Assembly: GCA_040367435.1 (NCBI GenBank)
Contig: BAABWY010000001.1
Location: forward strand, 1-64,000
Length of the DNA stretch: 64,000 bases
Reading direction: 5' to 3'
Origin: Hyphomicrobiales bacterium 4NK60-0047b
Lineage (GTDB): Bacteria > Pseudomonadota > Alphaproteobacteria > Rhizobiales > HXMU1428-3
Below, piece after piece: positions 1 through 64,000 of this stretch. The notes beneath the pieces were generated by a model. The model was not told the DNA's origin. It saw nothing but the letters and a program-made list of their open reading frames with translations, and made no database searches. A program made the translations under genes and the position numbers. The stretch's first letter is position 1. The number at the start of each line of letters is the position of its first letter.

Positions 1-998
1 GGAGCAATGCTGAGCTTTTAAAGAAACATAAAAATGGTGTGGTTCTCTATCATGAAATTCTATCTATCACGAAGTCTCAAGAAATTAGCAAAGCCCAACA
101 AAAACAAACTCTCCAAACCATTACTGAGACTTACATCGCTCAAAGAGCCCCTAACAATCTCGTATTCGCGGCCCTTCATGATAACAAAAAGCATAATCTC
201 CATTATCACATTGTCATATCAAGCAATGAGATCAATTCCAGCAAACGTGTTCGTTTAAGCATTGGTCAATTTAACAGCATCAAACAAAACCTGGAAACAT
301 CTGTATTAGAGCAATATCCCGAGTTAGAACAACAAACAGCCATCAACAAAACAGCAAAACGAAAACAAACCCATTCTGCCGCAAGGCTCCAACACCGCAC
401 CGGGGCACTTCCCAAAAAGCAAGAGCTCATACAAACCCTCAGCACAATTTTTAAAACAGCAAACTCACATACTGACCTAGAAGAACAATTACACAATGCA
501 GGCTTAGAGACCTATGTGCGCGGCAAACATATCGGTGTCAAATTCGTCGAGACAGGCCGCAAGCATCGCCTCAAAACACTCGGCCTTCAGGAGGAGTTCT
601 CAGCCTGCAATCGCCGCATAAACGACGCCAGCCAACAAGCTGAACTTCCTACCACCAACAATAGAGAATCCATCACACAACAAAATGAGGAGCAAATCAT
701 GTCCAACTCACGTGAATTCCCCTGGAGCATTGAAAATATTGAACCTGCCACCGGAATAGAGACAGAAACAGATCTAGAAGCAAAACAAAACACCCAAACA
801 GCAGTTAACAGAGCCGTTGAAGAAGTGGTGAATGAAGTCAATCATGATCTACAAATCGCAGCTGACTTCTTACGCGGTCCCACTCTGACCGATAAAGAAA
901 GGTTAGAAGCGAAAAAGCTTGAGTTTTACAAACGCGAACAACTCAAACAATTGCGCAAACAAAATCAAAAGACAAAACATACCAGCTTGAAGCGATGA
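1..998 (+). CDS. Relaxase / mobilization nuclease, 5' end outside window
   Basis: The reading frame is open from base 3, so the gene begins upstream of the window. The visible 332 residues contain the cluster H-N-L-H-Y-H-I-V-I-S (bases about 192-221), which matches the metal-binding HUH motif of VirD2/MobA-type relaxases. These enzymes nick oriT and stay covalently bound to the transferred strand. The N-terminal catalytic Tyr region is not in the window. The C-terminal half is rich in Gln, Lys and Glu and looks like a linker with a charged helix ending in Lys-Arg. A coupling-protein gene follows about 130 bp later on the same strand, as expected for a transfer module. The relaxase call is well supported; the exact MOB family is not decidable here. 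Confidence 0.8.
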   Translation, partial: SNAELLKKHKNGVVLYHEILSITKSQEISKAQQKQTLQTITETYIAQRAPNNLVFAALHDNKKHNLHYHIVISSNEINSSKRVRLSIGQFNSIKQNLETSVLEQYPELEQQTAINKTAKRKQTHSAARLQHRTGALPKKQELIQTLSTIFKTANSHTDLEEQLHNAGLETYVRGKHIGVKFVETGRKHRLKTLGLQEEFSACNRRINDASQQAELPTTNNRESITQQNEEQIMSNSREFPWSIENIEPATGIETETDLEAKQNTQTAVNRAVEEVVNEVNHDLQIAADFLRGPTLTDKERLEAKKLEFYKREQLKQLRKQNQKTKHTSLKR

Positions 999-1070
999 CT
1001 GCCTGACTTAATCAGGCGCATCCGCTGTGAAGTCCTGCGCCTGGTTCAGGGCTTCAGTCAATTAAAGCGC
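995..1070 (+). other. Structured spacer between relaxase and coupling-protein genes
   Basis: This spacer holds nested inverted repeats. CAGGCGC at about 1012-1018 pairs with GCGCCTG at about 1037-1043 across a 17-nt loop, and GACTG near the relaxase stop pairs with CAGTC near 1060. No T-tract follows, so it is not an obvious intrinsic terminator. It could be an mRNA structure separating the two transfer genes. Nothing else is visible before the next gene. Confidence 0.4.
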
Positions 1071-1126
1071 ACTTTAAAGCCTAATCATCAATCCAAGTGA
1101 AACAAACAAACCAAATAGGAAAGACC

Positions 1127-2581
1127 ATGATTACACCCTACAACGTAGCTTTTAAGTTTGGAAAATTTCTACTGGATAGCCAATCGCTCAAAAGCAAGTC
1201 CGGCGCAAAATTTGCCAATCGGTGGGATTACAGATCCTATCTCAGCTCGAAACACAAAGGCCTTTTGCTTGATGGCCAAAGTTTACGCTTATCAGAGCGA
1301 GAGAGCTTTCAAAATGTTTGTGTCATAGCCCGTGTTGGTGCAGGCAAGACTTCACAATACATCATCCCCAATGTACTCGACAAAGCCAATAACAACTGCT
1401 CAATGGTGATCAATGACCCTAAAGGAGAGGTTTACGAGCAAACATCAAAGCATCTCAAAGACAAGGGCTTTAATATCCTGGTTCTCAATCCTGAAGACTT
1501 ACCTGGCTCCGATCGTTTTAATCCCCTATGGGAATTAACAAACCCCATAGAAATTGAGCAGTTAGCCCATATCCTCATCACTTCAGGAAACAAAAATGCC
1601 AATGATCCCTTTTGGAATAATGGCGCAATAAGATTTACTAGTCTCTTTTTAAAATGCCTGGTGAATGCCTCAGAAGAAAATCCTGGATACTTCACGCTAT
1701 CCAATCTCTATTACCTCTTTCAAAACTTTGGCGATGATGGCCAGGCATTAGATGATTTTATGATCCGTTATACTGCCAATCCAAACGATCCCAATGATGC
1801 CAGTCTCTGGAATGAATGGCGCGGTGTTCTCACTGGTAATGAAGATGGTATCAAAAGTTTTATTCTCAATGCCATCACCGCTCTGAAAGCGCTGGCTAAT
1901 AGAAACATAGCTCACCTTACGGCAAGCTCAACATTCAAGCTCTCAGACCTGCGCAGACGTAAAACAGTGATCTATTTCATCACCCCCGCACAACACGCTG
2001 AATATTATGGTTTTCTGACCAGCATCTTTTTTCAAAGTGTGTTCAATATGGCCATGAGAAAACTGCCAGCAAGAAATGATTTACCCATCTATGTGCTCTA
2101 CGATGAATTCGGCCATTCCACCTTGCCGAATTTTGTCTCCACGGCAAACACTATCAGAGGCTATAAAGTGTCTCTTTCAATTGTCTTGCAATCCATCTCT
2201 CAACTCTCGGCTCGCTATGGCAAAGATTATGCAGCCTCAATCCTTGGCGGGTTTAACACCTACCTCACCTATGCGGGTGCAGATCCAGAAACAGCGCGAT
2301 TTTTTGAAAGCATCATCGGCCGCGTAAGGGAACGCAGCCGCCAAAACCGAGAGGACAAACAAGAAAAGTACCAAGAATATAATCTCTTAAATTCCAATGA
2401 AGTGCGCACCATCACCAACCATCAAGCTTTAATCGTCTCAAGCAACAGAGATCCTGTGTTGCTCAATGTCTTACCCCACTACGCAAATAAGAACTATGTG
2501 AAAGCATTAAGTAAAGGAGCTTATTCTGTGAATAACAATACCCAGAATAATAGTTTAGCTTGGGTGCCGTTGAGGTTCTAA
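1127..2581 (+). CDS. Type IV coupling protein, VirD4/TraG-like, short form
   Basis: Predicted 484-aa coupling ATPase, which would deliver the relaxase-DNA complex to a type IV secretion channel. Walker A reads RVGAGKTS at about residues 69-76. It is followed by NDPKGEVYEQTS, typical of the VirD4/TraG family, and a Walker B region VLYDEFGHS at about residues 321-329. The ATG at 1127 was chosen because AGGA lies 7 bases upstream; an in-frame GTG at 1097 has no ribosome binding site. Unlike typical VirD4/TraG (about 600-700 aa), no N-terminal membrane helices precede Walker A. The protein may be soluble or rely on a partner. It lies downstream of the relaxase and converges with the KAP NTPase gene. 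Confidence 0.85.
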   Translation: MITPYNVAFKFGKFLLDSQSLKSKSGAKFANRWDYRSYLSSKHKGLLLDGQSLRLSERESFQNVCVIARVGAGKTSQYIIPNVLDKANNNCSMVINDPKGEVYEQTSKHLKDKGFNILVLNPEDLPGSDRFNPLWELTNPIEIEQLAHILITSGNKNANDPFWNNGAIRFTSLFLKCLVNASEENPGYFTLSNLYYLFQNFGDDGQALDDFMIRYTANPNDPNDASLWNEWRGVLTGNEDGIKSFILNAITALKALANRNIAHLTASSTFKLSDLRRRKTVIYFITPAQHAEYYGFLTSIFFQSVFNMAMRKLPARNDLPIYVLYDEFGHSTLPNFVSTANTIRGYKVSLSIVLQSISQLSARYGKDYAASILGGFNTYLTYAGADPETARFFESIIGRVRERSRQNREDKQEKYQEYNLLNSNEVRTITNHQALIVSSNRDPVLLNVLPHYANKNYVKALSKGAYSVNNNTQNNSLAWVPLRF

Positions 2582-2611
2582 TTCTGCACGAATATCCTAA
2601 CAATCAAAAAA

Positions 2612-5600
2612 TTACACTTCCTCTGTTTCTATTACAGGTTTTATCTTGATATTCAATTTATAACACTTAGAAATTTCAATAATCTTATTTTTAATTTCTT
2701 CTTCAGAAGAAGTTCCAATTGCACCTTCAAGAGCGTCAATGAGCTCTTTTGTATCTTTCTTATCTGCTGCTTTTATTGCAGGTGTTAAACATTCAGAATA
2801 ATTCAAAAGATATTGTAAATGTTCTATTTTTGAGGTTTCTAAGAGAGGTTTGAAAATCCGTTCAATTAAAATCTTAGGATAATCTACAAACGGGGCTTCA
2901 GTCCAAAATTCAGAATATAGCTCAACAAATTTTGAAAAATTATCACCATCGATAATTATACTATTAAATTTTATCAATAAGTCTTTATAAAAAGACTTCT
3001 TAGTTGATCTATGCAATGCATCTGGTAACAAATGCCAGTCTTCATCAAACTCTGAGGGAGAAATGTTACCTTCAATAGTTTTCAAAGCATGATCCAAAAG
3101 AGGTTCCTTGAATTTTTTAGCAACTAAATCAAAACTTTTTCTTACTTGGATCGTTGCAATTAGTAGCCTGACCCAATCTTCAGGTTGGCTCAACCACCCT
3201 CCCCAATCTTCATCACAATTGGAAGTCAACTGAAACTCTATGAGTTCATTTATCTCAGTTAAATCATTTCCATAATTTGATGCTGCTGACACAAAAGAGG
3301 AAGGTATTTTTAATACCTCTGTTTGATCACTAAAATGTTTTTTAAAGTACTTAGCATAGTCATTGAATTTAATTAAAAAGACCAATGAAAGTTCCTTACC
3401 AATTACATCAACAAATTCATCCCACTGAAGAATGATATCTTTAGTGTTTAAAGTGAAATACTTTCCACGTTGTACCAATTCTCGTAGGATAGAGTGGAAA
3501 AATTCATTACCTTCAAATGATTTTGAAAATACCTTACTAAACAATTCAAATTTTTCTAGCTGTACACATATATTTTCTAGTAGATCTTTACGCTCGATTT
3601 GTTCTAGTAAAATTGCAAAGGCGCGGTTTCTATAGTTATTCAAATCACCAAAAACAGGATGGTTGGCATTCTGAGGAAAAGAAAAACCGTTTATTTTAAG
3701 AAGAATCGCAAAAACATAAATAAACAATGGGTCATTCTCGTCATCAAAACCCTTAACAAACCAATTTAAGAACACACCGGTATTGCTTAATTTTTTAGCT
3801 ATATCTACTACTGATTTTTCATTAGTTTTATTAACCAATATGAACAAACATTCAGCTAATAAAGCAGCAGTTTCATTCTCAATATTTTTTTCTAATCGGT
3901 TTGCAATTTCTCGTGTTACTTCATCTTTAGAGAACAGGTTTTTCTTAGTTAGCAATTTCTCTAAACCATAATTTAAACCTGATAGCTGATTATCATTAAT
4001 ATAGGTAACAAGTTGCTCAGTTATCTCTTCATTTGAACTGAGAATGATAAAGTGATTAAAATCCAAATGCTCAGTTTGATGAAATACGTCCACAACTCCA
4101 CAAAGAAATCTAGCATTTTTCATTATACGAGGTTTAATTAGAGGCTTTTCAATTTTTGCCTCTTTTGCTTTACTAATTATTGCTCCCTCAACCTTATCAA
4201 CTGCAACAATCCAACTAGAGCCAAGTGCATAATAATCAAGGACTTGATTATCAGCATCCTGACCATCAATTTTATTAAGACTTGAAATGATAGTCTCGGC
4301 AACTTGAAAAGAATTTTCTGAAGGTAAATTATTTATCAAACAAACCTGGCCTTCAACTATAGATGTCTCATAATCCTGATAATTACCCAAGAAAGGCACA
4401 CTCTGTGCCATTGATCGCCAAACATGAGTACAGTTATTTTTCGATATATCATCTAACTGGTCTATATTCCGACACACATTAAAAAATATTTTCGGTGACT
4501 TCGCCCATTCATTTCTATACTCATTCACAACTCCTTCAAGAAGTGGAATAAAAGCGTCATTCTTAGATATCACGCTTAATGGATTCTTATCTTCTGTTTT
4601 ATCTAGCACTAAACCTTTTCGTATTTCATCAGCAAATAAAAGTTCTTCGGCTTGATCCGCAGGGGCTCCGAAATACAATGCAGCCACATACTTCTGCCAA
4701 CCAATATCTCCTATTAAAATTTTATTTTGCTCGGATAGGAGAGATCCATCGATAATTGGAGAACTATCTTCTAAAAGTAAATGTCGATGTAAAGTGAACA
4801 GGGAAAGACACTCCAAAGGAATTTCTTTTTTCCATTGCTTTGAAAGAGTGACCATTTCATTAATATGTGAAATTAAATAACGTGGTGTGACATATTGTTT
4901 TGTCTCAACTAAATGATAATCCATCAATCGGAATAATTTGAACTTCAAATCATCTGTTACTAAATCTCCAAAAGCATCATCAAGTTTACCTTCATAAAAC
5001 TTTTGCCACTTGGATAACAAAGGAGGTGTAACTCGTATAATCGGATGAAAGAGTTTTTGTAATTGCTTTGTCGTATCTATGTATCGATTAATCCCATTCG
5101 TATTTTCATCTTTTGAAGATGTTTCAATAAGCAAAGTACTTAGTCTCTGTCTATCATATGGAACTATAACTGATACAGAAGGGCATTCATCATTAAATGA
5201 TAGTTCTCTAAAGTTTGGAAATTCAGTCCAAACTGATTGCAAGGCGCTAGAGCTCGTTATTCTGTCTAAGTTATCAAGCACAACTATAATATGATCATCA
5301 TGTTTGAGATTAGACCTTTTGACATTTTGTTCTATAAAACTATTAAATTGATAATCACTAATTTTCTGCTCAGTAATAGTTTCATTAGTTATTACCTTTT
5401 TTTCTTTTTTATTAATAAAAGAAATTGCAAAATTTGCGTGCTTTAAAAGACATTCACGAAAACGATCGCCGCATTTTAATCCTTCTGTTTCCATAAAAAT
5501 TTTATCTCTTACTTCCTTACTAAGAAACGAATAAATAAACTTAAGAATGAATATTATTAAGGGAAGAGATAGGATCGTTATTACAAGGGTAAAATCAGAC

Positions 5601-6142
5601 ACAGAATATTCAGAATAAGGAATAAGAAAATCAAAAATATTCTCTTTCACTACCCCATTATTTTGAATTTGATTATCTAATTTATTTTTAAGTATAAAAT
5701 ATGCGATTGGTAAAAATGGAGCTAAAAGAATAAAGAAAATTGCAGTTATATGGTACTCTCTACGGTGGTCTTTACTAATTTTATTTTCTCTACCCCAGAT
5801 TTGTTTTAACAAAGTTTCAGAACTTTCCGATAGACCGCATGTTTTTCCTAACCATAGGACAAATTTTTCTAAAAAACCTTGCTTAAATAAATCTTGGTTT
5901 TGACCAGACAAATCAAAATTAAATATATGGTATTTTCCTTCAATCTCTTTCATAGCAATATCAATGATTGAAGACTTACCACTTCCCCATTCACCCTCCA
6001 GCCCAATAATCTTTTTTTCACTGGCATTAGAATCTAAAATTTGAATTAAACAATCTGCGGATCTTTTATGAGATTGACTTTCAAATTCATCACTTTTACT
6101 TGGTTCATCAAATATGTATTTGGGGAAGGGTTCTTCGCTCAC
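2612..6142 (-). CDS. KAP family P-loop NTPase, membrane associated
   Basis: A 1176-aa protein with a GTG start. Walker A is GEWGSGKSS at residues 50-58 and Walker B is IIVVLDNLDR at about 285-294. Two hydrophobic segments (about 132-152 and 183-205) lie between the two Walker motifs; inserted membrane helices are a hallmark of the KAP family. The long C-terminal half has no motif I recognise and looks helical. The family is named after Kidins220/ARMS and the plasmid F exclusion protein PifA, and bacterial members are often found on plasmids and in defence islands. It lies on the same strand as the E1/E2/JAB genes, 420 bp downstream, and is AT-rich. Family assignment is solid; a role in phage or plasmid exclusion is inference. 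Confidence 0.85.
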   Translation of the reverse strand: MSEEPFPKYIFDEPSKSDEFESQSHKRSADCLIQILDSNASEKKIIGLEGEWGSGKSSIIDIAMKEIEGKYHIFNFDLSGQNQDLFKQGFLEKFVLWLGKTCGLSESSETLLKQIWGRENKISKDHRREYHITAIFFILLAPFLPIAYFILKNKLDNQIQNNGVVKENIFDFLIPYSEYSVSDFTLVITILSLPLIIFILKFIYSFLSKEVRDKIFMETEGLKCGDRFRECLLKHANFAISFINKKEKKVITNETITEQKISDYQFNSFIEQNVKRSNLKHDDHIIVVLDNLDRITSSSALQSVWTEFPNFRELSFNDECPSVSVIVPYDRQRLSTLLIETSSKDENTNGINRYIDTTKQLQKLFHPIIRVTPPLLSKWQKFYEGKLDDAFGDLVTDDLKFKLFRLMDYHLVETKQYVTPRYLISHINEMVTLSKQWKKEIPLECLSLFTLHRHLLLEDSSPIIDGSLLSEQNKILIGDIGWQKYVAALYFGAPADQAEELLFADEIRKGLVLDKTEDKNPLSVISKNDAFIPLLEGVVNEYRNEWAKSPKIFFNVCRNIDQLDDISKNNCTHVWRSMAQSVPFLGNYQDYETSIVEGQVCLINNLPSENSFQVAETIISSLNKIDGQDADNQVLDYYALGSSWIVAVDKVEGAIISKAKEAKIEKPLIKPRIMKNARFLCGVVDVFHQTEHLDFNHFIILSSNEEITEQLVTYINDNQLSGLNYGLEKLLTKKNLFSKDEVTREIANRLEKNIENETAALLAECLFILVNKTNEKSVVDIAKKLSNTGVFLNWFVKGFDDENDPLFIYVFAILLKINGFSFPQNANHPVFGDLNNYRNRAFAILLEQIERKDLLENICVQLEKFELFSKVFSKSFEGNEFFHSILRELVQRGKYFTLNTKDIILQWDEFVDVIGKELSLVFLIKFNDYAKYFKKHFSDQTEVLKIPSSFVSAASNYGNDLTEINELIEFQLTSNCDEDWGGWLSQPEDWVRLLIATIQVRKSFDLVAKKFKEPLLDHALKTIEGNISPSEFDEDWHLLPDALHRSTKKSFYKDLLIKFNSIIIDGDNFSKFVELYSEFWTEAPFVDYPKILIERIFKPLLETSKIEHLQYLLNYSECLTPAIKAADKKDTKELIDALEGAIGTSSEEEIKNKIIEISKCYKLNIKIKPVIETEEV

Positions 6143-6247
6143 ATCAATCTCTCATTTTTTTAAAGAAAGTTACAGTAGGATCTCATATGAGGTTATTTTT
6201 TGTATTAGAATAATACTAAAAACTGATGTTATCCACAGACATAAACC

Positions 6248-6403
6248 TTAGAATCCAAAAAACAAAGTCACTCCATAGACTAAAATAACCCAGATCCAAG
6301 TTTCAGATAAAAAATTCTGAAGAACTTTACCAACAACCTCAATCGCTAAAAACACAGTCCAAAAACCAAGACCAATAGCAATTGGTAATGCTGCAAGAAA
6401 CAA
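6248..6403 (-). CDS. Possible tiny membrane protein or remnant (51 aa)
   Basis: A short open frame from a TTG at 6403, giving a strongly hydrophobic 51-residue peptide that begins LFLAALPIAIGLGFWT and ends FFGF. An in-frame ATG TAG sits just before the TTG, so the frame is closed upstream. I see no clear ribosome binding site. It may be the second membrane half of a gene whose first half is the 48-aa frame at 6430-6576, broken by a frameshift and stop, or a separate small membrane protein. It lies between the E1-like and KAP genes on the same strand. Confidence 0.3.
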   Translation of the reverse strand: MFLAALPIAIGLGFWTVFLAIEVVGKVLQNFLSETWIWVILVYGVTLFFGF

Positions 6404-6429
6404 CTACATCAATAGTGTTGCGCCATTCA

Positions 6430-6576
6430 TCAAAAAATTACATACAGAACACAACCAATCCCACCAAGCACAATCATTGTAAAAACCAGATCATAAAAAC
6501 TCAGCTCGTCAGATGTCTCCGAATTATTGCGGACTTTTTTGCGCAAATCTTTTATATCCGGATCAAGCAAGCTCAT
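6430..6576 (-). CDS. Small single-pass membrane protein (48 aa), overlaps E1 gene
   Basis: An ATG at 6576 lies 14 bases inside the end of the E1/ThiF gene. It opens a 48-residue frame with a charged N-terminal half (MSLLDPDIKDLRKKV) and a C-terminal hydrophobic segment (about residues 29-48). The overlap with the preceding stop suggests translational coupling. I do not recognise the family. Its position between E1 and the KAP NTPase on the same strand makes it a plausible operon member, possibly a membrane anchor or partner. The function is unknown. Confidence 0.45.
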   Translation of the reverse strand: MSLLDPDIKDLRKKVRNNSETSDELSFYDLVFTMIVLGGIGCVLYVIF

Positions 6577-7582
6577 TGCTCATATCTCCCAATTGAGTAG
6601 ACAAGCTCTCAACATCAAATTCCGTGGCGATTTCATCAATCGGATCGAGCTCTAAATTGCGATCACCACACACACAACAGTTTTCATTTGATTGAGCGTT
6701 AATCCAAAGGCTTTGATACGTATATTGCCCCGGCACATCCTGAAAAACTTCACCAAACAACCAATAGTCTGGGGTCATGCCCAAAGTCAGATAATTTGTT
6801 TTATCCTGTAGCGGTTTTAAGATGAACTTACTCATCTCAACCTCATCACCCGACAGCATCAAGGAGAGAAGAGAAAGTGCTAGTTTGCTGGCTATGCCTG
6901 CAACATGATGCACATCACACCCCAGCGCAATTTCTCCTTCTAATCGCCCTGTTCCGTAATCCGTTTGTCGCTCAATAGTTTCATCAGTTTGTGTCTCTGT
7001 AAAAGATCTCCCTTCAACAGTACATTCCAAACAAGGCGTAACCCCAGGCAAAACCATCACTACTTCCCCGCCCTTAGCGCCTTGATAAAGACCAGGTACA
7101 ATCATCGGTTTATCATGATAACTCGCGACACGATTTAGTATGCCCTGTGTCACCTTATCATCCGCACTGCATATAACCAGTGAGCTTGCTTGCACATAGT
7201 CTTTTAATTTCTGTTTAGAGACAGCTTCAAACTTCTCACTTTCAACCTTGATTGAACACCACGGATTAATCGCTTTTAAATGAGCCGATAAGGCCTCAAC
7301 TTTTAGTGTTCCAATGTCATTATATTTGTAAGTCGTCCTTGTTAGGTTATGAGGTTCAACTTCATCAGGGTCGATGAGTATCATCTCCCCTACTCCTGCC
7401 CTGATAAGTTTTTCAGCCATATAAGACCCAACTGAACCACATCCAACAATGAGCACATTGACCTCACCTAAGCCCTTTGCCAGCAATCCTTTATTTCTCT
7501 CTGAAAGAGCATCTTCAAACTTTGTGCGGTTTTCAGTATCAAGTGCAAAAGCTTCAATCGTACTTGTCATTTCTTTACTCAT
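6563..7582 (-). CDS. E1-like ThiF/MoeB family adenylyltransferase
   Basis: A 339-aa E1-like enzyme. The nucleotide-binding loop GCGSVG is at 47-52, followed by the acidic residue D71, the N79-L-T-R82 pair and K94, all typical of the ThiF/MoeB/E1 fold. Two Cys pairs (CLEC 184-187 and CCVC 302-305) fit the structural zinc site of MoeB-type E1 enzymes. Such enzymes adenylate the C-terminus of a ubiquitin-like or sulfur-carrier protein. The ATG at 7582 follows AAGGTGAG at good spacing; a GTG three codons upstream lacks one. The gene follows the E2-like gene on the same strand, and no thiamine or molybdopterin genes adjoin it. That context points to a ubiquitin-like conjugation cassette rather than cofactor synthesis. 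Confidence 0.9.
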   Translation of the reverse strand: MSKEMTSTIEAFALDTENRTKFEDALSERNKGLLAKGLGEVNVLIVGCGSVGSYMAEKLIRAGVGEMILIDPDEVEPHNLTRTTYKYNDIGTLKVEALSAHLKAINPWCSIKVESEKFEAVSKQKLKDYVQASSLVICSADDKVTQGILNRVASYHDKPMIVPGLYQGAKGGEVVMVLPGVTPCLECTVEGRSFTETQTDETIERQTDYGTGRLEGEIALGCDVHHVAGIASKLALSLLSLMLSGDEVEMSKFILKPLQDKTNYLTLGMTPDYWLFGEVFQDVPGQYTYQSLWINAQSNENCCVCGDRNLELDPIDEIATEFDVESLSTQLGDMSNELA

Positions 7583-7701
7583 AGTGCTCACCTTGAATTA
7601 TATTTAGTGCTTCACTGCCTCCCTTCCCCACTCCGGGACAATGGCAGTACTGTACAGCTTTAGTGCTTCATAGCTCCAGAGGGTCAAAGGGGCACTTTTG
7701 A
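7583..7701 (-). repeat. 12-bp direct repeats between E2-like and E1-like genes
   Basis: The sequence TTTAGTGCTTCA (plus strand) occurs at 7603-7614 and again at 7659-7670, 56 bp apart, in the spacer between the E2-like stop and the E1-like start. Between them is a GC-rich stretch. The spacer is too short for a ubiquitin-like protein and no open frame of note is seen. The repeated core TGAAGCAC (minus strand) also occurs in the chromosomal hairpin repeat, but the resemblance is short and may be chance. Confidence 0.4.
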
Positions 7702-8259
7702 TTACTGATCATAATTAAATGGAAACGTTCCAGTCTTAAGGGCAACAGACATCCCCGTTGCCCATAGAACAGATTTTGCATAAGCCGCTTCCAGACTTGG
7801 CATTCCATTTTGATAGTCGTTGCCTAAACACAATTTCCCACTGCTATATAAATGCCCTGTATGGGGAGACTTCCATTTATCTTCTAATTGAGGGGAAACA
7901 AGCTTGGTCTGATAATAAGCCCCATCAAACCAAAGAAATAACTGATAGAGGTTTCCCATCTGGCACTTGAATGCAAACACCCACCCTGTAATCCCTTCAG
8001 CCGTTTTAATCTCTCTCGTGTTATCAGGCAGTTTTTCAGATACTGTTTGCCTGTCCTCGCCAAGGCGAGAACGAGCGGCAAATGTATCTTGTTGCACTTC
8101 AGATAAAGGCTGACGATCTCTCCCAACTTGATCACCTGTATGAATGCCTGCATCCTTATCAACAAAGACCTGTTTCTTTGGTTCTTGAGGTGTTGCCTCT
8201 CTGTTTTGTTGATTTGTAAATAGAGTTTCCCGTAGTTGATTTAGATCTGGTTGTGGCAT
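7702..8259 (-). CDS. E2-like (UBC fold) conjugating enzyme
   Basis: A 185-aa protein. Residues 1-85 are polar and look disordered. The C-terminal 100 residues carry the pattern H136-L-Y-S-S-G-K-L-C144-L, which matches the His-(x7)-Cys active site of prokaryotic E2-like enzymes, followed by a helix with a conserved-looking W166. C144 would accept the modifier as a thioester from the E1 partner. The ATG at 8259 is preceded by AAAGGAGA, a strong ribosome binding site. The start lies inside the JAB gene, giving a 101-bp out-of-frame overlap. Flanked by JAB and E1 genes on the same strand, it forms an E1/E2/peptidase triad. The E2 assignment is motif based. Confidence 0.75.
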   Translation of the reverse strand: MPQPDLNQLRETLFTNQQNREATPQEPKKQVFVDKDAGIHTGDQVGRDRQPLSEVQQDTFAARSRLGEDRQTVSEKLPDNTREIKTAEGITGWVFAFKCQMGNLYQLFLWFDGAYYQTKLVSPQLEDKWKSPHTGHLYSSGKLCLGNDYQNGMPSLEAAYAKSVLWATGMSVALKTGTFPFNYDQ

Positions 8260-9076
8260 TTTCTGTCTCCTTTATCTTTTTAACAATGAGGGGAAGTAAC
8301 CGTTCACCCAGCTTTGCTGGATGTACGTCAACAATGCTCCAGGTCAGGTTTATGCTCTGGGCTAATCCCAATTTTTTACCCTGGTATTCTGAAAACAAAA
8401 TCAAAGGGGCAACCGTTGGGAAATTTTGTGGGAAGAATATTTGAAGCTCAAATAATGGTGTTTTAATCATTCTTGTTATATGAAGCAGACCATTAATCAT
8501 CAAAACATCACTATCAGCTTCAATCACTGGGTCAAACTCATTCTCAAGCATATCCATAAGATGCTTGATAGCAGCGCTATAGCGAACCAGGCCAACCTCA
8601 CATGAGGTCACCGACAGCTGGTTATCATTGATAGTCTTATCAAAAGAAAAACGTGCTTGATAACAGCTAAGCTTTGCCCCATCCCCCAGCGCTAGCTCAT
8701 GTGATTTAAGTTTCTTTTTATGGTGTGGATGCCTGGTAACTATGGGGGCAATAAAACGGCCCATATGCAGATTATGAGTAAGCTGTGAAGCAAAGGCATG
8801 ATGGTCTTGCCCTGAAGGATGGTCCATCATTCCAGGATGGGAATGAATAATGCCTTTAAATTGCAATCCGTCTTGTTTCTCTAATTCTTGCACAGCCTTT
8901 ATCAGTCGTTTTGAAGGAAGATAAGTCGCATGAGAAACTTCAGCATCTTCATCATAAATAAAATGACTTATGAGATTGCTGTCAGGTGCACCTAGCAAAG
9001 CACCACCTTGCTCTGGCTCCTTTTGGGAAATAGACAGATCAATCTCAGACATCACAGTGTCAGTAAATAAAATCAT
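8159..9076 (-). CDS. JAB/JAMM metallopeptidase fused to UBC-like domain
   Basis: A 305-aa protein. Residues 1-120 form a JAB/MPN domain with the complete JAMM signature: E22, then H78-S-H80, S88 and D91, with the spacing HxH-x7-S-x2-D. Such enzymes cleave isopeptide bonds or trim ubiquitin-like precursors. Residues about 165-270 resemble a UBC/RWD-type domain (FELQIFFPQNFP at 209-220, then APLILF), but no catalytic Cys is seen, so it is probably a non-catalytic E2 variant. The last 35 residues are Thr/Ser/Lys rich and overlap the E2 gene. The ATG at 9076 follows AGAGGT; an in-frame start 24 codons upstream has no such site. It is the first gene of the cassette. Confidence 0.85.
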   Translation of the reverse strand: MILFTDTVMSEIDLSISQKEPEQGGALLGAPDSNLISHFIYDEDAEVSHATYLPSKRLIKAVQELEKQDGLQFKGIIHSHPGMMDHPSGQDHHAFASQLTHNLHMGRFIAPIVTRHPHHKKKLKSHELALGDGAKLSCYQARFSFDKTINDNQLSVTSCEVGLVRYSAAIKHLMDMLENEFDPVIEADSDVLMINGLLHITRMIKTPLFELQIFFPQNFPTVAPLILFSEYQGKKLGLAQSINLTWSIVDVHPAKLGERLLPLIVKKIKETENATTRSKSTTGNSIYKSTKQRGNTSRTKETGLC

Positions 9077-9785
9077 CTCAAACCTCTTTAAATTATTTGA
9101 AGTTATGAGATGAGTATTGAGTTGATCCGATTGAATGGCCAGCAGCAAATTGAGAGTGAAAAATCATAGCAGAACATCTAAGCCCACTTGATAATATAGT
9201 GTCTCTAACTTGCTTATTCTTGGCTTTCGTTAAAATGAGTGATGACATTACTTTCTTAATTATCGGCCCATGGAGCATGACAACTGAGAGAACAACAAAC
9301 CAGATCTCATCAGACATCTCGACATGATTATCTGGATGACTTTTATTGGATGCTTAAATGAAAAAGAATGCCCTGAAGTTACTCAAATCGATTACAAACT
9401 CATGCCCAATGCGTATTGGACAAACGAGGCAAAGAACGACATAGCTGAACTCTGGGAGTTTCATAAAAAACAACAAACGCCCTATCATGGATATGTAGAT
9501 GTTGCCCTGATATTTAGAACAATAAAACAAAGAGGAGAAAAAGCTTTATCAATCACACTTGAGAAAAAAGAGGAAGGACCGTTTAAATGGTCCGTTACAC
9601 GTACTAACTTTTATGTGGAGTGACAGCTGATTGATAATGCTTTGATTATTGAAAGAATTATCCACAATTTAAAGCTGAGTAATTAAGCGATGAAAATGTG
9701 CTACCTATTTGCTACCTTTTAGACTGTAACATTCAAAGTCATAAAACTAAGATATCTGTAATTAACTGATATTAAAAGGAGAAAA
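9077..9785. other. Junction between mobile element and tRNA-Lys
   Basis: A 709-bp stretch between the JAB gene and tRNA-Lys. It contains one doubtful 99-aa frame (9324-9623, listed separately) and a short minus-strand frame at 9093-9317 that I do not trust. At 9697-9720 two near-identical direct repeats (GTGCTACCTATT, TGCTACCTTTT) lie about 70 bp from the tRNA 3' end. They may be integrase arm sites or the element end. No integrase gene is present. Confidence 0.4.
9324..9623 (+). CDS. Hypothetical protein, 99 aa, doubtful
   Basis: An open frame of 99 codons reading away from the JAB gene. The second half has a normal protein composition (for example MPNAYWTNEAKNDIAELW from about residue 27), but I recognise no family. 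Neither the ATG at 9324 nor the internal ATG at about 9402 has a good ribosome binding site. It lies in the junction between the mobile element and tRNA-Lys, where gene remnants are common. It could be a truncated element gene or a small accessory protein. Confidence 0.35.
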   Translation: MIIWMTFIGCLNEKECPEVTQIDYKLMPNAYWTNEAKNDIAELWEFHKKQQTPYHGYVDVALIFRTIKQRGEKALSITLEKKEEGPFKWSVTRTNFYVE

Positions 9786-9861
9786 TGGTGAGCCCTGAAG
9801 GATTCGAACCTTCGACCTACTGATTAAAAGTCAGTTGCTCTACCAACTGAGCTAAGGGCCC
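9786..9861 (-). tRNA. tRNA-Lys (anticodon TTT)
   Basis: The minus strand folds as a tRNA: acceptor GGGCCCT paired with AGGGCTC (one G-U), D arm with AGCTCAGTTGGTAGAGC, anticodon arm CTGAC-TTTTAAT-CAG with anticodon TTT, T arm with GGTTCGAATCC, and encoded CCA. The 3' end points toward the accessory region at lower coordinates, so this gene is the probable integration site of that element. Confidence 0.97.
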
Positions 9862-10129
9862 CCAAATAAAAACATCCAAACCAGAGCGTTAGGATGAGAT
9901 GATTGTAAAATCACTTGAGAAGCGCTGAAAATAGGGAAACATCCCTCACTCGTCAAGAGCTTATTTCCAATATATCGTAGATATTTTCATCTTTTTTTTG
10001 ATTATCCTTTACACAATGAAAATAACCATAAAATCACTGCTAATTCATTGGCATGAATGTTAAAAAAACTATAAATATCAAACTTAAATATGGTTTTCTT
10101 TCAAATTCAGGAAAAAAGCGACCTCCATT

Positions 10130-11020
10130 ATGAATCACCGCTCAGCCATTGGGCTCATGTGCCTAGCTGTCCTTTGTTTTTCAGTCCTTGATAGCACTGC
10201 AAAATATTTAGGCGAGTTTTCAGCAGTTCACGTGGTTCAAATCCTGTGGATCCGATTCATAACCCACAATCTCTTTTTAGTGGCTATTTATAAGCCCAAA
10301 CCTTATATCGAAGCTTTCAAGTCAAATGCCCCCAAAGCGCAAATCATAAGAACAATTTCGATGGTTGGGGCAACAGCTTTTAATTTCACGGCCCTTTTAT
10401 ACCTTCAGCTAGATCAAACCATAGCGATCTTCTTCTTAAGCCCCCTTCTGATCGCTATGCTGTCTGGTCCTATATTAGGAGAGCATCTAAAGCCTTATCA
10501 ATTTTACGCTGTTCTTTTCGGCTTTTTAGGTGTGTTAATCGTTATGCGCCCAGGCTTTGGAGGTATCCATTGGGCCGTAATTTTATCGCTTCTCTCAACC
10601 CTGTCCGTATCAATTTATAATGTGCTAACAAGATACACATCACATTTAGATAATAACGCAACCAATCAAATTATGGCCCCTATTGGAGGAGCGCTTCTTT
10701 TAACACCACCAGTGTTCTTTTATTGGCAAACACCAAATGACATCTTTACCTGGGTCCTATTACTGTCTCTTGGAATATCTGGCGGCCTAGGTCACTGGCT
10801 CATGATAACCGCCCATCGTTATGCACCAGCACCGTTACTTGCCCCATTCATTTACACAGGCATCATCTCAATGCCAGCAATCGGTTATTTCGTATTTGAT
10901 GATATCATTACCTGGTGGACATTCGCTGGCGCTATGTGTGTAATCGTCTCTGGTCTCTATCTCTGGTATCAGGAACATCAAAAAGCAGACAAAGAGATAA
11001 AAGAAGGGTTCTCAGCTTAA
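10130..11020 (+). CDS. DMT superfamily transporter (EamA family)
   Basis: A 296-aa integral membrane protein with about ten hydrophobic segments arranged as two EamA-type halves (about 5-140 and 150-285). Length and layout match drug/metabolite transporters of the 10-TMS type. Typical features are a buried acidic residue in the first helix (VLDSTAKYLGE) and the pattern PLLIAMLSGPILGE at the end of half one. The substrate cannot be told from sequence. It converges with tgt, with only 19 bp between the stops. The start is the first Met before helix one; no strong ribosome binding site is seen. Confidence 0.85.
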   Translation: MNHRSAIGLMCLAVLCFSVLDSTAKYLGEFSAVHVVQILWIRFITHNLFLVAIYKPKPYIEAFKSNAPKAQIIRTISMVGATAFNFTALLYLQLDQTIAIFFLSPLLIAMLSGPILGEHLKPYQFYAVLFGFLGVLIVMRPGFGGIHWAVILSLLSTLSVSIYNVLTRYTSHLDNNATNQIMAPIGGALLLTPPVFFYWQTPNDIFTWVLLLSLGISGGLGHWLMITAHRYAPAPLLAPFIYTGIISMPAIGYFVFDDIITWWTFAGAMCVIVSGLYLWYQEHQKADKEIKEGFSA

Positions 11021-11039
11021 TTCAATAGCTTAACGCCCT

Positions 11040-12164
11040 TTACTTTGCCCCTTGATACCGAGTTCTAAACTCGGCCGCAAACTCAGCAAAGCGATCTTCT
11101 TCAATCGCCAGGCGCATAGCTGCCATCAGCTCTTGATAAAAATGTATATTCGCCCAGCTAATAAGCATAGAGGCAAGCAATTCACCAGAGCGGACAAGAT
11201 GATGCAAATAGGCTTTGCTATAATCTCTCATAGCCGAACAAGAGCTGTGCTCATCAAGCGGTGAGGCATCATCTTTAAATTGAGCGTTCTTCAAATTGAC
11301 TTTACCATCAAACGTAAAAGCCTGACCATGGCGGCCGGAACGTGTCGGCATCACACAATCAAACATATCAACACCGCGCTCAACAGCACCAACCAAATCA
11401 AGCGGCGTTCCAACCCCCATCAAATATCGTGGTTTGTCATTCGGTAAATGCGGCAATGTAAAATCAAGCGTATCAAACATCGCTTGTTGTCCTTCACCAA
11501 CAGCAAGTCCACCGACCGCATAGCCAGGAAATTCAATTTCTCTCAAAGTCTCAGCAGAGCGAATTCGTAAATGCTCATAAACCCCTCCCTGAACAATTCC
11601 AAATAAAGCCTGACCATCTGCACTGTATTTCGCAAAGGCATCTTTAGAACGTTGCGCCCAGCGCATAGACAACTCCATAGAGGTTTCAGCCTGGTTCTCA
11701 GTTGCCGGAAATGGTGTACATTCATCAAAAGCCATCTGAATGTCAGATCCAAGCAAAGCTTGTATCTCCATTGAGCGCTCAGGTGTCAGGTTATAAGATG
11801 ATCCATCAATGTGAGACTGGAACTTTACACCCTCTTCAGTAATCTTTCTAAGTTTGGAAAGAGACATCACCTGAAAGCCACCACTATCAGTCAGGATAGG
11901 TTTATCCCAGTTCATAAATTTATGCAGCCCGCCTAAAGACGCAACACGCTCAGCACCAGGGCGCAACATCAAATGGTACGTATTACCAAGCAGAATATCC
12001 GCCCCTGTTTCTCGAACAGTTTCAGGCAACATCCCCTTAACTGTAGCCGCCGTTCCAACTGGCATAAAGGCAGGCGTTTGAATACTTCCCTTCGGTGTTG
12101 AAATTTCACCCCGGCGCGCCAATCCAGATGTCGCAGATACCTTATAAGTAAAATTATCAACCAT
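11040..12164 (-). CDS. tgt: Queuine tRNA-ribosyltransferase (TGT)
   Basis: A 374-aa tRNA-guanine transglycosylase that inserts preQ1 at G34 of GUN tRNAs in queuosine synthesis. The catalytic pair is visible as D93 in TDSGGFQ and D269 in [14 protein letters not shown]. The zinc site usually found near the C-terminus (CxCxxC plus His) is not intact: the aligned stretch reads [17 protein letters not shown] with a single Cys (C309), and the usual His position reads Ala in SWANIHFYQ. The gene overlaps queA by 8 bp, so the two are cotranscribed and translationally coupled. The family assignment is certain; the loss of zinc ligands is read directly from the sequence. Confidence 0.97.
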
Positions 12165-13245
12165 TATGCACCCCTTCTAACAAACACCCATCTCCATAAG
12201 AGAAAAAACGATAATCCCGCTCAATCGCAGCCTTATATGCCGCCTGCATCACATCAAGCCCTGAAAAGGCGGCAACCAGCATAAAGAGTGTGGATTTAGG
12301 GAGATGAAAATTCGTAATCAAACGATCAACCACATTAAATTGAAACCCGGGCGTTATAAATATATCAGTCTCACCAGTCCAAGGATGTAGTTTACCGGTT
12401 TCTCGCGCAGCACTCTCTAATAATCTCATTGACGTTGTTCCAACAGCACAAACGCGGCCACCATTTTCCTTAGCTTGAGTGATCGCTTGCACCACTTCAG
12501 AACTCACCTGCCCCCATTCCGAGTGCATTTTATGCGTAGATATATCATCCACTTTCACTGGCAGAAAAGTTCCAGCGCCAACATGCAAAGTCACAAATTG
12601 TAAATCAACACCAATATCTTTAAGAGTAGCCAAAAGCTCATCTGTAAAATGCAAACCAGCTGTGGGCGCCGCAACAGAACCATCATGTTCAGCATAAACC
12701 GTTTGATAGGTCTCTTGATCTTCAACACCGGCAGCTCGCTTCGAAGCAATATAAGGCGGCAAAGGCATATCACCCACTTGCTTTAAAGCCTCATCCAAAT
12801 ACTCGCCTGAGAGATCAAACTGCACCAAAATCTCACCGCCCCCAGGCGTTTCTTTAACGGTGCCCTCTAATATTCCACCTAAACACGCTTGTCCCTCGCC
12901 TGACTGAACAGTAAAACTCAACCGGTCCCCAGCTTTGATCCGCTTTGCAGGCTTTGCAAAAGCAAGCCATTCATTGCTCGATACACGCTTATGCAAATTG
13001 AGTGAAACTTGTGACGCAGCATCACCTCGTATACGCTGCCCTTTTAAAGCGGCCGGCAACACGCGGCTATTGTTAAAAACCAGCACATCACCCTTTTTAA
13101 AAAATCGTGGCAAGTCTCTAAATATATGATCTTCAAGAGCACCGTCAGATTTAACGCGTAAAAGTTTAGACCCATCACGCGTTGGATGCGGCGTCAGAGC
13201 AATATGGCGCTCAGGTAAATCAAAATCAAAATCATCAAGTTGCAA
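12157..13245 (-). CDS. queA: S-adenosylmethionine:tRNA ribosyltransferase-isomerase
   Basis: A 362-aa QueA, which transfers and isomerises the ribosyl group of SAM onto preQ1 in tRNA to give epoxyqueuosine. The N-terminus [17 protein letters not shown], the middle [11 protein letters not shown] and the end [11 protein letters not shown] are characteristic. Length matches the family. It is the first gene of a two-gene queA-tgt unit and lies just after an intrinsic terminator that ends the cyclophilin transcript, so it probably has its own promoter in the 40 bp upstream or depends on read-through. Confidence 0.97.
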
Positions 13246-13288
13246 GGAAAGTTACTTTCTCTTTAGCTTAGCTTCTTTAGCCAAAATA

Positions 13289-13328
13289 TAAAAAAGAGAC
13301 CAGAAAGTGCAAGCCTTCTGGTCTCTTT
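13289..13328 (-). terminator. Intrinsic terminator after cytosolic cyclophilin gene
   Basis: On the minus strand an 11-13 bp stem (AGAGACCAGAA paired with TTCTGGTCTCT) with a 10-nt loop is followed by a run of six T. It sits 25 bp past the cyclophilin stop and upstream of queA, separating the gyrA-coaD-cyclophilin stretch from queA-tgt. Confidence 0.85.
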
Positions 13329-13353
13329 AAAGCAAATTCAATCGTGAATAAAC

Positions 13354-13824
13354 TTACGCGTCAGCTGCAACGCGCATGCTTGTAATTTGATCAGGATCAA
13401 TCACAGGTTCACCGCGTTTAATCTCATCAACATGTTCCATACCTGAAATCACACGGCCCCAAGCTGTATATTGACCATCCAAAAAGCCTGCATCAGCAAA
13501 GCAGATGAAAAATTGACTATCTGCTGAATTCGGCGCTTGAGCCCGTGCCATCGAACAAACACCGCGCGCATGAGGTGTATCATTAAATTCTGCAGCCAAG
13601 TTTTGCCCAGAGCCACCAGTACCTGTACCAGTTGGGTCACCTGTTTGCGCCATAAAGCCATCAATCACACGATGAAAGACAATGCCATCATAAAAACCTT
13701 CACGAGCAAGCTCTTTAATACGAGCACAATGGTTCGGCGCAACATCAGGCAATAGCTCAATGATCACTTCGCCATGTGTAATATTCAAAATCAGTGTATT
13801 TTCCGGGTCTTTAATCTCGGTCAT
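13354..13824 (-). CDS. ppiB: Cytosolic peptidyl-prolyl cis-trans isomerase, cyclophilin type
   Basis: A 156-aa cyclophilin with the family core FHRVIDGFMAQTGDPTGTGTGG (split here as FHRVIDGF and MAQTGDP), including the catalytic Arg, plus the substrate pocket NSADSQFFI and WGRVISGMEHVD. No signal peptide is present, so it acts in the cytoplasm on proline bonds. The ATG at 13824 is preceded by AAAGGAAG; an in-frame GTG eight codons earlier is less likely. It lies about 70 bp downstream of a paralogous exported cyclophilin. Confidence 0.93.
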   Translation of the reverse strand: MTEIKDPENTLILNITHGEVIIELLPDVAPNHCARIKELAREGFYDGIVFHRVIDGFMAQTGDPTGTGTGGSGQNLAAEFNDTPHARGVCSMARAQAPNSADSQFFICFADAGFLDGQYTAWGRVISGMEHVDEIKRGEPVIDPDQITSMRVAADA

Positions 13825-13894
13825 TAGTCTTCCTTTAAAACAATTCACTCCGTTAAAAAACGGGATAAATCAACATTTATGATATTTTTTATGA

Positions 13895-14551
13895 TTATTC
13901 AATTCGCGGTAAGATTTTTTTACGCGGAGCATTCTCAAATCCTGGAACAAATTGTCGCAAATCAGCAGACGGTACGTCCTTGCTATCAGCAATAACTTGC
14001 ATTTTTACAATCTTGTCTGGATTATCAACCGAACCGCTTTGACCGCGGCCACGCTTAATCTTATCAATGAATTCCATGCCCTTAACAACCTTACCCCAAA
14101 CAGTATATTGACCATTGAGGAAATGTGCAGCTTGGAACGTAATGAAAAATTGACTGTTCGCTGAATGAGGATTTTGTGTACGAGCTGCACCAATCACACC
14201 ACGGTTATAAAGTACATTGTTAAATTCAGCACGCAAATCAGGATAATCAGACCCGCCAGTTCCAGTTCCAGTTGGATCACCTGTTTGAGCCATAAATCCA
14301 TGGATCACACGATGAAAAACCAAACCATCATAAAAACCTTCACGAACAAGTTTTCTAACACGCTCAACATGTTTCGGCGCTTTTTTAGGATAGAGAACAA
14401 TAATAGAGCGCCCATACTTAGTGTCTAAATAGAGAAAATTCTCAAGATTGACACCGCTATTCGTAGAATTTTGCGCTGAAACTTGAGTGACACTAACCAT
14501 CAACAAGAGGGTAGAAATAATAAATGATCTAATCATCAACTTACCTAACAT
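13895..14551 (-). CDS. ppiA: Periplasmic peptidyl-prolyl cis-trans isomerase, cyclophilin type
   Basis: A 218-aa paralogue of the next gene with an N-terminal signal peptide (hydrophobic RSFIISTLLLMVSVTQ, cleavage after VSA), so it should work in the periplasm. The core FHRVIHGFMAQTGDPTGTG, NSANSQFFI and WGKVVKGMEFID are kept. A C-terminal extension after the cyclophilin fold ends in a basic stretch (NAPRKKILPRIE). Two close start codons (14551 and 14536) are possible; the second has AGGTAAG upstream. Tandem cyclophilin genes of cytosolic and exported type are common in alphaproteobacteria. Confidence 0.92.
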   Translation of the reverse strand: MLGKLMIRSFIISTLLLMVSVTQVSAQNSTNSGVNLENFLYLDTKYGRSIIVLYPKKAPKHVERVRKLVREGFYDGLVFHRVIHGFMAQTGDPTGTGTGGSDYPDLRAEFNNVLYNRGVIGAARTQNPHSANSQFFITFQAAHFLNGQYTVWGKVVKGMEFIDKIKRGRGQSGSVDNPDKIVKMQVIADSKDVPSADLRQFVPGFENAPRKKILPRIE

Positions 14552-14624
14552 TTTATACTCATACTTTAATTCAAATAGTTTAGTTTAAACATTCAGGGCT
14601 CAATCAATCGAATTCAGAAATCCA

Positions 14625-15134
14625 TCAACTGTCAGAACTCCAATTTTTCTTCTTTTCCAAAAACTCAGCAACGTGGGGGGGGACAAAACTGGTAATGTCA
14701 CCACCAAACACCTCGATTTGCCTAACAAGTTTGGCAGCGATATGGCGAACCTCTCCAGTGCTTGGTAATAAAAGAGTCTCTAAACCATCCGCCATAGCTC
14801 TATTCATTCCAGACATCTGCATTTCATAAACATAATCAGCAGAATCCCGCACCCCCCGAACAATAACCTTAGCCCCATAAGCAGACGCCGCTTCAACCAT
14901 CAGTCCAGAAAATTGAATAACTTTAATTGTTTTACCTGTTTGTTTACGCAGATCAGTAGCAATGGTTTCAATCAACTCAACCCGCTCTTCACCTGTAAGA
15001 TACGGAGTTTTGCCATGATGAACACCAACCCCGATGATTAATTCATCAATAAAATTAAGCGACCGCTCAATAATATCAAGATGACCATTCGTGATGGGAT
15101 CAAAGCTACCCGGATAAAAACCTGTTAAACTCAT
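14625..15134 (-). CDS. coaD: Phosphopantetheine adenylyltransferase
   Basis: A 169-aa enzyme catalysing the fourth step of coenzyme A synthesis, 4'-phosphopantetheine plus ATP to dephospho-CoA. The nucleotidyltransferase motif TNGHLDI lies in YPGSFDPITNGHLDI near residues 8-21. IVRGVRDSADYVYEMQM and a C-terminal IAAKLVRQIEVFGGD region are typical. The start ATG follows AAGGA. It lies 18 bp after gyrA on the same strand, so the two are probably cotranscribed. Confidence 0.97.
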   Translation of the reverse strand: MSLTGFYPGSFDPITNGHLDIIERSLNFIDELIIGVGVHHGKTPYLTGEERVELIETIATDLRKQTGKTIKVIQFSGLMVEAASAYGAKVIVRGVRDSADYVYEMQMSGMNRAMADGLETLLLPSTGEVRHIAAKLVRQIEVFGGDITSFVPPHVAEFLEKKKNWSSDS

Positions 15135-15152
15135 AAACTTAAATCCTTAACT

Positions 15153-17993
15153 CTAAGAAGAGTCATCTGAAGCGTCTCCATCAGAAGAAGCATCATTTGA
15201 AGAAGGCCCATCAGGAGAGCCATTATCTGAAGAATCATCCTCACCCCCTTCATCTCCCTCACTCTCAACTTCAGAAATATGCTCAACCGAAACAACTTTT
15301 TCATCAGTCGCCGTTTTGAAAACCGTCACACCTTGAGTGTTCCGACCAGCAACCCGAACACCATTGACAGGACAACGAATAAGTTGGCCACCATTCGTTA
15401 CCAACATAATTTCATCGCCATCTTCAACAGGGAACGAACCGGAAAGGTCACCATTACGATCATTGACAATCATCGCAATAATACCCTTACCACCACGACC
15501 AGAAACCCGGTACTCGTAAGCTGAAGACCGCTTACCAAAACCGTTCTCGCTTAGTGTAAGAACAAATTGCTCACCGGCACCAAGTTCAGCATAGCGTTCA
15601 ACTGAAAGTTCAACATCTGTAGCGCCATCATCTTCAATCTCAGGCACATCAGCGTCACTGCCCTCACCATTCGCCGCACGTCGCATTTGCGCTGCACGCT
15701 TCAAGTAAGCACGTTTCTCTTCCGGACTTGCCTCAATGTGATGCAAAATCGCCATCGAAATAAGCTTGTCATCTTCGGCCAATCGAATACCACGCACACC
15801 AGTTGAATTCCGCCCGGCAAAGACCCGAACATCCGTCACCGGGAAGCGAATGGCTTGTCCCTTTTCGCTTGTAAGCAACACATCATGGAGCTCAGTACAA
15901 ATATCTACACCAAGGATCTTATCACCCTCATCAAGCTTCATGGCGATTTTACCATTTTGCCTAATCTCAACAAAATCAGAAAGAAGATTTCGGCGCACAC
16001 CGCCCGAAGACGTTGCAAACATCACATGCAATTGCTCCCAGGTACTTTCATCCTCTGGTAATGGCATAATCGTTGTAATCGTTTCATCTTGCTCTAGTGG
16101 TAGCAAATTAATCAAAGCTTTACCGCGTGCTTGCGGTGCTGAAAGTGGTAACTTCCAAACTTTCATTTTATAAGCCATACCACGTGATGAGAAGAATAGG
16201 ATCGGCGTATGCGTATTCGCAACAAAGATTTTGGTTACAAAATCCTCATCGCGTGTCGACATACCAGAACGTCCCTTTCCGCCCCGGCGCTGCGCACGAT
16301 ATGTCGATAATGGTACACGCTTGATGTAACCTTTGTGAGATACAGTCACCACCATATCTTCCTTAGCAATCAGGTCTTCATCATCAACATCACCGTCATA
16401 ATCTAAGATTTCAGTACGGCGGTCATTGCCAAATTCTTCACTAATTTCAGTTAGTTCACCATTAACAATCTCAATAATCCGCACACGAGATCCAAGGATA
16501 TCAAGATAGTCTTTAATGATCGCACCAAGCTTATGCAACTCATCAGAAAGTTCATCCCGGCCAAGAGCTGTCAACCGTTGCAAACGCAACTCAAGAATAG
16601 CTCTAGCTTGAGCTTCGGAGAGTTTATACGTCCCATCAGTTGAAACGCTATGACGAGGATCAGCAATCAACTCAACAAGCGGCGCGATGTCTTTCGCTGG
16701 CCAATTTCGCTCCATCAATTGTTCACGAGCGGTCGCTGGGTTTGGTGCAGTACGAATAAGAGCGATCACTTCATCAATGTTAGCAACAGCAATTGCCAAA
16801 CCAACCAAAACATGCGCCCGGTCTCTGGCTTTATTAAGCAAGAATTTCGTACGTTTATAAACTACTTCCTGACGGAAATCAGTAAATGCTTTAATGAAAT
16901 CAAGAAGGTTTAAAAGTTCTGGTTTACCACCATTAAGCGCCACCAAATTACAACCAAAACTTGTTTGAAGTGGAGAAAAACGGTAAAGCTGATTAAGCAC
17001 CACATCAGGTACCGCATCGCGCTTAAGCTCGACAACAACGCGCATGCCTTGTCGGTCAGATTCGTCTCTAATATCAGCAATGCCTTCAACCCGTTTTTCC
17101 CGAACAAGCTCAGCAATTTTCTCAACCATCGAAGCTTTGTTGACTTGATACGGGATCTCGGTAATTACCAGTGCAAACCGGTCTTTGCGGATTTCTTCTG
17201 TAGCAACCTTGCCCCGCATAACAACAGAGCCTTTGCCCTTATGATAAGCAGAACGGATGCCCGTACGCCCCAAAATCATCCCACCTGTTGGAAAGTCAGG
17301 CCCTGGAATAATCTCATTTAAGCGATCAATATCAATTTCGGGGTCTTCTAGATAAGCCATACAACCATTTATAACTTCGCGTAGATTGTGCGGCGGTATA
17401 TTCGTGGCCATACCAACAGCAATACCACCAGCACCATTTACTAAAAGGTTCGGATATTTGGCAGGAAGGACCTGTGGTTCACTTTCAGACGCATCATAGT
17501 TGTCTTGAAACTCAACAGTCTCTTTATCAATATCATCAAGAAGGCTTTGAGCAACTTTCTGCAAACGGCATTCTGTGTAACGCATCGCAGCCGCCCGGTC
17601 ACCATCAACCGAGCCAAAGTTACCCTGACCGTCAATCAATGGTAGGCGCAAAGAAAAGTCCTGCGCCATTCGAACAAGCGCATCATAAATAGCACTATCA
17701 CCGTGAGGGTGATATTTACCCATCACATCACCAACAACACGTGCTGACTTGCGATATGGCTTATTATATTCATAGCCACTTTCATGCATCGAATAAAGAA
17801 TTCTGCGGTGAACGGGCTTCAGACCATCACGAACATCAGGAAGTGCGCGAGAAACAATCACACTCATTGCATAATCAAGATATGACCTGCGCATCTCTTC
17901 CGTTATTAGAATGGGGCGAATATCTGGGGACGATCCATCTGGACCATCCAAGGGGCCACCTGATGGGCCTTCTTCTTTATCATTATCGCTCAA
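15153..17993 (-). CDS. gyrA: DNA gyrase subunit A
   Basis: A 946-aa breakage-reunion subunit of gyrase. The catalytic Tyr is Y139 in [11 protein letters not shown]. The quinolone-resistance region reads [12 protein letters not shown] with S100 and D104, the residues found in susceptible enzymes. The C-terminal domain contains beta-pinwheel repeats and a GyrA-box-like QRRGGKG. An acidic insertion in the pinwheel ([12 protein letters not shown]) and a long Asp/Ser/Glu-rich tail make it longer than the E. coli protein (875 aa); such additions are known in alphaproteobacteria. The start appears to be TTG, with AGGA about 10 nt upstream. It is the first gene of a minus-strand run with coaD and the cyclophilins. 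Confidence 0.97.
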
Positions 17994-18396
17994 TTGATGG
18001 TCCTATTTCATATGTTAGTAACGTTGTAATTTGATAGACCTGCTGATGATCCCTTAGAGATAGAAATCAAAACAGAGTTGAAAAAATTCAATACAAACCT
18101 GACAAAGGGCCTGACAAAGAGAATGACTTAAAACCCATGATCTCATTCAAAAAAACTTCATTCAAGAAGGCCTCATTCAACGAAAGAACAAATTGAACTA
18201 AATTTCATGCATTTATAGTATATTCCAACTTTTTAGGTATAGCCTATCCCTTTGGGCCATACCAGTTTTAAAAGGCTATTTCCCATCATTCTTTGGGGAT
18301 ATTTTTAATAATTTCACACCCTTGACGCTGAGATGCTTTACTTCCATACCTTAAACCATACTAATAAGAGAAATTTCGATAAATTGAGGGTATAAA
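17994..18396. other. Divergent intergenic region gyrA / CDF transporter
   Basis: A 403-bp region that must hold the gyrA promoter and that of the CDF gene. Three copies of CATTCAA occur with 15-bp spacing at 18144-18150, 18159-18165 and 18174-18180. I could not assign firm -35/-10 boxes, and no other gene or stable hairpin is evident. Confidence 0.4.
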
Positions 18397-19344
18397 ATGG
18401 CTGGACATGGTTCAAAAAAGGTAATTTACGCAGCACTTGCAGGAAACGGTCTTATCGCCATAACAAAATTCATCGGTGCCTCTATCACGGGCTCCTCAGC
18501 CATGCTTTCTGAAGCCATTCACTCAGTTGTTGATACAGGCAATCAAGGCCTTTTATTATATGGCATCAAAAAATCTCAAAAACCAAAAGATGAGCGTCAT
18601 CCATTCGGTTATGGTATGGAAATCTATTTTTGGGCCTTTGTAGTCGCAATTGTAATTTTTGCTGTTGGTTCAGGCGTTTCCATCTATGAAGGCATTCATA
18701 AACTAAACCACCCAGAAGCCATCACGTCTCCTTATATCAACTACATCATATTATCCCTCGCCATGGTATTTGAAGGCATTGCTTGGTACATCGCCTATAA
18801 AGAATTTAACAAACTCAGAGGCAAAGCCAGTCTCTTTGAAGCCGTGAGACACTCCAAAGATCCCACCGTTTTCACAGTCCTTTTTGAAGATTCAGCTGCC
18901 ATGCTGGGACTTATAGTTGCGTTTATAGGAATTTTAGCAAGCTCAAGTCTTGGCGTAACATGGGCAGATGGCGCGGCCTCAGTGCTCATTGGTATTATCT
19001 TAGCAGGAACTGCCATCCTGTTAGCATATGAGACTAAAGGGCTTTTAATTGGCGAAGCCGCAAGCCCTGCAATCACAGCAGATATCAAATCAATCATAGA
19101 TAAGAGACAATCAATCCTCCACGTGAATGAACTTCGATCTATGCATATGGGGCCAAACGACATCATCCTGGCCATCTCGATCGATTTCAAAGACGACATG
19201 ACCGCCGTTGAAGTCGAAAGTCAAATTTCTCAACTTGAAAAAGAGATCAAATCCAAATATCCGGAAATGAAACACCTCTTTATCGAAGTTCAGAAAAAGG
19301 ATGACCATGACGCTGATGAAAACACAAACCATGCAACAGTTTAA
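18397..19344 (+). CDS. Cation diffusion facilitator family transporter
   Basis: A 315-aa divalent-metal efflux protein. About six membrane helices fill residues 10-210; the metal site residues appear as SEAIHSVVDTGNQ in helix 2 and FEDSAAMLG in helix 5. The hydrophilic C-terminal domain (about 215-300) is the cytoplasmic dimerisation/metal-sensing part, and the tail ends in His/Asp (DDHDADENTNH). The start ATG follows GAGGGT. The metal (Zn, Mn, Co or Fe) cannot be decided here. It stands alone between gyrA and an aldo-keto reductase. Confidence 0.88.
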   Translation: MAGHGSKKVIYAALAGNGLIAITKFIGASITGSSAMLSEAIHSVVDTGNQGLLLYGIKKSQKPKDERHPFGYGMEIYFWAFVVAIVIFAVGSGVSIYEGIHKLNHPEAITSPYINYIILSLAMVFEGIAWYIAYKEFNKLRGKASLFEAVRHSKDPTVFTVLFEDSAAMLGLIVAFIGILASSSLGVTWADGAASVLIGIILAGTAILLAYETKGLLIGEAASPAITADIKSIIDKRQSILHVNELRSMHMGPNDIILAISIDFKDDMTAVEVESQISQLEKEIKSKYPEMKHLFIEVQKKDDHDADENTNHATV

Positions 19345-19502
19345 AGCATGATAAAAAAACTTAAAACAAGAGGCTTGTAAAAATAAAGTTTGTGCATAGA
19401 TAGTGCAGGTTATCCATGCAAAGTACGTCCGCTCCACTTTGGTGAAGCAAGCACAAGCATGGTAAAGGCATCTAATCAAATCCAAGAAGAAAGAGCGTCC
19501 CA

Positions 19503-20561
19503 ATGGAATATACCACCCTCGGTCAAACCAACATCAAAATTAGCCGCATCTGCCTTGGAACCATGACATGGGGTACGCAAAACAGTGAAAGCGAAGGTCA
19601 TGCACAAATGGACTACGCCTTAGATCAGGGCGTAAATTTTTGGGATACAGCTGAGATGTACGCCGTCCCGCCGACGGCTGAAAGTTATGGCTCAACAGAA
19701 ACCATTATCGGCACCTGGCTCAATGCCAATAAAAGCCGCCGAGAAGAAATCGTACTTGCAACAAAAATTGCACCTGAAATGCCCTATATCCGAGGTGGCG
19801 ACCAAAACATAGACCGGAAAAACATTCTCCAAGCTGTTGAAGACAGCTTATCTCGCCTGCAAACAGACTATATCGATCTCTATCAACTTCATTGGCCATC
19901 GAATAGAAACACTTATCACTTTGATAATGCCTGGACCTTCACACCTAAGATCACTGATAAACAAGCCATACTAGCCAACCAACTCGAAATTCTTGAAACC
20001 TTGGATCAATTAGTCAAAGACGGAAAACTCCGCTCATATGGCCTCTCTGATGATAGCGCATGGGGTATCACTCAATATTCTGTGCTTGCGGAAAAACATA
20101 AGCTTAAACCCATGGTCTCTATCCAAAATGAATACAGCCTGTTGCGGCGCCGCGATGAAACAGATGTCGCTGAAAGCTGTATCCTTGAAAATGTCAGCTA
20201 CCTCCCCTGGTCGCCACTGGCAATGGGCGTCTTGTCAGGGAAATATCTGAATAACCAACAACCAGGCAGAACCCGTTTTTATCATTCCGAAGGCTCAGCA
20301 CTGCGCTATGGCTACCGATTGACTGAAGAAGCTGAAAAAGCTACCGAAGGCTATGTCGCCATTGCTAAAAAACACAATCTCGACCCCTCACAAATGGCGA
20401 TCAGTTTCACATTAGCCCAGCCCTTTGTCGCCTCAACCATCATCGGTGCAACATCAGTTGACCAGTTAAAAACAAATATCGGCGCCATCGATGTAAAATT
20501 ATCAGATGAAGTTTTAGAAGAGATACATTCAGTCTACCGCCAATACCCAATCCCGTTTTAA
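19503..20561 (+). CDS. Aldo/keto reductase, Tas-like
   Basis: A 352-aa NADPH-dependent oxidoreductase of the aldo-keto reductase superfamily. The tetrad is visible: Asp and Tyr in FWDTAEMY, Lys in LATKIAP and His in YQLHWPS. The cofactor-binding end ASTIIGATSVDQLKTNI is also typical. The N-terminus MEYTTLGQTNIKISRICLGT and the length resemble the E. coli Tas group. The natural substrate is unknown. It is followed directly by a short-form hairpin repeat. Confidence 0.9.
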   Translation: MEYTTLGQTNIKISRICLGTMTWGTQNSESEGHAQMDYALDQGVNFWDTAEMYAVPPTAESYGSTETIIGTWLNANKSRREEIVLATKIAPEMPYIRGGDQNIDRKNILQAVEDSLSRLQTDYIDLYQLHWPSNRNTYHFDNAWTFTPKITDKQAILANQLEILETLDQLVKDGKLRSYGLSDDSAWGITQYSVLAEKHKLKPMVSIQNEYSLLRRRDETDVAESCILENVSYLPWSPLAMGVLSGKYLNNQQPGRTRFYHSEGSALRYGYRLTEEAEKATEGYVAIAKKHNLDPSQMAISFTLAQPFVASTIIGATSVDQLKTNIGAIDVKLSDEVLEEIHSVYRQYPIPF

Positions 20562-20563
20562 TA

Positions 20564-20602
20564 AGCGCGATTGCTATGTGGGCATCTGAAGCACAGAAAA
20601 GG
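20564..20602 (+). repeat. Short-form hairpin repeat, degenerate copy
   Basis: The stretch holds a GATTGC stem with loop and GGGCATCTGAAGCACA, the signature of the short repeat family described at 25579 and 51431. It begins three bases after the aldo-keto reductase stop. A short tandem run of CAAGTG (four units, about 20610-20633) follows it. Confidence 0.6.
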
Positions 20603-20679
20603 TAAGCTCAAGTGCAAGTGCAAGTGCAAGTACAAACAAAAAAGCACGGTTATTTATAAGTAAACTATATTATAAATTT

Positions 20680-20803
20680 ACGAAGAAGGAGCTCGGCCCA
20701 CTTCGGGCTGAGGGACATGGCGTAGCGCCAGCGAAGCCCGGCGCAAGCGACGCCCCTCGGAGGCCCAAGCGCCATAAGCGCTTGGAATAGCCGTGAGAGA
20801 AAA
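20680..20803 (+). repeat. Long four-hairpin repeat, copy A
   Basis: It starts CGAAGAAGGAG and ends AATAGCCGTGAGAGA. Between these linkers are hairpin 1 (CTCGGCCC-loop-GGGCTGAG), the linker GGGACATG, hairpin 2 (GGCG-TAG-CGCC), hairpin 3 (GGCG...CGCC region), the linker CGCCCCTCGGAGG and hairpin 4 (CCAAGCGC-loop-GCGCTTGG). No T-tract follows, so it is not a simple terminator. Its end lies 13 bp before the next start codon. Confidence 0.85.
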
Positions 20804-20815
20804 CAGAGAGAGAAT

Positions 20816-21142
20816 ATGCCTCAAGCAGATATAAAATATAGCAGTGACTTAAATCTAGATTGCACTGCCATACTCGCCTCCATTGAACAGACAATTAAAC
20901 AACACGATCAAACATCTGGAGCCTGCAAAGGCCGAGCGTACAAAGCGGATCACTTTCATCACACCCATATCTATGTCAATCTTGCCATGCTCCCCAAACC
21001 CCATCGTGACAAAGAGTTTACTAAAGCCCTGATTAGCGACTTAGAAAAAATGGTGAAACAACACCTCACCCGATCCTGTCATTTTTCATTGAATGTAGAA
21101 TATACAGGCGAAGGCTACATCACAAATTTCCATGACGTTTAA
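20816..21142 (+). CDS. 5-carboxymethyl-2-hydroxymuconate isomerase family protein
   Basis: A 108-aa protein of the tautomerase-related CHMI family. After Met1 comes Pro2, which after Met removal would be the catalytic N-terminal proline. The middle has the family-like stretch HHTHIYVNLAMLPKPHRDKE followed by a long helix. Family members isomerise 5-carboxymethyl-2-hydroxymuconate in homoprotocatechuate breakdown, but no other gene of that pathway is near, so the substrate here is unknown. It is flanked on both sides by long structured repeats, with the 3' end of copy A just upstream. Confidence 0.7.
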   Translation: MPQADIKYSSDLNLDCTAILASIEQTIKQHDQTSGACKGRAYKADHFHHTHIYVNLAMLPKPHRDKEFTKALISDLEKMVKQHLTRSCHFSLNVEYTGEGYITNFHDV

Positions 21143-21213
21143 AAAGGAGTAAGAGAGAAAAACTTCACCCCCCACTTACAACAACATTATTAATGATAAT
21201 ACATTCTCAAATT

Positions 21214-21375
21214 CCGAAGAAGGAGCTCAGTCCTCTTCGGGCTGAGGGACATGGCGAAGCGACTGCGGAGCCCGGGGCAAGCCCCGCCCCTCGAAGGTTT
21301 AATCGCTTAAGCACGGTTGCTAGTGGGCAACTGAAGTGCCACAAAATAGCGTTTGAAATAGCCGTGAGAGAGAAA
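21214..21375 (+). repeat. Long four-hairpin repeat, copy B, interrupted by short form
   Basis: It has the same linkers as copy A (CGAAGAAGGAG, GAGGGACATGG, GCCCCTCGAAGG, AATAGCCGTGAGAGA). Hairpin 3 is GGGGC-AA-GCCCC, compared with GGCGC-AA-GCGCC in other copies, a compensatory change. Hairpin 4 is split by an inserted short-form hairpin (CGGTTGCTAGTGGGCAACTGAAG, split here as CGGTTGCTAGTG and GGCAACTGAAG, at about 21310-21345). The end abuts the stop codon of the ABC-F gene. Confidence 0.85.
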
Positions 21376-21377
21376 AG

Positions 21378-23210
21378 CTACCCCTCAATCTCTTCCCGCA
21401 TCATCTCAAGCTCTAGCCATTTTTCTTCTAAAGCTTGATGCTCAGCGGTGAGTGCTGCAATTCCCTCCATTGCCTCATTAAATCGTTTCGGATTTTTTGT
21501 GAATAGATCAGGGTCTTCAAGCGCTTTATTATGAGCTGCAATCTGAGCTTCAATGTCCTCAATCTGCTTTGGCAAAGTCTCTAAAGCGTATTTATCTTTA
21601 TAAGAAAGTTTAGCTCCCTTTTTCGCCGTTTTTTGTTGAGGGATCTCGCCTAAAGAGGCGGCCTCAGAAAGCTTGCTTTTAGAAGGTTTCTCACCGGCCT
21701 GAACTGACCGGCTTTTCATCTCATCTTTGCGCTGCGCCATCATAGTGCTATAGCCACCAGCATATTCAGTCCAATTGCCTTGCCCCTCATAAACCAAAAC
21801 AGCATCAACAATCCTGTCAATAAAGTCACGGTCATGACTAACAAGCAATACGGTTCCATCATAATCAGTGATGAGTTCTTGCAGCAGATCAAGTGTCTCA
21901 AGATCAAGGTCGTTGGTTGGTTCATCAAGCACCATCAAATTCGATGGAAGTGAAAGCGCCCGCGCAAGCATCACCCGTGCCCGCTCTCCTCCAGAAAGCA
22001 CATCCAATGGCGTGCGCGCTTGAGCAGGGTCAAATAGAAAGTCCTTCATATAACCAATGACATGTTTGGGTTTACCTGCAACCTCCACCATATCCCCCCC
22101 CCCGTTGGTCAAAGCATCTGCCAACGTCCAGTTTGGCTTCAAACTTTCCCGGCTCTGATCTAGAGTGACCATGTCGATATTCGTGCCAATTTTGATCTCG
22201 CCAGCGTCCGGTTCCAATTGCCCTGTGAGCATCTTGATGATGGTTGACTTACCAGCCCCATTGGGGCCAACAATCCCAAGCCGGTCTCCTCGAAGCAAAC
22301 GCACGCTCAGCTCATTAACAATTTGCGCGGGGCCAAAAGATTTAGAGATCTTTTTCGCCTCAACAACAATCTTGCCAGAAACACGCCCTTCACTGGTCTC
22401 CATCTTAACGGACCCTTTAGGTCCCCGGTGCTCTCTGCGTTTTTGGCGCAGCGAATGCAAATCCCCAAGCCGTTTTTGATTGCGCTTGCGCCGCGCCGTC
22501 ACCCCATAACGGAGCCAGTGCTCTTCAGCCACAATCTTGCGGTCAAGTTTGTGGGCTTCCATTTCTTCTTGCTCAAAAACTTCATCTCGCCAAGCTTCAA
22601 ATTTATCAAACCCCTGCTTCATCAAACGAGAGGTTCCTCGATCAATCCATAAAACAGATTTTGAAACAGTTTCCAAAAACTTCCGGTCGTGACTAATAAC
22701 AACCAGGGCAGAATTGAGAGAACGCAGTTCTTTCTCTAGCCATTCAATGGCCGGTAAGTCTAAATGGTTGGTTGGTTCATCAAGCAACAAAATATCTGGT
22801 GCTGGAGCAAGAGCCTTGGCAAGTGCAGCGCGTCTTTGTTCGCCACCAGAGAGTTGTGTCGTCCCCTCTTTACCTGTCAGTCCTAATTGCTCTAAATAAT
22901 AGTCTGCCTGGTAAGCATCTTCTTCGCTGACCAAACCACTTCGCGCATAGTCACCTGTTGTCTCAAATTTTGTAAGATCTGGTTCTTGCTCGAGATATTG
23001 CATGGTCGTGCCAGGCTGCACAAACCGCTCACCATCATCCATCTCAATCAACCCGGCAGCAATCTTTAGAAACGTGGATTTCCCGCAGCCATTGCGACCA
23101 ACCAAACAAATACGGTCCCCCTCAAAAATAGACATTTCCGCCCCGGTTAAAATAGGGTTCCCCCCAAAGGTGAGGTGGATATTTTGCAAAGTTAAACGGG
23201 GCGGTGCCAT
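21378..23210 (-). CDS. ABC-F family ATPase, Uup-like
   Basis: A 610-aa protein with two ABC cassettes and no membrane helices. Cassette 1 has GRNGCGKST, LSGGEQRR and LLLDEPTNHLD; cassette 2 has GPNGAGKST, LSGGERARV and MVLDEPTNDLD. A C-terminal coiled coil (about the last 75 residues, KQIEDIEAQIAAHNK) resembles Uup, which acts on DNA branch structures or ribosomes. The ATG at 23210 follows AGGA; an in-frame extension of 36 codons upstream is hydrophobic and unlike the family. It is the last gene of the minus-strand stretch 25247-21378. Uup versus another ABC-F subgroup is not fully settled. Confidence 0.9.
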   Translation of the reverse strand: MAPPRLTLQNIHLTFGGNPILTGAEMSIFEGDRICLVGRNGCGKSTFLKIAAGLIEMDDGERFVQPGTTMQYLEQEPDLTKFETTGDYARSGLVSEEDAYQADYYLEQLGLTGKEGTTQLSGGEQRRAALAKALAPAPDILLLDEPTNHLDLPAIEWLEKELRSLNSALVVISHDRKFLETVSKSVLWIDRGTSRLMKQGFDKFEAWRDEVFEQEEMEAHKLDRKIVAEEHWLRYGVTARRKRNQKRLGDLHSLRQKRREHRGPKGSVKMETSEGRVSGKIVVEAKKISKSFGPAQIVNELSVRLLRGDRLGIVGPNGAGKSTIIKMLTGQLEPDAGEIKIGTNIDMVTLDQSRESLKPNWTLADALTNGGGDMVEVAGKPKHVIGYMKDFLFDPAQARTPLDVLSGGERARVMLARALSLPSNLMVLDEPTNDLDLETLDLLQELITDYDGTVLLVSHDRDFIDRIVDAVLVYEGQGNWTEYAGGYSTMMAQRKDEMKSRSVQAGEKPSKSKLSEAASLGEIPQQKTAKKGAKLSYKDKYALETLPKQIEDIEAQIAAHNKALEDPDLFTKNPKRFNEAMEGIAALTAEHQALEEKWLELEMMREEIEG

Positions 23211-23304
23211 AAAAAGTCCTGAGATTAGAAAAAGAATGAAAGATAGCTTCTGATAAAAAACTATTTCTAACGTAACAGGACTGTTTTGGAAAGCATAACT
23301 AACC

Positions 23305-23778
23305 TTAAAAAAGAGCAACCGGTTTTTCGATCATCAAGGCAAAAATGATCATAATAGACAGGAAAGCTGGCCACCCTAAAATAAACCATCGTTTATAAAG
23401 CGTATGAAACCGCTGCGGCAAAGCTCCCCCCATTGCGGAAGCTTGTAGGGCGATGTTTTTCATCTCAATTTGCATAAACACAACCGGTATCCAGCAAATA
23501 CCAATGAAAATATAAAGCGCTATACTCAACAAAACCCAATGATCAAAAAAGCTATATCCAACGCCGTGCACCAAAAGTGCGCCTGTTATGGGCTGAACAA
23601 GCACAGCTGTTAACGTAAACATGTAATCTGCTAAAACAACCAAAGGCGCAACACTTGCGATCACCTCAACAGACTTTGAGCGAACAGCAAAGAACATAAA
23701 AAACGCAATGCCCATTCCCGTTCCAAATAAAACACACGCCCCTAATATATGCAGATATTTTAATATAAAATAACTCAT
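23305..23778 (-). CDS. DUF2269-like integral membrane protein
   Basis: A 157-aa membrane protein with four hydrophobic segments. The N-terminus YFILKYLHILGACVLFGTGMG and an overall four-helix layout resemble the DUF2269 family of predicted integral membrane proteins, whose function is unknown. The ATG at 23778 overlaps the stop of the upstream gene as ATGA, so translation is coupled. Pairing with the SDR/DoxX gene suggests a shared membrane role, but none can be named. Confidence 0.75.
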   Translation of the reverse strand: MSYFILKYLHILGACVLFGTGMGIAFFMFFAVRSKSVEVIASVAPLVVLADYMFTLTAVLVQPITGALLVHGVGYSFFDHWVLLSIALYIFIGICWIPVVFMQIEMKNIALQASAMGGALPQRFHTLYKRWFILGWPAFLSIMIIFALMIEKPVALF

Positions 23779-25247
23779 CGTTTTTCGTGCAACCCCATAA
23801 GAATCCAAATTAAGAGAAGAGGTAACAACAAAGAAAACCCCCAACCTAAAAATCCATGAAAACTAGTGACGTAAGTAAACCCCATAACACTTACCCAAAT
23901 TAACATAAGGCTCTTAATCACCCCGCCAACACGTATCCAGGGTTTAGAAAGAAACATAACGCCGCACATAATGGTCAACAAAGCAAACCCTGCAATTTGA
24001 TAAAGGTCAGAACTAGCTTTTAATAAAAACAGAGGCGCAAAATCTTTTATTCCCTGAAGCGCTTCAACCCCTTCAAAAATCCAGCTTAGGCCCAAAACCC
24101 AACGCAAAAAGGGGAGGAGAAAATAACAGCGCGCAAATTGCCGCTCTACAGCACTCGACTGATGAAGCGCTAAAATTTCAGGAACAGCCAATGTTGGACG
24201 GCCCAAAAGTTTCATAAAAGCTGAGCCATCATGTGGCGTGAATAAATCCATCTGCTCTAGAGACGCCGTCCTGATCGGCCCTCTATTACCAAGCATCGAG
24301 GCAAAATCACCAACCCACATAACAGGCTTTATCACCCAACGCGGAATAATAATTGGAATGCCCTTTGAAAACCCAAGCCAAGCCCTATAATATTGAATAA
24401 GCTCTTTTAAAGTAACGACATCCTGCCCCACAGCATAAACCATCTGCCGAGAAAAAGGGCACTCTATCAACTCACCTTCTTCGACACCTGAACCAGCACT
24501 TGAACGCTTCAAAGGAGCTAGCATCTTAACTATGCCATCCGCTAAATCATCAAGTGCAATCGGTTGAAAAGCTTGTGTACCAGGGCCGGGCAAAGGCAAA
24601 AACTTTGGCAATCCAGCTAACCCTTGTATGAGCGCCGCACCGCCAATGGACCCAGCGCCTAAAACCAGGTCTGGGCGAATGATCGTCCAGTTTAAGGACG
24701 TCTCTTCCAAATAATGTTCGCCAGTAAGTTTACTTGAAGCATATTCAGGCAACCCTTCCACACTGGCCTCTTTATCAAAATGAGGTTCCGCTAGCAGCTC
24801 TTCACCAGTCTCACCTTCTTTCGTATGCTCGTCTTCTTTCATATAAGAGGCGTTTGCGTGAGACGCTTTGTATTTACCACCACCAATTTCCTCACGCCCA
24901 AGCGTTGTCGCCGAAATATGAATAAAGCGTTTTATAGAGGCTGTCTCAGCACCTTGAAATAAAGCCCGAGCGCCTTCGCCATGAACAAATTGTGCATCAT
25001 CCTGTAAATCAGATTGCAAAATGCCAACACAATTCACAACCATCTCAAAGCCACGCAACCGCTCAGCCCAGATATCTGGATTGAGATCATTGTTAAAATC
25101 ACAATAGATCCAGGGAATTGTTGGCACCAACCGCTCAGCCAATTGCAGATCACGCCCAGCGCCGGTCACATCATGCCCTGCACGCAAAAGCGCTTGTACA
25201 ACACCCCGACCAATAAATCCATAGCCACCGGTTACCAAACATTTCAT
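23775..25247 (-). CDS. NAD(P)-dependent epimerase/SDR with C-terminal DoxX-like membrane domain
   Basis: A 490-aa two-part protein. Residues 1-300 are an atypical/extended SDR with the nucleotide loop GGYGFIGRGVV at 7-17, YASSKLTGE carrying the YxxxK pair, and IIRPDLVLGAGS. Residues about 355-490 hold four hydrophobic helices of DoxX type. Fusions of this kind are known among bacterial predicted nucleoside-diphosphate-sugar epimerases, but the substrate is not. The gene is translationally coupled to the DUF2269-like gene by an ATGA overlap. Confidence 0.85.
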   Translation of the reverse strand: MKCLVTGGYGFIGRGVVQALLRAGHDVTGAGRDLQLAERLVPTIPWIYCDFNNDLNPDIWAERLRGFEMVVNCVGILQSDLQDDAQFVHGEGARALFQGAETASIKRFIHISATTLGREEIGGGKYKASHANASYMKEDEHTKEGETGEELLAEPHFDKEASVEGLPEYASSKLTGEHYLEETSLNWTIIRPDLVLGAGSIGGAALIQGLAGLPKFLPLPGPGTQAFQPIALDDLADGIVKMLAPLKRSSAGSGVEEGELIECPFSRQMVYAVGQDVVTLKELIQYYRAWLGFSKGIPIIIPRWVIKPVMWVGDFASMLGNRGPIRTASLEQMDLFTPHDGSAFMKLLGRPTLAVPEILALHQSSAVERQFARCYFLLPFLRWVLGLSWIFEGVEALQGIKDFAPLFLLKASSDLYQIAGFALLTIMCGVMFLSKPWIRVGGVIKSLMLIWVSVMGFTYVTSFHGFLGWGFSLLLPLLLIWILMGLHEKR

Positions 25248-25405
25248 GGAGTAAACCCCCTACAAAAATTTACATCCCACAAACAAAAACAGCGCCCCTA
25301 TTGAGCGCTGTAAATAAGTTTAATTCAAGTCTATTTTTAGAAACATCGCTTAAAAGCAACGGATTACACCACATGTAATAAGTCTGAAAAAATAAAAATG
25401 TCTAC

Positions 25406-25553
25406 ACGAAGAAGGAGTGACGCTACTTCAGCGGTCAGGACATGGCAGCTTTGCTGCCCGGTGCTATTGCGGATGCTAGTGGGCATCTGAAGCACAAAAA
25501 TGCCGCCCCTCGGAGGCCCACTGCTTCAGCAGTGGAATAGCCGTGAGAGAAAT
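25406..25553 (+). repeat. Long four-hairpin repeat, copy C, interrupted by short form
   Basis: Hairpin 1 is TGACGCT-loop-AGCGGTCA, hairpin 2 is GGCAG-CTTTG-CTGCC and hairpin 4 is CCACTGC-TTCA-GCAGTGG, all with arm sequences different from copies A and E but still paired. Hairpin 3 is split by a short-form insert (GGATGCTAGTGGGCATCTGA at about 25465-25484, then AGCACAAAAA). Linkers GGACATGGC, GCCCCTCGGAGG and AATAGCCGTGAGAGA are intact. Confidence 0.88.
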
Positions 25554-25578
25554 AATACCTTTCTAAGCAGAGCTTAGA

Positions 25579-25611
25579 AGCGCGGTTGCTGGTGGGCAAC
25601 CTAAAGCGCCA
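25579..25611 (+). repeat. Short-form hairpin repeat
   Basis: The stem GGTTGC pairs with GCAACC around a TGGTG loop, followed by TAAAGCGCCA. Copies elsewhere have GGATGC/GCATCT in the same places, so the arms covary. The repeat ends at the base before the ssb stop codon. Confidence 0.75.
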
Positions 25612-26142
25612 CTAAAATGGTATTTCGTCATCCAATTCTTTTTCAAAATTACTTGGAGCGGCACTTGGTTGAGAATTATCAGCTGGAACTTGTCCCCAGC
25701 TTGGCTCACCACCAAAATTGTTGTTCTGGTTATTATTGTTATTCTGATAATTGCCCTGATTGCTAGACTGGCTACTAGATTGTCCGCCCGAGCGACCATC
25801 AAGCATGGTCAAATTGCCATTAAACCCTTGCAGCACAATCTCAGTTGTATATTTGTCTTGGCCATTATTATCTTGCCATTTGCGTGTTTGTAGGCTGCCT
25901 TCAATATAAACCTTAGCGCCTTTTTTCAAATATTGCTCTGCAACCCGGCACAAACCTTCATTGAAAATAACAACACGGTGCCATTCTGTTTTTTCACGGC
26001 GTTCACCAGAGTTTTTATCTTTCCAGCTTTCAGTCGTCGCAATGCTTAAATTCACCACAGGACGGTTATCCTGCATGCGCCGCACTTCAGGGTCGGCTCC
26101 AAGATTACCAACCAAAATCACTTTATTAATAGAACCAGCCAT
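25612..26142 (-). CDS. ssb: Single-stranded DNA-binding protein
   Basis: A 176-aa SSB. The N-terminal OB fold spans about 1-110 ([49 protein letters not shown]). A Gln/Asn/Ser-rich flexible linker follows, and the protein ends in the acidic interaction tip DDEIPF. It binds single-stranded DNA in replication and repair. A double SOS box lies about 337 bp upstream. In many alphaproteobacteria ssb and uvrA are close neighbours; here they are 4.2 kb apart with other genes between. Confidence 0.96.
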
Positions 26143-26478
26143 TGCTAACTCTCCTTCATATCAAACTTAACTTATGAAACTTAACTGTAAGGCCAGCAAA
26201 AAATTAAGCCTGCCAATTTTAACTACTATCACTTGGGTTTAGACCCTAAATCCCCATACCGGCACATTAAAGCAATTTTCTGCGTAAAACTGAGATGCGA
26301 GACAATTCTCCACAAACAAATCCATTTTCATCAAGAATTTTTCGCATTTACAAAGAGGTAAACCCCTCAAATCAGCAACAACACGAAAATTCTTGGCCTC
26401 TAGGTAAACAAAACGATAACTGTTTCTCAGTTTAAAAAACCGCCCAGCCCAGTAAAAAAAGGCTTATTGACACCTTAC

Positions 26479-26504
26479 GTTCCAATTATGTTCTCAAATT
26501 GTTC
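26479..26504. promoter_or_regulatory. Double LexA/SOS box (GTTC-N7-GTTC-N7-GTTC)
   Basis: Three GTTC blocks occur at 26479-26482, 26490-26493 and 26501-26504 with exactly seven bases between each. GTTC-N7-GTTC is the established alphaproteobacterial LexA operator, so this is two overlapping sites. The nearest divergent genes are ssb (start 337 bp away) and the MAPEG-like gene (start 513 bp away). SOS control of ssb is the likelier role. Confidence 0.8.
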
Positions 26505-26918
26505 TAAAATATTGACAATTCTGTCGCTTAATTGTCTCATTCCATGGTACAATTAACCCATTCAGTTCAACTTTCTTTGACAGATATTTTTTAATTCGTT
26601 ACCCAAAGATTAGAGACTTCTTGTTAAGCTAACAATTAGATGACATACCAATTTACCGTGCAAATCTGTCAAATTGTCTGATAAATTGCCAGATAAATTG
26701 AATGTCTCAAAAAATGAAATGTGCGACTTCAGTCTGTAGGGGGACTTAAAAACTGCTCCCCTTTATATTCGGACTTCTTTCAAAATTGAACCCAGAGCAT
26801 CATAAAATGCCTGGTTCATTGATAGAATAGCTATTGAAAATAGCTGAAGGCACATTTTAAACAAAAGAATCAGTTGAATGGCCCTAACGGGACATACTTA
26901 GCAGTCTAGTTCATGCAA

Positions 26919-26934
26919 TGTGATTTAAATCACA
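26919..26934. promoter_or_regulatory. CRP/FNR-family operator (perfect palindrome)
   Basis: TGTGA-TTTAAA-TCACA is a perfect palindrome matching the CRP consensus TGTGA-N6-TCACA. It also has the TGAT-N4-ATCA core of FNR/DNR sites. It lies 83 bp upstream of the MAPEG-like start, in a position suited to activation. Which regulator binds is not known. Confidence 0.6.
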
Positions 26935-27016
26935 TACCTGAACAGCTTTTAAATAATATTCTCTAAGTCATAAGAGAAAAATTATTAAAGATGTCAGCTA
27001 AGCGAAACCTAAAATA

Positions 27017-27649
27017 ATGAAAACAGAAAAAAGTAACAGCGTAATGAAATCCGAATTCTCAATTAATCAGTCAATGGAAGACCGCCTGGAGCGTTTCTCA
27101 CGCCAAGGCCGCCCGCTACATAAGGACCAAAAAAGGTTCCTACAGATAGCAGCCATCACAGGCATCTTTTGCGCCATCTGGTTTCTCATTGGCAAACATA
27201 CACTCCACTTCACACCTGAAAGCTGGGATACTTATCCTGACCGTCTCGCATTCTTAATGAAAGTAATGGTGTTTGTGACGCTGCCACTATTAATGGGTAT
27301 CACATCAATTGCTTTCCAAAGATTAGATCCAAGAAATGTGATTGGTCAAAAGCTAAGAACCGATACCCCAGCTGATATTAACAAGCGCTTCCTTGCTAAC
27401 ACAATTGAACAAACCCTTCTGTTCTTCTTTGTACACAGCGCCATTGTTTACTATTCACCAGCTGATGAAGCCATTAGTACAATCCTGCTAGCATCACTCT
27501 TTATTGTAGGCCGCCTGATTTTCTGGATTGGCTATCACAAAGACAAATTCACCAGAGCATTAGGCTTTGGCATTACTTTCTACCCAATTGTTGGGGCTTA
27601 TATGTGGGTAATGATCAGAATTATATTCGATTATCACATTCCTCTATAA
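27017..27649 (+). CDS. MAPEG-like membrane protein
   Basis: A 210-aa protein with an about 40-residue polar N-terminus and four hydrophobic segments. The second half (NTIEQTLLFFFVHSAIVYY, then RLIFWIGYHKDKFTRALGFG) carries the NxxE and RAxG-like patterns of the MAPEG superfamily (microsomal glutathione transferases and relatives). The enzymatic role is unproven. A CRP/FNR-type palindrome lies 83 bp upstream and a strong terminator 30 bp downstream, so it looks like a single-gene unit. Met1, Met10 or Met16 could be the start; the first is used here. Confidence 0.65.
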   Translation: MKTEKSNSVMKSEFSINQSMEDRLERFSRQGRPLHKDQKRFLQIAAITGIFCAIWFLIGKHTLHFTPESWDTYPDRLAFLMKVMVFVTLPLLMGITSIAFQRLDPRNVIGQKLRTDTPADINKRFLANTIEQTLLFFFVHSAIVYYSPADEAISTILLASLFIVGRLIFWIGYHKDKFTRALGFGITFYPIVGAYMWVMIRIIFDYHIPL

Positions 27650-27678
27650 TGGGATTTGAAAATCCTCAACGAATAACA

Positions 27679-27719
27679 AAAAACCCGTCATCCAACTCAA
27701 TTGGATGACGGGTTTTTGG
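27679..27719 (+). terminator. Intrinsic terminator after MAPEG-like gene
   Basis: AAAAACCCGTCATCCAAC pairs with TTGGATGACGGGTTTTT around a TCAA loop: a long perfect stem ending in a T run on the plus strand and, by symmetry, on the minus strand. It can serve both the MAPEG-like gene and the convergent pentapeptide-repeat gene. Confidence 0.93.
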
Positions 27720-27785
27720 TTATTCAGCTAAATTCTATAAATAAACAACTGAGAAAAACAAAACACTCAGATTAAAATCATGTGT

Positions 27786-29891
27786 TTAAAAACCATCCCT
27801 GCGCCGGCGGTGCACTTCAAATAATAGCTTTTCTTGTAAAGAAGGCTTGATCAAATTAAACACACCACATTCAGCTGACTGCATCTGCTTTAAAAAGCTT
27901 TCAATATTGCCAGAAAAGTTAGGCTTGGCCACGCGAACAATAATCCCTGCTGTTGTCTCCATACTCACACGAGCATTCTGACAAGCAACATTAATCACAA
28001 AGTCAGTATAAACTTTCTGGAAACTTGTCTGATCAGCTTGTTCGAATTGAATTTTAAAACCAGACCAGGCTTTAAAATCCTTACTTTGCTTCCATGCATC
28101 AACACTCTTCTTAGATAAAAGATCATTCATTTTATCCCTGAGTTCTTTGCTAATTTTATTAGTTAAAGTCTTCTTCAAGGCTTTTATCGCTACATCACTA
28201 GGTGGTTCAACATTCATATTAGCAAAATAAACAGGAGCTGAAGCATCTATCGTTGGTGGTAATGGCCCCCAAATTTCAGATGAAGAAAAATCAGCCCCAC
28301 CAATTTCAGCGTCTGTAAAATTAGTTCCAAACAGATCTGCCAAAGTTAAATCAGCCACGTTTAATTGCGCAGTCTCAAACGAAACACCCTGCAATTGAGC
28401 AAGAGAAAAAATCGTTCCTTGCAAATTCGCATTGCCAAAATTACTCCCCAGTGCTATCGCACCAGAAAAATCAGCACCCTGCATTTGCGCACCAAAGAAG
28501 TTACTCTCAGGCATCACAGCATTCACGAAAGAAGCCTGTCCACCTTTAGCAGATTCAAATGAGCTTTGTGAAAGTATAGCCCAATCAAAACGAGTCCCTT
28601 CAAGTAAGGCGTTATTAAATTTAGTCCCACGAGAATAAGTTGAACGAAAATCAGCAAATCTTAAATCAGCGGAAGAAAAATCAGCTTCTCCCAATTGCGC
28701 ACAACCACGTTTTTGAAAACCTTCAACAGTTGCATTCGCCAAATCTTCTTCTTGCAACTCTGTGCAACCAAATTTGGCTTTTTTCAAAACCGCACCAACA
28801 AGCTTAGCATTCCCAAGCAAAGTATTTGTAAAATCAGCACCTTGTAAATCAGATCGGCTTAAATCTGCATAGCGCAAATTCCGCCCCCGCAGAGAAATTG
28901 TCACATCTTCAGAAGCAGAATCTTGAGTGGTCACCAAATCCTCATCAACAACAATCAAGTTGCGATGAAACATATTTTTAAAGCCACTGGCAGTATGGCC
29001 AGTGTTAGAGAAGAAATAAGCAGTCGGTGAGAATATTTTAGATGTTACCACACCATCTTTTTTATTTGTAACTTTCTGAATAACCGTTTTAGTAAACCCA
29101 TCAAACTTGCTCAATTGGCGGTCAATCCACTCATCTGGGAATGTCGCTACACAAACAGAGAAGAACAAACCAAACAGCACAGCTATGAGTGTGACATAGA
29201 AATTCGTTGCGTTTTGCGTACTGGTCCGTGCCAAGGCTTGCCAAAAATTTGCGTTTGGCTTGCGCAAGAAAATACCAACGCCAAGCAAAATGATAATCTC
29301 TACCATAAAGAAAATCCGGTGCGCCCAGGTAATCCCTTCATTATGATAAGGCAAGAACGTCACCTGAAAATAAAGAATGAGAAACACAGGCAACAACACC
29401 AGCGATAACCAAACCATGCCATGCAAGAACATAGCAAAAACAGCGCTTCGATTTGAACCAGCCAGGGCTTGTGTGTAGAAATAACTATGCAGCTCTAACC
29501 GCAACGGATGCCGTCTTTTTCCGCGCCAACTCTCATCCTCAACCAAGATGTCATCAAGCTCAATAATTTTTCGAGAAAGCAAAACATGCTGCACAAGCAA
29601 GCCAAAATGCACAAAAAGCAAGACCAAAGGGCCAAAAAGAAAAAAGCTATCAAGCCTCAAAGCAATTCCAAGAAAGGGAAGCACAACCGGTGCGTTTAAT
29701 AACAAATCTTTATGAGAAACACTTGCCGCCGCAATGAATAAATAGGCAAGGAGTGCTAGAAAAAACAACCAGCCATTTCGGGCTGCAATACTTGCCTCGT
29801 TAACGGACATAAGCAAAGAACGGGCTGTTCCCTTTAACGTCTCATCCCCAACAGGTTTCACATGACCAGGCTGTACATGACCAGTATTCAC
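27786..29891 (-). CDS. Membrane protein with pentapeptide repeats
   Basis: A 701-aa protein. Residues about 35-270 contain five or so membrane helices (for example LFFLALLAYLFIAAASV and FYVTLIAVLFGLFFSVCV). From about 345 to 545 there are many A(D/N)LxX/F pentapeptide repeats (LRYADLSRSDLQGADFTNT, FSSADLRFADFRS), which fold as a right-handed quadrilateral helix. A C-terminal region of about 150 residues follows, ending in RRRRDGF. Pentapeptide domains joined to membrane segments are of unknown function. It is convergent with the MAPEG-like gene and shares the terminator between them. Confidence 0.85.
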   Translation of the reverse strand: MNTGHVQPGHVKPVGDETLKGTARSLLMSVNEASIAARNGWLFFLALLAYLFIAAASVSHKDLLLNAPVVLPFLGIALRLDSFFLFGPLVLLFVHFGLLVQHVLLSRKIIELDDILVEDESWRGKRRHPLRLELHSYFYTQALAGSNRSAVFAMFLHGMVWLSLVLLPVFLILYFQVTFLPYHNEGITWAHRIFFMVEIIILLGVGIFLRKPNANFWQALARTSTQNATNFYVTLIAVLFGLFFSVCVATFPDEWIDRQLSKFDGFTKTVIQKVTNKKDGVVTSKIFSPTAYFFSNTGHTASGFKNMFHRNLIVVDEDLVTTQDSASEDVTISLRGRNLRYADLSRSDLQGADFTNTLLGNAKLVGAVLKKAKFGCTELQEEDLANATVEGFQKRGCAQLGEADFSSADLRFADFRSTYSRGTKFNNALLEGTRFDWAILSQSSFESAKGGQASFVNAVMPESNFFGAQMQGADFSGAIALGSNFGNANLQGTIFSLAQLQGVSFETAQLNVADLTLADLFGTNFTDAEIGGADFSSSEIWGPLPPTIDASAPVYFANMNVEPPSDVAIKALKKTLTNKISKELRDKMNDLLSKKSVDAWKQSKDFKAWSGFKIQFEQADQTSFQKVYTDFVINVACQNARVSMETTAGIIVRVAKPNFSGNIESFLKQMQSAECGVFNLIKPSLQEKLLFEVHRRRRDGF

Positions 29892-30246
29892 GATTACTTA
29901 CTCCCACACCAATAACGCATAGCTATACATAACTTTAGTGGCCACTTTAGCCGATCCAAATGAAAAAGAGAACATCCTCATTTATTTCTATTTATTACTG
30001 TGTATTTTGAGTGACGGACTAAAATCCTAAAAATCAAACAAATATAAAGACATCCTTCCACTCAAAAGTGCAAATATAACCCATATATAGATAGCTAAGG
30101 CTGCAAAAAACAATTGAACATCGCTTATTAGCACCACCAAAAATGATTGAAACAGGATATATCGCAATTTCCAAAAAGACGGCTTGCATTTAACAAGTCT
30201 GAAGATTAAAAAACAACCGATAGCACATTAACATATTACTTTCTTT
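29892..30246. other. Intergenic region upstream of uvrA
   Basis: A 355-bp AT-rich stretch. I searched by eye for GTTC-N7-GTTC or its complement upstream of uvrA and found none. No open frame or RNA gene is apparent before the long repeat at 30247. Confidence 0.4.
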
Positions 30247-30359
30247 ACGAATAAGGGAGTGCTCTTCTAAGAGCACGCACATGACGCCAGGGGCGTCCGG
30301 CGCAAGCGCCGCACCTCGTAGGCCTGCAGCTTCAGCTGCAGAATAGCCGTGAGAGAAAA
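30247..30359 (+). repeat. Long four-hairpin repeat, copy D
   Basis: Hairpin 1 is GTGCTCTT-CT-AAGAGCAC (perfect), hairpin 2 GACGCC-AGG-GGCGTC, hairpin 3 GGCGC-AA-GCGCC and hairpin 4 CTGCAGC-TTCA-GCTGCAG. Linkers are CGAATAAGGGA, CACATGACG, GCACCTCGTAGG and AATAGCCGTGAGAGA. It ends 16 bp before the uvrA ATG. The GTG in its last linker is in frame with uvrA. Confidence 0.9.
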
Positions 30360-30375
30360 CAGAGAAGCACTTAGA

Positions 30376-33300
30376 ATGTCAAAGAATATTACTGTTCGCG
30401 GCGCTCGTGAACATAATTTAAAAAATGTGACAGTTGAGTTGCCCCGTGAAAAGCTCATTGTATTCACTGGTCCCTCAGGCTCAGGAAAATCCTCACTTGC
30501 CTTTGACACAATATATGCCGAAGGACAGCGCCGTTATGTAGAAAGCTTGTCGGCTTATGCCCGCCAATTTTTGGAAATGATGCAAAAGCCAGATGTCGAT
30601 GCCATTGAAGGTCTGTCTCCTGCCATTTCAATTGAACAAAAAACCACATCCAAAAACCCACGCTCGACCGTAGGCACCGTCACAGAAATTTATGATTATC
30701 TACGTTTGCTTTTTGCTCGTATTGGCATTCCTTATTCACCAACAACCGGCTTGCCCATCTCAAGCCAAACGGTCACTCAAATGGTCGACCAAATCATGGA
30801 ACTCAAAGAAGGCACAAGAGCCTACCTACTTGCGCCTATCATCAGAGGCCGCAAAGGCGAATATAGAAAAGAATTCGCAGAGCTCATGAAAAAGGGCTTT
30901 GGACGTGTAAAAGTTGACGGTCAGTTTTATGAAATAGCCGACGTCCCGGCATTAGATAAAAAATTCAAACATGATATTGATGTAGTCGTCGATCGCATCA
31001 TCGTACGTGCTGACATTGCCTCAAGACTAGCAGACAGTTTAGAAACCGCGCTAGAACTAGCCGATGGTCTCAGCATCCTAGAATTAGCTGATCCGGCTAA
31101 AGAGCCAGAAGATCAAGAGCGGTTAATCTTTTCAGCCAACTTTGCCTGCCCAGAATCTGGCTTTACTATTGAAGAAATCGAACCAAGACTTTTTTCTTTC
31201 AACAACCCTTTCGGCGCTTGCCCAAAATGTGATGGCCTAGGCACACAATTAAAATTCGAAGCAGATCTGGTCATCCCAAATCCGAAACTAAGTTTGAAAG
31301 ACGGCGCAATCCAACCCTGGGCTAAAACAGGCAACACCTCTCCCTATTATGCTCAAACTCTGGAAGCTATTTCAAAACATTACAAAGTCCCCATGACTAA
31401 CTCCTGGGAAAGCCTGAGCGAAGAGATGCAATCAACCATTCTTTATGGCTCTGGTAATGAAGAAATTACCTTCAAATATGAAGATGGCACCAGAAGCTTC
31501 AAAACAAAAAAACCGTTTGAAGGCGTGATTAACAACATCGATCGCCGCTGGCGCGAAACAGAGTCTAATTGGGTCAGAGAAGAACTATCAAAATACCAAT
31601 CAGCTCAACCCTGTGCACATTGCGGCGGCGCCCGTTTAAAACCGCAAGCGTTAGCTGTAAAAATCAACGATCAACACATTGGTGACATTGCCGAAATGTC
31701 AATCAAAGAAGGATTAAAGTGGGCAACTGATCTCCCCCCTCACTTGAGCAAGAAACAACTGCAAATTGCAGAACGAATTTTAAAAGAAATTCGTGAACGC
31801 CTAAACTTCCTCAATGATGTCGGCCTTGATTATCTTTGCCTTTCACGAAATTCCGGCACCCTCTCTGGCGGAGAAAGCCAGCGCATTCGCTTAGCCTCTC
31901 AAATAGGATCCGGGTTAACAGGCGTACTCTATGTATTAGATGAACCCTCAATCGGCCTACATCAACGCGACAACGCCATGCTATTGGAAACATTGAAAAA
32001 TTTAAGAGACCTTGGCAACACAGTCATCGTTGTCGAACATGATGAAGACGCTATTCTAGCAGCTGATCATGTGCTTGATATCGGCCCTAAAGCTGGTATC
32101 CATGGCGGAGAAATAGTCGCCGCAGGCACACCTAAAAAAATCATGTCCACCAAAAAGAGTGTGACAGGACAATACCTCACTGGTGAAAAATTTATCGCGC
32201 CCCCACAAAACAGACGGCAACCAGATGCAAGCCGTCAAATCACAGTCAAAGGGGCTAAAGAAAACAACCTCAAGAACATTTCAGCCAGCATTCCAATGGG
32301 GCTTTTCACTTGTCTAACGGGTGTTTCTGGCGGAGGAAAATCAACGTTCCTCATCGAGACTTTATATAAAGCAACAGCGCGCAAGTTAAATAACGCCCGC
32401 CATGTGCCAGGTGAACATGAGAGCATAGAAGGCCTCGAGCAACTCGACAAAATCATCGACATTGATCAATCTCCAATTGGCCGAACGCCGCGCTCTAACC
32501 CCGCCACCTATACAGGCGCATTTACACACATCAGAGATTGGTTCGCGGGCTTGCCTGAATCAAAAGCACGTGGCTACAAACCGGGTCGTTTCTCCTTTAA
32601 CGTTAAAGGCGGACGCTGCGAAGCCTGCCAGGGTGATGGTGTCATTAAAATTGAAATGCACTTCTTGCCAGATGTTTATGTGACATGCGACCAATGTAAG
32701 GGCAAACGTTATAATCGCGAAACCCTGGAAGTCCAGTTCAAAGGAAAATCCATCGCAGATGTTTTAGACATGACAGTTGAAGAAGGCGCAGAGTTCTTCA
32801 AAGCCGTCCCTTCTGTTCGTGATAAAATGGAGACCTTAAACCGCGTTGGCCTCAGCTACATTAAAATCGGCCAGCAAGCCACAACCCTTTCTGGCGGCGA
32901 AGCCCAGCGCGTAAAACTAGCCAAAGAACTCTCCAAACGAGCAACGGGGCGCACATTCTACATCCTTGATGAACCAACCACCGGCCTTCATTTTGACGAT
33001 GTCGCCAAATTACTAGAAGTGCTGCATGAACTTGTCGAGCAAGGCAATACAGTCGCTGTCATTGAACATAATCTGGAAGTGATTAAAACCGCAGACTGGA
33101 TCATTGACCTCGGTCCTGAAGGCGGGGATGGTGGCGGCGAAGTCGTAGCAGTTGGTCCGCCAGAAGAAATCGTCAAAGAAAAAAGAAGCTACACAGGTCA
33201 ATTCTTAAAAGAATTACTAGAGAGACGCCCTATTTCACAAGATAAAACCGTGAAAAACTCAAACGCATCTCAGAAAACAAAACCCGCGCCTAAAAAGAAA

Positions 33301-33414
33301 GCTGCAAAAACAACATCAAAACCTGCAGCAAAACCAACAACCAAAACAACGGCAAAAGTAAAATCAACAAGAAAAACAACACCTAAGAAGAAAGCAACAA
33401 AACAGACAACTTGA
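30376..33414 (+). CDS. uvrA: Excinuclease ABC subunit A with Lys/Thr-rich tail
   Basis: A 1012-aa damage-recognition ATPase of nucleotide excision repair. Two ABC modules are clear: [12 protein letters not shown] and [12 protein letters not shown], then [13 protein letters not shown] and [12 protein letters not shown]. Zinc modules appear as CPESGF...CPKCDG and CEACQGDG...CDQCKG. After the normal end (about residue 955) there is an unusual tail of about 57 residues made mostly of Lys, Thr, Ala and Pro ([19 protein letters not shown] and so on), resembling histone H1-like tails. The ATG at 30376 was chosen because it gives the usual UvrA N-terminus; a GTG nine codons upstream lies inside the preceding repeat. 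Confidence 0.96.
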
Positions 33415-33528
33415 TAAAAATTGCTAATCTCATGATAAAGACCTGATCTTAACTTTGCCTGAAAAAGAACTTGCTCAGAGATGAGATGCCTTCTACCCTT
33501 CTTATTACAATCATAAGGGAGGTACTGA

Positions 33529-34113
33529 ATGCGCAATTTGTTAAAATCATTTTGTCCAAATATCGCAAATCTAATTCTATCAACTCTGGCAATCATTGTG
33601 GCCACCACAATTACCCTCACTAGCGCAACAGCTCATGGCCCAACACGCCAAAAAGTCACCAAAAAAGTAGAGATAAACGCCAGCCCGGCTCAAGTATGGG
33701 CTGCCGTTAAAAACTTTGACAACATGAATTGGCACCCAGCCATAGAAAAAACCACCGGCAAAGGTGGAAACGCAATTGATGCTACCCGCCAGCTAACCTT
33801 AAAAGGCGGCGCAACCATTGATGAAGTCCTTTATAAATATAGCGAAGAGAAAATGAGCTATTCATATCGGATCACAAAAGTGGATGTAAAAGTCCTTCCC
33901 ATAAACAATTACTCATCTCACTTGACGGTTGAACCCGTTGAAGGATCTGACGGCAAAAAATCAACCGTCACCTGGAAAGGCGCATTCTATCGTGGTTACA
34001 TGAACAATGATCCACCCGAAAATCTAAATGATGCCGCCGCAATAAAAGCTGTAACCGGTGTTTATGAATCTGGCCTAGCCGCTTTAAAGAAACAAATTGA
34101 ATCAGGCTCTTAA
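33529..34113 (+). CDS. Exported SRPBCC family protein
   Basis: A 194-aa protein with a signal peptide (hydrophobic LILSTLAIIVATTITLTS, cleavage near TAHG). The rest fits the polyketide cyclase/START-like SRPBCC fold: KVEINASPAQVWAAVKNFDNMNWHP at the start and a long C-terminal helix (AAIKAVTGVYESGLAALKK). The fold binds hydrophobic ligands; the ligand is unknown. The start follows AGGGAGG. It overlaps the next gene (an exported beta-propeller) by about 17 bp, so the two are likely coexpressed in the periplasm. Similar pairs occur near PQQ-dependent alcohol oxidation genes, but no such genes are in view. Confidence 0.8.
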   Translation: MRNLLKSFCPNIANLILSTLAIIVATTITLTSATAHGPTRQKVTKKVEINASPAQVWAAVKNFDNMNWHPAIEKTTGKGGNAIDATRQLTLKGGATIDEVLYKYSEEKMSYSYRITKVDVKVLPINNYSSHLTVEPVEGSDGKKSTVTWKGAFYRGYMNNDPPENLNDAAAIKAVTGVYESGLAALKKQIESGS

Positions 34114-35125
34114 AATTATCAAGAAAGTTCACAAAAAGAATAACTGGCATCATACTTTCAGCTTCCCAGAGAACTTAAATAGTTTCCTGGGAAGAACAAC
34201 TTTTTTTATCTTTTTATTCTTTGCCAATCTACAAACTTCAAAAGCGGCAGAAGCTTATATCACAAACCAAACAGACAGCACTGTCACGGTTATTGATCTA
34301 ACGTCTTTAAAACAAACTCATTCTATCCAAATTGGCGGCAAGCCAGCGGGCATTGCAGTCAGTGGGCAAGGTGACTATGCCTATATCTCCAGTACAGAAG
34401 GCAAATACATCTCAAAGCTGGATTTAAAAACCAAACAAGTCACAAAACTCACTCAATTATCAAGCGCCCCCCTAGGCATCGCCACTCACCCAAACGGCAA
34501 ATGGCTCTATGTAGCTGATTGGTACAAACACCTAATTTATGTCATTGACGCTGCCAATGGTATGATCACAGCTCGCATTCCAGTTGGCAAATCTCCCTCT
34601 GGTCTTGACCTGTCACCAAATGGCAAATGGCTTTATTCAACAGATAGAGATGACAATCAGGTTTCAGTCATCAATACGACAACAAACAAAGTCACAGCCA
34701 CAATAAAAACTGGCATCCGCCCCTTTGGCATCACAGTGAATAAAGAAGGCACAAAAGCCTATACTGCCAATGTCAAAAGCCATGATGTCTCTATCCTGGA
34801 TTTAAAAAACAACAAATTACTCAAATCCGTCAAAGTCGGCAAACGTCCCTATGCCGTAGCATTGGCTAAGAACAAAGCCTTTGTGACAGACCAATATAAT
34901 GAAACTGTAAGCGTCATTGATCTCTCCTCAAATGAGCGGATCAAGCTAATTGATGTTGGAGAATACCCGGAAGGCATAGCACCAGGGCCAAATGGAAAAT
35001 ATGTCTACGTCGCCTGCTGGTTTTCTAATTTATTGATGAAAATTGATACAACCACTCTTAAAGTTGTAGGAGAGGTCAAAACCGGCGATGGCCCCAGAGC
35101 CTTTGGGCGGTTTATACTTAAGTAA
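34097..35125 (+). CDS. Exported YVTN/YncE-type beta-propeller protein
   Basis: A 342-aa protein made of repeated blades of the type AYITNQTDSTVTVIDLTSLK, each with VxVID and a GxxPxGIAVS turn, about seven in all, typical of the YVTN beta-propeller family. A hydrophobic stretch (TTFFIFLFFANL, then SKAAEA) acts as a signal peptide, but it lies about 35 residues from the TTG used as start, so the true start may be further downstream. It overlaps the SRPBCC gene. The last codons are part of a 27-bp tandem repeat that continues past the stop. The function is unknown; a periplasmic scaffold or binding role is plausible. Confidence 0.8.
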   Translation: MNQALKIIKKVHKKNNWHHTFSFPENLNSFLGRTTFFIFLFFANLQTSKAAEAYITNQTDSTVTVIDLTSLKQTHSIQIGGKPAGIAVSGQGDYAYISSTEGKYISKLDLKTKQVTKLTQLSSAPLGIATHPNGKWLYVADWYKHLIYVIDAANGMITARIPVGKSPSGLDLSPNGKWLYSTDRDDNQVSVINTTTNKVTATIKTGIRPFGITVNKEGTKAYTANVKSHDVSILDLKNNKLLKSVKVGKRPYAVALAKNKAFVTDQYNETVSVIDLSSNERIKLIDVGEYPEGIAPGPNGKYVYVACWFSNLLMKIDTTTLKVVGEVKTGDGPRAFGRFILK

Positions 35126-35235
35126 GTGCCTTTGGGCGATTTATCTTAAATTGAGCCTTTGGGCGATTTATCTTAAATTGAGCCTTTGGGCACTTCATAC
35201 TAAAATAAACCCTTGAACACTTCATCAATAACGAA
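35098..35235 (+). repeat. 27-bp tandem repeat at the end of the beta-propeller gene
   Basis: Units starting GCCTTTGGGCGATTTATC lie at 35128-35154 and 35155-35181 (identical), with diverged units at about 35098, 35182 and 35210. The first unit includes the last codons of the beta-propeller gene (AFGRFILK). So the array began as duplications of the gene's own 3' end and has decayed outward. Confidence 0.85.
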
Positions 35236-35469
35236 GCCTTACCAAGAGAAACAAAACAAACGAATCACTTCAAACTACTCACCACCCGTCAACAAGAAAT
35301 ATCACTCAAAGCCCCTTTCCCACATAAAAACATGGCCCTAGTCATTCTCCTTTGAAAACCTCAAAATATAGGGCAAGATATTTTTTTAATTTTTTCCCCC
35401 ACCTGTGAATATGGGGGACAGTGCTCAACAGTCACTACAGAAACCATCAAAATTTTGTAAATTACACCC
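35236..35469. other. dnaB upstream region
   Basis: AT-rich sequence before dnaB. A hairpin of CCCCCA and TGGGGG with a 10-nt loop lies at about 35396-35417. It is preceded rather than followed by a T run, so on the plus strand it is not a terminator. No open frame is seen. Confidence 0.4.
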
Positions 35470-36984
35470 ATGCAAGACATAGCCATAAAACAAAATGACC
35501 AATCAACAGAAGTCAAAGCCGACATCGATGATCTTCCATTTCGGCTTGCCCCACATAATATTCAGGCAGAACAAGAGCTTCTGGGTGCAATATTAATTAA
35601 TAATGAAGCCGCAGACCGCGTTTCAGGTTTTTTATCTGAAGAACATTTCTTCGATCCCCTACACGCGCGTATTTTCGAAACAGCTAGCCGACTCATTCAA
35701 AGTGGTAAGCAAGCCACGCCAGTTACCCTCAAAACATATTTTGAGAGTGAAGAATCATTGGGTGAAATCACAGTCCCCCAATATCTCGGACGCTTGGCTG
35801 CCAACGCGACATCTATTATTAATGTCAAAGATTATGGCCAAACCATTTATGACCTCTCTGTACGCCGCGCCCTGATTAACATTGGCGAAGATATGGTCAA
35901 CACAGCTTACGACAGTGGAGTAGATCAACCACCAGAAGAGCAAATCAGCGCCTCAGAACAATTGCTCTATTCCCTCGCTGAACAAGGCAAATACGGCTCT
36001 GGCTTTTGCTCCTTTAAAGATGCGATCGCAGACGCCATCGAAATGGCTAACAACGCTTACCTTAGAGATGGTGGCCTCTCAGGCGTATCAACAGGTCTTT
36101 CAGATCTTGATCAAAAAATGGGTGGCTTGCAAAAATCTGACCTCATCGTTTTAGCCGGTCGTCCGTCAATGGGTAAAACAGCGCTTGCAACCAACATCGC
36201 CTTCCAAATAGCCAATGCTCATAAAGCCGAACAACAACCAGACGGCTCAATGAAAGATACAGATGGCGCTGTTGTCGCATTTTTCTCACTCGAGATGTCA
36301 GCCGAACAATTAGCAACACGGATCATTTCAGAACAAGCAGAAATTCCATCAGAGAAAATTCGCCGTGGTATGATCGACGAAACTGATTTCCGCAAATTGG
36401 TTGAAAAATCTCAGGCACTCAACGAAGTCCCGTTATATATCGACCAAACCGGTGGCATCTCCATCGCCCAACTTTGCGCTAGAGCTCGCAAATTAAAACG
36501 CCAAAAGAACTTAGGCGTCATCATCATTGACTACCTCCAGCTTCTTTCTGGTTCAAAAAGAACCGGCGAAGGCAGAGTGAACGAAGTAACAGAAATCACG
36601 ACCGGTCTGAAAGCTTTGGCCAAAGAACTCGAAGTTCCGGTAATCGCTCTCTCTCAGCTGTCTCGTCAGGTTGAAAACAGAGACGACAAACGCCCACAAC
36701 TATCAGACCTTCGTGAATCAGGCTCGATCGAGCAGGATGCTGACGTAGTGATGTTTGTGTACCGCGAAGAATATTACGTCTCGCGCGCCCAACCATCAGA
36801 ATCAGACGTAGAAGCCACAGTAAAATGGCAGGACGAAATGGCCCAAGTTGAAGGCAAAGCCGAAGTTATCATCGGCAAACAACGCCACGGCCCAACAGGC
36901 ACAGTAAGGCTTGCTTTTAACGGCAACTACACCCGCTTCTCAGACCTAATAGAAGACGACCACATGCCCTATAGAACAGACTGA
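35470..36984 (+). CDS. dnaB: Replicative DNA helicase DnaB
   Basis: A 504-aa hexameric helicase of the replication fork. The N-terminal DnaB domain begins near LPFRLAPHNIQAEQELLGAIL. The RecA-like core carries GRPSMGKTALATN (Walker A), VVAFFSLEMSAEQLATR (H1a region), IIDYLQLLSG (Walker B) and LSQLSRQVENRDDKRPQLSDLRESG (H3/H4). Length is slightly above the family mean. It stands upstream of radA on the same strand, separated by repeat copy E. Confidence 0.97.
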   Translation: MQDIAIKQNDQSTEVKADIDDLPFRLAPHNIQAEQELLGAILINNEAADRVSGFLSEEHFFDPLHARIFETASRLIQSGKQATPVTLKTYFESEESLGEITVPQYLGRLAANATSIINVKDYGQTIYDLSVRRALINIGEDMVNTAYDSGVDQPPEEQISASEQLLYSLAEQGKYGSGFCSFKDAIADAIEMANNAYLRDGGLSGVSTGLSDLDQKMGGLQKSDLIVLAGRPSMGKTALATNIAFQIANAHKAEQQPDGSMKDTDGAVVAFFSLEMSAEQLATRIISEQAEIPSEKIRRGMIDETDFRKLVEKSQALNEVPLYIDQTGGISIAQLCARARKLKRQKNLGVIIIDYLQLLSGSKRTGEGRVNEVTEITTGLKALAKELEVPVIALSQLSRQVENRDDKRPQLSDLRESGSIEQDADVVMFVYREEYYVSRAQPSESDVEATVKWQDEMAQVEGKAEVIIGKQRHGPTGTVRLAFNGNYTRFSDLIEDDHMPYRTD

Positions 36985-37023
36985 CATGCTATCATGTTTA
37001 ATTATAACTAATGGCACTAGTCT

Positions 37024-37235
37024 GAAAAGCGCTTGGAATAGTCGTGAGAGGTATAACGACGGTTGCTTTTCCTAGTTATAGTGGGCAACCTAGATTTGAA
37101 AATGATATCTAGATAAACGAAGAAGGAGCACGGCCCCGTCAGGGCCGAGGGACATGACGCCAGGGGCGTCCGGCGCAAGCGCCGCCCCTCGGAGGCCCAA
37201 GCGCGATTAAGCGCTTGGTATAGCCGTGAGAGAAA
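37024..37235 (+). repeat. Repeat cluster: fragment, short form and long copy E
   Basis: First comes a 3' fragment of a long element (GCGCTTGGAATAGTCGTGAGAG, split here as GCGCTTGGAATAG and TCGTGAGAG, 37028-37050). Next is a short-form hairpin with an enlarged loop (GGTTGC...GGCAACC, 37061-37090). A complete long copy follows at 37118-37235 (hairpin 1 GGCCC-loop-GGGCC, hairpin 2 GACGCC-AGG-GGCGTC, hairpin 3 GGCGC-AA-GCGCC, hairpin 4 CCAAGCGC-loop-GCGCTTGG). The long copy's last linker contains the GTG that starts radA. Confidence 0.88.
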
Positions 37236-38602
37236 AAGAGATTCCCAAAAAAGCTACATATAGTTGCCAGCAATGCGGTAATATAACCACCCAATGGGCC
37301 GGCAAATGCTCGGCTTGCGGTGAGTGGAACTCCATTGTAGAAGAAAGTGCAGAACCCATTGCCGTTGCTGGTCAAAAGTCAGCTCCAAGACGCAAACGCT
37401 CTGGAGTGGCTTTAGAGACCTTTGATGGCGAAGAGCAAATCATCAAACGCTATCCAACCAATTTTAGCGAACTTGATCTTGTTACAGGCGGTGGCCTTGT
37501 GCCCGGTTCTGCCATTTTGGTTGGCGGCGACCCTGGCATTGGCAAATCAACCCTCCTTACTCAATTGGCTGCAAATCTGGCCAATCAAAACAAACGCGTG
37601 CTATATTTCTCAGGTGAAGAAGCAACTGCACAAGTCCGGCTAAGAGCAGACCGCCTCGGCGTTAAAAAAGCAAAAGTTGAACTCGCCGCTGAGACAAATT
37701 TAGAAGCCATTCTCGCAACCATCAGTGAAGGTGATACCCCATCCCTTTGCATCATAGATTCTATCCAAACCTTATGGACAGATACAGTAGATGCAGCCCC
37801 AGGTACCGTCACCCAGTTGCGCGCAACAACTCACTCGCTTATACGCTTGGCTAAAAAGTCAAACATCTGTCTCATCCTTGTTGGCCACGTCACTAAAGAA
37901 GGCGCCATCGCGGGCCCAAAAGTCATCGAACATATGGTCGACACTGTGCTTTATTTTGAAGGCGAGCGCGGCGCACAATTTCGCATCTTAAGGGCACAGA
38001 AAAACCGCTTCGGCCCAACAGATGAGATCGGCGTTTTCGAAATGCGCGATAATGGGTTGAACGAAGTCACCAACCCATCTGAAATTTTCTTAAGCAACCG
38101 CAATGAAAAAGGACCGGGCACATCTGTATTTGCAGGCATTGAAGGCACAAGGCCGGTCTTAGTTGAAATACAAGCTCTCGTTGCTCCCTCACCGTTTGGC
38201 ACACCAAGGCGTGCCGTCATTGGGTGGGACAGTGGGCGCTTAAACATGATACTGGCTGTGCTGGAAAGTCGTTGTGGGATCGTTCTCGGCAAACATGATG
38301 TCTACCTAAATATAGCAGGCGGTATGAAAATCAACGAACCCGCCGCAGACTTAGCCGCCGCCGCTGCGCTGATGTCAGCTTTTGTCAATAACCCCTTGCC
38401 CGATGAGGCTGTCTTTTTTGGCGAAATTAGCTTATCTGGTGGAATAAGACGTGTCAGTCACACAAGTCAGAGACTAAGAGAAGCCGAAAAACTAGGCTTT
38501 TCATCCTGTTTTATCCCTGAAAATAACAAACAAACCGGAGATGTGACAATTAGGTGTCAAGCGATTAAGCATTTATCCGAAATTGCAAAAATTGTTTCAT
38601 AA
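37226..38602 (+). CDS. radA: DNA repair protein RadA
   Basis: A 458-aa RadA/Sms, a branch-migration ATPase in recombination. The N-terminal zinc finger CQQCG...CSACGEW, Walker A GGDPGIGKSTLL, the RadA motif KNRFGPTDEIG and a C-terminal Lon-like domain (LESRCGIVLGKHDVYLNIAGG) are all present. The only in-frame start before the zinc finger is the GTG at 37226, which is part of the conserved 3' linker of the repeat (AATAGCCGTGAGAGA). The next upstream in-frame codon of note is a TAA inside hairpin 4. Thus the repeat supplies the start codon and first residues. Confidence 0.95.
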   Translation: MREKEIPKKATYSCQQCGNITTQWAGKCSACGEWNSIVEESAEPIAVAGQKSAPRRKRSGVALETFDGEEQIIKRYPTNFSELDLVTGGGLVPGSAILVGGDPGIGKSTLLTQLAANLANQNKRVLYFSGEEATAQVRLRADRLGVKKAKVELAAETNLEAILATISEGDTPSLCIIDSIQTLWTDTVDAAPGTVTQLRATTHSLIRLAKKSNICLILVGHVTKEGAIAGPKVIEHMVDTVLYFEGERGAQFRILRAQKNRFGPTDEIGVFEMRDNGLNEVTNPSEIFLSNRNEKGPGTSVFAGIEGTRPVLVEIQALVAPSPFGTPRRAVIGWDSGRLNMILAVLESRCGIVLGKHDVYLNIAGGMKINEPAADLAAAAALMSAFVNNPLPDEAVFFGEISLSGGIRRVSHTSQRLREAEKLGFSSCFIPENNKQTGDVTIRCQAIKHLSEIAKIVS

Positions 38603-38851
38603 TGTCTATCCATTCGAGTAAAACTACAATAAACCAGACTTAAAACCACTCAAAATGGGTTTTTAAGACCTAAATGACAGACTTAGACGCTAGAAATCTA
38701 AAGTTTTTTGGTTTACTTTCAGATCTCCTGTAAAATGAATGATTAGTCATCAAAAATCTCATATTTACCTTTATTGAGGCTATGATATTAGACTAAGTTT
38801 TACAGTTAGAGTATGAGTTAAAAAGTAAAATAAAGTATAGAGGAACTTGCC

Positions 38852-39436
38852 ATGCTAGGGCCGTTGACATTTCTTGATGCAATATTACTAGGTATCGCGC
38901 TAATTTCAGGAATGCTTGCCATGTACCGTGGCCTCACAAGAGAAGTTCTCTCCATTCTGTCATGGGCACTAGCTGCTGGAGCCGCTGTTGTTTTTGGCCT
39001 TTTTTACAGACACACAGCAAATGACCTGGCTGTTTCTTTAGGAATAGATAAAACAATTGCACTGGCACTTTGTCTCATACTGCTCTTTCTCATCATCTTA
39101 ATCGTAGTGCATTTCATCACTTCAAAATTCTCAGATACAGTGTTAGACAGCCGCGTTGGTGCATTAGATAGAACCCTAGGCTTTATTTTTGGTCTGGGCC
39201 GCGGCTTCATCCTGGTTGTTATTCTTTATTTTTTCGGCGCATTTCTTGAGCCAAAGGTAGAAAATCATCCTAAATGGGTTACAGAATCCCTCTCGCTACC
39301 TTATATAGTTGATACAGGGAATTTTATTACCAACGTCATGAAGAAAGTCATGCCGGATAAAATTGAAATTCCCGACTTAAATAGCGACACAGAACAACAA
39401 AGTTCAGTGAGTAGTAATAAAAATAAGTTTGCCTAA
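38852..39436 (+). CDS. cvpA: CvpA family membrane protein
   Basis: A 194-aa protein with four hydrophobic segments (FLDAILLGIALISGMLAMYRG at the start, then about 30-50, 65-90 and 105-130) and a polar C-terminal tail. The pattern TREVLSILSWALAAGAA and VGALDRTLGFIFGLGRGF is typical of the CvpA/colicin V production family. In many bacteria cvpA lies directly upstream of purF, as here. The start ATG follows AGAGGAAC. The molecular function is still unclear; roles in envelope stress have been reported. Confidence 0.9.
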   Translation: MLGPLTFLDAILLGIALISGMLAMYRGLTREVLSILSWALAAGAAVVFGLFYRHTANDLAVSLGIDKTIALALCLILLFLIILIVVHFITSKFSDTVLDSRVGALDRTLGFIFGLGRGFILVVILYFFGAFLEPKVENHPKWVTESLSLPYIVDTGNFITNVMKKVMPDKIEIPDLNSDTEQQSSVSSNKNKFA

Positions 39437-39557
39437 TTGCAGTCAAAGGCTTAAGGGCAACCATAAATAAAAAAACTCTCCGCTCTGTTCATGATTATAA
39501 GGGCGGTGTGAAACATCCAATGGTTTATCTAAACCAATAAATTGGCAGCAAACACAA

Positions 39558-41078
39558 ATGTTTAAAGATATGCGCGGCTTCAAAGAATTTCAGGCTAAAT
39601 TAGCCACACCAAACCCATATGTAACACCAACAGGCATTCCCTTCCTTGAGGAAGATCGCCTCAAGGAAGAATGTGGCGTTTTTGGCATTTTCAACCATCC
39701 AGATGCTGCAGCGATCACTGCATTAGGGCTTCATGCCCTCCAGCATCGTGGCCAAGAGGCTGCAGGCATTGTTTCTTTCGATGGCTCTCAATTCCAGGCT
39801 GAAAGACGCATGGGACTTGTCGGTGATAACTTTAACAAACGCAATATTATCGAACGACTAGAGGGCAAAAACGCTGTTGGTCACGTGCGCTACTCAACAA
39901 CCGGCGACACCATCATGCGCAATGTTCAACCCTTGTTTGCAGAACACTCTTCAGGCGGCTTTGCTATTGGCCATAATGGTAACCTAACAAACGCCATTAC
40001 TTTGCGAAAAGAACTCATTAGCGATGGTGCCATTTTCCAATCAACAAGTGACACAGAAGTTCTACTGCATCTATTAGCCCGCAGCAAAAGAGAAAGCTTC
40101 ATTGATCGCTTCACAGAAGCCGTATTGCAACTCGAAGGCGCCTTTGGCATCGCCTGCCTTACCAATAAAAAACTCATTGGAGTTAGAGATCCATTAGGTA
40201 TCCGCCCACTTCTTTTGGGTCGCTTAGGTGAGAGCTGGGTTCTTGCTTCCGAGACCTGCGCTTTTGACATAGTCGGCGCTGAATATGTTCGTGAAGTTGA
40301 AAATGGCGAAATCATCATGATCACAGAAAATGGGGTTGAAAGCTATCACCCCTTCACAAAACAAGATGAACGCCCCTGCATATTTGAATATATTTATTTC
40401 GCCCGCCCAGACTCAATCGTTGGCGGCAAGAGCGTTTATGAAGTTAGAAAAAGAATGGGAGAGGAGCTTGCAAAAGAATCTGCTGTTGATGCAGATGTGA
40501 TCATTCCTATCCCTGACTCAGGTGTTCCCGCAGCCATCGGCTATGCATCCACCGCAAAAACACCTTTTGAGCTTGGCATTATCCGCAATCATTATGTCGG
40601 CCGCACCTTCATCGAACCATCGCAACAAATTCGTCAACTCGGCGTAAAGCTAAAGCACTCAGCCAATAGAGCCATGGTTGAAGGCAAACGTGTTGTCCTC
40701 ATCGATGATAGTGTCGTTCGCGGCACCACATCTGTTAAGCTTGTATCTATGATGTATGAAGCCGGCGCTAAAGAAGTTCACATGCGCATTTCAAGCCCGC
40801 CGATCACTCATCCTGATTTCTATGGCATTGACACACCAGACCAGGCAAAACTACTGGCTGCCAATTACGATATTGAAGGCATGAGAAAATATATGGGCGC
40901 AAAAACCCTGGCCTTCATTTCTGTTGACGGTATCTATCGCGCAATGGGCTATGACAAACGAAACAATGAAGCGCCCCAATTCACGGATCATTGCTTCACT
41001 GGTGATTACCCAACCCGCTTAACGGATAAAACAGGAGAAGAACAACCCCACCTCTCCCTATTATCAGAAGTGATCTAA
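39558..41078 (+). CDS. purF: Amidophosphoribosyltransferase
   Basis: A 506-aa enzyme for the first committed step of purine synthesis: PRPP and glutamine to phosphoribosylamine. The glutamine amidotransferase Cys is C39 in EECGVFGIF, so about 38 residues form an N-terminal propeptide or extension that must be removed. The PRPP loop VVLIDDSVVRGTTS lies in the second half, and conserved Cys near the end (HCFTGDYP) agrees with the type that may carry an Fe-S cluster. It follows cvpA on the same strand. Confidence 0.97.
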   Translation: MFKDMRGFKEFQAKLATPNPYVTPTGIPFLEEDRLKEECGVFGIFNHPDAAAITALGLHALQHRGQEAAGIVSFDGSQFQAERRMGLVGDNFNKRNIIERLEGKNAVGHVRYSTTGDTIMRNVQPLFAEHSSGGFAIGHNGNLTNAITLRKELISDGAIFQSTSDTEVLLHLLARSKRESFIDRFTEAVLQLEGAFGIACLTNKKLIGVRDPLGIRPLLLGRLGESWVLASETCAFDIVGAEYVREVENGEIIMITENGVESYHPFTKQDERPCIFEYIYFARPDSIVGGKSVYEVRKRMGEELAKESAVDADVIIPIPDSGVPAAIGYASTAKTPFELGIIRNHYVGRTFIEPSQQIRQLGVKLKHSANRAMVEGKRVVLIDDSVVRGTTSVKLVSMMYEAGAKEVHMRISSPPITHPDFYGIDTPDQAKLLAANYDIEGMRKYMGAKTLAFISVDGIYRAMGYDKRNNEAPQFTDHCFTGDYPTRLTDKTGEEQPHLSLLSEVI

Positions 41079-41375
41079 TTTCTTATCTAAACCAGTCTTA
41101 TCCCAAAAAAACCTGTGCACACATTCCAAGTTTGGCATTAAATTCACAATCTTGACGAATTTATGCTGTTTAACGATTGAAATTGTTACAAAAACCAAAC
41201 TTAAAAGCCATGATGAATTTGTAAAAAACACTAAATTTAAAACCCTATAATAATCAACGGGGTAACAAACATGGGACAATTTAGCAGGTCCCATCCTATC
41301 AATTTTATCTCATCCAAACCTACTAAATCAAAAACAAAGAATTATATAAAATATAATGTTTGAGGAGAACACATT
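41079..41375. other. Intergenic region purF / TAXI-like gene
   Basis: A 297-bp AT-rich region, presumably with the promoter of the downstream exported protein. A TATAAT-like box is visible near 41247-41253. No open frame or repeat is seen. Confidence 0.3.
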
Positions 41376-42698
41376 ATGATTTTAAACAATCTTACCAAGG
41401 GTGTTGCATTAGCGGCCCTTACGACAACGATCGGGACATTTTCAACAACAGCCCAGGCATTCGACCTTTATTTCGATGTTTATACTGGCGAAAAAACGGG
41501 TGCTTATTACAATAAAATTTGCCCCGCAATAAAAAAAGAAGCCTCTAAAAATGGCGTTGAGCTAAATTGTAAAACATCAGCTGGTTCACTAGATAATCTT
41601 GATAAAGTGCTAGATAAACCAAGTAATTTTGGTCTATCTCAATTTGATCAATTCGCTTTGAAATATAGCAATCAATCTAACCAAACAGTCTACACACCCA
41701 TCCACGATGACATCGGAACAGAATGTTTGTTCATGGTGACAAACAACAAACTCATCAGCAATTTTGGCGATGTTGTTGCAAGCGCACCATATCTAAACTT
41801 CATCCTGCCACCAGAAAAATCTGGTCATGCGGGAACATTTAAATATCTACAATCAATTGACCCTGATGGCCTCGGCAAAGCGACTAAAGTTAGCTTCGCT
41901 AGCAGCACTGAAGACGCCATCACTCAAACTTTAACCTCTAAAGACAATGTCACCCTTTTTGTCCAAACAGCTGATCCGAAAAGTGCTTTGTTTTCATTAG
42001 TAAACAAAAACAAAGGCCACTTCGTACCAGTCATTTCAAAGGAAGTCTTAGCTCAGGTTGTTAAAGGCACAAAAGTTTACAGAGCTCAGGAAACAGCAGT
42101 TTCTAATCCTAAATGGCATAAATCAGGAACAAAGGTAATTACATCATGTACACCGATTATGCTCTTCACTGGTAAGTCATTAAAAATCCAAGACACCGCA
42201 CAAAAAACAGCTCATGAAAAAGCCATTGCAAAACTAACAGCAATCCCAGCTGAAAAGCTACGTCCTCAACAAGGATGGTTCTCTAAGCTTTGGAACAATT
42301 CAAAAGCCCTTTCAGCCAAAGGTGTTGAAGGCCTTGTTGACACAGCTGAAAAAGCTAAAAAAGCTTCAAGCCCTTACCTTAGCAAAGCAAAAACAGCTAC
42401 AGAGCCGTATGTTGAAAAAGCCAAAGATGTCACTAAAGATGTGATTGATGCAGCTAAACCAACATACGACGCAGCAAAAGAGAAAACAAAAAAAGCAATT
42501 GACGCAGCTAAACCAGCTTTGGATGTTGCAAAAGAGAAAACCAAAGAAGCCATTGAAGCAGCTAAGCCAACATATGAAGCCATCAAGGAAAAAACTCAGG
42601 AAATTGGCAAAAAAGCTTATGACCAGGCATCTGACCTTGTAAAAGGTACAGAAAAAGAAGCGGCAAAAGAAATGGAAGCTCCAAAAGCTGCCGAATAA
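41376..42698 (+). CDS. Exported TAXI-like binding protein with amphipathic helical repeats
   Basis: A 440-aa protein with a signal peptide (cleavage after AQA, near residue 28). Residues about 30-290 resemble TRAP-type TAXI periplasmic substrate-binding proteins (YTGEKTGAYYNKICPAIKKEA, then AGSLDNLDKVLDK, GLSQFDQ). From about 305 to 430 there is a Lys/Ala-rich region with 18-residue repeats such as DAAKPTYDAAKEKTKKA, predicted to form long amphipathic helices like LEA or apolipoprotein segments. No TRAP transporter membrane genes adjoin it, so the binding domain may have been reused. The start follows GAGGAG; a terminator lies 50 bp downstream. Confidence 0.75.
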   Translation: MILNNLTKGVALAALTTTIGTFSTTAQAFDLYFDVYTGEKTGAYYNKICPAIKKEASKNGVELNCKTSAGSLDNLDKVLDKPSNFGLSQFDQFALKYSNQSNQTVYTPIHDDIGTECLFMVTNNKLISNFGDVVASAPYLNFILPPEKSGHAGTFKYLQSIDPDGLGKATKVSFASSTEDAITQTLTSKDNVTLFVQTADPKSALFSLVNKNKGHFVPVISKEVLAQVVKGTKVYRAQETAVSNPKWHKSGTKVITSCTPIMLFTGKSLKIQDTAQKTAHEKAIAKLTAIPAEKLRPQQGWFSKLWNNSKALSAKGVEGLVDTAEKAKKASSPYLSKAKTATEPYVEKAKDVTKDVIDAAKPTYDAAKEKTKKAIDAAKPALDVAKEKTKEAIEAAKPTYEAIKEKTQEIGKKAYDQASDLVKGTEKEAAKEMEAPKAAE

Positions 42699-42747
42699 AT
42701 TTCTCAATAAAACTTGAAAAGCTAAAACCTAGCCTGAATATATAGAA

Positions 42748-42786
42748 CCGAGGATGTCAGTGACCAACTGTCAGCCTCGGTTTTTT
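42748..42786 (+). terminator. Intrinsic terminator after TAXI-like gene
   Basis: CCGAGG pairs with CCTCGG, with an inner paired segment (CAGT with ACTG), followed by six T. It lies 50 bp past the stop codon on the plus strand. Confidence 0.88.
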
Positions 42787-42878
42787 ATTGCCAAAAGTGT
42801 TGATTTTGCTAAAAACAACATTTCCCACCATGAAGCAGTAACGCACTCAAAATAAGAAGCACCAAAAGGAGATAACAA

Positions 42879-43595
42879 GTGAGCAAGCCCTTAGAAAATA
42901 AAACAGCCCTTATCACAGGCGCAACACGAGGTCTTGGATACTCACTTAGTTTAGAATTAGCAAAAAGCGGAGCTCATATTATAGCAACAGGCCGCACAGT
43001 TGGTGCTTTAGAGGACCTTGATGATGAAATCAAAAAAATCGGCGGCACAGCCACATTAGTTCCATTAGATTTGTTAGAAGAAGAAACACTAGATGGCATC
43101 GGCCCATCTTTGTTTTCAAAATTCAAAAAGCTAGACATTTTTGTCGGTAATGCAGCTTATCTCGGCGCTTTGTCACCAACATCACATTTTAAAAATGCAG
43201 AATGGAATAAAGTCCTTGGCACAAACCTAAACGCAAATTGGCAACTTATACGTTCTCTCGATCCACTACTAAAACAAGCTGAAAATAGCACAGCACTATT
43301 CATAACCGACGATGAAATCACTGAGAATTCTCCAGCTTATTGGGGACCATACGCTGCCTCAAAAGCCGGCCTCGAAGCTCTAGTCAAATCCTATGCAAAC
43401 GAGTGCAATGAAACCAACACAAAAGTGCAGCTTTACTCACCCTGCCCCATGGCAACCAATTTAAGAAGAAAAGCATACCCGGGTGAAGACCAGTCAAACC
43501 TGACGGAACCAGAAGAAGTCGCCCAAGCAATCACAAGCCATATCATGAATAACGAAGCACCAAATGGTGCCCATATTAAATTTGGTCAAGAGTAA
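42879..43595 (+). CDS. Short-chain dehydrogenase/reductase
   Basis: A 238-aa SDR. The N-terminal cofactor loop TGATRGLGYSLS is at 14-25, NAA appears in FVGNAAYLG, and the active-site Tyr/Lys pair is in YAASK. At the position 13 residues before this Tyr, where the catalytic Ser usually sits, the sequence reads Asp (ITDDEITENS), although a small gap could shift this. The GTG start follows AAGGAG. The sequence resembles the YciK-like SDR group common in proteobacteria; the substrate is unknown. It converges with the MBL hydrolase gene, 12 bp between stops. Confidence 0.88.
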   Translation: MSKPLENKTALITGATRGLGYSLSLELAKSGAHIIATGRTVGALEDLDDEIKKIGGTATLVPLDLLEEETLDGIGPSLFSKFKKLDIFVGNAAYLGALSPTSHFKNAEWNKVLGTNLNANWQLIRSLDPLLKQAENSTALFITDDEITENSPAYWGPYAASKAGLEALVKSYANECNETNTKVQLYSPCPMATNLRRKAYPGEDQSNLTEPEEVAQAITSHIMNNEAPNGAHIKFGQE

Positions 43596-43607
43596 GTTGT
43601 CACCAGA

Positions 43608-44402
43608 TCAAAATTCGATAACCATGCCATCATAAGCTGGTTCAACGTGAGATGGCAGTTGATCTTTCAATGTCTGATAATCAAGATCAACATGCAAATG
43701 AGTTAAGATCGCACGCTTTGGTTTATAAGTCTCAATAACTTCTAAAGCTTGTTCAACAGTAAAGTGACAGGGGTGAGGCGTCTCACGCAGAGCATCAAGA
43801 ATAAGAACATCCAAACCTTCAAGATATGGCAAAGACCGGTCAGGAAACGAGCTAACATCTGTGCAATAACAAAGGGGACCAAAGCGAAACCCTAGTGAGT
43901 GCGCATTGCCATGATGCTGATAAAACGGAGTGGTCTCAATCACTCCAGCATCACCATCAATCAAAAGAGGCTTATCTAACTCCAACTCACTCCCATCTAA
44001 AATAGGTACATAATTCGAATCTTCAGGAAGCTCAAAACAATAACGAAACTTGGCATATAAATCTTCACCAGTTTTTTTATCATAATAGACCGGCAAACGT
44101 CTTTTGAGGTTAAAATAAACAACCCGCAAATCATCAATCCCATGAATATGGTCAGCATGGCTGTGAGTATAAGCAACAGCATCAACAGTGCTGATATCTG
44201 CTGTAAGCAATTGTTCGCGAATATCAGGAGACGTGTCTATGAGCAATCGAGTACAAGCATCACCTTCAAACTTCTCGATAAGAGAAGAACTTCTCAAGCG
44301 GCGGTTCTTAGGCTCCGCGGGGTCACAGGCTCCCCATTCATTGCCAATGCGAGGCACACCACCAGAAGATCCAGATCCAAGAATTGTAAACCGATAACTC
44401 AT
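43608..44402 (-). CDS. MBL-fold metallohydrolase, PhnP-like
   Basis: A 264-aa metallo-beta-lactamase-fold hydrolase. The metal motif HSHADH sits in YTHSHADHIHGIDDL, with further ligands in YCTDVSSFPD and LTHLHVDLDY. The start TILGSGSSGGVPRIG and the layout match the PhnP/cyclic phosphodiesterase-like subgroup found next to tatD and metG in many alphaproteobacteria. The ATG at 44402 is used because it opens the family N-terminus; an in-frame start seven codons upstream has no better support. It is the last gene of the rlpA-side minus-strand block. Confidence 0.9.
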   Translation of the reverse strand: MSYRFTILGSGSSGGVPRIGNEWGACDPAEPKNRRLRSSSLIEKFEGDACTRLLIDTSPDIREQLLTADISTVDAVAYTHSHADHIHGIDDLRVVYFNLKRRLPVYYDKKTGEDLYAKFRYCFELPEDSNYVPILDGSELELDKPLLIDGDAGVIETTPFYQHHGNAHSLGFRFGPLCYCTDVSSFPDRSLPYLEGLDVLILDALRETPHPCHFTVEQALEVIETYKPKRAILTHLHVDLDYQTLKDQLPSHVEPAYDGMVIEF

Positions 44403-44453
44403 AGAAAACCTTCGTTCAAACATCTAGGCTTAAGTAACTGCAATTGACCCAAT

Positions 44454-45251
44454 TTAGCTACGAGGGTCAGGCACTTTGGAAAACAACCTGAAGAAATTAT
44501 CACTGGTCACCTTCGCAATTTCACTGGAACTTAATCCCCGTGTCTCTCCAAGCACGCTAGCTGTGTGGGCAACGTAAGACGGCTCATTAGGCTTTCCTCT
44601 TTTGGGCACAGGCGCCAAATAAGGGGCGTCCGTTTCAACTAGGATCCTATCAACAGGCAAACTAGCAGCAACAGCGCGCAACTCTTCAGATTTCTTAAAA
44701 GTAAGCACCCCAGAGAATGAAACATACCCACCAAGAGACACAGCAATATCAGCTAAATTCTGTGACGCAGTGAAACAGTGAAGTAAAAAAGGAAACGCCC
44801 CATTTTCCATCTCTTCTCTCAAAATGTTGGCCGTATCTTCTTCCGCATCTCGTGTGTGAATAACCAAAGGTAATCCAGTTTCACGCGCCACGGCAATATG
44901 AGCCCTAAATCCCTTCGCCTGATCAACAGGGTCGCCATTATCATAAAAATAATCAAGACCTGCTTCACCAATGGCAACCACTTTCGGATGATCAGTATGA
45001 GCTAAAATATCATCAAACCCTAGGTCTTTTTCTTCACTAGCATTATGAGGGTGAGTACCAACGGAGCAAAAAACATTTTCATTCTGCTCGGCTATTGGGA
45101 GTATCTTATCCATTTGCCTAATGCGAGTGCTGATGGTCACCATCAACCCAACACCCGCCTCCAAGGCTCGCGCACGAACTGCCGGCACATCCTCAATCAG
45201 CCCCGGAAAATCCAAATGACAATGACTATCAACCAACATGTTATCACTCAT
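44454..45251 (-). CDS. TatD family hydrolase (metal-dependent DNase)
   Basis: A 265-aa TIM-barrel hydrolase of the TatD family. The metal ligands are visible as HCHLDF near the N-terminus, GEAGLDYFYDNGD, LVIHTRDAEEDT, LLHCFTAS and ILVETDAPYLAP. Family members are 3'-5' DNases or D-aminoacyl-tRNA-like deacylases. The ATG at 45251 leaves a 4-bp gap to metG; an alternative ten codons upstream would overlap metG. The position between metG and the MBL gene is conserved in related genomes. Confidence 0.93.
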   Translation of the reverse strand: MSDNMLVDSHCHLDFPGLIEDVPAVRARALEAGVGLMVTISTRIRQMDKILPIAEQNENVFCSVGTHPHNASEEKDLGFDDILAHTDHPKVVAIGEAGLDYFYDNGDPVDQAKGFRAHIAVARETGLPLVIHTRDAEEDTANILREEMENGAFPFLLHCFTASQNLADIAVSLGGYVSFSGVLTFKKSEELRAVAASLPVDRILVETDAPYLAPVPKRGKPNEPSYVAHTASVLGETRGLSSSEIAKVTSDNFFRLFSKVPDPRS

Positions 45252-45255
45252 AGCG

Positions 45256-46824
45256 TTAAGCTGTTCCTTCAGGTTCAACATATCTTGGAAACACAGGCTC
45301 TGGTTTTTCTAAAACCAAATCAGCTGATAATCTCCCAGCTTCTCCAAGTGAAGAAAAATCTCTCTTGTCTTCAGCTTGTTGTAAATGATCAAGTAATTTC
45401 GCAGAGCCAAGCGGAATAAAAGGCTGCGCCAAAATAGCAACCTGTCGAATAACTTCAGCAGTCACATAAAGCACAGTCGCCATACGATCCGGATCAGTTT
45501 TCTTCAAAGCCCACGGTTCTTGCCCTGCAAAATATTTATTCGCATCACTTACCACTTTCCAAATCAACTCAACAGCCTTATGCAGCGCCATTTTATCAAT
45601 AGCCGCTGTCACGTCAGGTAAAAGCCCATCAACTTGGTTTAAAATGGCTTTGTCATCATCTGTTAATTCACCAGGCGCTTTGACTACACCATCTAAATTT
45701 TTAACAAGCATCGATAAAGAGCGCTGTGCTAAGTTACCAAGGTCATTGGCAAGATCTGCATTAACGCGGTTCACAATCGCTTCATGCGTATAATTGCCAT
45801 CATTGCCAAAAGGAACTTCTCTCAAAAAGAAATACCTAACCTGATCAACACCAAAATGCTCAACCAGATCAGTAGGACTAATCACATTGCCAACGCTCTT
45901 GGCCATCTTCTCTCCCTCATTCAGGAGAAAACCATGTGCAAATATTTGCTTCGGCAAAGGAATACCAGCAGACATCAAAAAGGCTGGCCAATAAACCGCA
46001 TGAAACCGCAAAATGTCCTTACCAATTACATGAACATCAGCTGGCCAGAACTTTTGAAACTCGTCAGATCCCTCATCCGGGAAACCCACACCAGTGATGT
46101 AGTTGGTCAAAGCATCAACCCACACATACATAATATGCTCATCTGATCCAGGCACTTGAATGCCCCAATCAAAAGTCGTGCGAGAAATCGACAAGTCTCT
46201 CAGACCACCTTCAACAAATCTCATAATTTCATTGCGTTTTGTCTTTGGCCCAACAAAGCTCTCATTGGCCTCATAATGCGCAAGCAATTTTTCTTGATAC
46301 TCTGAAAGTTTGAAAAAATATGTCGTCTCTTCAGTCCACTCAACTGGCGTTCCCTCTGGCCCAAGACGTACACCATCATCACCTAATTTGGTTTCTTTCT
46401 CATCATAAAACGCCTCATCTCGAACTGAATACCAACCAGAGTAAGTCCCTGGATAAATATCACCATTTGCTTCCATCCGGCGCCAAATTTCCTGTGCTGA
46501 TTTTTTATGACGCTCTTGCGATGTGCGAATAAAGTCATCATTTGTGCAATGAAGCAGTTCAACCATTTCATGAAAACGCGCTGAATTCTGGTCAGCCAAT
46601 TCACTGACTTTAATATTTTGCTCTTCAGCCGTTTGCTGCATTTTCAAACCATGCTCATCAGTCCCAGTGAGAAAGAAAACTTCACGCCCCTCAAGCCGGC
46701 GAAAGCGAGCAACAGCATCTGTTGCCAAAGCTTCGTAAGCATGGCCAATATGCGGCTCACCATTCGGGTAAGAAATTGCAGTGGTAATATAAAAAGGCTC
46801 ACATCCGCCCTTATTTACACTCAT
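45256..46824 (-). CDS. metG: Methionyl-tRNA synthetase
   Basis: A 522-aa class I synthetase charging tRNA-Met. The HIGH motif is GEPHIGHAY near residue 20 and the KMSKS loop reads KMAKS in [12 protein letters not shown]. An anticodon-binding helical domain follows. The C-terminal tRNA-binding OB domain found in E. coli MetG is absent, as usual for this short form. It lies in the holB-metG-tatD-MBL run on the minus strand. Confidence 0.97.
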
Positions 46825-46921
46825 GACTTTTCAATCCAGTCTATAAATCAGTTGTTATATTCTTATAAAATCAAAATTTGCGGGGCTAGCTAGGCTCTAA
46901 AGCAAAACACTTATAAAATAC

Positions 46922-48088
46922 TCAACAAGCTCTCAGCAAATCTCTTAAAGAGAAAAAGCTTTGCAACATAAATGTTTTCTTATCTAGGTTTAAAGCCTCA
47001 ACATCTAATGCACGCGTCTGTAGGGTATCCCACAAGCCAAGCCATTGATCAATAGATTGCCCGCCAACAAGCTTATCAGATAAGTGCTTTTCTCCTGAAC
47101 TTAAGGGATATTCAGTAATTTTCCCCTTTATCAATCGATAGATCAGATCAGAAATCAGCTGAACACCAGCTTTATAATCTTGCCCACTCTTATCTTTTAA
47201 AATCCCATCGATAAATAAATCCAGGTTTCTCTGGTCAAGGTTCGGCAATCCATCCATTATTTTGTAGAGCCCCTGATAATATTTAAGCCCATTGCCAACA
47301 ATCAACTCATAACCCGTTCGCACACTTCCCCCTGAAAGATGCATCAAGTCCTGCCAGTTTACATCTTTAGGCAACTCTTGGTTTTGCGCCGTAAATTGTT
47401 GCGTAATTGCTTTTTCAAAATCATCTAATTCAAGCTCATTAAATTTAAGCTGCCGGCAACGAGACCGAATAGTAATCGGAATTTGCCCCAATGAATTGGT
47501 AATTAAAATAAAAGTCGTATTCAAAGGTGGCTCTTCAAGAACCTTCAACAAAGCATTGCCACTAGCTTCATTCATGTCTTCAGCGCGATCTATGAGCACA
47601 ACTCTATTGAGGCCCATTGAAGGAGTTGTATGCAAAACATCTTTCAGCGCCCGCATCTCATCAATACGAATGAAACGAAAGAACTTTTTTGTCTTCACAT
47701 CATAGGCCCGTCGCATCACACGCATATCAGGATGTGCAAACTGCGAGACCAAGCGCCCTGTTTTGTCTGTCTTCAACTCCTCAGAACGAGCCAACAAATC
47801 AAACCCGTCAGAAAACCCATCTTCAGATTGATTGTCTTTATTTTCACCAACCTTGTTATGACCCATATTATTGTGTCCAAGAAGAACACGAGCCAAATGG
47901 TAAGCAAGTGTTGCTTTACCAACCCCTAAAGGGCCTGAAAAAATCCAGCCATGATGAAAACGCCCAGAACACAAACTCTGCTCTAAAGATTGGATAACCG
48001 CTTTATGCCCATAATAAGAACCACTGGATACAGGGTGCAAAGCCCCCGAAACACAATCACTTAAAGGAAGTCCAGTTTCATCGCTCAT
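46922..48088 (-). CDS. holB: DNA polymerase III delta' subunit
   Basis: A 388-aa clamp-loader subunit. The AAA+ core has a P-loop GPLGVGKATLAYHLA, sensor-like LLKVLEEPPLNTTFILITN and the arginine finger region RSRC. The zinc-finger Cys set of E. coli delta' is not apparent; the alphaproteobacterial type often carries an insertion here (GHNNMGHNKVGENKD region). Start at 48088 or the in-frame codon four residues before. It follows tmk by about 66 bp, a gene order conserved across bacteria. Confidence 0.92.
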   Translation of the reverse strand: MSDETGLPLSDCVSGALHPVSSGSYYGHKAVIQSLEQSLCSGRFHHGWIFSGPLGVGKATLAYHLARVLLGHNNMGHNKVGENKDNQSEDGFSDGFDLLARSEELKTDKTGRLVSQFAHPDMRVMRRAYDVKTKKFFRFIRIDEMRALKDVLHTTPSMGLNRVVLIDRAEDMNEASGNALLKVLEEPPLNTTFILITNSLGQIPITIRSRCRQLKFNELELDDFEKAITQQFTAQNQELPKDVNWQDLMHLSGGSVRTGYELIVGNGLKYYQGLYKIMDGLPNLDQRNLDLFIDGILKDKSGQDYKAGVQLISDLIYRLIKGKITEYPLSSGEKHLSDKLVGGQSIDQWLGLWDTLQTRALDVEALNLDKKTFMLQSFFSLRDLLRAC

Positions 48089-48154
48089 AATATCACGCAC
48101 TCATTGATCAAAAGAAGGCTTGGAATAGGTTTGATATTCAATACAATTCCCCCC

Positions 48155-48829
48155 TTATACAACATCCTCAAGTCCAAAACGCTCGGCCACAGTTTGCCAA
48201 ACCAATTCAGCAACTTTCTCACGAGATTGATTGCCATCAATAATAATACAGCGTTTGGCATTGGCTGCTGCAATTTTCAAAAACCCAGCTCGTAAGCGCT
48301 CGTGAAATTGCATATCTTCAGATTCAAAGCGATCCACCTCTAATCCATCTTGTTGCTGACGAGCATCCACACGCTTCATGGCAATATCAACTGGCAAATC
48401 AATAATGATTGTCAGCTCGGGCTGGTTTTCGCCAACAACAATACGGTCAAGGGCATCAAAAACCCCTTCATCAACACCGCTTGCAGCACCTTGATAGGCG
48501 CGGCTAGAATCAGCAAATCGATCACACAATACCCAGGCCCCTTGCTCAAGGTTCGGTAAAATCAATTTTTCTAAATGATCCAATCTAGCAGTGTAGAAAA
48601 GTAAACTTTCAGCAACAGCACCATAATCTTTGACTTTACCCTCAAGTAAAAATCGTCTGATTTTCTCACCCAAAGGCGAACCACCGGGCTCACGCGTTAA
48701 AAGCGTTTTGTAGCCAAGTGCAGCAAGATGTTCAGATAGCAAGCGTACTTGGGTAGATTTACCAGCCCCTTCACCACCTTCAAAGGATATGAAGTGCCCT
48801 CTATCAATTCCATTTTTAGAAAATGGCAT
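48155..48829 (-). CDS. tmk: Thymidylate kinase
   Basis: A 224-aa kinase forming dTDP from dTMP. The P-loop is GGEGAGKSTQVRLL, the DR(Y/F/H) motif is CDRFADSSRAYQG, and the lid region follows in RVDARQQQDGLEVDRFESED. Length is normal. It lies between a D,D-carboxypeptidase gene and holB on the minus strand. Confidence 0.96.
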   Translation of the reverse strand: MPFSKNGIDRGHFISFEGGEGAGKSTQVRLLSEHLAALGYKTLLTREPGGSPLGEKIRRFLLEGKVKDYGAVAESLLFYTARLDHLEKLILPNLEQGAWVLCDRFADSSRAYQGAASGVDEGVFDALDRIVVGENQPELTIIIDLPVDIAMKRVDARQQQDGLEVDRFESEDMQFHERLRAGFLKIAAANAKRCIIIDGNQSREKVAELVWQTVAERFGLEDVV

Positions 48830-48923
48830 CTCATCCCCCTTTAAAAGCCAAATGCACCGAAAACCAAATGTACAAAACGATCCATATTAAAATTCTTGGC
48901 ACCGTTTTATCAAAAGTGTTTTA

Positions 48924-50129
48924 TCAAAAAATCCAGCCAAATGTGAGATAAAAGAGTGAATCAAAGGCACGATAAACAAAATTCGCACGTTCAACGCTTT
49001 CATTTGCAAAAAGATCGTACTCTTGCACAGAATCAGCAACTTTAACGCGCAATTTTGCTACTTTTTGCCCTGATACAACCGGCGCTTTCAAGGGGCCCTT
49101 GTAGATCACTTCTGAAATGATCTCTGTAACCACATCCCCTTTGGGCATAAAAATCTTCAATGGACCAGCTGTTGAAAGTCCAACAGTTGATTTCTCCCCG
49201 CCCCAAATACGCGCTGAAAATTTGGCCGTATCAGCCTTAATCTCCCGGTCAGAAAAAGCTGTAAAGGCCCAATTCATCACCCGTATTGTTTCGGTGCGGC
49301 GCTCAACTTTACTTTCTAAGCCATTTAATACAGCAATTAGGCGGCGCCCTCCCCGTTTAGCAGAAACCACAATGCCGTATTTAGATTGCTTAGTAAAACC
49401 TGTTTTAAATCCATCAAACCCGCCTTCTTTACCAATAAGAGGATTTCGATTGATAAACCGATAGCGACGATACTTAAAATCTTTCTCACCAAAATAAAAA
49501 TAATAGTCGGGATATTCTTTTAGCAAATGTTTAGCTAAGATCGCCAAATCTCTTGCCGACATCAGATGCTTTGGATCAGGCAATCCCGTAGCATTCGCAA
49601 AAGTCGAATTTTTCATACCAATTTTTTTTGCATACACTGTCATCTCTTTGGCAAAAGCGCCTTGATTTCCTGAGATATGCTCAGCAATTGCAATGGACGC
49701 ATCATTACCCGATTGAACAATAATCCCCCGCAAAGCCTGTTGCACAGTTATTTCAGATTTAACAGGAGCAAACATCGCAGATGTTCGTGAAGGAGCACCA
49801 CCAGTTCGCCACGCATGAACAGAGATTTTAACTTTATCCTCGAGTTTTAAACGGCCAGCCTTTAATTCACGAAACACAACAGCAACAGTCATGAGCTTAC
49901 TCATGCTAGCTGGCGCCATGGAAATATCAGCTTTTTTATCGAGGAAAGTAATCGGCTTGTCGGCATCAATAACAATGGCAAACTTGGCTTTTGTCTTAAA
50001 GCCCTCATCATCATCCTGAGCCAAAGCGGCACCGTTGGTCAAACCCAAGTAAGAAAAACCAACAGAAAGCACCATTAGAAAAGAAAAAAACTTCCGCCCA
50101 AAAGTCAGCATTTTGCGAACCCACATCAC
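48924..50129 (-). CDS. D-alanyl-D-alanine carboxypeptidase (penicillin-binding protein 5/6 family)
   Basis: A 401-aa exported enzyme that trims peptidoglycan stem peptides. The signal peptide spans about residues 1-38 (FFSFLMVLSVGFSYLGL, then AALA). The active site motifs are SMSK (S75, K78) in MAPASMSKLMT, SGN in IVQSGNDASIA and KTG in GFKTGFTKQS. A C-terminal PBP5-type domain and a terminal amphipathic/aromatic stretch (FYLTFGWIF) would tie it to the membrane. It heads the dac-tmk-holB-metG block. Confidence 0.94.
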   Translation of the reverse strand: MMWVRKMLTFGRKFFSFLMVLSVGFSYLGLTNGAALAQDDDEGFKTKAKFAIVIDADKPITFLDKKADISMAPASMSKLMTVAVVFRELKAGRLKLEDKVKISVHAWRTGGAPSRTSAMFAPVKSEITVQQALRGIIVQSGNDASIAIAEHISGNQGAFAKEMTVYAKKIGMKNSTFANATGLPDPKHLMSARDLAILAKHLLKEYPDYYFYFGEKDFKYRRYRFINRNPLIGKEGGFDGFKTGFTKQSKYGIVVSAKRGGRRLIAVLNGLESKVERRTETIRVMNWAFTAFSDREIKADTAKFSARIWGGEKSTVGLSTAGPLKIFMPKGDVVTEIISEVIYKGPLKAPVVSGQKVAKLRVKVADSVQEYDLFANESVERANFVYRAFDSLFYLTFGWIF

Positions 50130-50578
50130 TCATCAACCCCAAACTTTTAAGAAAACTAGCACCGCAAATTCTCTGATCAGTCTTTATCTTTTATATTCAA
50201 TCGCAAACATTGATTTAGACTAATATACTTCAAACGAATTTTACATATTAAAAAGGTGCTTCAATCAGAATTTTAAGAAGAGATAACAAGTATCCTGCAA
50301 GACTTAAAAACACAATGAGAGTTAAGTGAGAACACAGAACCACTAAATGTACGAAAATTCAAACAATAAACCCAGAAGACAAACTAATGTTTTACACAGC
50401 AATTTGAAGCTATTACATCGTTTATTAAATTCAAACTCTGAACAAAACACCCCCTCACAAAACCAATAAAAACCATCGCTCTAAAAGTCAAAGCAACTGT
50501 TCCACAGGCTGTCACAGCAGTGTCATTCACTTTTGTTAGCCAATATTATCGAACTTAAAGCTTGGGATAACTTTTACG
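50130..50578. other. Divergent intergenic region dac / btaA
   Basis: A 449-bp AT-rich stretch with no credible open frame, repeat or strong hairpin. It presumably holds promoters for the carboxypeptidase gene and btaA. I could not assign them with confidence. Confidence 0.4.
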
Positions 50579-51928
50579 ATGAACGCACCTGCAACAAAAA
50601 CGATCGAAAAAACACACAAAGCAAAGCTGATACGAAAAGCAGTGCGCCAAAGTGAGCGAACAAAAAAACAATCTTTTCTTGACCAATTATTCGCGCAGCT
50701 TTTCTCAGGCCTTGTCTATTCCCAAATTTGGGAAGACCCAGTGGTAGACCTCGCTGCAATGGAAATCAATGAGACACATCACATTGTAACCATTGCCTCT
50801 GGCGGTTGTAATGTCATGAATTACCTCATGGCAAAACCAGCTAAAATTACAGCCGTTGATCTAAACAGAGCCCATGTTGCCCTAACACGGACAAAATTAT
50901 GCGCCGCTCAAAATTTTCCAGATTATAAAACCTTTTATGATTTTTTTGCTGTCCCCAATAATAATGACAACCAAAAGTCATACGACAAATATCTAAGTCC
51001 CAATCTAGATGAAACAGCAAAAAGCTATTGGCAAGGTCGCGATAAAACAATGCGCCGCCGTTCTAGATATTTCACTGATAACATTTATCATCGCGGCCTC
51101 CTTGGCAACTTCATCGGCCTAAGCCATTTTTTAGCAAAAGCTTATGGAATCAAGTTTGATGACCTACTAAATGCAAAATCGATCGATGAACAAACAGAAT
51201 TTTTTGAGAAAAAACTCTCACCACTATTAGACAAAAAACTAATCACCTGGATCACCTCACATCCAGCCTCCCTATATGGCCTCGGCATTCCTCCGGCTCA
51301 ATATACGGAGCTGGCTAAATGTGCTGATGGTGATATGGCAGAAGTCCTAAGACAGCGCCTAAGAAAACTTTGCTGCGATTATGACATCAACCAAAATTAT
51401 TTCGCATGGCAAGCTTTTGGGCGGCAATACAGTGCGGATGCGGGTGGGCATCTGAAGCACAAAAAAGTTGCGGATGCCGCGACGGTTGCTGGTGGGCAAC
51501 CGAAGGAGCATATAAAAAGTCATCTGAAGTACAAAAACGACAACGGTGCATTACCCCCTTATCTTCAAGTGCAAAATTACGAAGCCGTAAAAGACTTTGC
51601 AATGAACGTGTCAGTCCACCAAACCTCGATTACAGATAAATTAAATTCAATGAAGCCAGGAAGCGTAGATAGGGTTGTCTTACTTGACGCACAAGACTGG
51701 ATGGACGATGAAACTTTAAACGAACTTTGGGATGCCATAACAAGAGCAGCAGCATCAGATGCAAAAGTCATTTTCCGCACAGCCGGCATTGAAAGCATCC
51801 TTCCAGGCCGCGTGAAAAACAGCACTCTATCAAAATGGGCATATCAAGCAGAAGCATCAAAAGATTATACTAAGAAAGACCGCTCAGCGATCTATGGCGG
51901 TTTCCATCTCTATAATTTCATTGGCTGA
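50579..51928 (+). CDS. btaA: Diacylglycerol 3-amino-3-carboxypropyl transferase, with repeat-derived insertion
   Basis: A 449-aa protein of the BtaA/DUF3419 family. It transfers the 3-amino-3-carboxypropyl group of SAM to diacylglycerol, the first step to the betaine lipid DGTS. Typical sequences are LVYSQIWEDPVVDLAAM, IVTIASGGCNVMNYL and AVDLNRAHVALTRTK, which form the SAM site. Between FAWQAFGRQY (ending at residue 284) and ALPPYLQ (from about 324) there are 39 residues encoded by two short-form hairpin repeats plus a fragment, read in frame (SADAGGHLKHKK, TVAGGQPKEH). BtaA proteins usually pass directly through this stretch, so it is an insertion. BtaB follows 229 bp downstream. Confidence 0.92.
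   Translation: MNAPATKTIEKTHKAKLIRKAVRQSERTKKQSFLDQLFAQLFSGLVYSQIWEDPVVDLAAMEINETHHIVTIASGGCNVMNYLMAKPAKITAVDLNRAHVALTRTKLCAAQNFPDYKTFYDFFAVPNNNDNQKSYDKYLSPNLDETAKSYWQGRDKTMRRRSRYFTDNIYHRGLLGNFIGLSHFLAKAYGIKFDDLLNAKSIDEQTEFFEKKLSPLLDKKLITWITSHPASLYGLGIPPAQYTELAKCADGDMAEVLRQRLRKLCCDYDINQNYFAWQAFGRQYSADAGGHLKHKKVADAATVAGGQPKEHIKSHLKYKNDNGALPPYLQVQNYEAVKDFAMNVSVHQTSITDKLNSMKPGSVDRVVLLDAQDWMDDETLNELWDAITRAAASDAKVIFRTAGIESILPGRVKNSTLSKWAYQAEASKDYTKKDRSAIYGGFHLYNFIG
51431..51538 (+). repeat. Short-form hairpin repeats inside btaA coding sequence
   Basis: Copy one at 51431-51466 is GCGGATGCGGGTGGGCATCT plus GAAGCACAAAAAA. A partial GCGGATGC follows at 51470, copy two at 51481-51510 (GACGGTTGCTGGTGGGCAAC) and a 3' fragment GTCATCTGAAGTACAAAAAC at 51519-51538. 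All are in frame with btaA and introduce no stop. Confidence 0.88.
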
Positions 51929-52025
51929 AACCGATAAGATCATCCATAAAACGCTGATGAGAAAGTAGTATCAAATCAAGACCAAACCCTGTTTAGAAAA
52001 ACCTGTGAGACAACAGCTCGAGTAT

Positions 52026-52142
52026 TCCGAAAAAGGAGTGACGCCAGTTCGGCCGTCAGGACATGGCAGCTAGACGGATACTTGTGGGCATCTGAAGCGC
52101 ATTGATAACGACGGTTGTTGGTGGGCAATCGAAAGAGCATTA
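52026..52142 (+). repeat. Long repeat copy G, truncated, with two short-form units
   Basis: It begins CGAAAAAGGAG with hairpin 1 TGACGCC-loop-GGCCGTCA and linker GGACATGGCAGC. It then breaks into a short form (GGATACTTGTGGGCATCTGA, 52075-52094) and a second short form (CGGTTGTTGGTGGGCAATCG, 52112-52131). The long element's second half is missing. It lies between btaA and btaB, ending 15 bp before the btaB start. Confidence 0.8.
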
Positions 52143-52157
52143 AAGAAGGATCACCCG

Positions 52158-52844
52158 ATGACAGATCAAATCAGTAATACTGAGTTGCAACCACATCTAC
52201 AGTCACATTCAAATCTGATGGATAAGGTCTATCGCAACCAACGGTTTATCTATAATGCCAGCCGAAAATATTATTTACTTGGACGCGATCAACTCATCAA
52301 AGAACTGTCTCCACCGCCGAGAGGCACGGTCCTTGAACTTGGCGCTGGCACGGGCCGCAATCTAATTTGCACAGCAAAAGCTTATGACGATAGCGAACTA
52401 TATGGGGTTGATATTTCTCAAGAAATGCTAAAGACCGCTGGTAAGTCAATCGTCAAAGCAGGTTTCGAAAAACGCATCCATTTAGCAAAAGGAGACGCAA
52501 CAAATTTTAATTCTGAAAAAGCTTTCGGCGTAAAAGAATTTGACCGTGTCTTCATATCTTTTTCTCTTTCCATGATACCCGATTGGCAAATGGCCGTCGC
52601 CAGTGCTTATGAACTCACAAGACCTGGTGGTCAAATTCACATAGTTGATTTTGGTGAATGCAAACAATATCCGAAAGTGTTTCAAAAATTACTCTATGCC
52701 TGGCTATCAATCTTTCATGTTCATCCGATAAAAAATCTAACAGGTCAATTAAATGAAGCTGCAAACAAAGCAAATTGTAAAGTGACAGTAAAACCACTTT
52801 ATGCCGGCTATAGCTTGCAAGCGGTCATTCAAAAACCAAGATAA
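52158..52844 (+). CDS. btaB: SAM-dependent N-methyltransferase for betaine lipid synthesis
   Basis: A 228-aa class I methyltransferase. The SAM loop is VLELGAGTGRN near residue 55, with YGVDISQEML as motif II. The N-terminal MDKVYRNQRFIYNASRKYYLLGRD matches BtaB, which trimethylates the homoserine head group made by BtaA to give diacylglyceryl-trimethylhomoserine. The start ATG follows AAGGA. The pairing with btaA supports the assignment. A terminator follows 25 bp past the stop. Confidence 0.9.
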   Translation: MTDQISNTELQPHLQSHSNLMDKVYRNQRFIYNASRKYYLLGRDQLIKELSPPPRGTVLELGAGTGRNLICTAKAYDDSELYGVDISQEMLKTAGKSIVKAGFEKRIHLAKGDATNFNSEKAFGVKEFDRVFISFSLSMIPDWQMAVASAYELTRPGGQIHIVDFGECKQYPKVFQKLLYAWLSIFHVHPIKNLTGQLNEAANKANCKVTVKPLYAGYSLQAVIQKPR

Positions 52845-52869
52845 TCCGTCCCCCAAAGATGGAAAACTA

Positions 52870-52907
52870 AAAAACGCCCGGCATTTTTCTATGACGGGCG
52901 TTTTTTA
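52870..52907. terminator. Bidirectional intrinsic terminator between btaB and rlpA
   Basis: AAAAACGCCCGGCA pairs with TGACGGGCGTTTTTT around a short T-rich loop, with one mismatch. T runs occur on both strands, so it can end both btaB and the convergent rlpA transcript. Confidence 0.9.
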
Positions 52908-52931
52908 AAACTTCAATTTTTCACAGTCATC

Positions 52932-53600
52932 TTACCAACGACGTTCATAATTCACATTGCGTCGGCGTGGTTCCGGTTGATAATTTTGTTCGTATGAAAA
53001 CGCGCGGCGGTGCCACGGTTGGCGCGCCAGAAAATCCTGCTCTCTGCGATCATCACCATTAATCGGCGCACGACCAACATAACGCACACGAACAGGTGTT
53101 GTCCCATTTCGGTTAAAATCTAAAACTTGTGAAACTTTCTTAGATAAATCAATCAAACGATCATGCTTATAAGGACCCCGGTCATTCACTCGAACAAGAA
53201 TTGTTCGACCATTTCGTATATTTGTCACTTCAGCATAACTTGGAATAGGCATCGTCGGGTGAGCCGCTGTCAAAGCGTTCATATCAAAAACTTCACCATT
53301 CGCTGTGAGGCGACCATGAAACTCTTCGCCATACCAGGAAGCAATGCCCCGTTTGTCATAATAACGGTCTTCCTTTGGCGTATACCAAACGCCCGCGACT
53401 TGATATGGATTGCCAACCTTATAGCGCCCGCCACCTTTCGGAACACGTTGACCAAGCTTTACAATCCTTGGACTATATTTCGGCTTTTTCTTACCAATGA
53501 CATTCAACGAGCTCGAGCACCCGCTCACCATGCCAGCTGAAAGACCAAAGAACACACAAAAACAAAGTGAAATAACAATATGGGAAGGAACGCGATACAA
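52932..53600 (-). CDS. rlpA: RlpA family lipoprotein (septal lytic transglycosylase-like)
   Basis: A 222-aa lipoprotein. The signal sequence ends in the lipobox VSGC (Cys at about residue 28). The double-psi beta-barrel domain spans about 80-175 with GIASWYGEEFHGRLTANGE and VRVNDRGPYKHDRLIDLS, where the Asp after VN is the catalytic residue in RlpA. No SPOR domain follows, only an Arg-rich tail. RlpA acts on peptidoglycan at the septum. In related genomes it lies directly upstream of dac; here the btaAB pair sits between. Confidence 0.92.
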   Translation of the reverse strand: MYRVPSHIVISLCFCVFFGLSAGMVSGCSSSLNVIGKKKPKYSPRIVKLGQRVPKGGGRYKVGNPYQVAGVWYTPKEDRYYDKRGIASWYGEEFHGRLTANGEVFDMNALTAAHPTMPIPSYAEVTNIRNGRTILVRVNDRGPYKHDRLIDLSKKVSQVLDFNRNGTTPVRVRYVGRAPINGDDRREQDFLARQPWHRRAFSYEQNYQPEPRRRNVNYERRW

Positions 53601-54125
53601 TTTACTCTAGCCTCACTCATTAACTTCCAGAGCATCATCTTTTATGGATTTTTTCAACTGCTCTAGCGTCTTATCTTACCGCCCCGCAGTCCCAAGATCA
53701 GGTGACATATAAAGACGAAACGCACGAAACAATTCTATGAGTGAATATGACCACAGTAAGGAGGAGTGTTGATCACTCACATACACTGAGCAACCAACAC
53801 TTAATCCTTTTGGAGCATACGCACTACAGATTTGCTTCCAATAAAAAGACAATAGCAAAAGCGAGTTAGCATTCAGTAAACAGCGCATAAAGAAATTCGA
53901 AAAAACTTGATTTAAATTTTATAGATGCATTCTTTGTGTAATTCATGCAATTTGTAACAAAAACATTGCCAAAAACATCACTTTTCACTAATCTGAGGTT
54001 CAGAAGCGCGAAAAGAAAACAAAAAATAGACTAAAGTATAAAGTCGCTTCAAATAACAAACATTTGCCAAAAAATATACGCTGTAAGCGGTACAATCAGG
54101 GCAATAAGTTAAGTGGGTGGAACAA
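53601..54125. other. Divergent intergenic region rlpA / moaA
   Basis: A 525-bp region. I examined it for a molybdenum-cofactor riboswitch and saw no convincing fold. A 70-aa minus-strand frame at 53676-53888 has no ribosome binding site or recognisable motif. The stretch 53900-54060 is very AT-rich and presumably promoter containing. Confidence 0.4.
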
Positions 54126-55190
54126 ATGACAAGCTCTGACAAAGCAACTGGCTCAGAAAAAGAAAATATCTTTCTAGAACCAAAATCTCAAAATGCAGAG
54201 CTGATCGACCCCTTTGGTCGCATGGTCAATTATGTCCGCATCTCAGTCACGGATCGATGCGATTTTCGCTGTGTCTATTGCATGGCAGAAAATATGAACT
54301 TTCTTCCCAAGAAAGAACTTCTCTCATTAGAAGAGCTAGATCGCCTCTGCTCTACCTTTGTTGAACTTGGTGTAAAAAAACTTCGCATCACCGGCGGCGA
54401 ACCACTTGTCCGCAAAAACATTATAGAGCTGTTCAAAGGCCTGTCTCGTCATTTAGATACAGGCATGCTTGAAGAAATGACAGTTACAACCAATGGCAGT
54501 CAGTTAGCAAAGCTAGCTCCTGACCTTTACGCCACAGGCGTGAGACGTATTAATGTGTCGATAGATACATTAGACGCTGAAAAATTTCACAAGATCACTC
54601 GTTGGGGACGCCTTGAACAAGTGCAAGAAGGCATAAACGCCGCACTAAAAGCAGGTCTCAAAGTTAAGCTCAATGCAGTTGCCCTGAAAGGTGTCAACGA
54701 ATTTGAAATCCCGGACATGATGCATTGGGCTCATGACCAGGGCATGGACTTCACCCTCATTGAAACCATGCCATTAGGAGATATTGATGGAGACAGAACA
54801 GATCAATATCTACCTCTAAGCCAAGTCAGATCAAAACTTGAAGAAGACTATACTCTTACACCCAATAATTACAAAACAGGCGGCCCAGCGCGCTATGTTG
54901 ATGTAAAAGAAACCGGCGGCCAGCTAGGCTTCATCACACCACTCACCCACAATTTCTGCGAAAGCTGCAACAGAGTGCGCGTCACCTGCACCGGTGAGAT
55001 GTACATGTGCCTCGGCCAGGATGATAAAGCTGACCTAAGAACGGCTCTGCGCGCCCATGAAAGCAATGAGCAATTAAAAGCAACCATCTATGAAGCCATC
55101 GACCGCAAACCAAAAGGTCATGACTTCATTATTGATAGAGATAGCAAAGCTCCGGCTGTCTCACGTCATATGAGTGTTACAGGTGGATAA
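54126..55190 (+). CDS. moaA: GTP 3',8-cyclase (molybdenum cofactor synthesis)
   Basis: A 354-aa radical SAM enzyme for the first step of molybdopterin synthesis. The N-terminal cluster motif is CDFRCVYC. The C-terminal cluster Cys residues are in [19 protein letters not shown], and the chain ends in the functional Gly-Gly (SVTGG). The ATG at 54126 has GGTGG upstream; a GTG three codons earlier is also in frame. No other moa or moe gene adjoins. Confidence 0.96.
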
Positions 55191-55383
55191 GAGGCTGATA
55201 AAAGTTTAGTAAAGGCAGGTAATCGACTGATAAACCTTAACAGTTCTTAACGAACTATCTTGCTTTCAGCATATCTGCGCCACAGTCTGACCACAGAATC
55301 ACAGCAAATCTATCCTCATCAAATAAGCAAACTCTTCATCAGGTGATGAAGACATCAACGCTTACATCCAAGAGGAATAAATA

Positions 55384-56019
55384 GTGGCAGACCTACTCAA
55401 AAAGACACTGGCCAAACAACTCGGCAACCCTCACGGTGTTTTAGGGAATGTTATTCTAAGAGCACTCAACAAAAAAAACACCACCATCATCAATGAAACC
55501 ATCAAGCTGTTAGACCTAAAACCAGATGATAGATTTCTAGACATCGGCTTTGGCGGCGGCCTGTCATTTGAAATTTTGGAAAATGAACACCCGGACATCA
55601 AAATGCATGGGCTTGAAATTTCAGAAAAAGCCTTGAGCTGTTCAAAATACAATTTCAAATCAGCAATAGCTGAGAACAAGCTAGAGGTAAAACAAGGCTC
55701 CGTTCACCGCATCCCCTACCCTGATAACTTCTTTAATCACATCATCTCCATTAATACCGTCTACTTTTGGGAAGATGTACCAGACGCATTTGCTGAAGTC
55801 AGGCGGGTATTAAAACCAGGCGGCACCTTTGTTCTCTCAATTAGAGAAAAAGAAACATTGAAAAAAATCAAAGCCACCAAATACGGCTTTCATTTTTATG
55901 AAACCGAAGACCTCATAGACGCGTTGGAGACAACCGGCTTTACCGTGATTTTACATAAAAAGAAGGATTATCTGCCTTTTTTGTGTATCGAGGGCGAAAA
56001 AGAACGAGCTCTGAATTAA
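55384..56019 (+). CDS. Class I SAM-dependent methyltransferase
   Basis: A 211-aa methyltransferase. The SAM loop is LDIGFGGGLSFE near residues 51-62, motif II is HGLEIS, and the post-II region YPDNFFNHIISINTVYFW is typical of the Methyltransf_11/25 group. The GTG start follows AGAGGAA. The substrate is unknown. It stands alone between moaA and tRNA-Ser and is followed by a hairpin terminator. Confidence 0.88.
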   Translation: MADLLKKTLAKQLGNPHGVLGNVILRALNKKNTTIINETIKLLDLKPDDRFLDIGFGGGLSFEILENEHPDIKMHGLEISEKALSCSKYNFKSAIAENKLEVKQGSVHRIPYPDNFFNHIISINTVYFWEDVPDAFAEVRRVLKPGGTFVLSIREKETLKKIKATKYGFHFYETEDLIDALETTGFTVILHKKKDYLPFLCIEGEKERALN

Positions 56020-56092
56020 ACCCATAAACCAACATTAAGAACTGTTTCTCCCCCGAATAAAAGAAACACCCCCACACGAAAACACCACCAAA

Positions 56093-56145
56093 GGCCTCTC
56101 ATTCATCCCCCCAAAAACAAGAATGAGAGGTCTCCCCCTTTTAAA
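56093..56145 (+). terminator. Probable terminator after methyltransferase gene
   Basis: GGCCTCTCATTC pairs with GAATGAGAGGTC around a 16-nt loop, followed by CCCCCTTTT. The T run is short and offset, so efficiency is uncertain. It lies about 75 bp past the methyltransferase stop; the remaining sequence to tRNA-Ser shows no gene. Confidence 0.65.
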
Positions 56146-56351
56146 ATATAAGAAAAATTCTCAAAATTTTAAATTTGAGGAAAAATCTAAATTTTAGACT
56201 TGCATCAACGCCCTAACAACGCTAGATACGGGGTCTAGTTCTTAAAGACATATGTCAAAGGCCCAAACCTTACGAACCTGACGATTTGCCTAAACCAACA
56301 AATCAACCAACCCGTAAGCCCGCCTTTTCAAAACACATATGAGTTTCTTAA

Positions 56352-56441
56352 GGAGAGGTGGCTGAGTGGTTTAAAGCGGCGGTCTTGAAAACCGTTGAGC
56401 GTTTGCGCGTTCCGGGGGTTCGAATCCCTCCCTCTCCGCCA
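56352..56441 (+). tRNA. tRNA-Ser (anticodon TGA)
   Basis: A 90-nt class II tRNA: acceptor GGAGAGG with CCTCTCC, D arm GCTGAGTGGTTTAAAGC, anticodon stem CGGTC-TTGAAAA-CCG with anticodon TGA, long variable arm (GTTGAGCG/GCGCGTTC region), T arm GGGGGTTCGAATCCC, discriminator G and encoded CCA. Its 3' end faces the traG pseudogene. Confidence 0.97.
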
Positions 56442-56495
56442 GAAATAAAGCTAAACCATTGATTTAATTGAATTTTTTAAAAGACCCTAAAAAAA

Positions 56496-56531
56496 CAGTA
56501 CACAAAGCAGTACATATTCCGGTACACAAAC
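56496..56531 (+). repeat. Three 12-bp direct repeats near tRNA-Ser 3' end
   Basis: CAGTACACAAAG, CAGTACATATTC and CGGTACACAAAC are consecutive 12-bp units sharing the core GTACA, 55 bp past the tRNA 3' end. Similar spacing of small repeats is seen near tRNA-Lys at 9697-9720. They may be integrase arm-type sites or the end of an integrated element. Confidence 0.55.
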
Positions 56532-56589
56532 AAAATAATAATATTAAGCAAATACAATGGCTTAACAAAAACACGAATCCCGAATTCAA

Positions 56590-57334
56590 TCATTTCTCCG
56601 CCATTGATTTATGATGCTCAAGCACTCCATCAGGGTCAACAAAAAATCAGCAATGTTCTGAACATCCCGCACTTCATGCAGACCTTTGCGCAACTCAAGT
56701 AAAGGATTATATTTAGCGCTTTTGAGATCAACCGGATTAAATAGCAAACAATCTGAAAACTTTGATCGCCATCCAGCAGTTAAATGCCAATTCTCGCCTT
56801 TAATATCATGAATGATTGCAGATCCCGTCCAAGACAATAAGGTTGACACCACCAACCCCACGCCTTTGCCAGACCGGGTTGGCGCAAAGGCAAGCACATG
56901 TTCAGGTCCATCATGACGTAGATACTTATCATTACGCAAACCTAAAACAACACCTTGAGGTTTAAACAAATCGGCTTGATGAATATCTCGTGGCGTTGCC
57001 CATCGCGCAGAACCATAAGTGCTCACAAACGCATTATGCCGCGCTCGCCAAAGTGAGCCAATGACTGCAACGCCAATACCGCTAACACCACCCGTAGCGG
57101 CAATCAATCCTGCTTGATTAAAAAGATCTGGAGCATAAGGTGCAAAAGCAAACCACCATTCAAATAACCGCCATGGAAAATAAATTGGGATCTCAAAAAA
57201 GTGGAACCATGGGTCCCCTAGCTGAGTTTGGAACCCTAGCTGTGTTGCTACCCATTGCGTTGCCCCCAAACACCGCCAATCACAGTGAAGATCACAACGA
57301 TCATTTGCACTATCAAAACTTTAGTTGGTGTCAT
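56590..57334 (-). pseudogene. Truncated, frameshifted traG/virD4 coupling-protein pseudogene
   Basis: Three reading-frame pieces join into the N-terminal 240 or so residues of a VirD4/TraG protein. Frame 1 starts at 57334 (MTPTKVLIVQMIVVIFTVIGGVW) and shifts at the G5 run 57263-57267. Frame 2 (GATQWVATQLGF to VQNIADF, 57269 down to about 56647) holds the second hydrophobic region and Walker A PTRSGKGVG. It shifts again at the T6 run 56641-56646 into VDPDGVLEHHKSMAEK, ending at a stop at 56590. Full-length TraG has about 400 more residues, including Walker B, which are gone. It lies at the 3' end of tRNA-Ser and is not related closely to the short coupling protein at 1127. Confidence 0.88.
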
Positions 57335-57491
57335 CGCTCATGATCCCCTTGAAACTTATGGGACCAAGCATGAGGGAAAGAACACAAAACAGCAATTCAG
57401 GAAAGACGTGAAAAGCGAGAAGTTAAAAGGGAGGGCAAGTAAAAAATGTTATTTAAGAAAGTGCTTCTCTTTCAATGTTGAAATTTTTACA

Positions 57492-58790
57492 TTACCTTTC
57501 TCTAAAGACATGTATTAGGTGATCAGTTAATGGTTTCACTAGATAGCTCAAAACGGTTCTTTGGTCCGTAGCAATGGACGCTTCTACGGGCATGCCAGGT
57601 TTCAATTTTTTTTCACCAAGTCTCTTTAGTTCTCGTGGCTCAATTTCTACAGAAATTCGATAAAAGGAAGAACCCGTATTTTCATCTAAAACACTGGTTG
57701 GGGAAATTTTTGTTATTTGCCCTGCAAGTTCTGGAGTAGTGCGCTGATGGAAGGCGGGAAAGCGAACCACGCTCTTTTGTCCAACATAAATCTGATCAAT
57801 TGATTGCGCTGGCACACTTAACTCAATATCATGCTTATCACTTTGCTGAATAATTTGCATCAGAACCTGGCCTGTCTGAACAACCCCGCCTATGGTAAAT
57901 AAATTAAGTTCATGAACAATACCAGCAATAGGCGATCTAATGACAACCCTACTTAGCTGTTTTGAGGTGGCCTCAACCTGTTGTTTTAATTCATCAATTT
58001 TAGTCTCTTCTTGCTCAATTTCGGTGATTACTTTTTCTCGAAATTCTCTCTCAACTTTTAATTTCGCTAATTTTGTTTCTGAAATAGAGTTTTTCACTCT
58101 TAATATCTCAGCACGATGTTCAAGAATTTGCCCTCGAATATCAGCATTAGACCGCTCTAACGTAATCAGACGTGTTTTAGCAGCAAGCCCTTTTTCAACT
58201 AAAGGACGAACAGTAGCTATTTCTTCATCATAAGAGGCAATTTGGCTCGTCTTTTCTTTAATCAGCCCTTCAACACCCATTATCTGGTTTTTGAACTGCT
58301 CTACCTTTTCATCTAATTGAGCTAATTGTGTCTGCTTGGTTAGCAACCGTGCTTTTAATAGAGACATTTGCTGGATAACTGCAGTCTGCATACTTCCCAA
58401 GTGCAATAATTTCCCTAGCTCAAGTGGCGCTTTAAAATCGTCTTGATCATTCAATTCAGCCATTAAACGCTGCTTACGTACCAGTGAATCTCTCAAGCGT
58501 CCTTTATAGATGGTTAGATTAGCCGCTATTGATGTGTCATCAAGTTCTATTAAAACTTGATTTTGCTTGACCCTATCCCCCGGAGCGATCAATATTTTTT
58601 TTACGATACCACCATCAAGATGCTGTATAGACTTAGGCTTGCCATCCACCACAATGGATCCCGTCGCAATAACCGCCCCTGAAATTTGAGCATAATACCC
58701 CCAAAAACCACTGCCCCCTATGAGGAAAATCAGAGCAAATAAACCAAAAGCAATAGGGCCCTTATAGGTTAATACTGGTTTTTCAAGCAT
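57492..58790 (-). CDS. Type I secretion membrane-fusion protein, HlyD family
   Basis: A 432-aa adaptor of a type I secretion system. One membrane helix near residues 12-34 (AFGLFALIFLIGGSGFWGYY) is followed by a lipoyl-like half (VDGKPKSIQHLDGGIVKKI), a long coiled coil (about 95-280) and the second beta-barrel half (VVIRSPIAGIVHELNLFTIGG). The pattern fits the PrtE/HlyD family, which links the inner-membrane ABC exporter to outer-membrane TolC. It starts one base after the ABC exporter stop. No tolC-like gene follows in view; the next gene is the traG pseudogene. Confidence 0.93.
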   Translation of the reverse strand: MLEKPVLTYKGPIAFGLFALIFLIGGSGFWGYYAQISGAVIATGSIVVDGKPKSIQHLDGGIVKKILIAPGDRVKQNQVLIELDDTSIAANLTIYKGRLRDSLVRKQRLMAELNDQDDFKAPLELGKLLHLGSMQTAVIQQMSLLKARLLTKQTQLAQLDEKVEQFKNQIMGVEGLIKEKTSQIASYDEEIATVRPLVEKGLAAKTRLITLERSNADIRGQILEHRAEILRVKNSISETKLAKLKVEREFREKVITEIEQEETKIDELKQQVEATSKQLSRVVIRSPIAGIVHELNLFTIGGVVQTGQVLMQIIQQSDKHDIELSVPAQSIDQIYVGQKSVVRFPAFHQRTTPELAGQITKISPTSVLDENTGSSFYRISVEIEPRELKRLGEKKLKPGMPVEASIATDQRTVLSYLVKPLTDHLIHVFRER

Positions 58791-58791
58791 A

Positions 58792-60495
58792 TTAATATAC
58801 CCCTTGCGTTTCTGGCGTACGGGTCACCTTTTTTAATACATCTGCTTTATCACCAAATTCAATCATCGTACCTTTGTTTAACATCAAAACCTGATCAACA
58901 GCATTTATAGCACTTGGCCTATGAGCCATAACCACCACAACTGACCCGGCTTGACGCAATGCTGTAATTGCATGTGCCAAGGCTGTATCTCCATAAGCAT
59001 CTAGATTTGAATTGGGCTCATCCAAAACCACCAATTTAGGTTTATTATAAATGGCACGTGCAAGGGCAATGCGTTGTTTCTGCCCCCCAGTCAAAGGACT
59101 ATAAGCAAGATCAACCCGCGTAGAATAACCTTCCGGAAAACTTAGAATCATATCATGCACATCTGCTATTTTGGCAGCTTCAATGGTGTTTGCATGATCT
59201 GGTTCAGGGGCAAAACGGGAAATATTTTGAGCAATAGTGCCAGAAATTAAATCCACCTGTTGAGGAAGATAACCAATATTTTGTCCCAGTTCATCCAAAT
59301 CCCATTGCTCAAATGTGGCACCATCAATTCGTATGCTTCCTTGATCAGGAGACCACAAACCAACGAGTAATTTAGCAAGGCTTGATTTCCCAGAAGCACT
59401 TGGCCCAATCACCGCTAAACCATCCCCTGGTTTTAGCTCAAAATCAAGGCCAGCTAAAATAACTTTCCGTTCAGCTTCGGGTGTCGGAGTAGGAGCATAT
59501 TTAACCAGGTTTTTAACAATAACATGACCAATAGGATCAGGTAACCTCACAGGCGTTTCAATGGTGTCAGAATCACGCCCTAAATAATCACTCAGGCGCT
59601 TATATGCCATCCGGGAACGTTTGATCATACGCCAGCCCCCAATCGTTTGGTCAATCGGTGCTAGAGCACGGCCGGCAATAATAGAGGCGGCAACAATCAT
59701 ACCTGGAGATATTTCTTGTTGAATTGCCAAGTAAGCCCCAAGGCCCAAAATTGCAGATTGAAGCAATAACCGAAACGCTTTAGAAAAGGCTGTAAAAAAT
59801 TCAGAACGCTCACTACCCACTTGTTGGTTTGCAAGCGCCGTATCGCGAAGCCCCCGCCAATATCTCATGGTGTTTTTTAGCATACCCATGGATAAGATAC
59901 TTTCTACATTTCTCTCAGCCCCTTCAATAAATTGATTTTCGACCATATCGGCCTGCGCTGTCACTTGCATAGAACGAGCACTAAACCATTCATTTAAAAC
60001 GGCCAAAATGATCACAACTAAAGCCCCAATGACGGCAAGCAAACCAAGTTGGAAATGCAAAAGAAAGACAACAAAAATATAAATTGGAACCCAAGGAAGG
60101 TCAAAAAGCGCAAGAACAGTAGGAGAGCCTAGAAACCCACGAATGATGGTAAGATCTTGCACTGGTTTATACCCTGCAGCATGGCCATTTAAAGAACGCA
60201 CCATCCACGATCGATAAATCAAAGGAGACAACTGATGATCAAGCCATTGAGACGCCCTTGATAAAACACGTGCCCGCAAAAAATCGAACAGGCCCATCAT
60301 AATATAAAGACCAATGGCCAGAACCAGCAATGCCACTAATGTCGGCACAGATTGACTGGCAAGTACACGGTCATAGACCTGCAACATAAAAATAGGCCCG
60401 GTAAGCATCAATAGATTAACAACACAACTAAAAACACCAACAATCAGAAAAGCCCCTCGGACTTTTCCAAATTGTTCCTTTACAACATTTTTCAC
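58792..60495 (-). CDS. Type I secretion ABC exporter, PrtD family
   Basis: A 567-aa half-transporter with five or six membrane helices (about 15-300) and a C-terminal ATPase: GPSASGKSSLAKLL (Walker A), LTGGQKQRIALARAIY (signature) and LVVLDEPNSNLD (Walker B). No N-terminal C39 or C39-like domain is present, as in the PrtD/AprD group, which exports proteins with C-terminal signals. The GTG start follows GGAG. It lies 57 bp downstream of the large RTX gene and 1 bp upstream of the adaptor gene, forming an operon. Confidence 0.94.
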   Translation of the reverse strand: MKNVVKEQFGKVRGAFLIVGVFSCVVNLLMLTGPIFMLQVYDRVLASQSVPTLVALLVLAIGLYIMMGLFDFLRARVLSRASQWLDHQLSPLIYRSWMVRSLNGHAAGYKPVQDLTIIRGFLGSPTVLALFDLPWVPIYIFVVFLLHFQLGLLAVIGALVVIILAVLNEWFSARSMQVTAQADMVENQFIEGAERNVESILSMGMLKNTMRYWRGLRDTALANQQVGSERSEFFTAFSKAFRLLLQSAILGLGAYLAIQQEISPGMIVAASIIAGRALAPIDQTIGGWRMIKRSRMAYKRLSDYLGRDSDTIETPVRLPDPIGHVIVKNLVKYAPTPTPEAERKVILAGLDFELKPGDGLAVIGPSASGKSSLAKLLVGLWSPDQGSIRIDGATFEQWDLDELGQNIGYLPQQVDLISGTIAQNISRFAPEPDHANTIEAAKIADVHDMILSFPEGYSTRVDLAYSPLTGGQKQRIALARAIYNKPKLVVLDEPNSNLDAYGDTALAHAITALRQAGSVVVVMAHRPSAINAVDQVLMLNKGTMIEFGDKADVLKKVTRTPETQGVY

Positions 60496-60552
60496 TCAAT
60501 ACTCCAAATTTCTTGGCACAGAAAATATTACCAACGTCTCTCTTCCTTATTC

Positions 60553-63500
60553 TTAGAAGAAAGAAAATGCATCCCGGTCCAATGCAGACAATTGAGTGCC
60601 AGAGAGGAACAATTCATCCCCATTGCCAAAGTCAAAGGAAACACCATTTCCTTCCTGTTGCCCAAGCGCCAACAAATCGTCAAAGTCAGAAACACCGATG
60701 ACACTCAACCTAATTTGATCACCTTCAATAGAGAAACGTCTGCCTGATCTTGCTGTTTGGAAATCAAGAATAGAATCTGAGCCATCACCGCTTCTGAAAA
60801 CAAAGACATCAGACCCACTACCACCAAACAACAAATCATCACCGCTCCCACCAATGATGCGATCATCACCACTACCACCAAAGATAAGGTCATCACCTGA
60901 GCCACCAGCTGCTATATCGTCCCCTCGACCAGCGAACAACACATCAGATCCAGCGCCGCCACGCAAAGTATCATCACCACTACCAGAGAACAACAGGTCA
61001 CTGCCAGCACCACCGCGTAAGAAATCATCACCACGGCCTGAGAATAGAATATCATTGCCTCGTCCACCGGATAGATAGTTATCTCCAGTAAAGTCCCCAA
61101 TTAAAATATCTGATCCAGCATCACCGTTTTCAACATTATCATAAGGTTCGCCAACAGAAACTGAGACAACCGCCTCAGAAGTAGCTACTCCATCAGATAT
61201 TTGATATATAAACTGATCATCTCCTATAAAACCACTCTCAGCTATATAAGTTACTCGGCCATTTTCATTAATTGAAACAGTACCATTATCGGCTTGGCCA
61301 ACAGCTGTTATTTGCAATTCATCACCATCAGGATCAATGTCATTACGTAACAGTCGATCAGACGAAATGCGTATTGGAATTTCACCCCTGGTATCAAAAA
61401 TACCATCAGCAACAGCTATTGGGGCAATATTATCTCCTGTAACTGTAAAAGTGAATTGATCAGCTATTTGCTCAGCACCATCTGTAGCTCTAATCTCTAT
61501 CTCGTAATCACCGGCTGTACCAATAGGCGGCGTACCAGATAAAGTTGTCCCATCAAAACTCAACCAATCAGGAAAAGAAGACCCATCTACCATCACAGCA
61601 GCAAACAGCAATGCATCCCCATCAACATCAGCAAAAGTATCAGCTGGAATATCAATATTGAAAGCTTGTCCAACATAAATTCCATCTTCAGGGTTATCTG
61701 GATCAAACGGATAATCTGGTAATGGATTAACAACAATCGGCGCATCATTCACAGGGGTGATGGCAAGGTTAAAGTCATCAGAGATTTCAGCTTCTCCATC
61801 AGAAATATATAACCGCAAAGGTATGCTACCATTAAAGTCTTGCGGCGGTGTCCCTGTGAGGATCAATTGCTGAGCATTAAAATTAATCCATGTAGGTAGA
61901 TCACTGCCATCGTCTAACGTTAACCGATAGCTTAAATCATCTCCATCAACATCAGAGGCAAGATCTGATTGTAGAATAATTTCAAAAGCCTCATCTTCTG
62001 ATGTGAATCGATCTGAATAAGGAGCAGCCAAGACAGGTATGTCATTCACTGGATCAATCACCAGGTCAAATGCCTGACTGGTCGCAAGAACACCATCAAA
62101 AGCGGTTAACTGCAAAGCAATCGTGCCATTAAAATTCGTTGGCGGAGTACCAGAAATTCGCCGCTCAGTTTCATCAAACGTTAACCAGCTCGGTAAAACC
62201 GTCCCTCCTGCCCGCTCTAGGCTTAAGGTGAGATCATCATCATTAGGGTCCGTAGCAATGTTTTCTGGCAAGGTAATCAAGATCGCTTCATCTTCATCAA
62301 CATGCACAGGATCTATTGTGCCAATTTCAGGGGCCGCATTGACCGCCTCAACATTTACGATCAATGTTGCTGTATCGGTTAATTCTCCATCACTCACTGT
62401 ATAAGACACAGCTAAATCACCACTGTACTCAGGTACACGACTGATCACCACATTTTCACCCTCAAGAAGGGCCGTGAAATTAGCACCATTTGTAACACTG
62501 ACAATATCGAGCGTATCCCCATCAACATCTGTATCATTAGCAAGCAGTTGAGAAACTGGAATAGTGATAATCTCTTCTTGCCCCCCTTCATACACATCAT
62601 CAATGGCCACTGGAGCATCATTAACTAGATCGATTGTTAGGTTAAACTCATCAACAACATTCAATTGCCCATCACTTGCCGTTACCCTTAACTGAATTGA
62701 GCCATTAAAGTTTTCAGGAGGCGCACCTGTAAAGGTTGCAGTCTGAACATCAAACGACAGCCAACTTGGCAAATCAGAACCATCTATACTTGTCGCAGAA
62801 ATCGTCAGAGCATCTCCATCAGGATCTGAGAAGGTATCTTGTGGAATTGTATAGCTCCAACCTTCATCTTCATTTGAATTTTGATCTGCAATCGCAATGT
62901 TAACGTTAGGAGCATCATTGACCGCGTCAATAGTAAGCACCAATTCTTTGGCAACTTCGACGAGACCATCAGATACTACCATCTCTAACCTGACATCACC
63001 ATTAAAGTTCTGCGGTGGTGTACCTGACAATGTTAAAGAAGCACTTTCAAAGCTAAGCCAGCTTGGCAATGCAACTCCTCCTTCACCACGCAAATTGATA
63101 GTCAATTCATCACCATCAACATCATTAAATAAGCTGGATGAAAGAGTTCTGCTAAAGGCAACATCTTCTGTGCCAACAAGAGTTGGAAGATCTCCAATCA
63201 CGGGTGCATCATTTACAGTTTCAATAGCTAGTACAAGTCCTTTTGATGTTTCAACACTTCCATCAAATACGACCACTTCAAGAGGTACATTTCCATTAAA
63301 GTCTTGCGGTGGTGTACCGCTCAAGGTCAATGTATCACCATCAAAACTCAACCAATTCGGTAATACTGCACCATTTTCCCCGTGCACAGTGATAATCAAA
63401 TTATCACCATCAACATCACTAAAGAGATCAGAAGAAAAGACTGTGCTAAAGGCTGTATCTTCAGTGCCTCCAAGAGCTGGCAGATCAGCAATTACGGGAG

Positions 63501-64000
63501 CATCGTTAACAGGGTCAATTGTTAGAACAAATGCATCTGAAACACTAAACTCGCCGTCAGAAGCAGTAACCATCAAGCTCAACGGGCCATTAAAGTTTAA
63601 GGGCGGCGTGCCTGAAAAAGTTCTGGTCTGATCATCAAACTGTATCCAACTTGGCAAAGCCTCACCACTTTCAAGACTTGCACTCAAATCAAGAGGCGTA
63701 CCTTCTTGATCAAAGAAAGTATAAGAAGGGATGGTGTAGCTCCAAGTTTGATCTTCATCAGAGCTTTGATCTGCTAAAGAGGTTACCAAACGCGGCGTAT
63801 CATTCACATCATTGATAACAAGGGCAAATGGCTTTGTTTCTGCTAACACGCCATCTGAAACAGTGACCTCTAAAGAAATTTCACCAACAAAGTTTTGTGG
63901 CGGCGTGCCTTCTAGAGTTAAAGTCTGACCATCAAAGCTTAACCAAGATGGCAGGCTACTGCCATTTTCCCCTCTCACAACAATATTTAATTCATCACCA
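60553..64000 (-). CDS. Large RTX protein with cadherin/Ig-like repeats, 5' end outside window
   Basis: More than 1140 residues are visible and the frame is open to the window edge. There are about nine repeats of about 95 residues with the pattern NDAPVI...DVDGD...LPSWLSFD...LSGTPPQNFNG...VSDG, the calcium-dependent Ig/cadherin-like type found in bacterial adhesins. Near the end come about ten RTX nonapeptides (GGAGSDLLFSGSGDD, GGSGDDLIF), followed by a 70-residue C-terminal secretion region. It is the likely substrate of the adjoining type I exporter. DNA repeats within the gene are extensive. A role in adhesion or biofilm is inferred from the family. Confidence 0.92.
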   Translation of the reverse strand, partial: GDELNIVVRGENGSSLPSWLSFDGQTLTLEGTPPQNFVGEISLEVTVSDGVLAETKPFALVINDVNDTPRLVTSLADQSSDEDQTWSYTIPSYTFFDQEGTPLDLSASLESGEALPSWIQFDDQTRTFSGTPPLNFNGPLSLMVTASDGEFSVSDAFVLTIDPVNDAPVIADLPALGGTEDTAFSTVFSSDLFSDVDGDNLIITVHGENGAVLPNWLSFDGDTLTLSGTPPQDFNGNVPLEVVVFDGSVETSKGLVLAIETVNDAPVIGDLPTLVGTEDVAFSRTLSSSLFNDVDGDELTINLRGEGGVALPSWLSFESASLTLSGTPPQNFNGDVRLEMVVSDGLVEVAKELVLTIDAVNDAPNVNIAIADQNSNEDEGWSYTIPQDTFSDPDGDALTISATSIDGSDLPSWLSFDVQTATFTGAPPENFNGSIQLRVTASDGQLNVVDEFNLTIDLVNDAPVAIDDVYEGGQEEIITIPVSQLLANDTDVDGDTLDIVSVTNGANFTALLEGENVVISRVPEYSGDLAVSYTVSDGELTDTATLIVNVEAVNAAPEIGTIDPVHVDEDEAILITLPENIATDPNDDDLTLSLERAGGTVLPSWLTFDETERRISGTPPTNFNGTIALQLTAFDGVLATSQAFDLVIDPVNDIPVLAAPYSDRFTSEDEAFEIILQSDLASDVDGDDLSYRLTLDDGSDLPTWINFNAQQLILTGTPPQDFNGSIPLRLYISDGEAEISDDFNLAITPVNDAPIVVNPLPDYPFDPDNPEDGIYVGQAFNIDIPADTFADVDGDALLFAAVMVDGSSFPDWLSFDGTTLSGTPPIGTAGDYEIEIRATDGAEQIADQFTFTVTGDNIAPIAVADGIFDTRGEIPIRISSDRLLRNDIDPDGDELQITAVGQADNGTVSINENGRVTYIAESGFIGDDQFIYQISDGVATSEAVVSVSVGEPYDNVENGDAGSDILIGDFTGDNYLSGGRGNDILFSGRGDDFLRGGAGSDLLFSGSGDDTLRGGAGSDVLFAGRGDDIAAGGSGDDLIFGGSGDDRIIGGSGDDLLFGGSGSDVFVFRSGDGSDSILDFQTARSGRRFSIEGDQIRLSVIGVSDFDDLLALGQQEGNGVSFDFGNGDELFLSGTQLSALDRDAFSFF

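Follow-up and report, generated by a model that had tools for sequence, protein, structure and literature searches.

A repeated DNA element of about 115 nt, with four hairpins set between conserved linkers, recurs throughout the genome of Hyphomicrobiales bacterium 4NK60-0047b, nearly always in one orientation relative to replication; its sites are mostly stable while the hairpins turn over singly, as exchangeable cassettes. We read it as a REP-like DNA element of Hyphomicrobiales chromosomes that is non-autonomous and shaped by lagging-strand synthesis and whose hairpins are copied by template switching at the fork or by short-tract conversion, a reading for and against which we put the chances about equal. 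The earlier note on this DNA had described structured repeats in the window, i.e. the whole 64,000-nt stretch analysed; their polarity relative to replication, the exchange of cassettes, the dimers in head-to-head arrangement and the spread across the order lay beyond its view.

The element consists of the head GAAGAAGGAG, hairpin 1 (HP1), GGACATG, HP2, HP3, the linker N-CCTCG-N'-AGG, HP4 and the tail AATAGCCGTGAGAGA. A covariance model (R1) was built from 60 copies. Pattern searches of the window, the sequences themselves and R1 matches establish as real the five copies and one truncated copy that the earlier note had proposed; these are given below together with a remnant and with repeats of a second family, F2.

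20682..20800, + strand: copy A, complete (R1 111 bits; tail 20786-20800); HP1 CTCGGCCC/GGGCTGAG, HP2 long, HP3 with one mismatch, HP4 CCAAGCGC/GCGCTTGG
21216..21371, + strand: copy B, with an F2 repeat within the HP4 loop (~21311-21345); R1 86.8 bits
25408..25550, + strand: copy C, with an F2 repeat within the HP3 loop (~25464-25500); R1 88.5 bits
25580..25609, + strand: F2 mini-hairpin repeat outside any element; GCGCGGTTGCTGGTGGGCAACCTAAAGCGC
30249..30356, + strand: copy D, complete (R1 101.8 bits), upstream of a uvrA-like gene (UvrA domains downstream, Pfam)
37029..37051, + strand: remnant, HP4 3' arm and tail (AATAGTCGTGAGAGG), the tail with 2 mismatches
37119..37233, + strand: copy E, complete (R1 116.8 bits), between dnaB-like and radA-like genes (labels based on Pfam, radA being a reading of domains)
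52028..52142 (about), + strand: copy G, decayed, with head, HP1 and partial HP2 followed by F2-like repeats, lacking HP3, HP4 and tail; below R1 reporting at E ≤ 0.0001

The linkers described as common to copies A to E and G do recur, but not every one is exact: copy D starts with CGAATAAGGGAG and also carries GCACCTCGTAGG, copy B has GCCCCTCGAAGG, and copy G has CGAAAAAGGAG. With up to 3 mismatches allowed, the tail has 9 matches in the window compared to 1.5 expected; 6 of these are at known copies or the remnant, of which 4 have no mismatch, another has 1 and the last has 2, and the other 3, with 3 mismatches each, belong to no element. Searched for by itself with 2 mismatches, the head pattern was found 15 times in the window vs. 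13.4 expected, that is, at chance level, so that the combination of parts is what counts.

A covariance-model search of the genome and its relatives, as the earlier note had proposed, gave 152 matches at E ≤ 0.0001 in 42 stretches (871 kb) of this genome, which were picked for holding copies and are not a random sample. Genome-wide, R1 found at least 150 matches; all 150 candidates scored were matches, so that further copies may exist. Exact tails number 104 in the genome, compared to 0 for a reversed-pattern control. Copies are thus far from few, the outcome that had been named as adverse to the proposal. Among sampled genomes of the order, R1 matched 46 of 297, in 26 of 122 genera, including 8/8 of its own genus, scoring being capped at 12 matches per genome. 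An exact-linker pattern, present in 7 of 61 genomes, had suggested a genus-only family, a view that the covariance model overturned. Carriers among the matches listed include Methyloligella sp. DHS20C07, Rhodomicrobium sp. DHS20C08, several Hyphomicrobiales MAGs and one Cohaesibacter MAG; in distant copies, the tail is mostly kept as AATAGCCGTGAG(A/C)GA. Head-to-head dimers, 17-33 bp apart and with ends like TCTCTCACGGCTA and TAGCCGTGAGAGA at their boundaries, occur in four other genomes (G255, G018, G287 and G159) and at the Cohaesibacter locus. Such pairs are rare in the genome studied here (5 in the 42 stretches), and in G032, from another family of the order, the copies are arranged as direct tandems. 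No element was found in viral contigs with the exact pattern, in plasmids (3 distant-BLAST queries) or in phages (1 query), and carriage by phage or plasmid was rejected on these negatives.

The arms of the hairpins differ between copies yet remain paired, as the earlier note had stated. In alignment A1 (MAFFT, 60 copies, structure not used in fitting), 94.3% of 1639 cells pair, compared to 73.8% after shuffling and at most 43.7% after sliding, the slide control being tilted toward structure because the structure was drawn from the same copies. Double changes were observed in 24 of 28 pairs, with 337 double-change cells vs. 95.6 shuffled. The linker pair N/N' is CG in 38 copies of A1, AU in 20, UG in 1 and other in 1; among 47 copies including other genera, it is CG in 23, GC in 12, AT in 5 and TA in 2, and is unpaired in 5. 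Thus, all four Watson-Crick types are present. Loss of pairing in most other copies, which had been considered a possible objection, is not what was observed: hairpins with at least 3 mismatches are few for HP1 (1/147), HP3 (1/144) and HP4 (4/131). For HP2 (32/146), we read the excess as mostly due to its long variant, which has an internal GAA/GAA loop.

Clean hairpins of this genome have Watson-Crick pairs in 2589 of 2763 cells, G-U in 81, A-C in 40 and other combinations in 53 (model-fitted alignment, leaving out innermost pairs, inner HP2 pairs and hairpins longer than 26 nt); the respective numbers for A1 are 1135 of 1185, 17, 8 and 25. A first impression that G-U pairs are absent was rejected; they are few, yet commoner than A-C. 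The G-U to A-C ratio expected from the linker mutation spectrum is ~0.96, and 81:40 was observed; this excess seems to indicate that the written strand is the folding strand, wobble being rare nonetheless. Taken together, the four hairpins with their covarying arms are firmly supported as a conserved structure. The step taken in the earlier note from direct covariation to a selected structure calls for caution, because many of the differences are swaps of whole hairpins among recurring types and template switching could also repair arms.

Common hairpin types recur among the copies, as with the HP1 5' arms CTCAGCC (24), TGACGCC (18) and GTGCTCT (18). Within each hairpin, the two arms are strongly associated (z = 22.6-37.4). 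From one hairpin to its neighbour, by contrast, a 3' arm says little or nothing about the 5' arm that follows (z = 1.7, −1.4 and −1.0; p = 0.052, 0.961 and 0.839, respectively), although the median distances are 6, 0 and 12 nt; types with fewer than 4 occurrences were dropped from all these tests, each of which covered 53 to 126 of the 150 copies. The borderline result for HP1 and HP2 (p = 0.05) counts against full independence. There were 129 distinct hairpin combinations in 135 scored copies, and the exact arms plus loop were found again in another copy for 41/143 HP1, 77/142 HP2, 89/127 HP3 and 46/124 HP4.

Compared with relatives, the sites are mostly stable and it is the hairpins that differ. 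In blocks syntenic with the sister species G003 (87-94% identical), 19 of 22 elements of this genome have a same-site element by script and 18 strictly, the former number taking in L226:4778, which is the central copy in a tandem of three and was scored via its neighbours, and the 3 absent including alignment edges. In the reverse direction, the script found a partner for 20 of 22 elements of G003, among them L260:5226-, whose partner site in this genome lacks that copy; one of the 2 absent is the site of the decayed copy G, where G003 holds a fuller element (L257:3365-3581). For the other window copies, the site of copy A is occupied in G003, G006 and G002 as well, but with different hairpins; copy B has a counterpart in G003 and an empty site in G006; copy C has orthologs in G006, G002 and G003; and copy D has a same-site element in G003. 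An orthologue set of 34 rows (27 loci of this genome; relatives with 73-96% flank identity; some loci repeated, namely L075/L180 and L153/L187) was scored for swaps, defined as at least 3 changed bases in both arms, with hairpins carrying inserts excluded. There were 13 swaps in HP1, 7 in HP2, 12 in HP4 and 0 in HP3, and in 6 rows a swapped hairpin is accompanied by one with identical arms. Where the flanks are at least 86% identical, a swap was seen in 6 of 19 rows (4 of 15 loci of this genome). The swapped type on the relative's side is present in at least 3 copies of this genome for 11/13 HP1, 6/7 HP2 and 6/12 HP4 swaps. Individual pairs illustrate the pattern: L223:8790 and L044:4941 are identical until HP4, which differs, this genome's copy having an insert; L207:9772 and L087:6741 have HP4 in common and differ in HP1 and HP2; L149 and L057 have HP1 and HP4 in common and differ in HP2 and HP3. 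Close pairs also show one-sided, pair-breaking mutations. Where all hairpins differ, the cause may in some cases be a tandem pair that has lost one copy, and such a loss could mimic swaps of whole elements.

The orientation of the element is strongly biased. In this genome, 145 of 152 copies detected with R1 are on the majority strand of their contig. This strand is also the A-rich one in 41 of 42 stretches, the exception being L210 (skew +0.005); in this count L196, with one copy per strand, was assigned by its contig. The regular expression used for the strand and skew count missed the copies of L190 and L192, both recovered by R1. On contig C1, 16S rRNA and rpoB are encoded on the opposite strand, which places the element on the lagging strand there; these two expressed-gene loci, both on C1, are the strand anchors, and the assignment elsewhere is by skew only (AT in this genome, GC in G032). 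In G003, 37 of 38 copies are on one strand, and in G032 (~58% GC), 21 of 21 copies on 7 contigs are on the C-rich strand, the stretches of both genomes having been chosen around known copies. AT skew is uninformative in G032. For single copies in G033 (two) and G013 (one), the strand matches the sign of the GC skew, which is weak; the copy of G267 is on the wrong strand for its contig (element −, GC skew −0.041) and counts against the polarity reading. Of the 7 discordant copies in this genome, 5 are paired head to head with a concordant copy, as is the only discordant copy of G003. With simple ORF calling, by which 128 of 150 copies could be placed, an element was present in 30 of the 74 convergent gaps, compared to 62 of the 302 co-directional and 9 of the 90 divergent ones. 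In co-directional gaps, 47 elements have the same direction as the genes and 32 the opposite one, and transcription was accordingly rejected as the cause of the orientation.

F2 and a third family, F3, have the same strand preference as the four-hairpin element (148 to 18 and 45 to 7, respectively). Elements make up 2.2% of the DNA examined and contain 33 of 166 F2 cores and 13 of 52 F3 cores, as exemplified by the F2 repeats in the HP4 loop of copy B and the HP3 loop of copy C; this enrichment indicates that hairpin loops are preferred insertion places.

On the reading that we prefer, the element would act through single-stranded DNA at the fork, the written strand being the nascent lagging strand, and we infer that lagging-strand copying occurs by template switching. 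Synthesis would stall at a hairpin, and the 3' end, located in a linker common to hundreds of copies, would re-pair with another copy; the hairpin of that copy would then be copied before a return via the next common linker, the process being either template switching or gene conversion of very short tracts. Hairpins copied only in part would be lost or repaired, which is how the arms are proposed to stay matched. New sites would arise rarely, by tandem duplication, head-to-head fold-back duplication or insertion of single-stranded DNA on the lagging strand. In favour of this scheme are the pairing and covariation of the arms, the polarity that transcription does not account for, the cassette behaviour at mostly stable sites and the lack of Y1_Tnp and RVT_1 matches in this genome. 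Several observations count against it. No excision, insertion or template-switch events were seen; the excess of G-U over A-C would equally fit selection on RNA; and in E. coli, template switching at quasipalindromes is described as strand-biased with larger effects on the leading strand (PMC7202029), which speaks against the simple form of the lagging-strand model. The nearest rival is ordinary RecA gene conversion combined with selection against mismatched hairpins, which could produce the same pattern.

A possible, if somewhat doubtful, alternative is a REPIN- or MITE-like mobile element moved by an unrecognised nuclease that acts on lagging-strand single-stranded DNA, as in IS200/IS605, its variety stemming from many masters and RecA gene conversion. 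The lagging-strand polarity shared with F2 and F3, the concentration of F2 cores within elements and the dimers in other genera, with their TCTCTCACGGCTA...TAGCCGTGAGAGA-like ends, all fit mobility; the near-absence of linkage between adjacent hairpins, the occupation of mostly the same sites in the sister species and a genome lacking Y1_Tnp do not. We consider it improbable that the element is a structured RNA under folding selection, whether an mRNA 3' end, a stabiliser, a terminator or an sRNA: although G-U pairs are twice as frequent as A-C and convergent gaps are the most often occupied, the orientation tracks replication and hardly transcription, wobble is confined to those 81 cells, and Rfam was negative. 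An equally slim case can be made for polar sites that serve a directional machine or a lagging-strand function such as replisome reloading or re-priming and are kept by host selection; polarity in two families of the order, mostly stable sites and conserved linkers would agree with such a role, and the patchy spread, the tandem arrays, the fast change of hairpins and the lack of a known protein argue against it. Slightly more plausible, but still unlikely, is an undescribed class of DNA element that is spread across the order on one replication strand, in which cassettes of 15-22 nt are copied among hundreds of copies while linkers and site stay fixed, the copies being working lagging-strand sites (e.g. 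for replisome reloading or re-priming) and the swaps a record of template switching at the fork.

If the preferred reading of lagging-strand copying is right, the elements would naturally record, at the resolution of single hairpins, how dispersed copies exchange sequence by template switching at the fork. A caution follows for comparative work, in that covariation among paralogous repeats can stem from cassette exchange rather than from stepwise compensatory mutation. The polarity of three repeat families in one genome also raises the testable question of whether lagging-strand single-stranded DNA decides where and how bacterial palindromic repeats live.

With respect to known systems, cmscan of the window against Rfam reported only two tRNAs at gathering, and in 20600-37300 two matches at E ≤ 1, neither at an element; a known RNA family was therefore rejected for the window elements. 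Literature searches with the tail text (two forms, both strands) and by topic retrieved no title or abstract describing the family, subscription papers being mostly outside reach. Y1_Tnp (PF01797) has 0 matches in this genome, compared to matches in 5 of 14 control genomes, and RVT_1 (PF00078) has 0, compared to 3 of 14. On these results, a Y1 transposase and a reverse transcriptase were rejected as drivers (other transposases and recombinases were outside the search), as was an origin from a group II intron or retroelement.

The rhizobial intergenic mosaic elements (RIME) and ABC elements resemble the four-hairpin element in size and mosaic palindromic make-up. R1 was run on a 50 kb stretch and then on all of S. 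meliloti pSymB, which presumably carries RIMEs, and found nothing at E < 0.01; the best match (E = 0.0108) does not conserve the tail. As judged from pSymB, RIME membership was rejected, so that the likeness to RIME suggested in the earlier note holds for the layout, and a link in sequence or structure is unsupported. RIMEs, which are mentioned in PMC2573895, and the A/B/C mosaic elements of Sinorhizobium share with the present element an intergenic location, conserved sequence and secondary structure, and the same order (PMC2573895).

REP, BIME and REPIN sequences with TnpA-REP (RAYT) are likewise intergenic hairpin DNA in many copies, with compensatory stem changes and mosaics (PMC3116915, PMC6006769). 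They also form inverted doublets, to which the head-to-head dimers of the other genomes may correspond, such pairs being rare in this genome. As described, REPs and REPINs are single short hairpins of 21-65 nt whose foot bears a GT[AG]G or CGTC tag (PMC6006769, PMC3733652), whereas the element reported here spans ~115 nt, has four hairpins and a linker base pair, and has the consensus GAAGAAGGAG before HP1 with no GT[AG]G foot. It also differs in having no Y1 transposase, a strong lagging-strand polarity and hairpins that are swapped as units. The CGTC-tagged REPs of alphaproteobacteria are palindromic and mostly form head-to-head dimers, but are 20-40 bp long with one stem of 8-9 bp, in contrast to four hairpins (PMC3733652). 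Lagging-strand preference and subterminal secondary structures are shared with IS200/IS605 (PMC6006769), although this genome has no Y1 transposase. Multibase matched changes in both arms are likewise known from the maintenance of hairpins by template switching, where, as reported, stems arise or are repaired through local copying of the reverse complement, whereas here whole hairpins change to the types of other copies (PMC8794818). The intergenic Bru-RS of Brucella, 118 nt long and present in 222 copies (PMC2267715), is, by description only, similar to the four-hairpin element in size, copy number, palindromic make-up and order, and could prove to be a distant member of the family.

Hairpin loops of the four-hairpin element carry insertions of a second mini-hairpin repeat, F2 (core TGCTNGTGGGCA; 165 strict copies genome-wide), which shares the element's lagging-strand polarity and is also found arrayed in tandem, the period being roughly 33-50. 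Within the window, F2 lies at:

21318-21336
25474-25492
25580-25609
37057-37095
52076-52142

For a third repeat, F3 (AAGATCAGCCCGAAC...GCTGATC), hairpin 3 is a frequent insertion place, with copies in hairpin 3 loops of stretches L006, L011, L012, L017 and L022 and further copies elsewhere; 13/52 copies lie inside four-hairpin elements, and 45 follow the contig's majority element strand vs 7 against it.

When hairpin 1 was compared between copies L198:15075 and L117:3849 (stretch:position), a long loop insert was identical and the arms (TTCAGCCC and CATTGCCC) were unlike on both sides; the interior is retained and both arms are altered.

Stretches of C1 and early C2 of this genome have a strong GC skew (-0.11 to -0.19), and those at the end of C2 and in contigs C3-C8 a weak one (between -0.09 and +0.08); AT skew keeps its size where GC skew weakens. 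Window copies also lie near ssb-, uvrA-, dnaB- and radA-like genes (25408-37233), probably by chance.

All close opposite-strand element pairs in the examined stretches of this genome and the sister species G003 (stretch L260) are head-to-head (6/6), with 0 tail-to-tail:

L196:10153/10337
L189:6606/6808
L202:16523/16805
L227:17367/17614
L206:2289/2458
L260:5226/5390

Element dimers in other genera likewise have the head-to-head arrangement of these six pairs.
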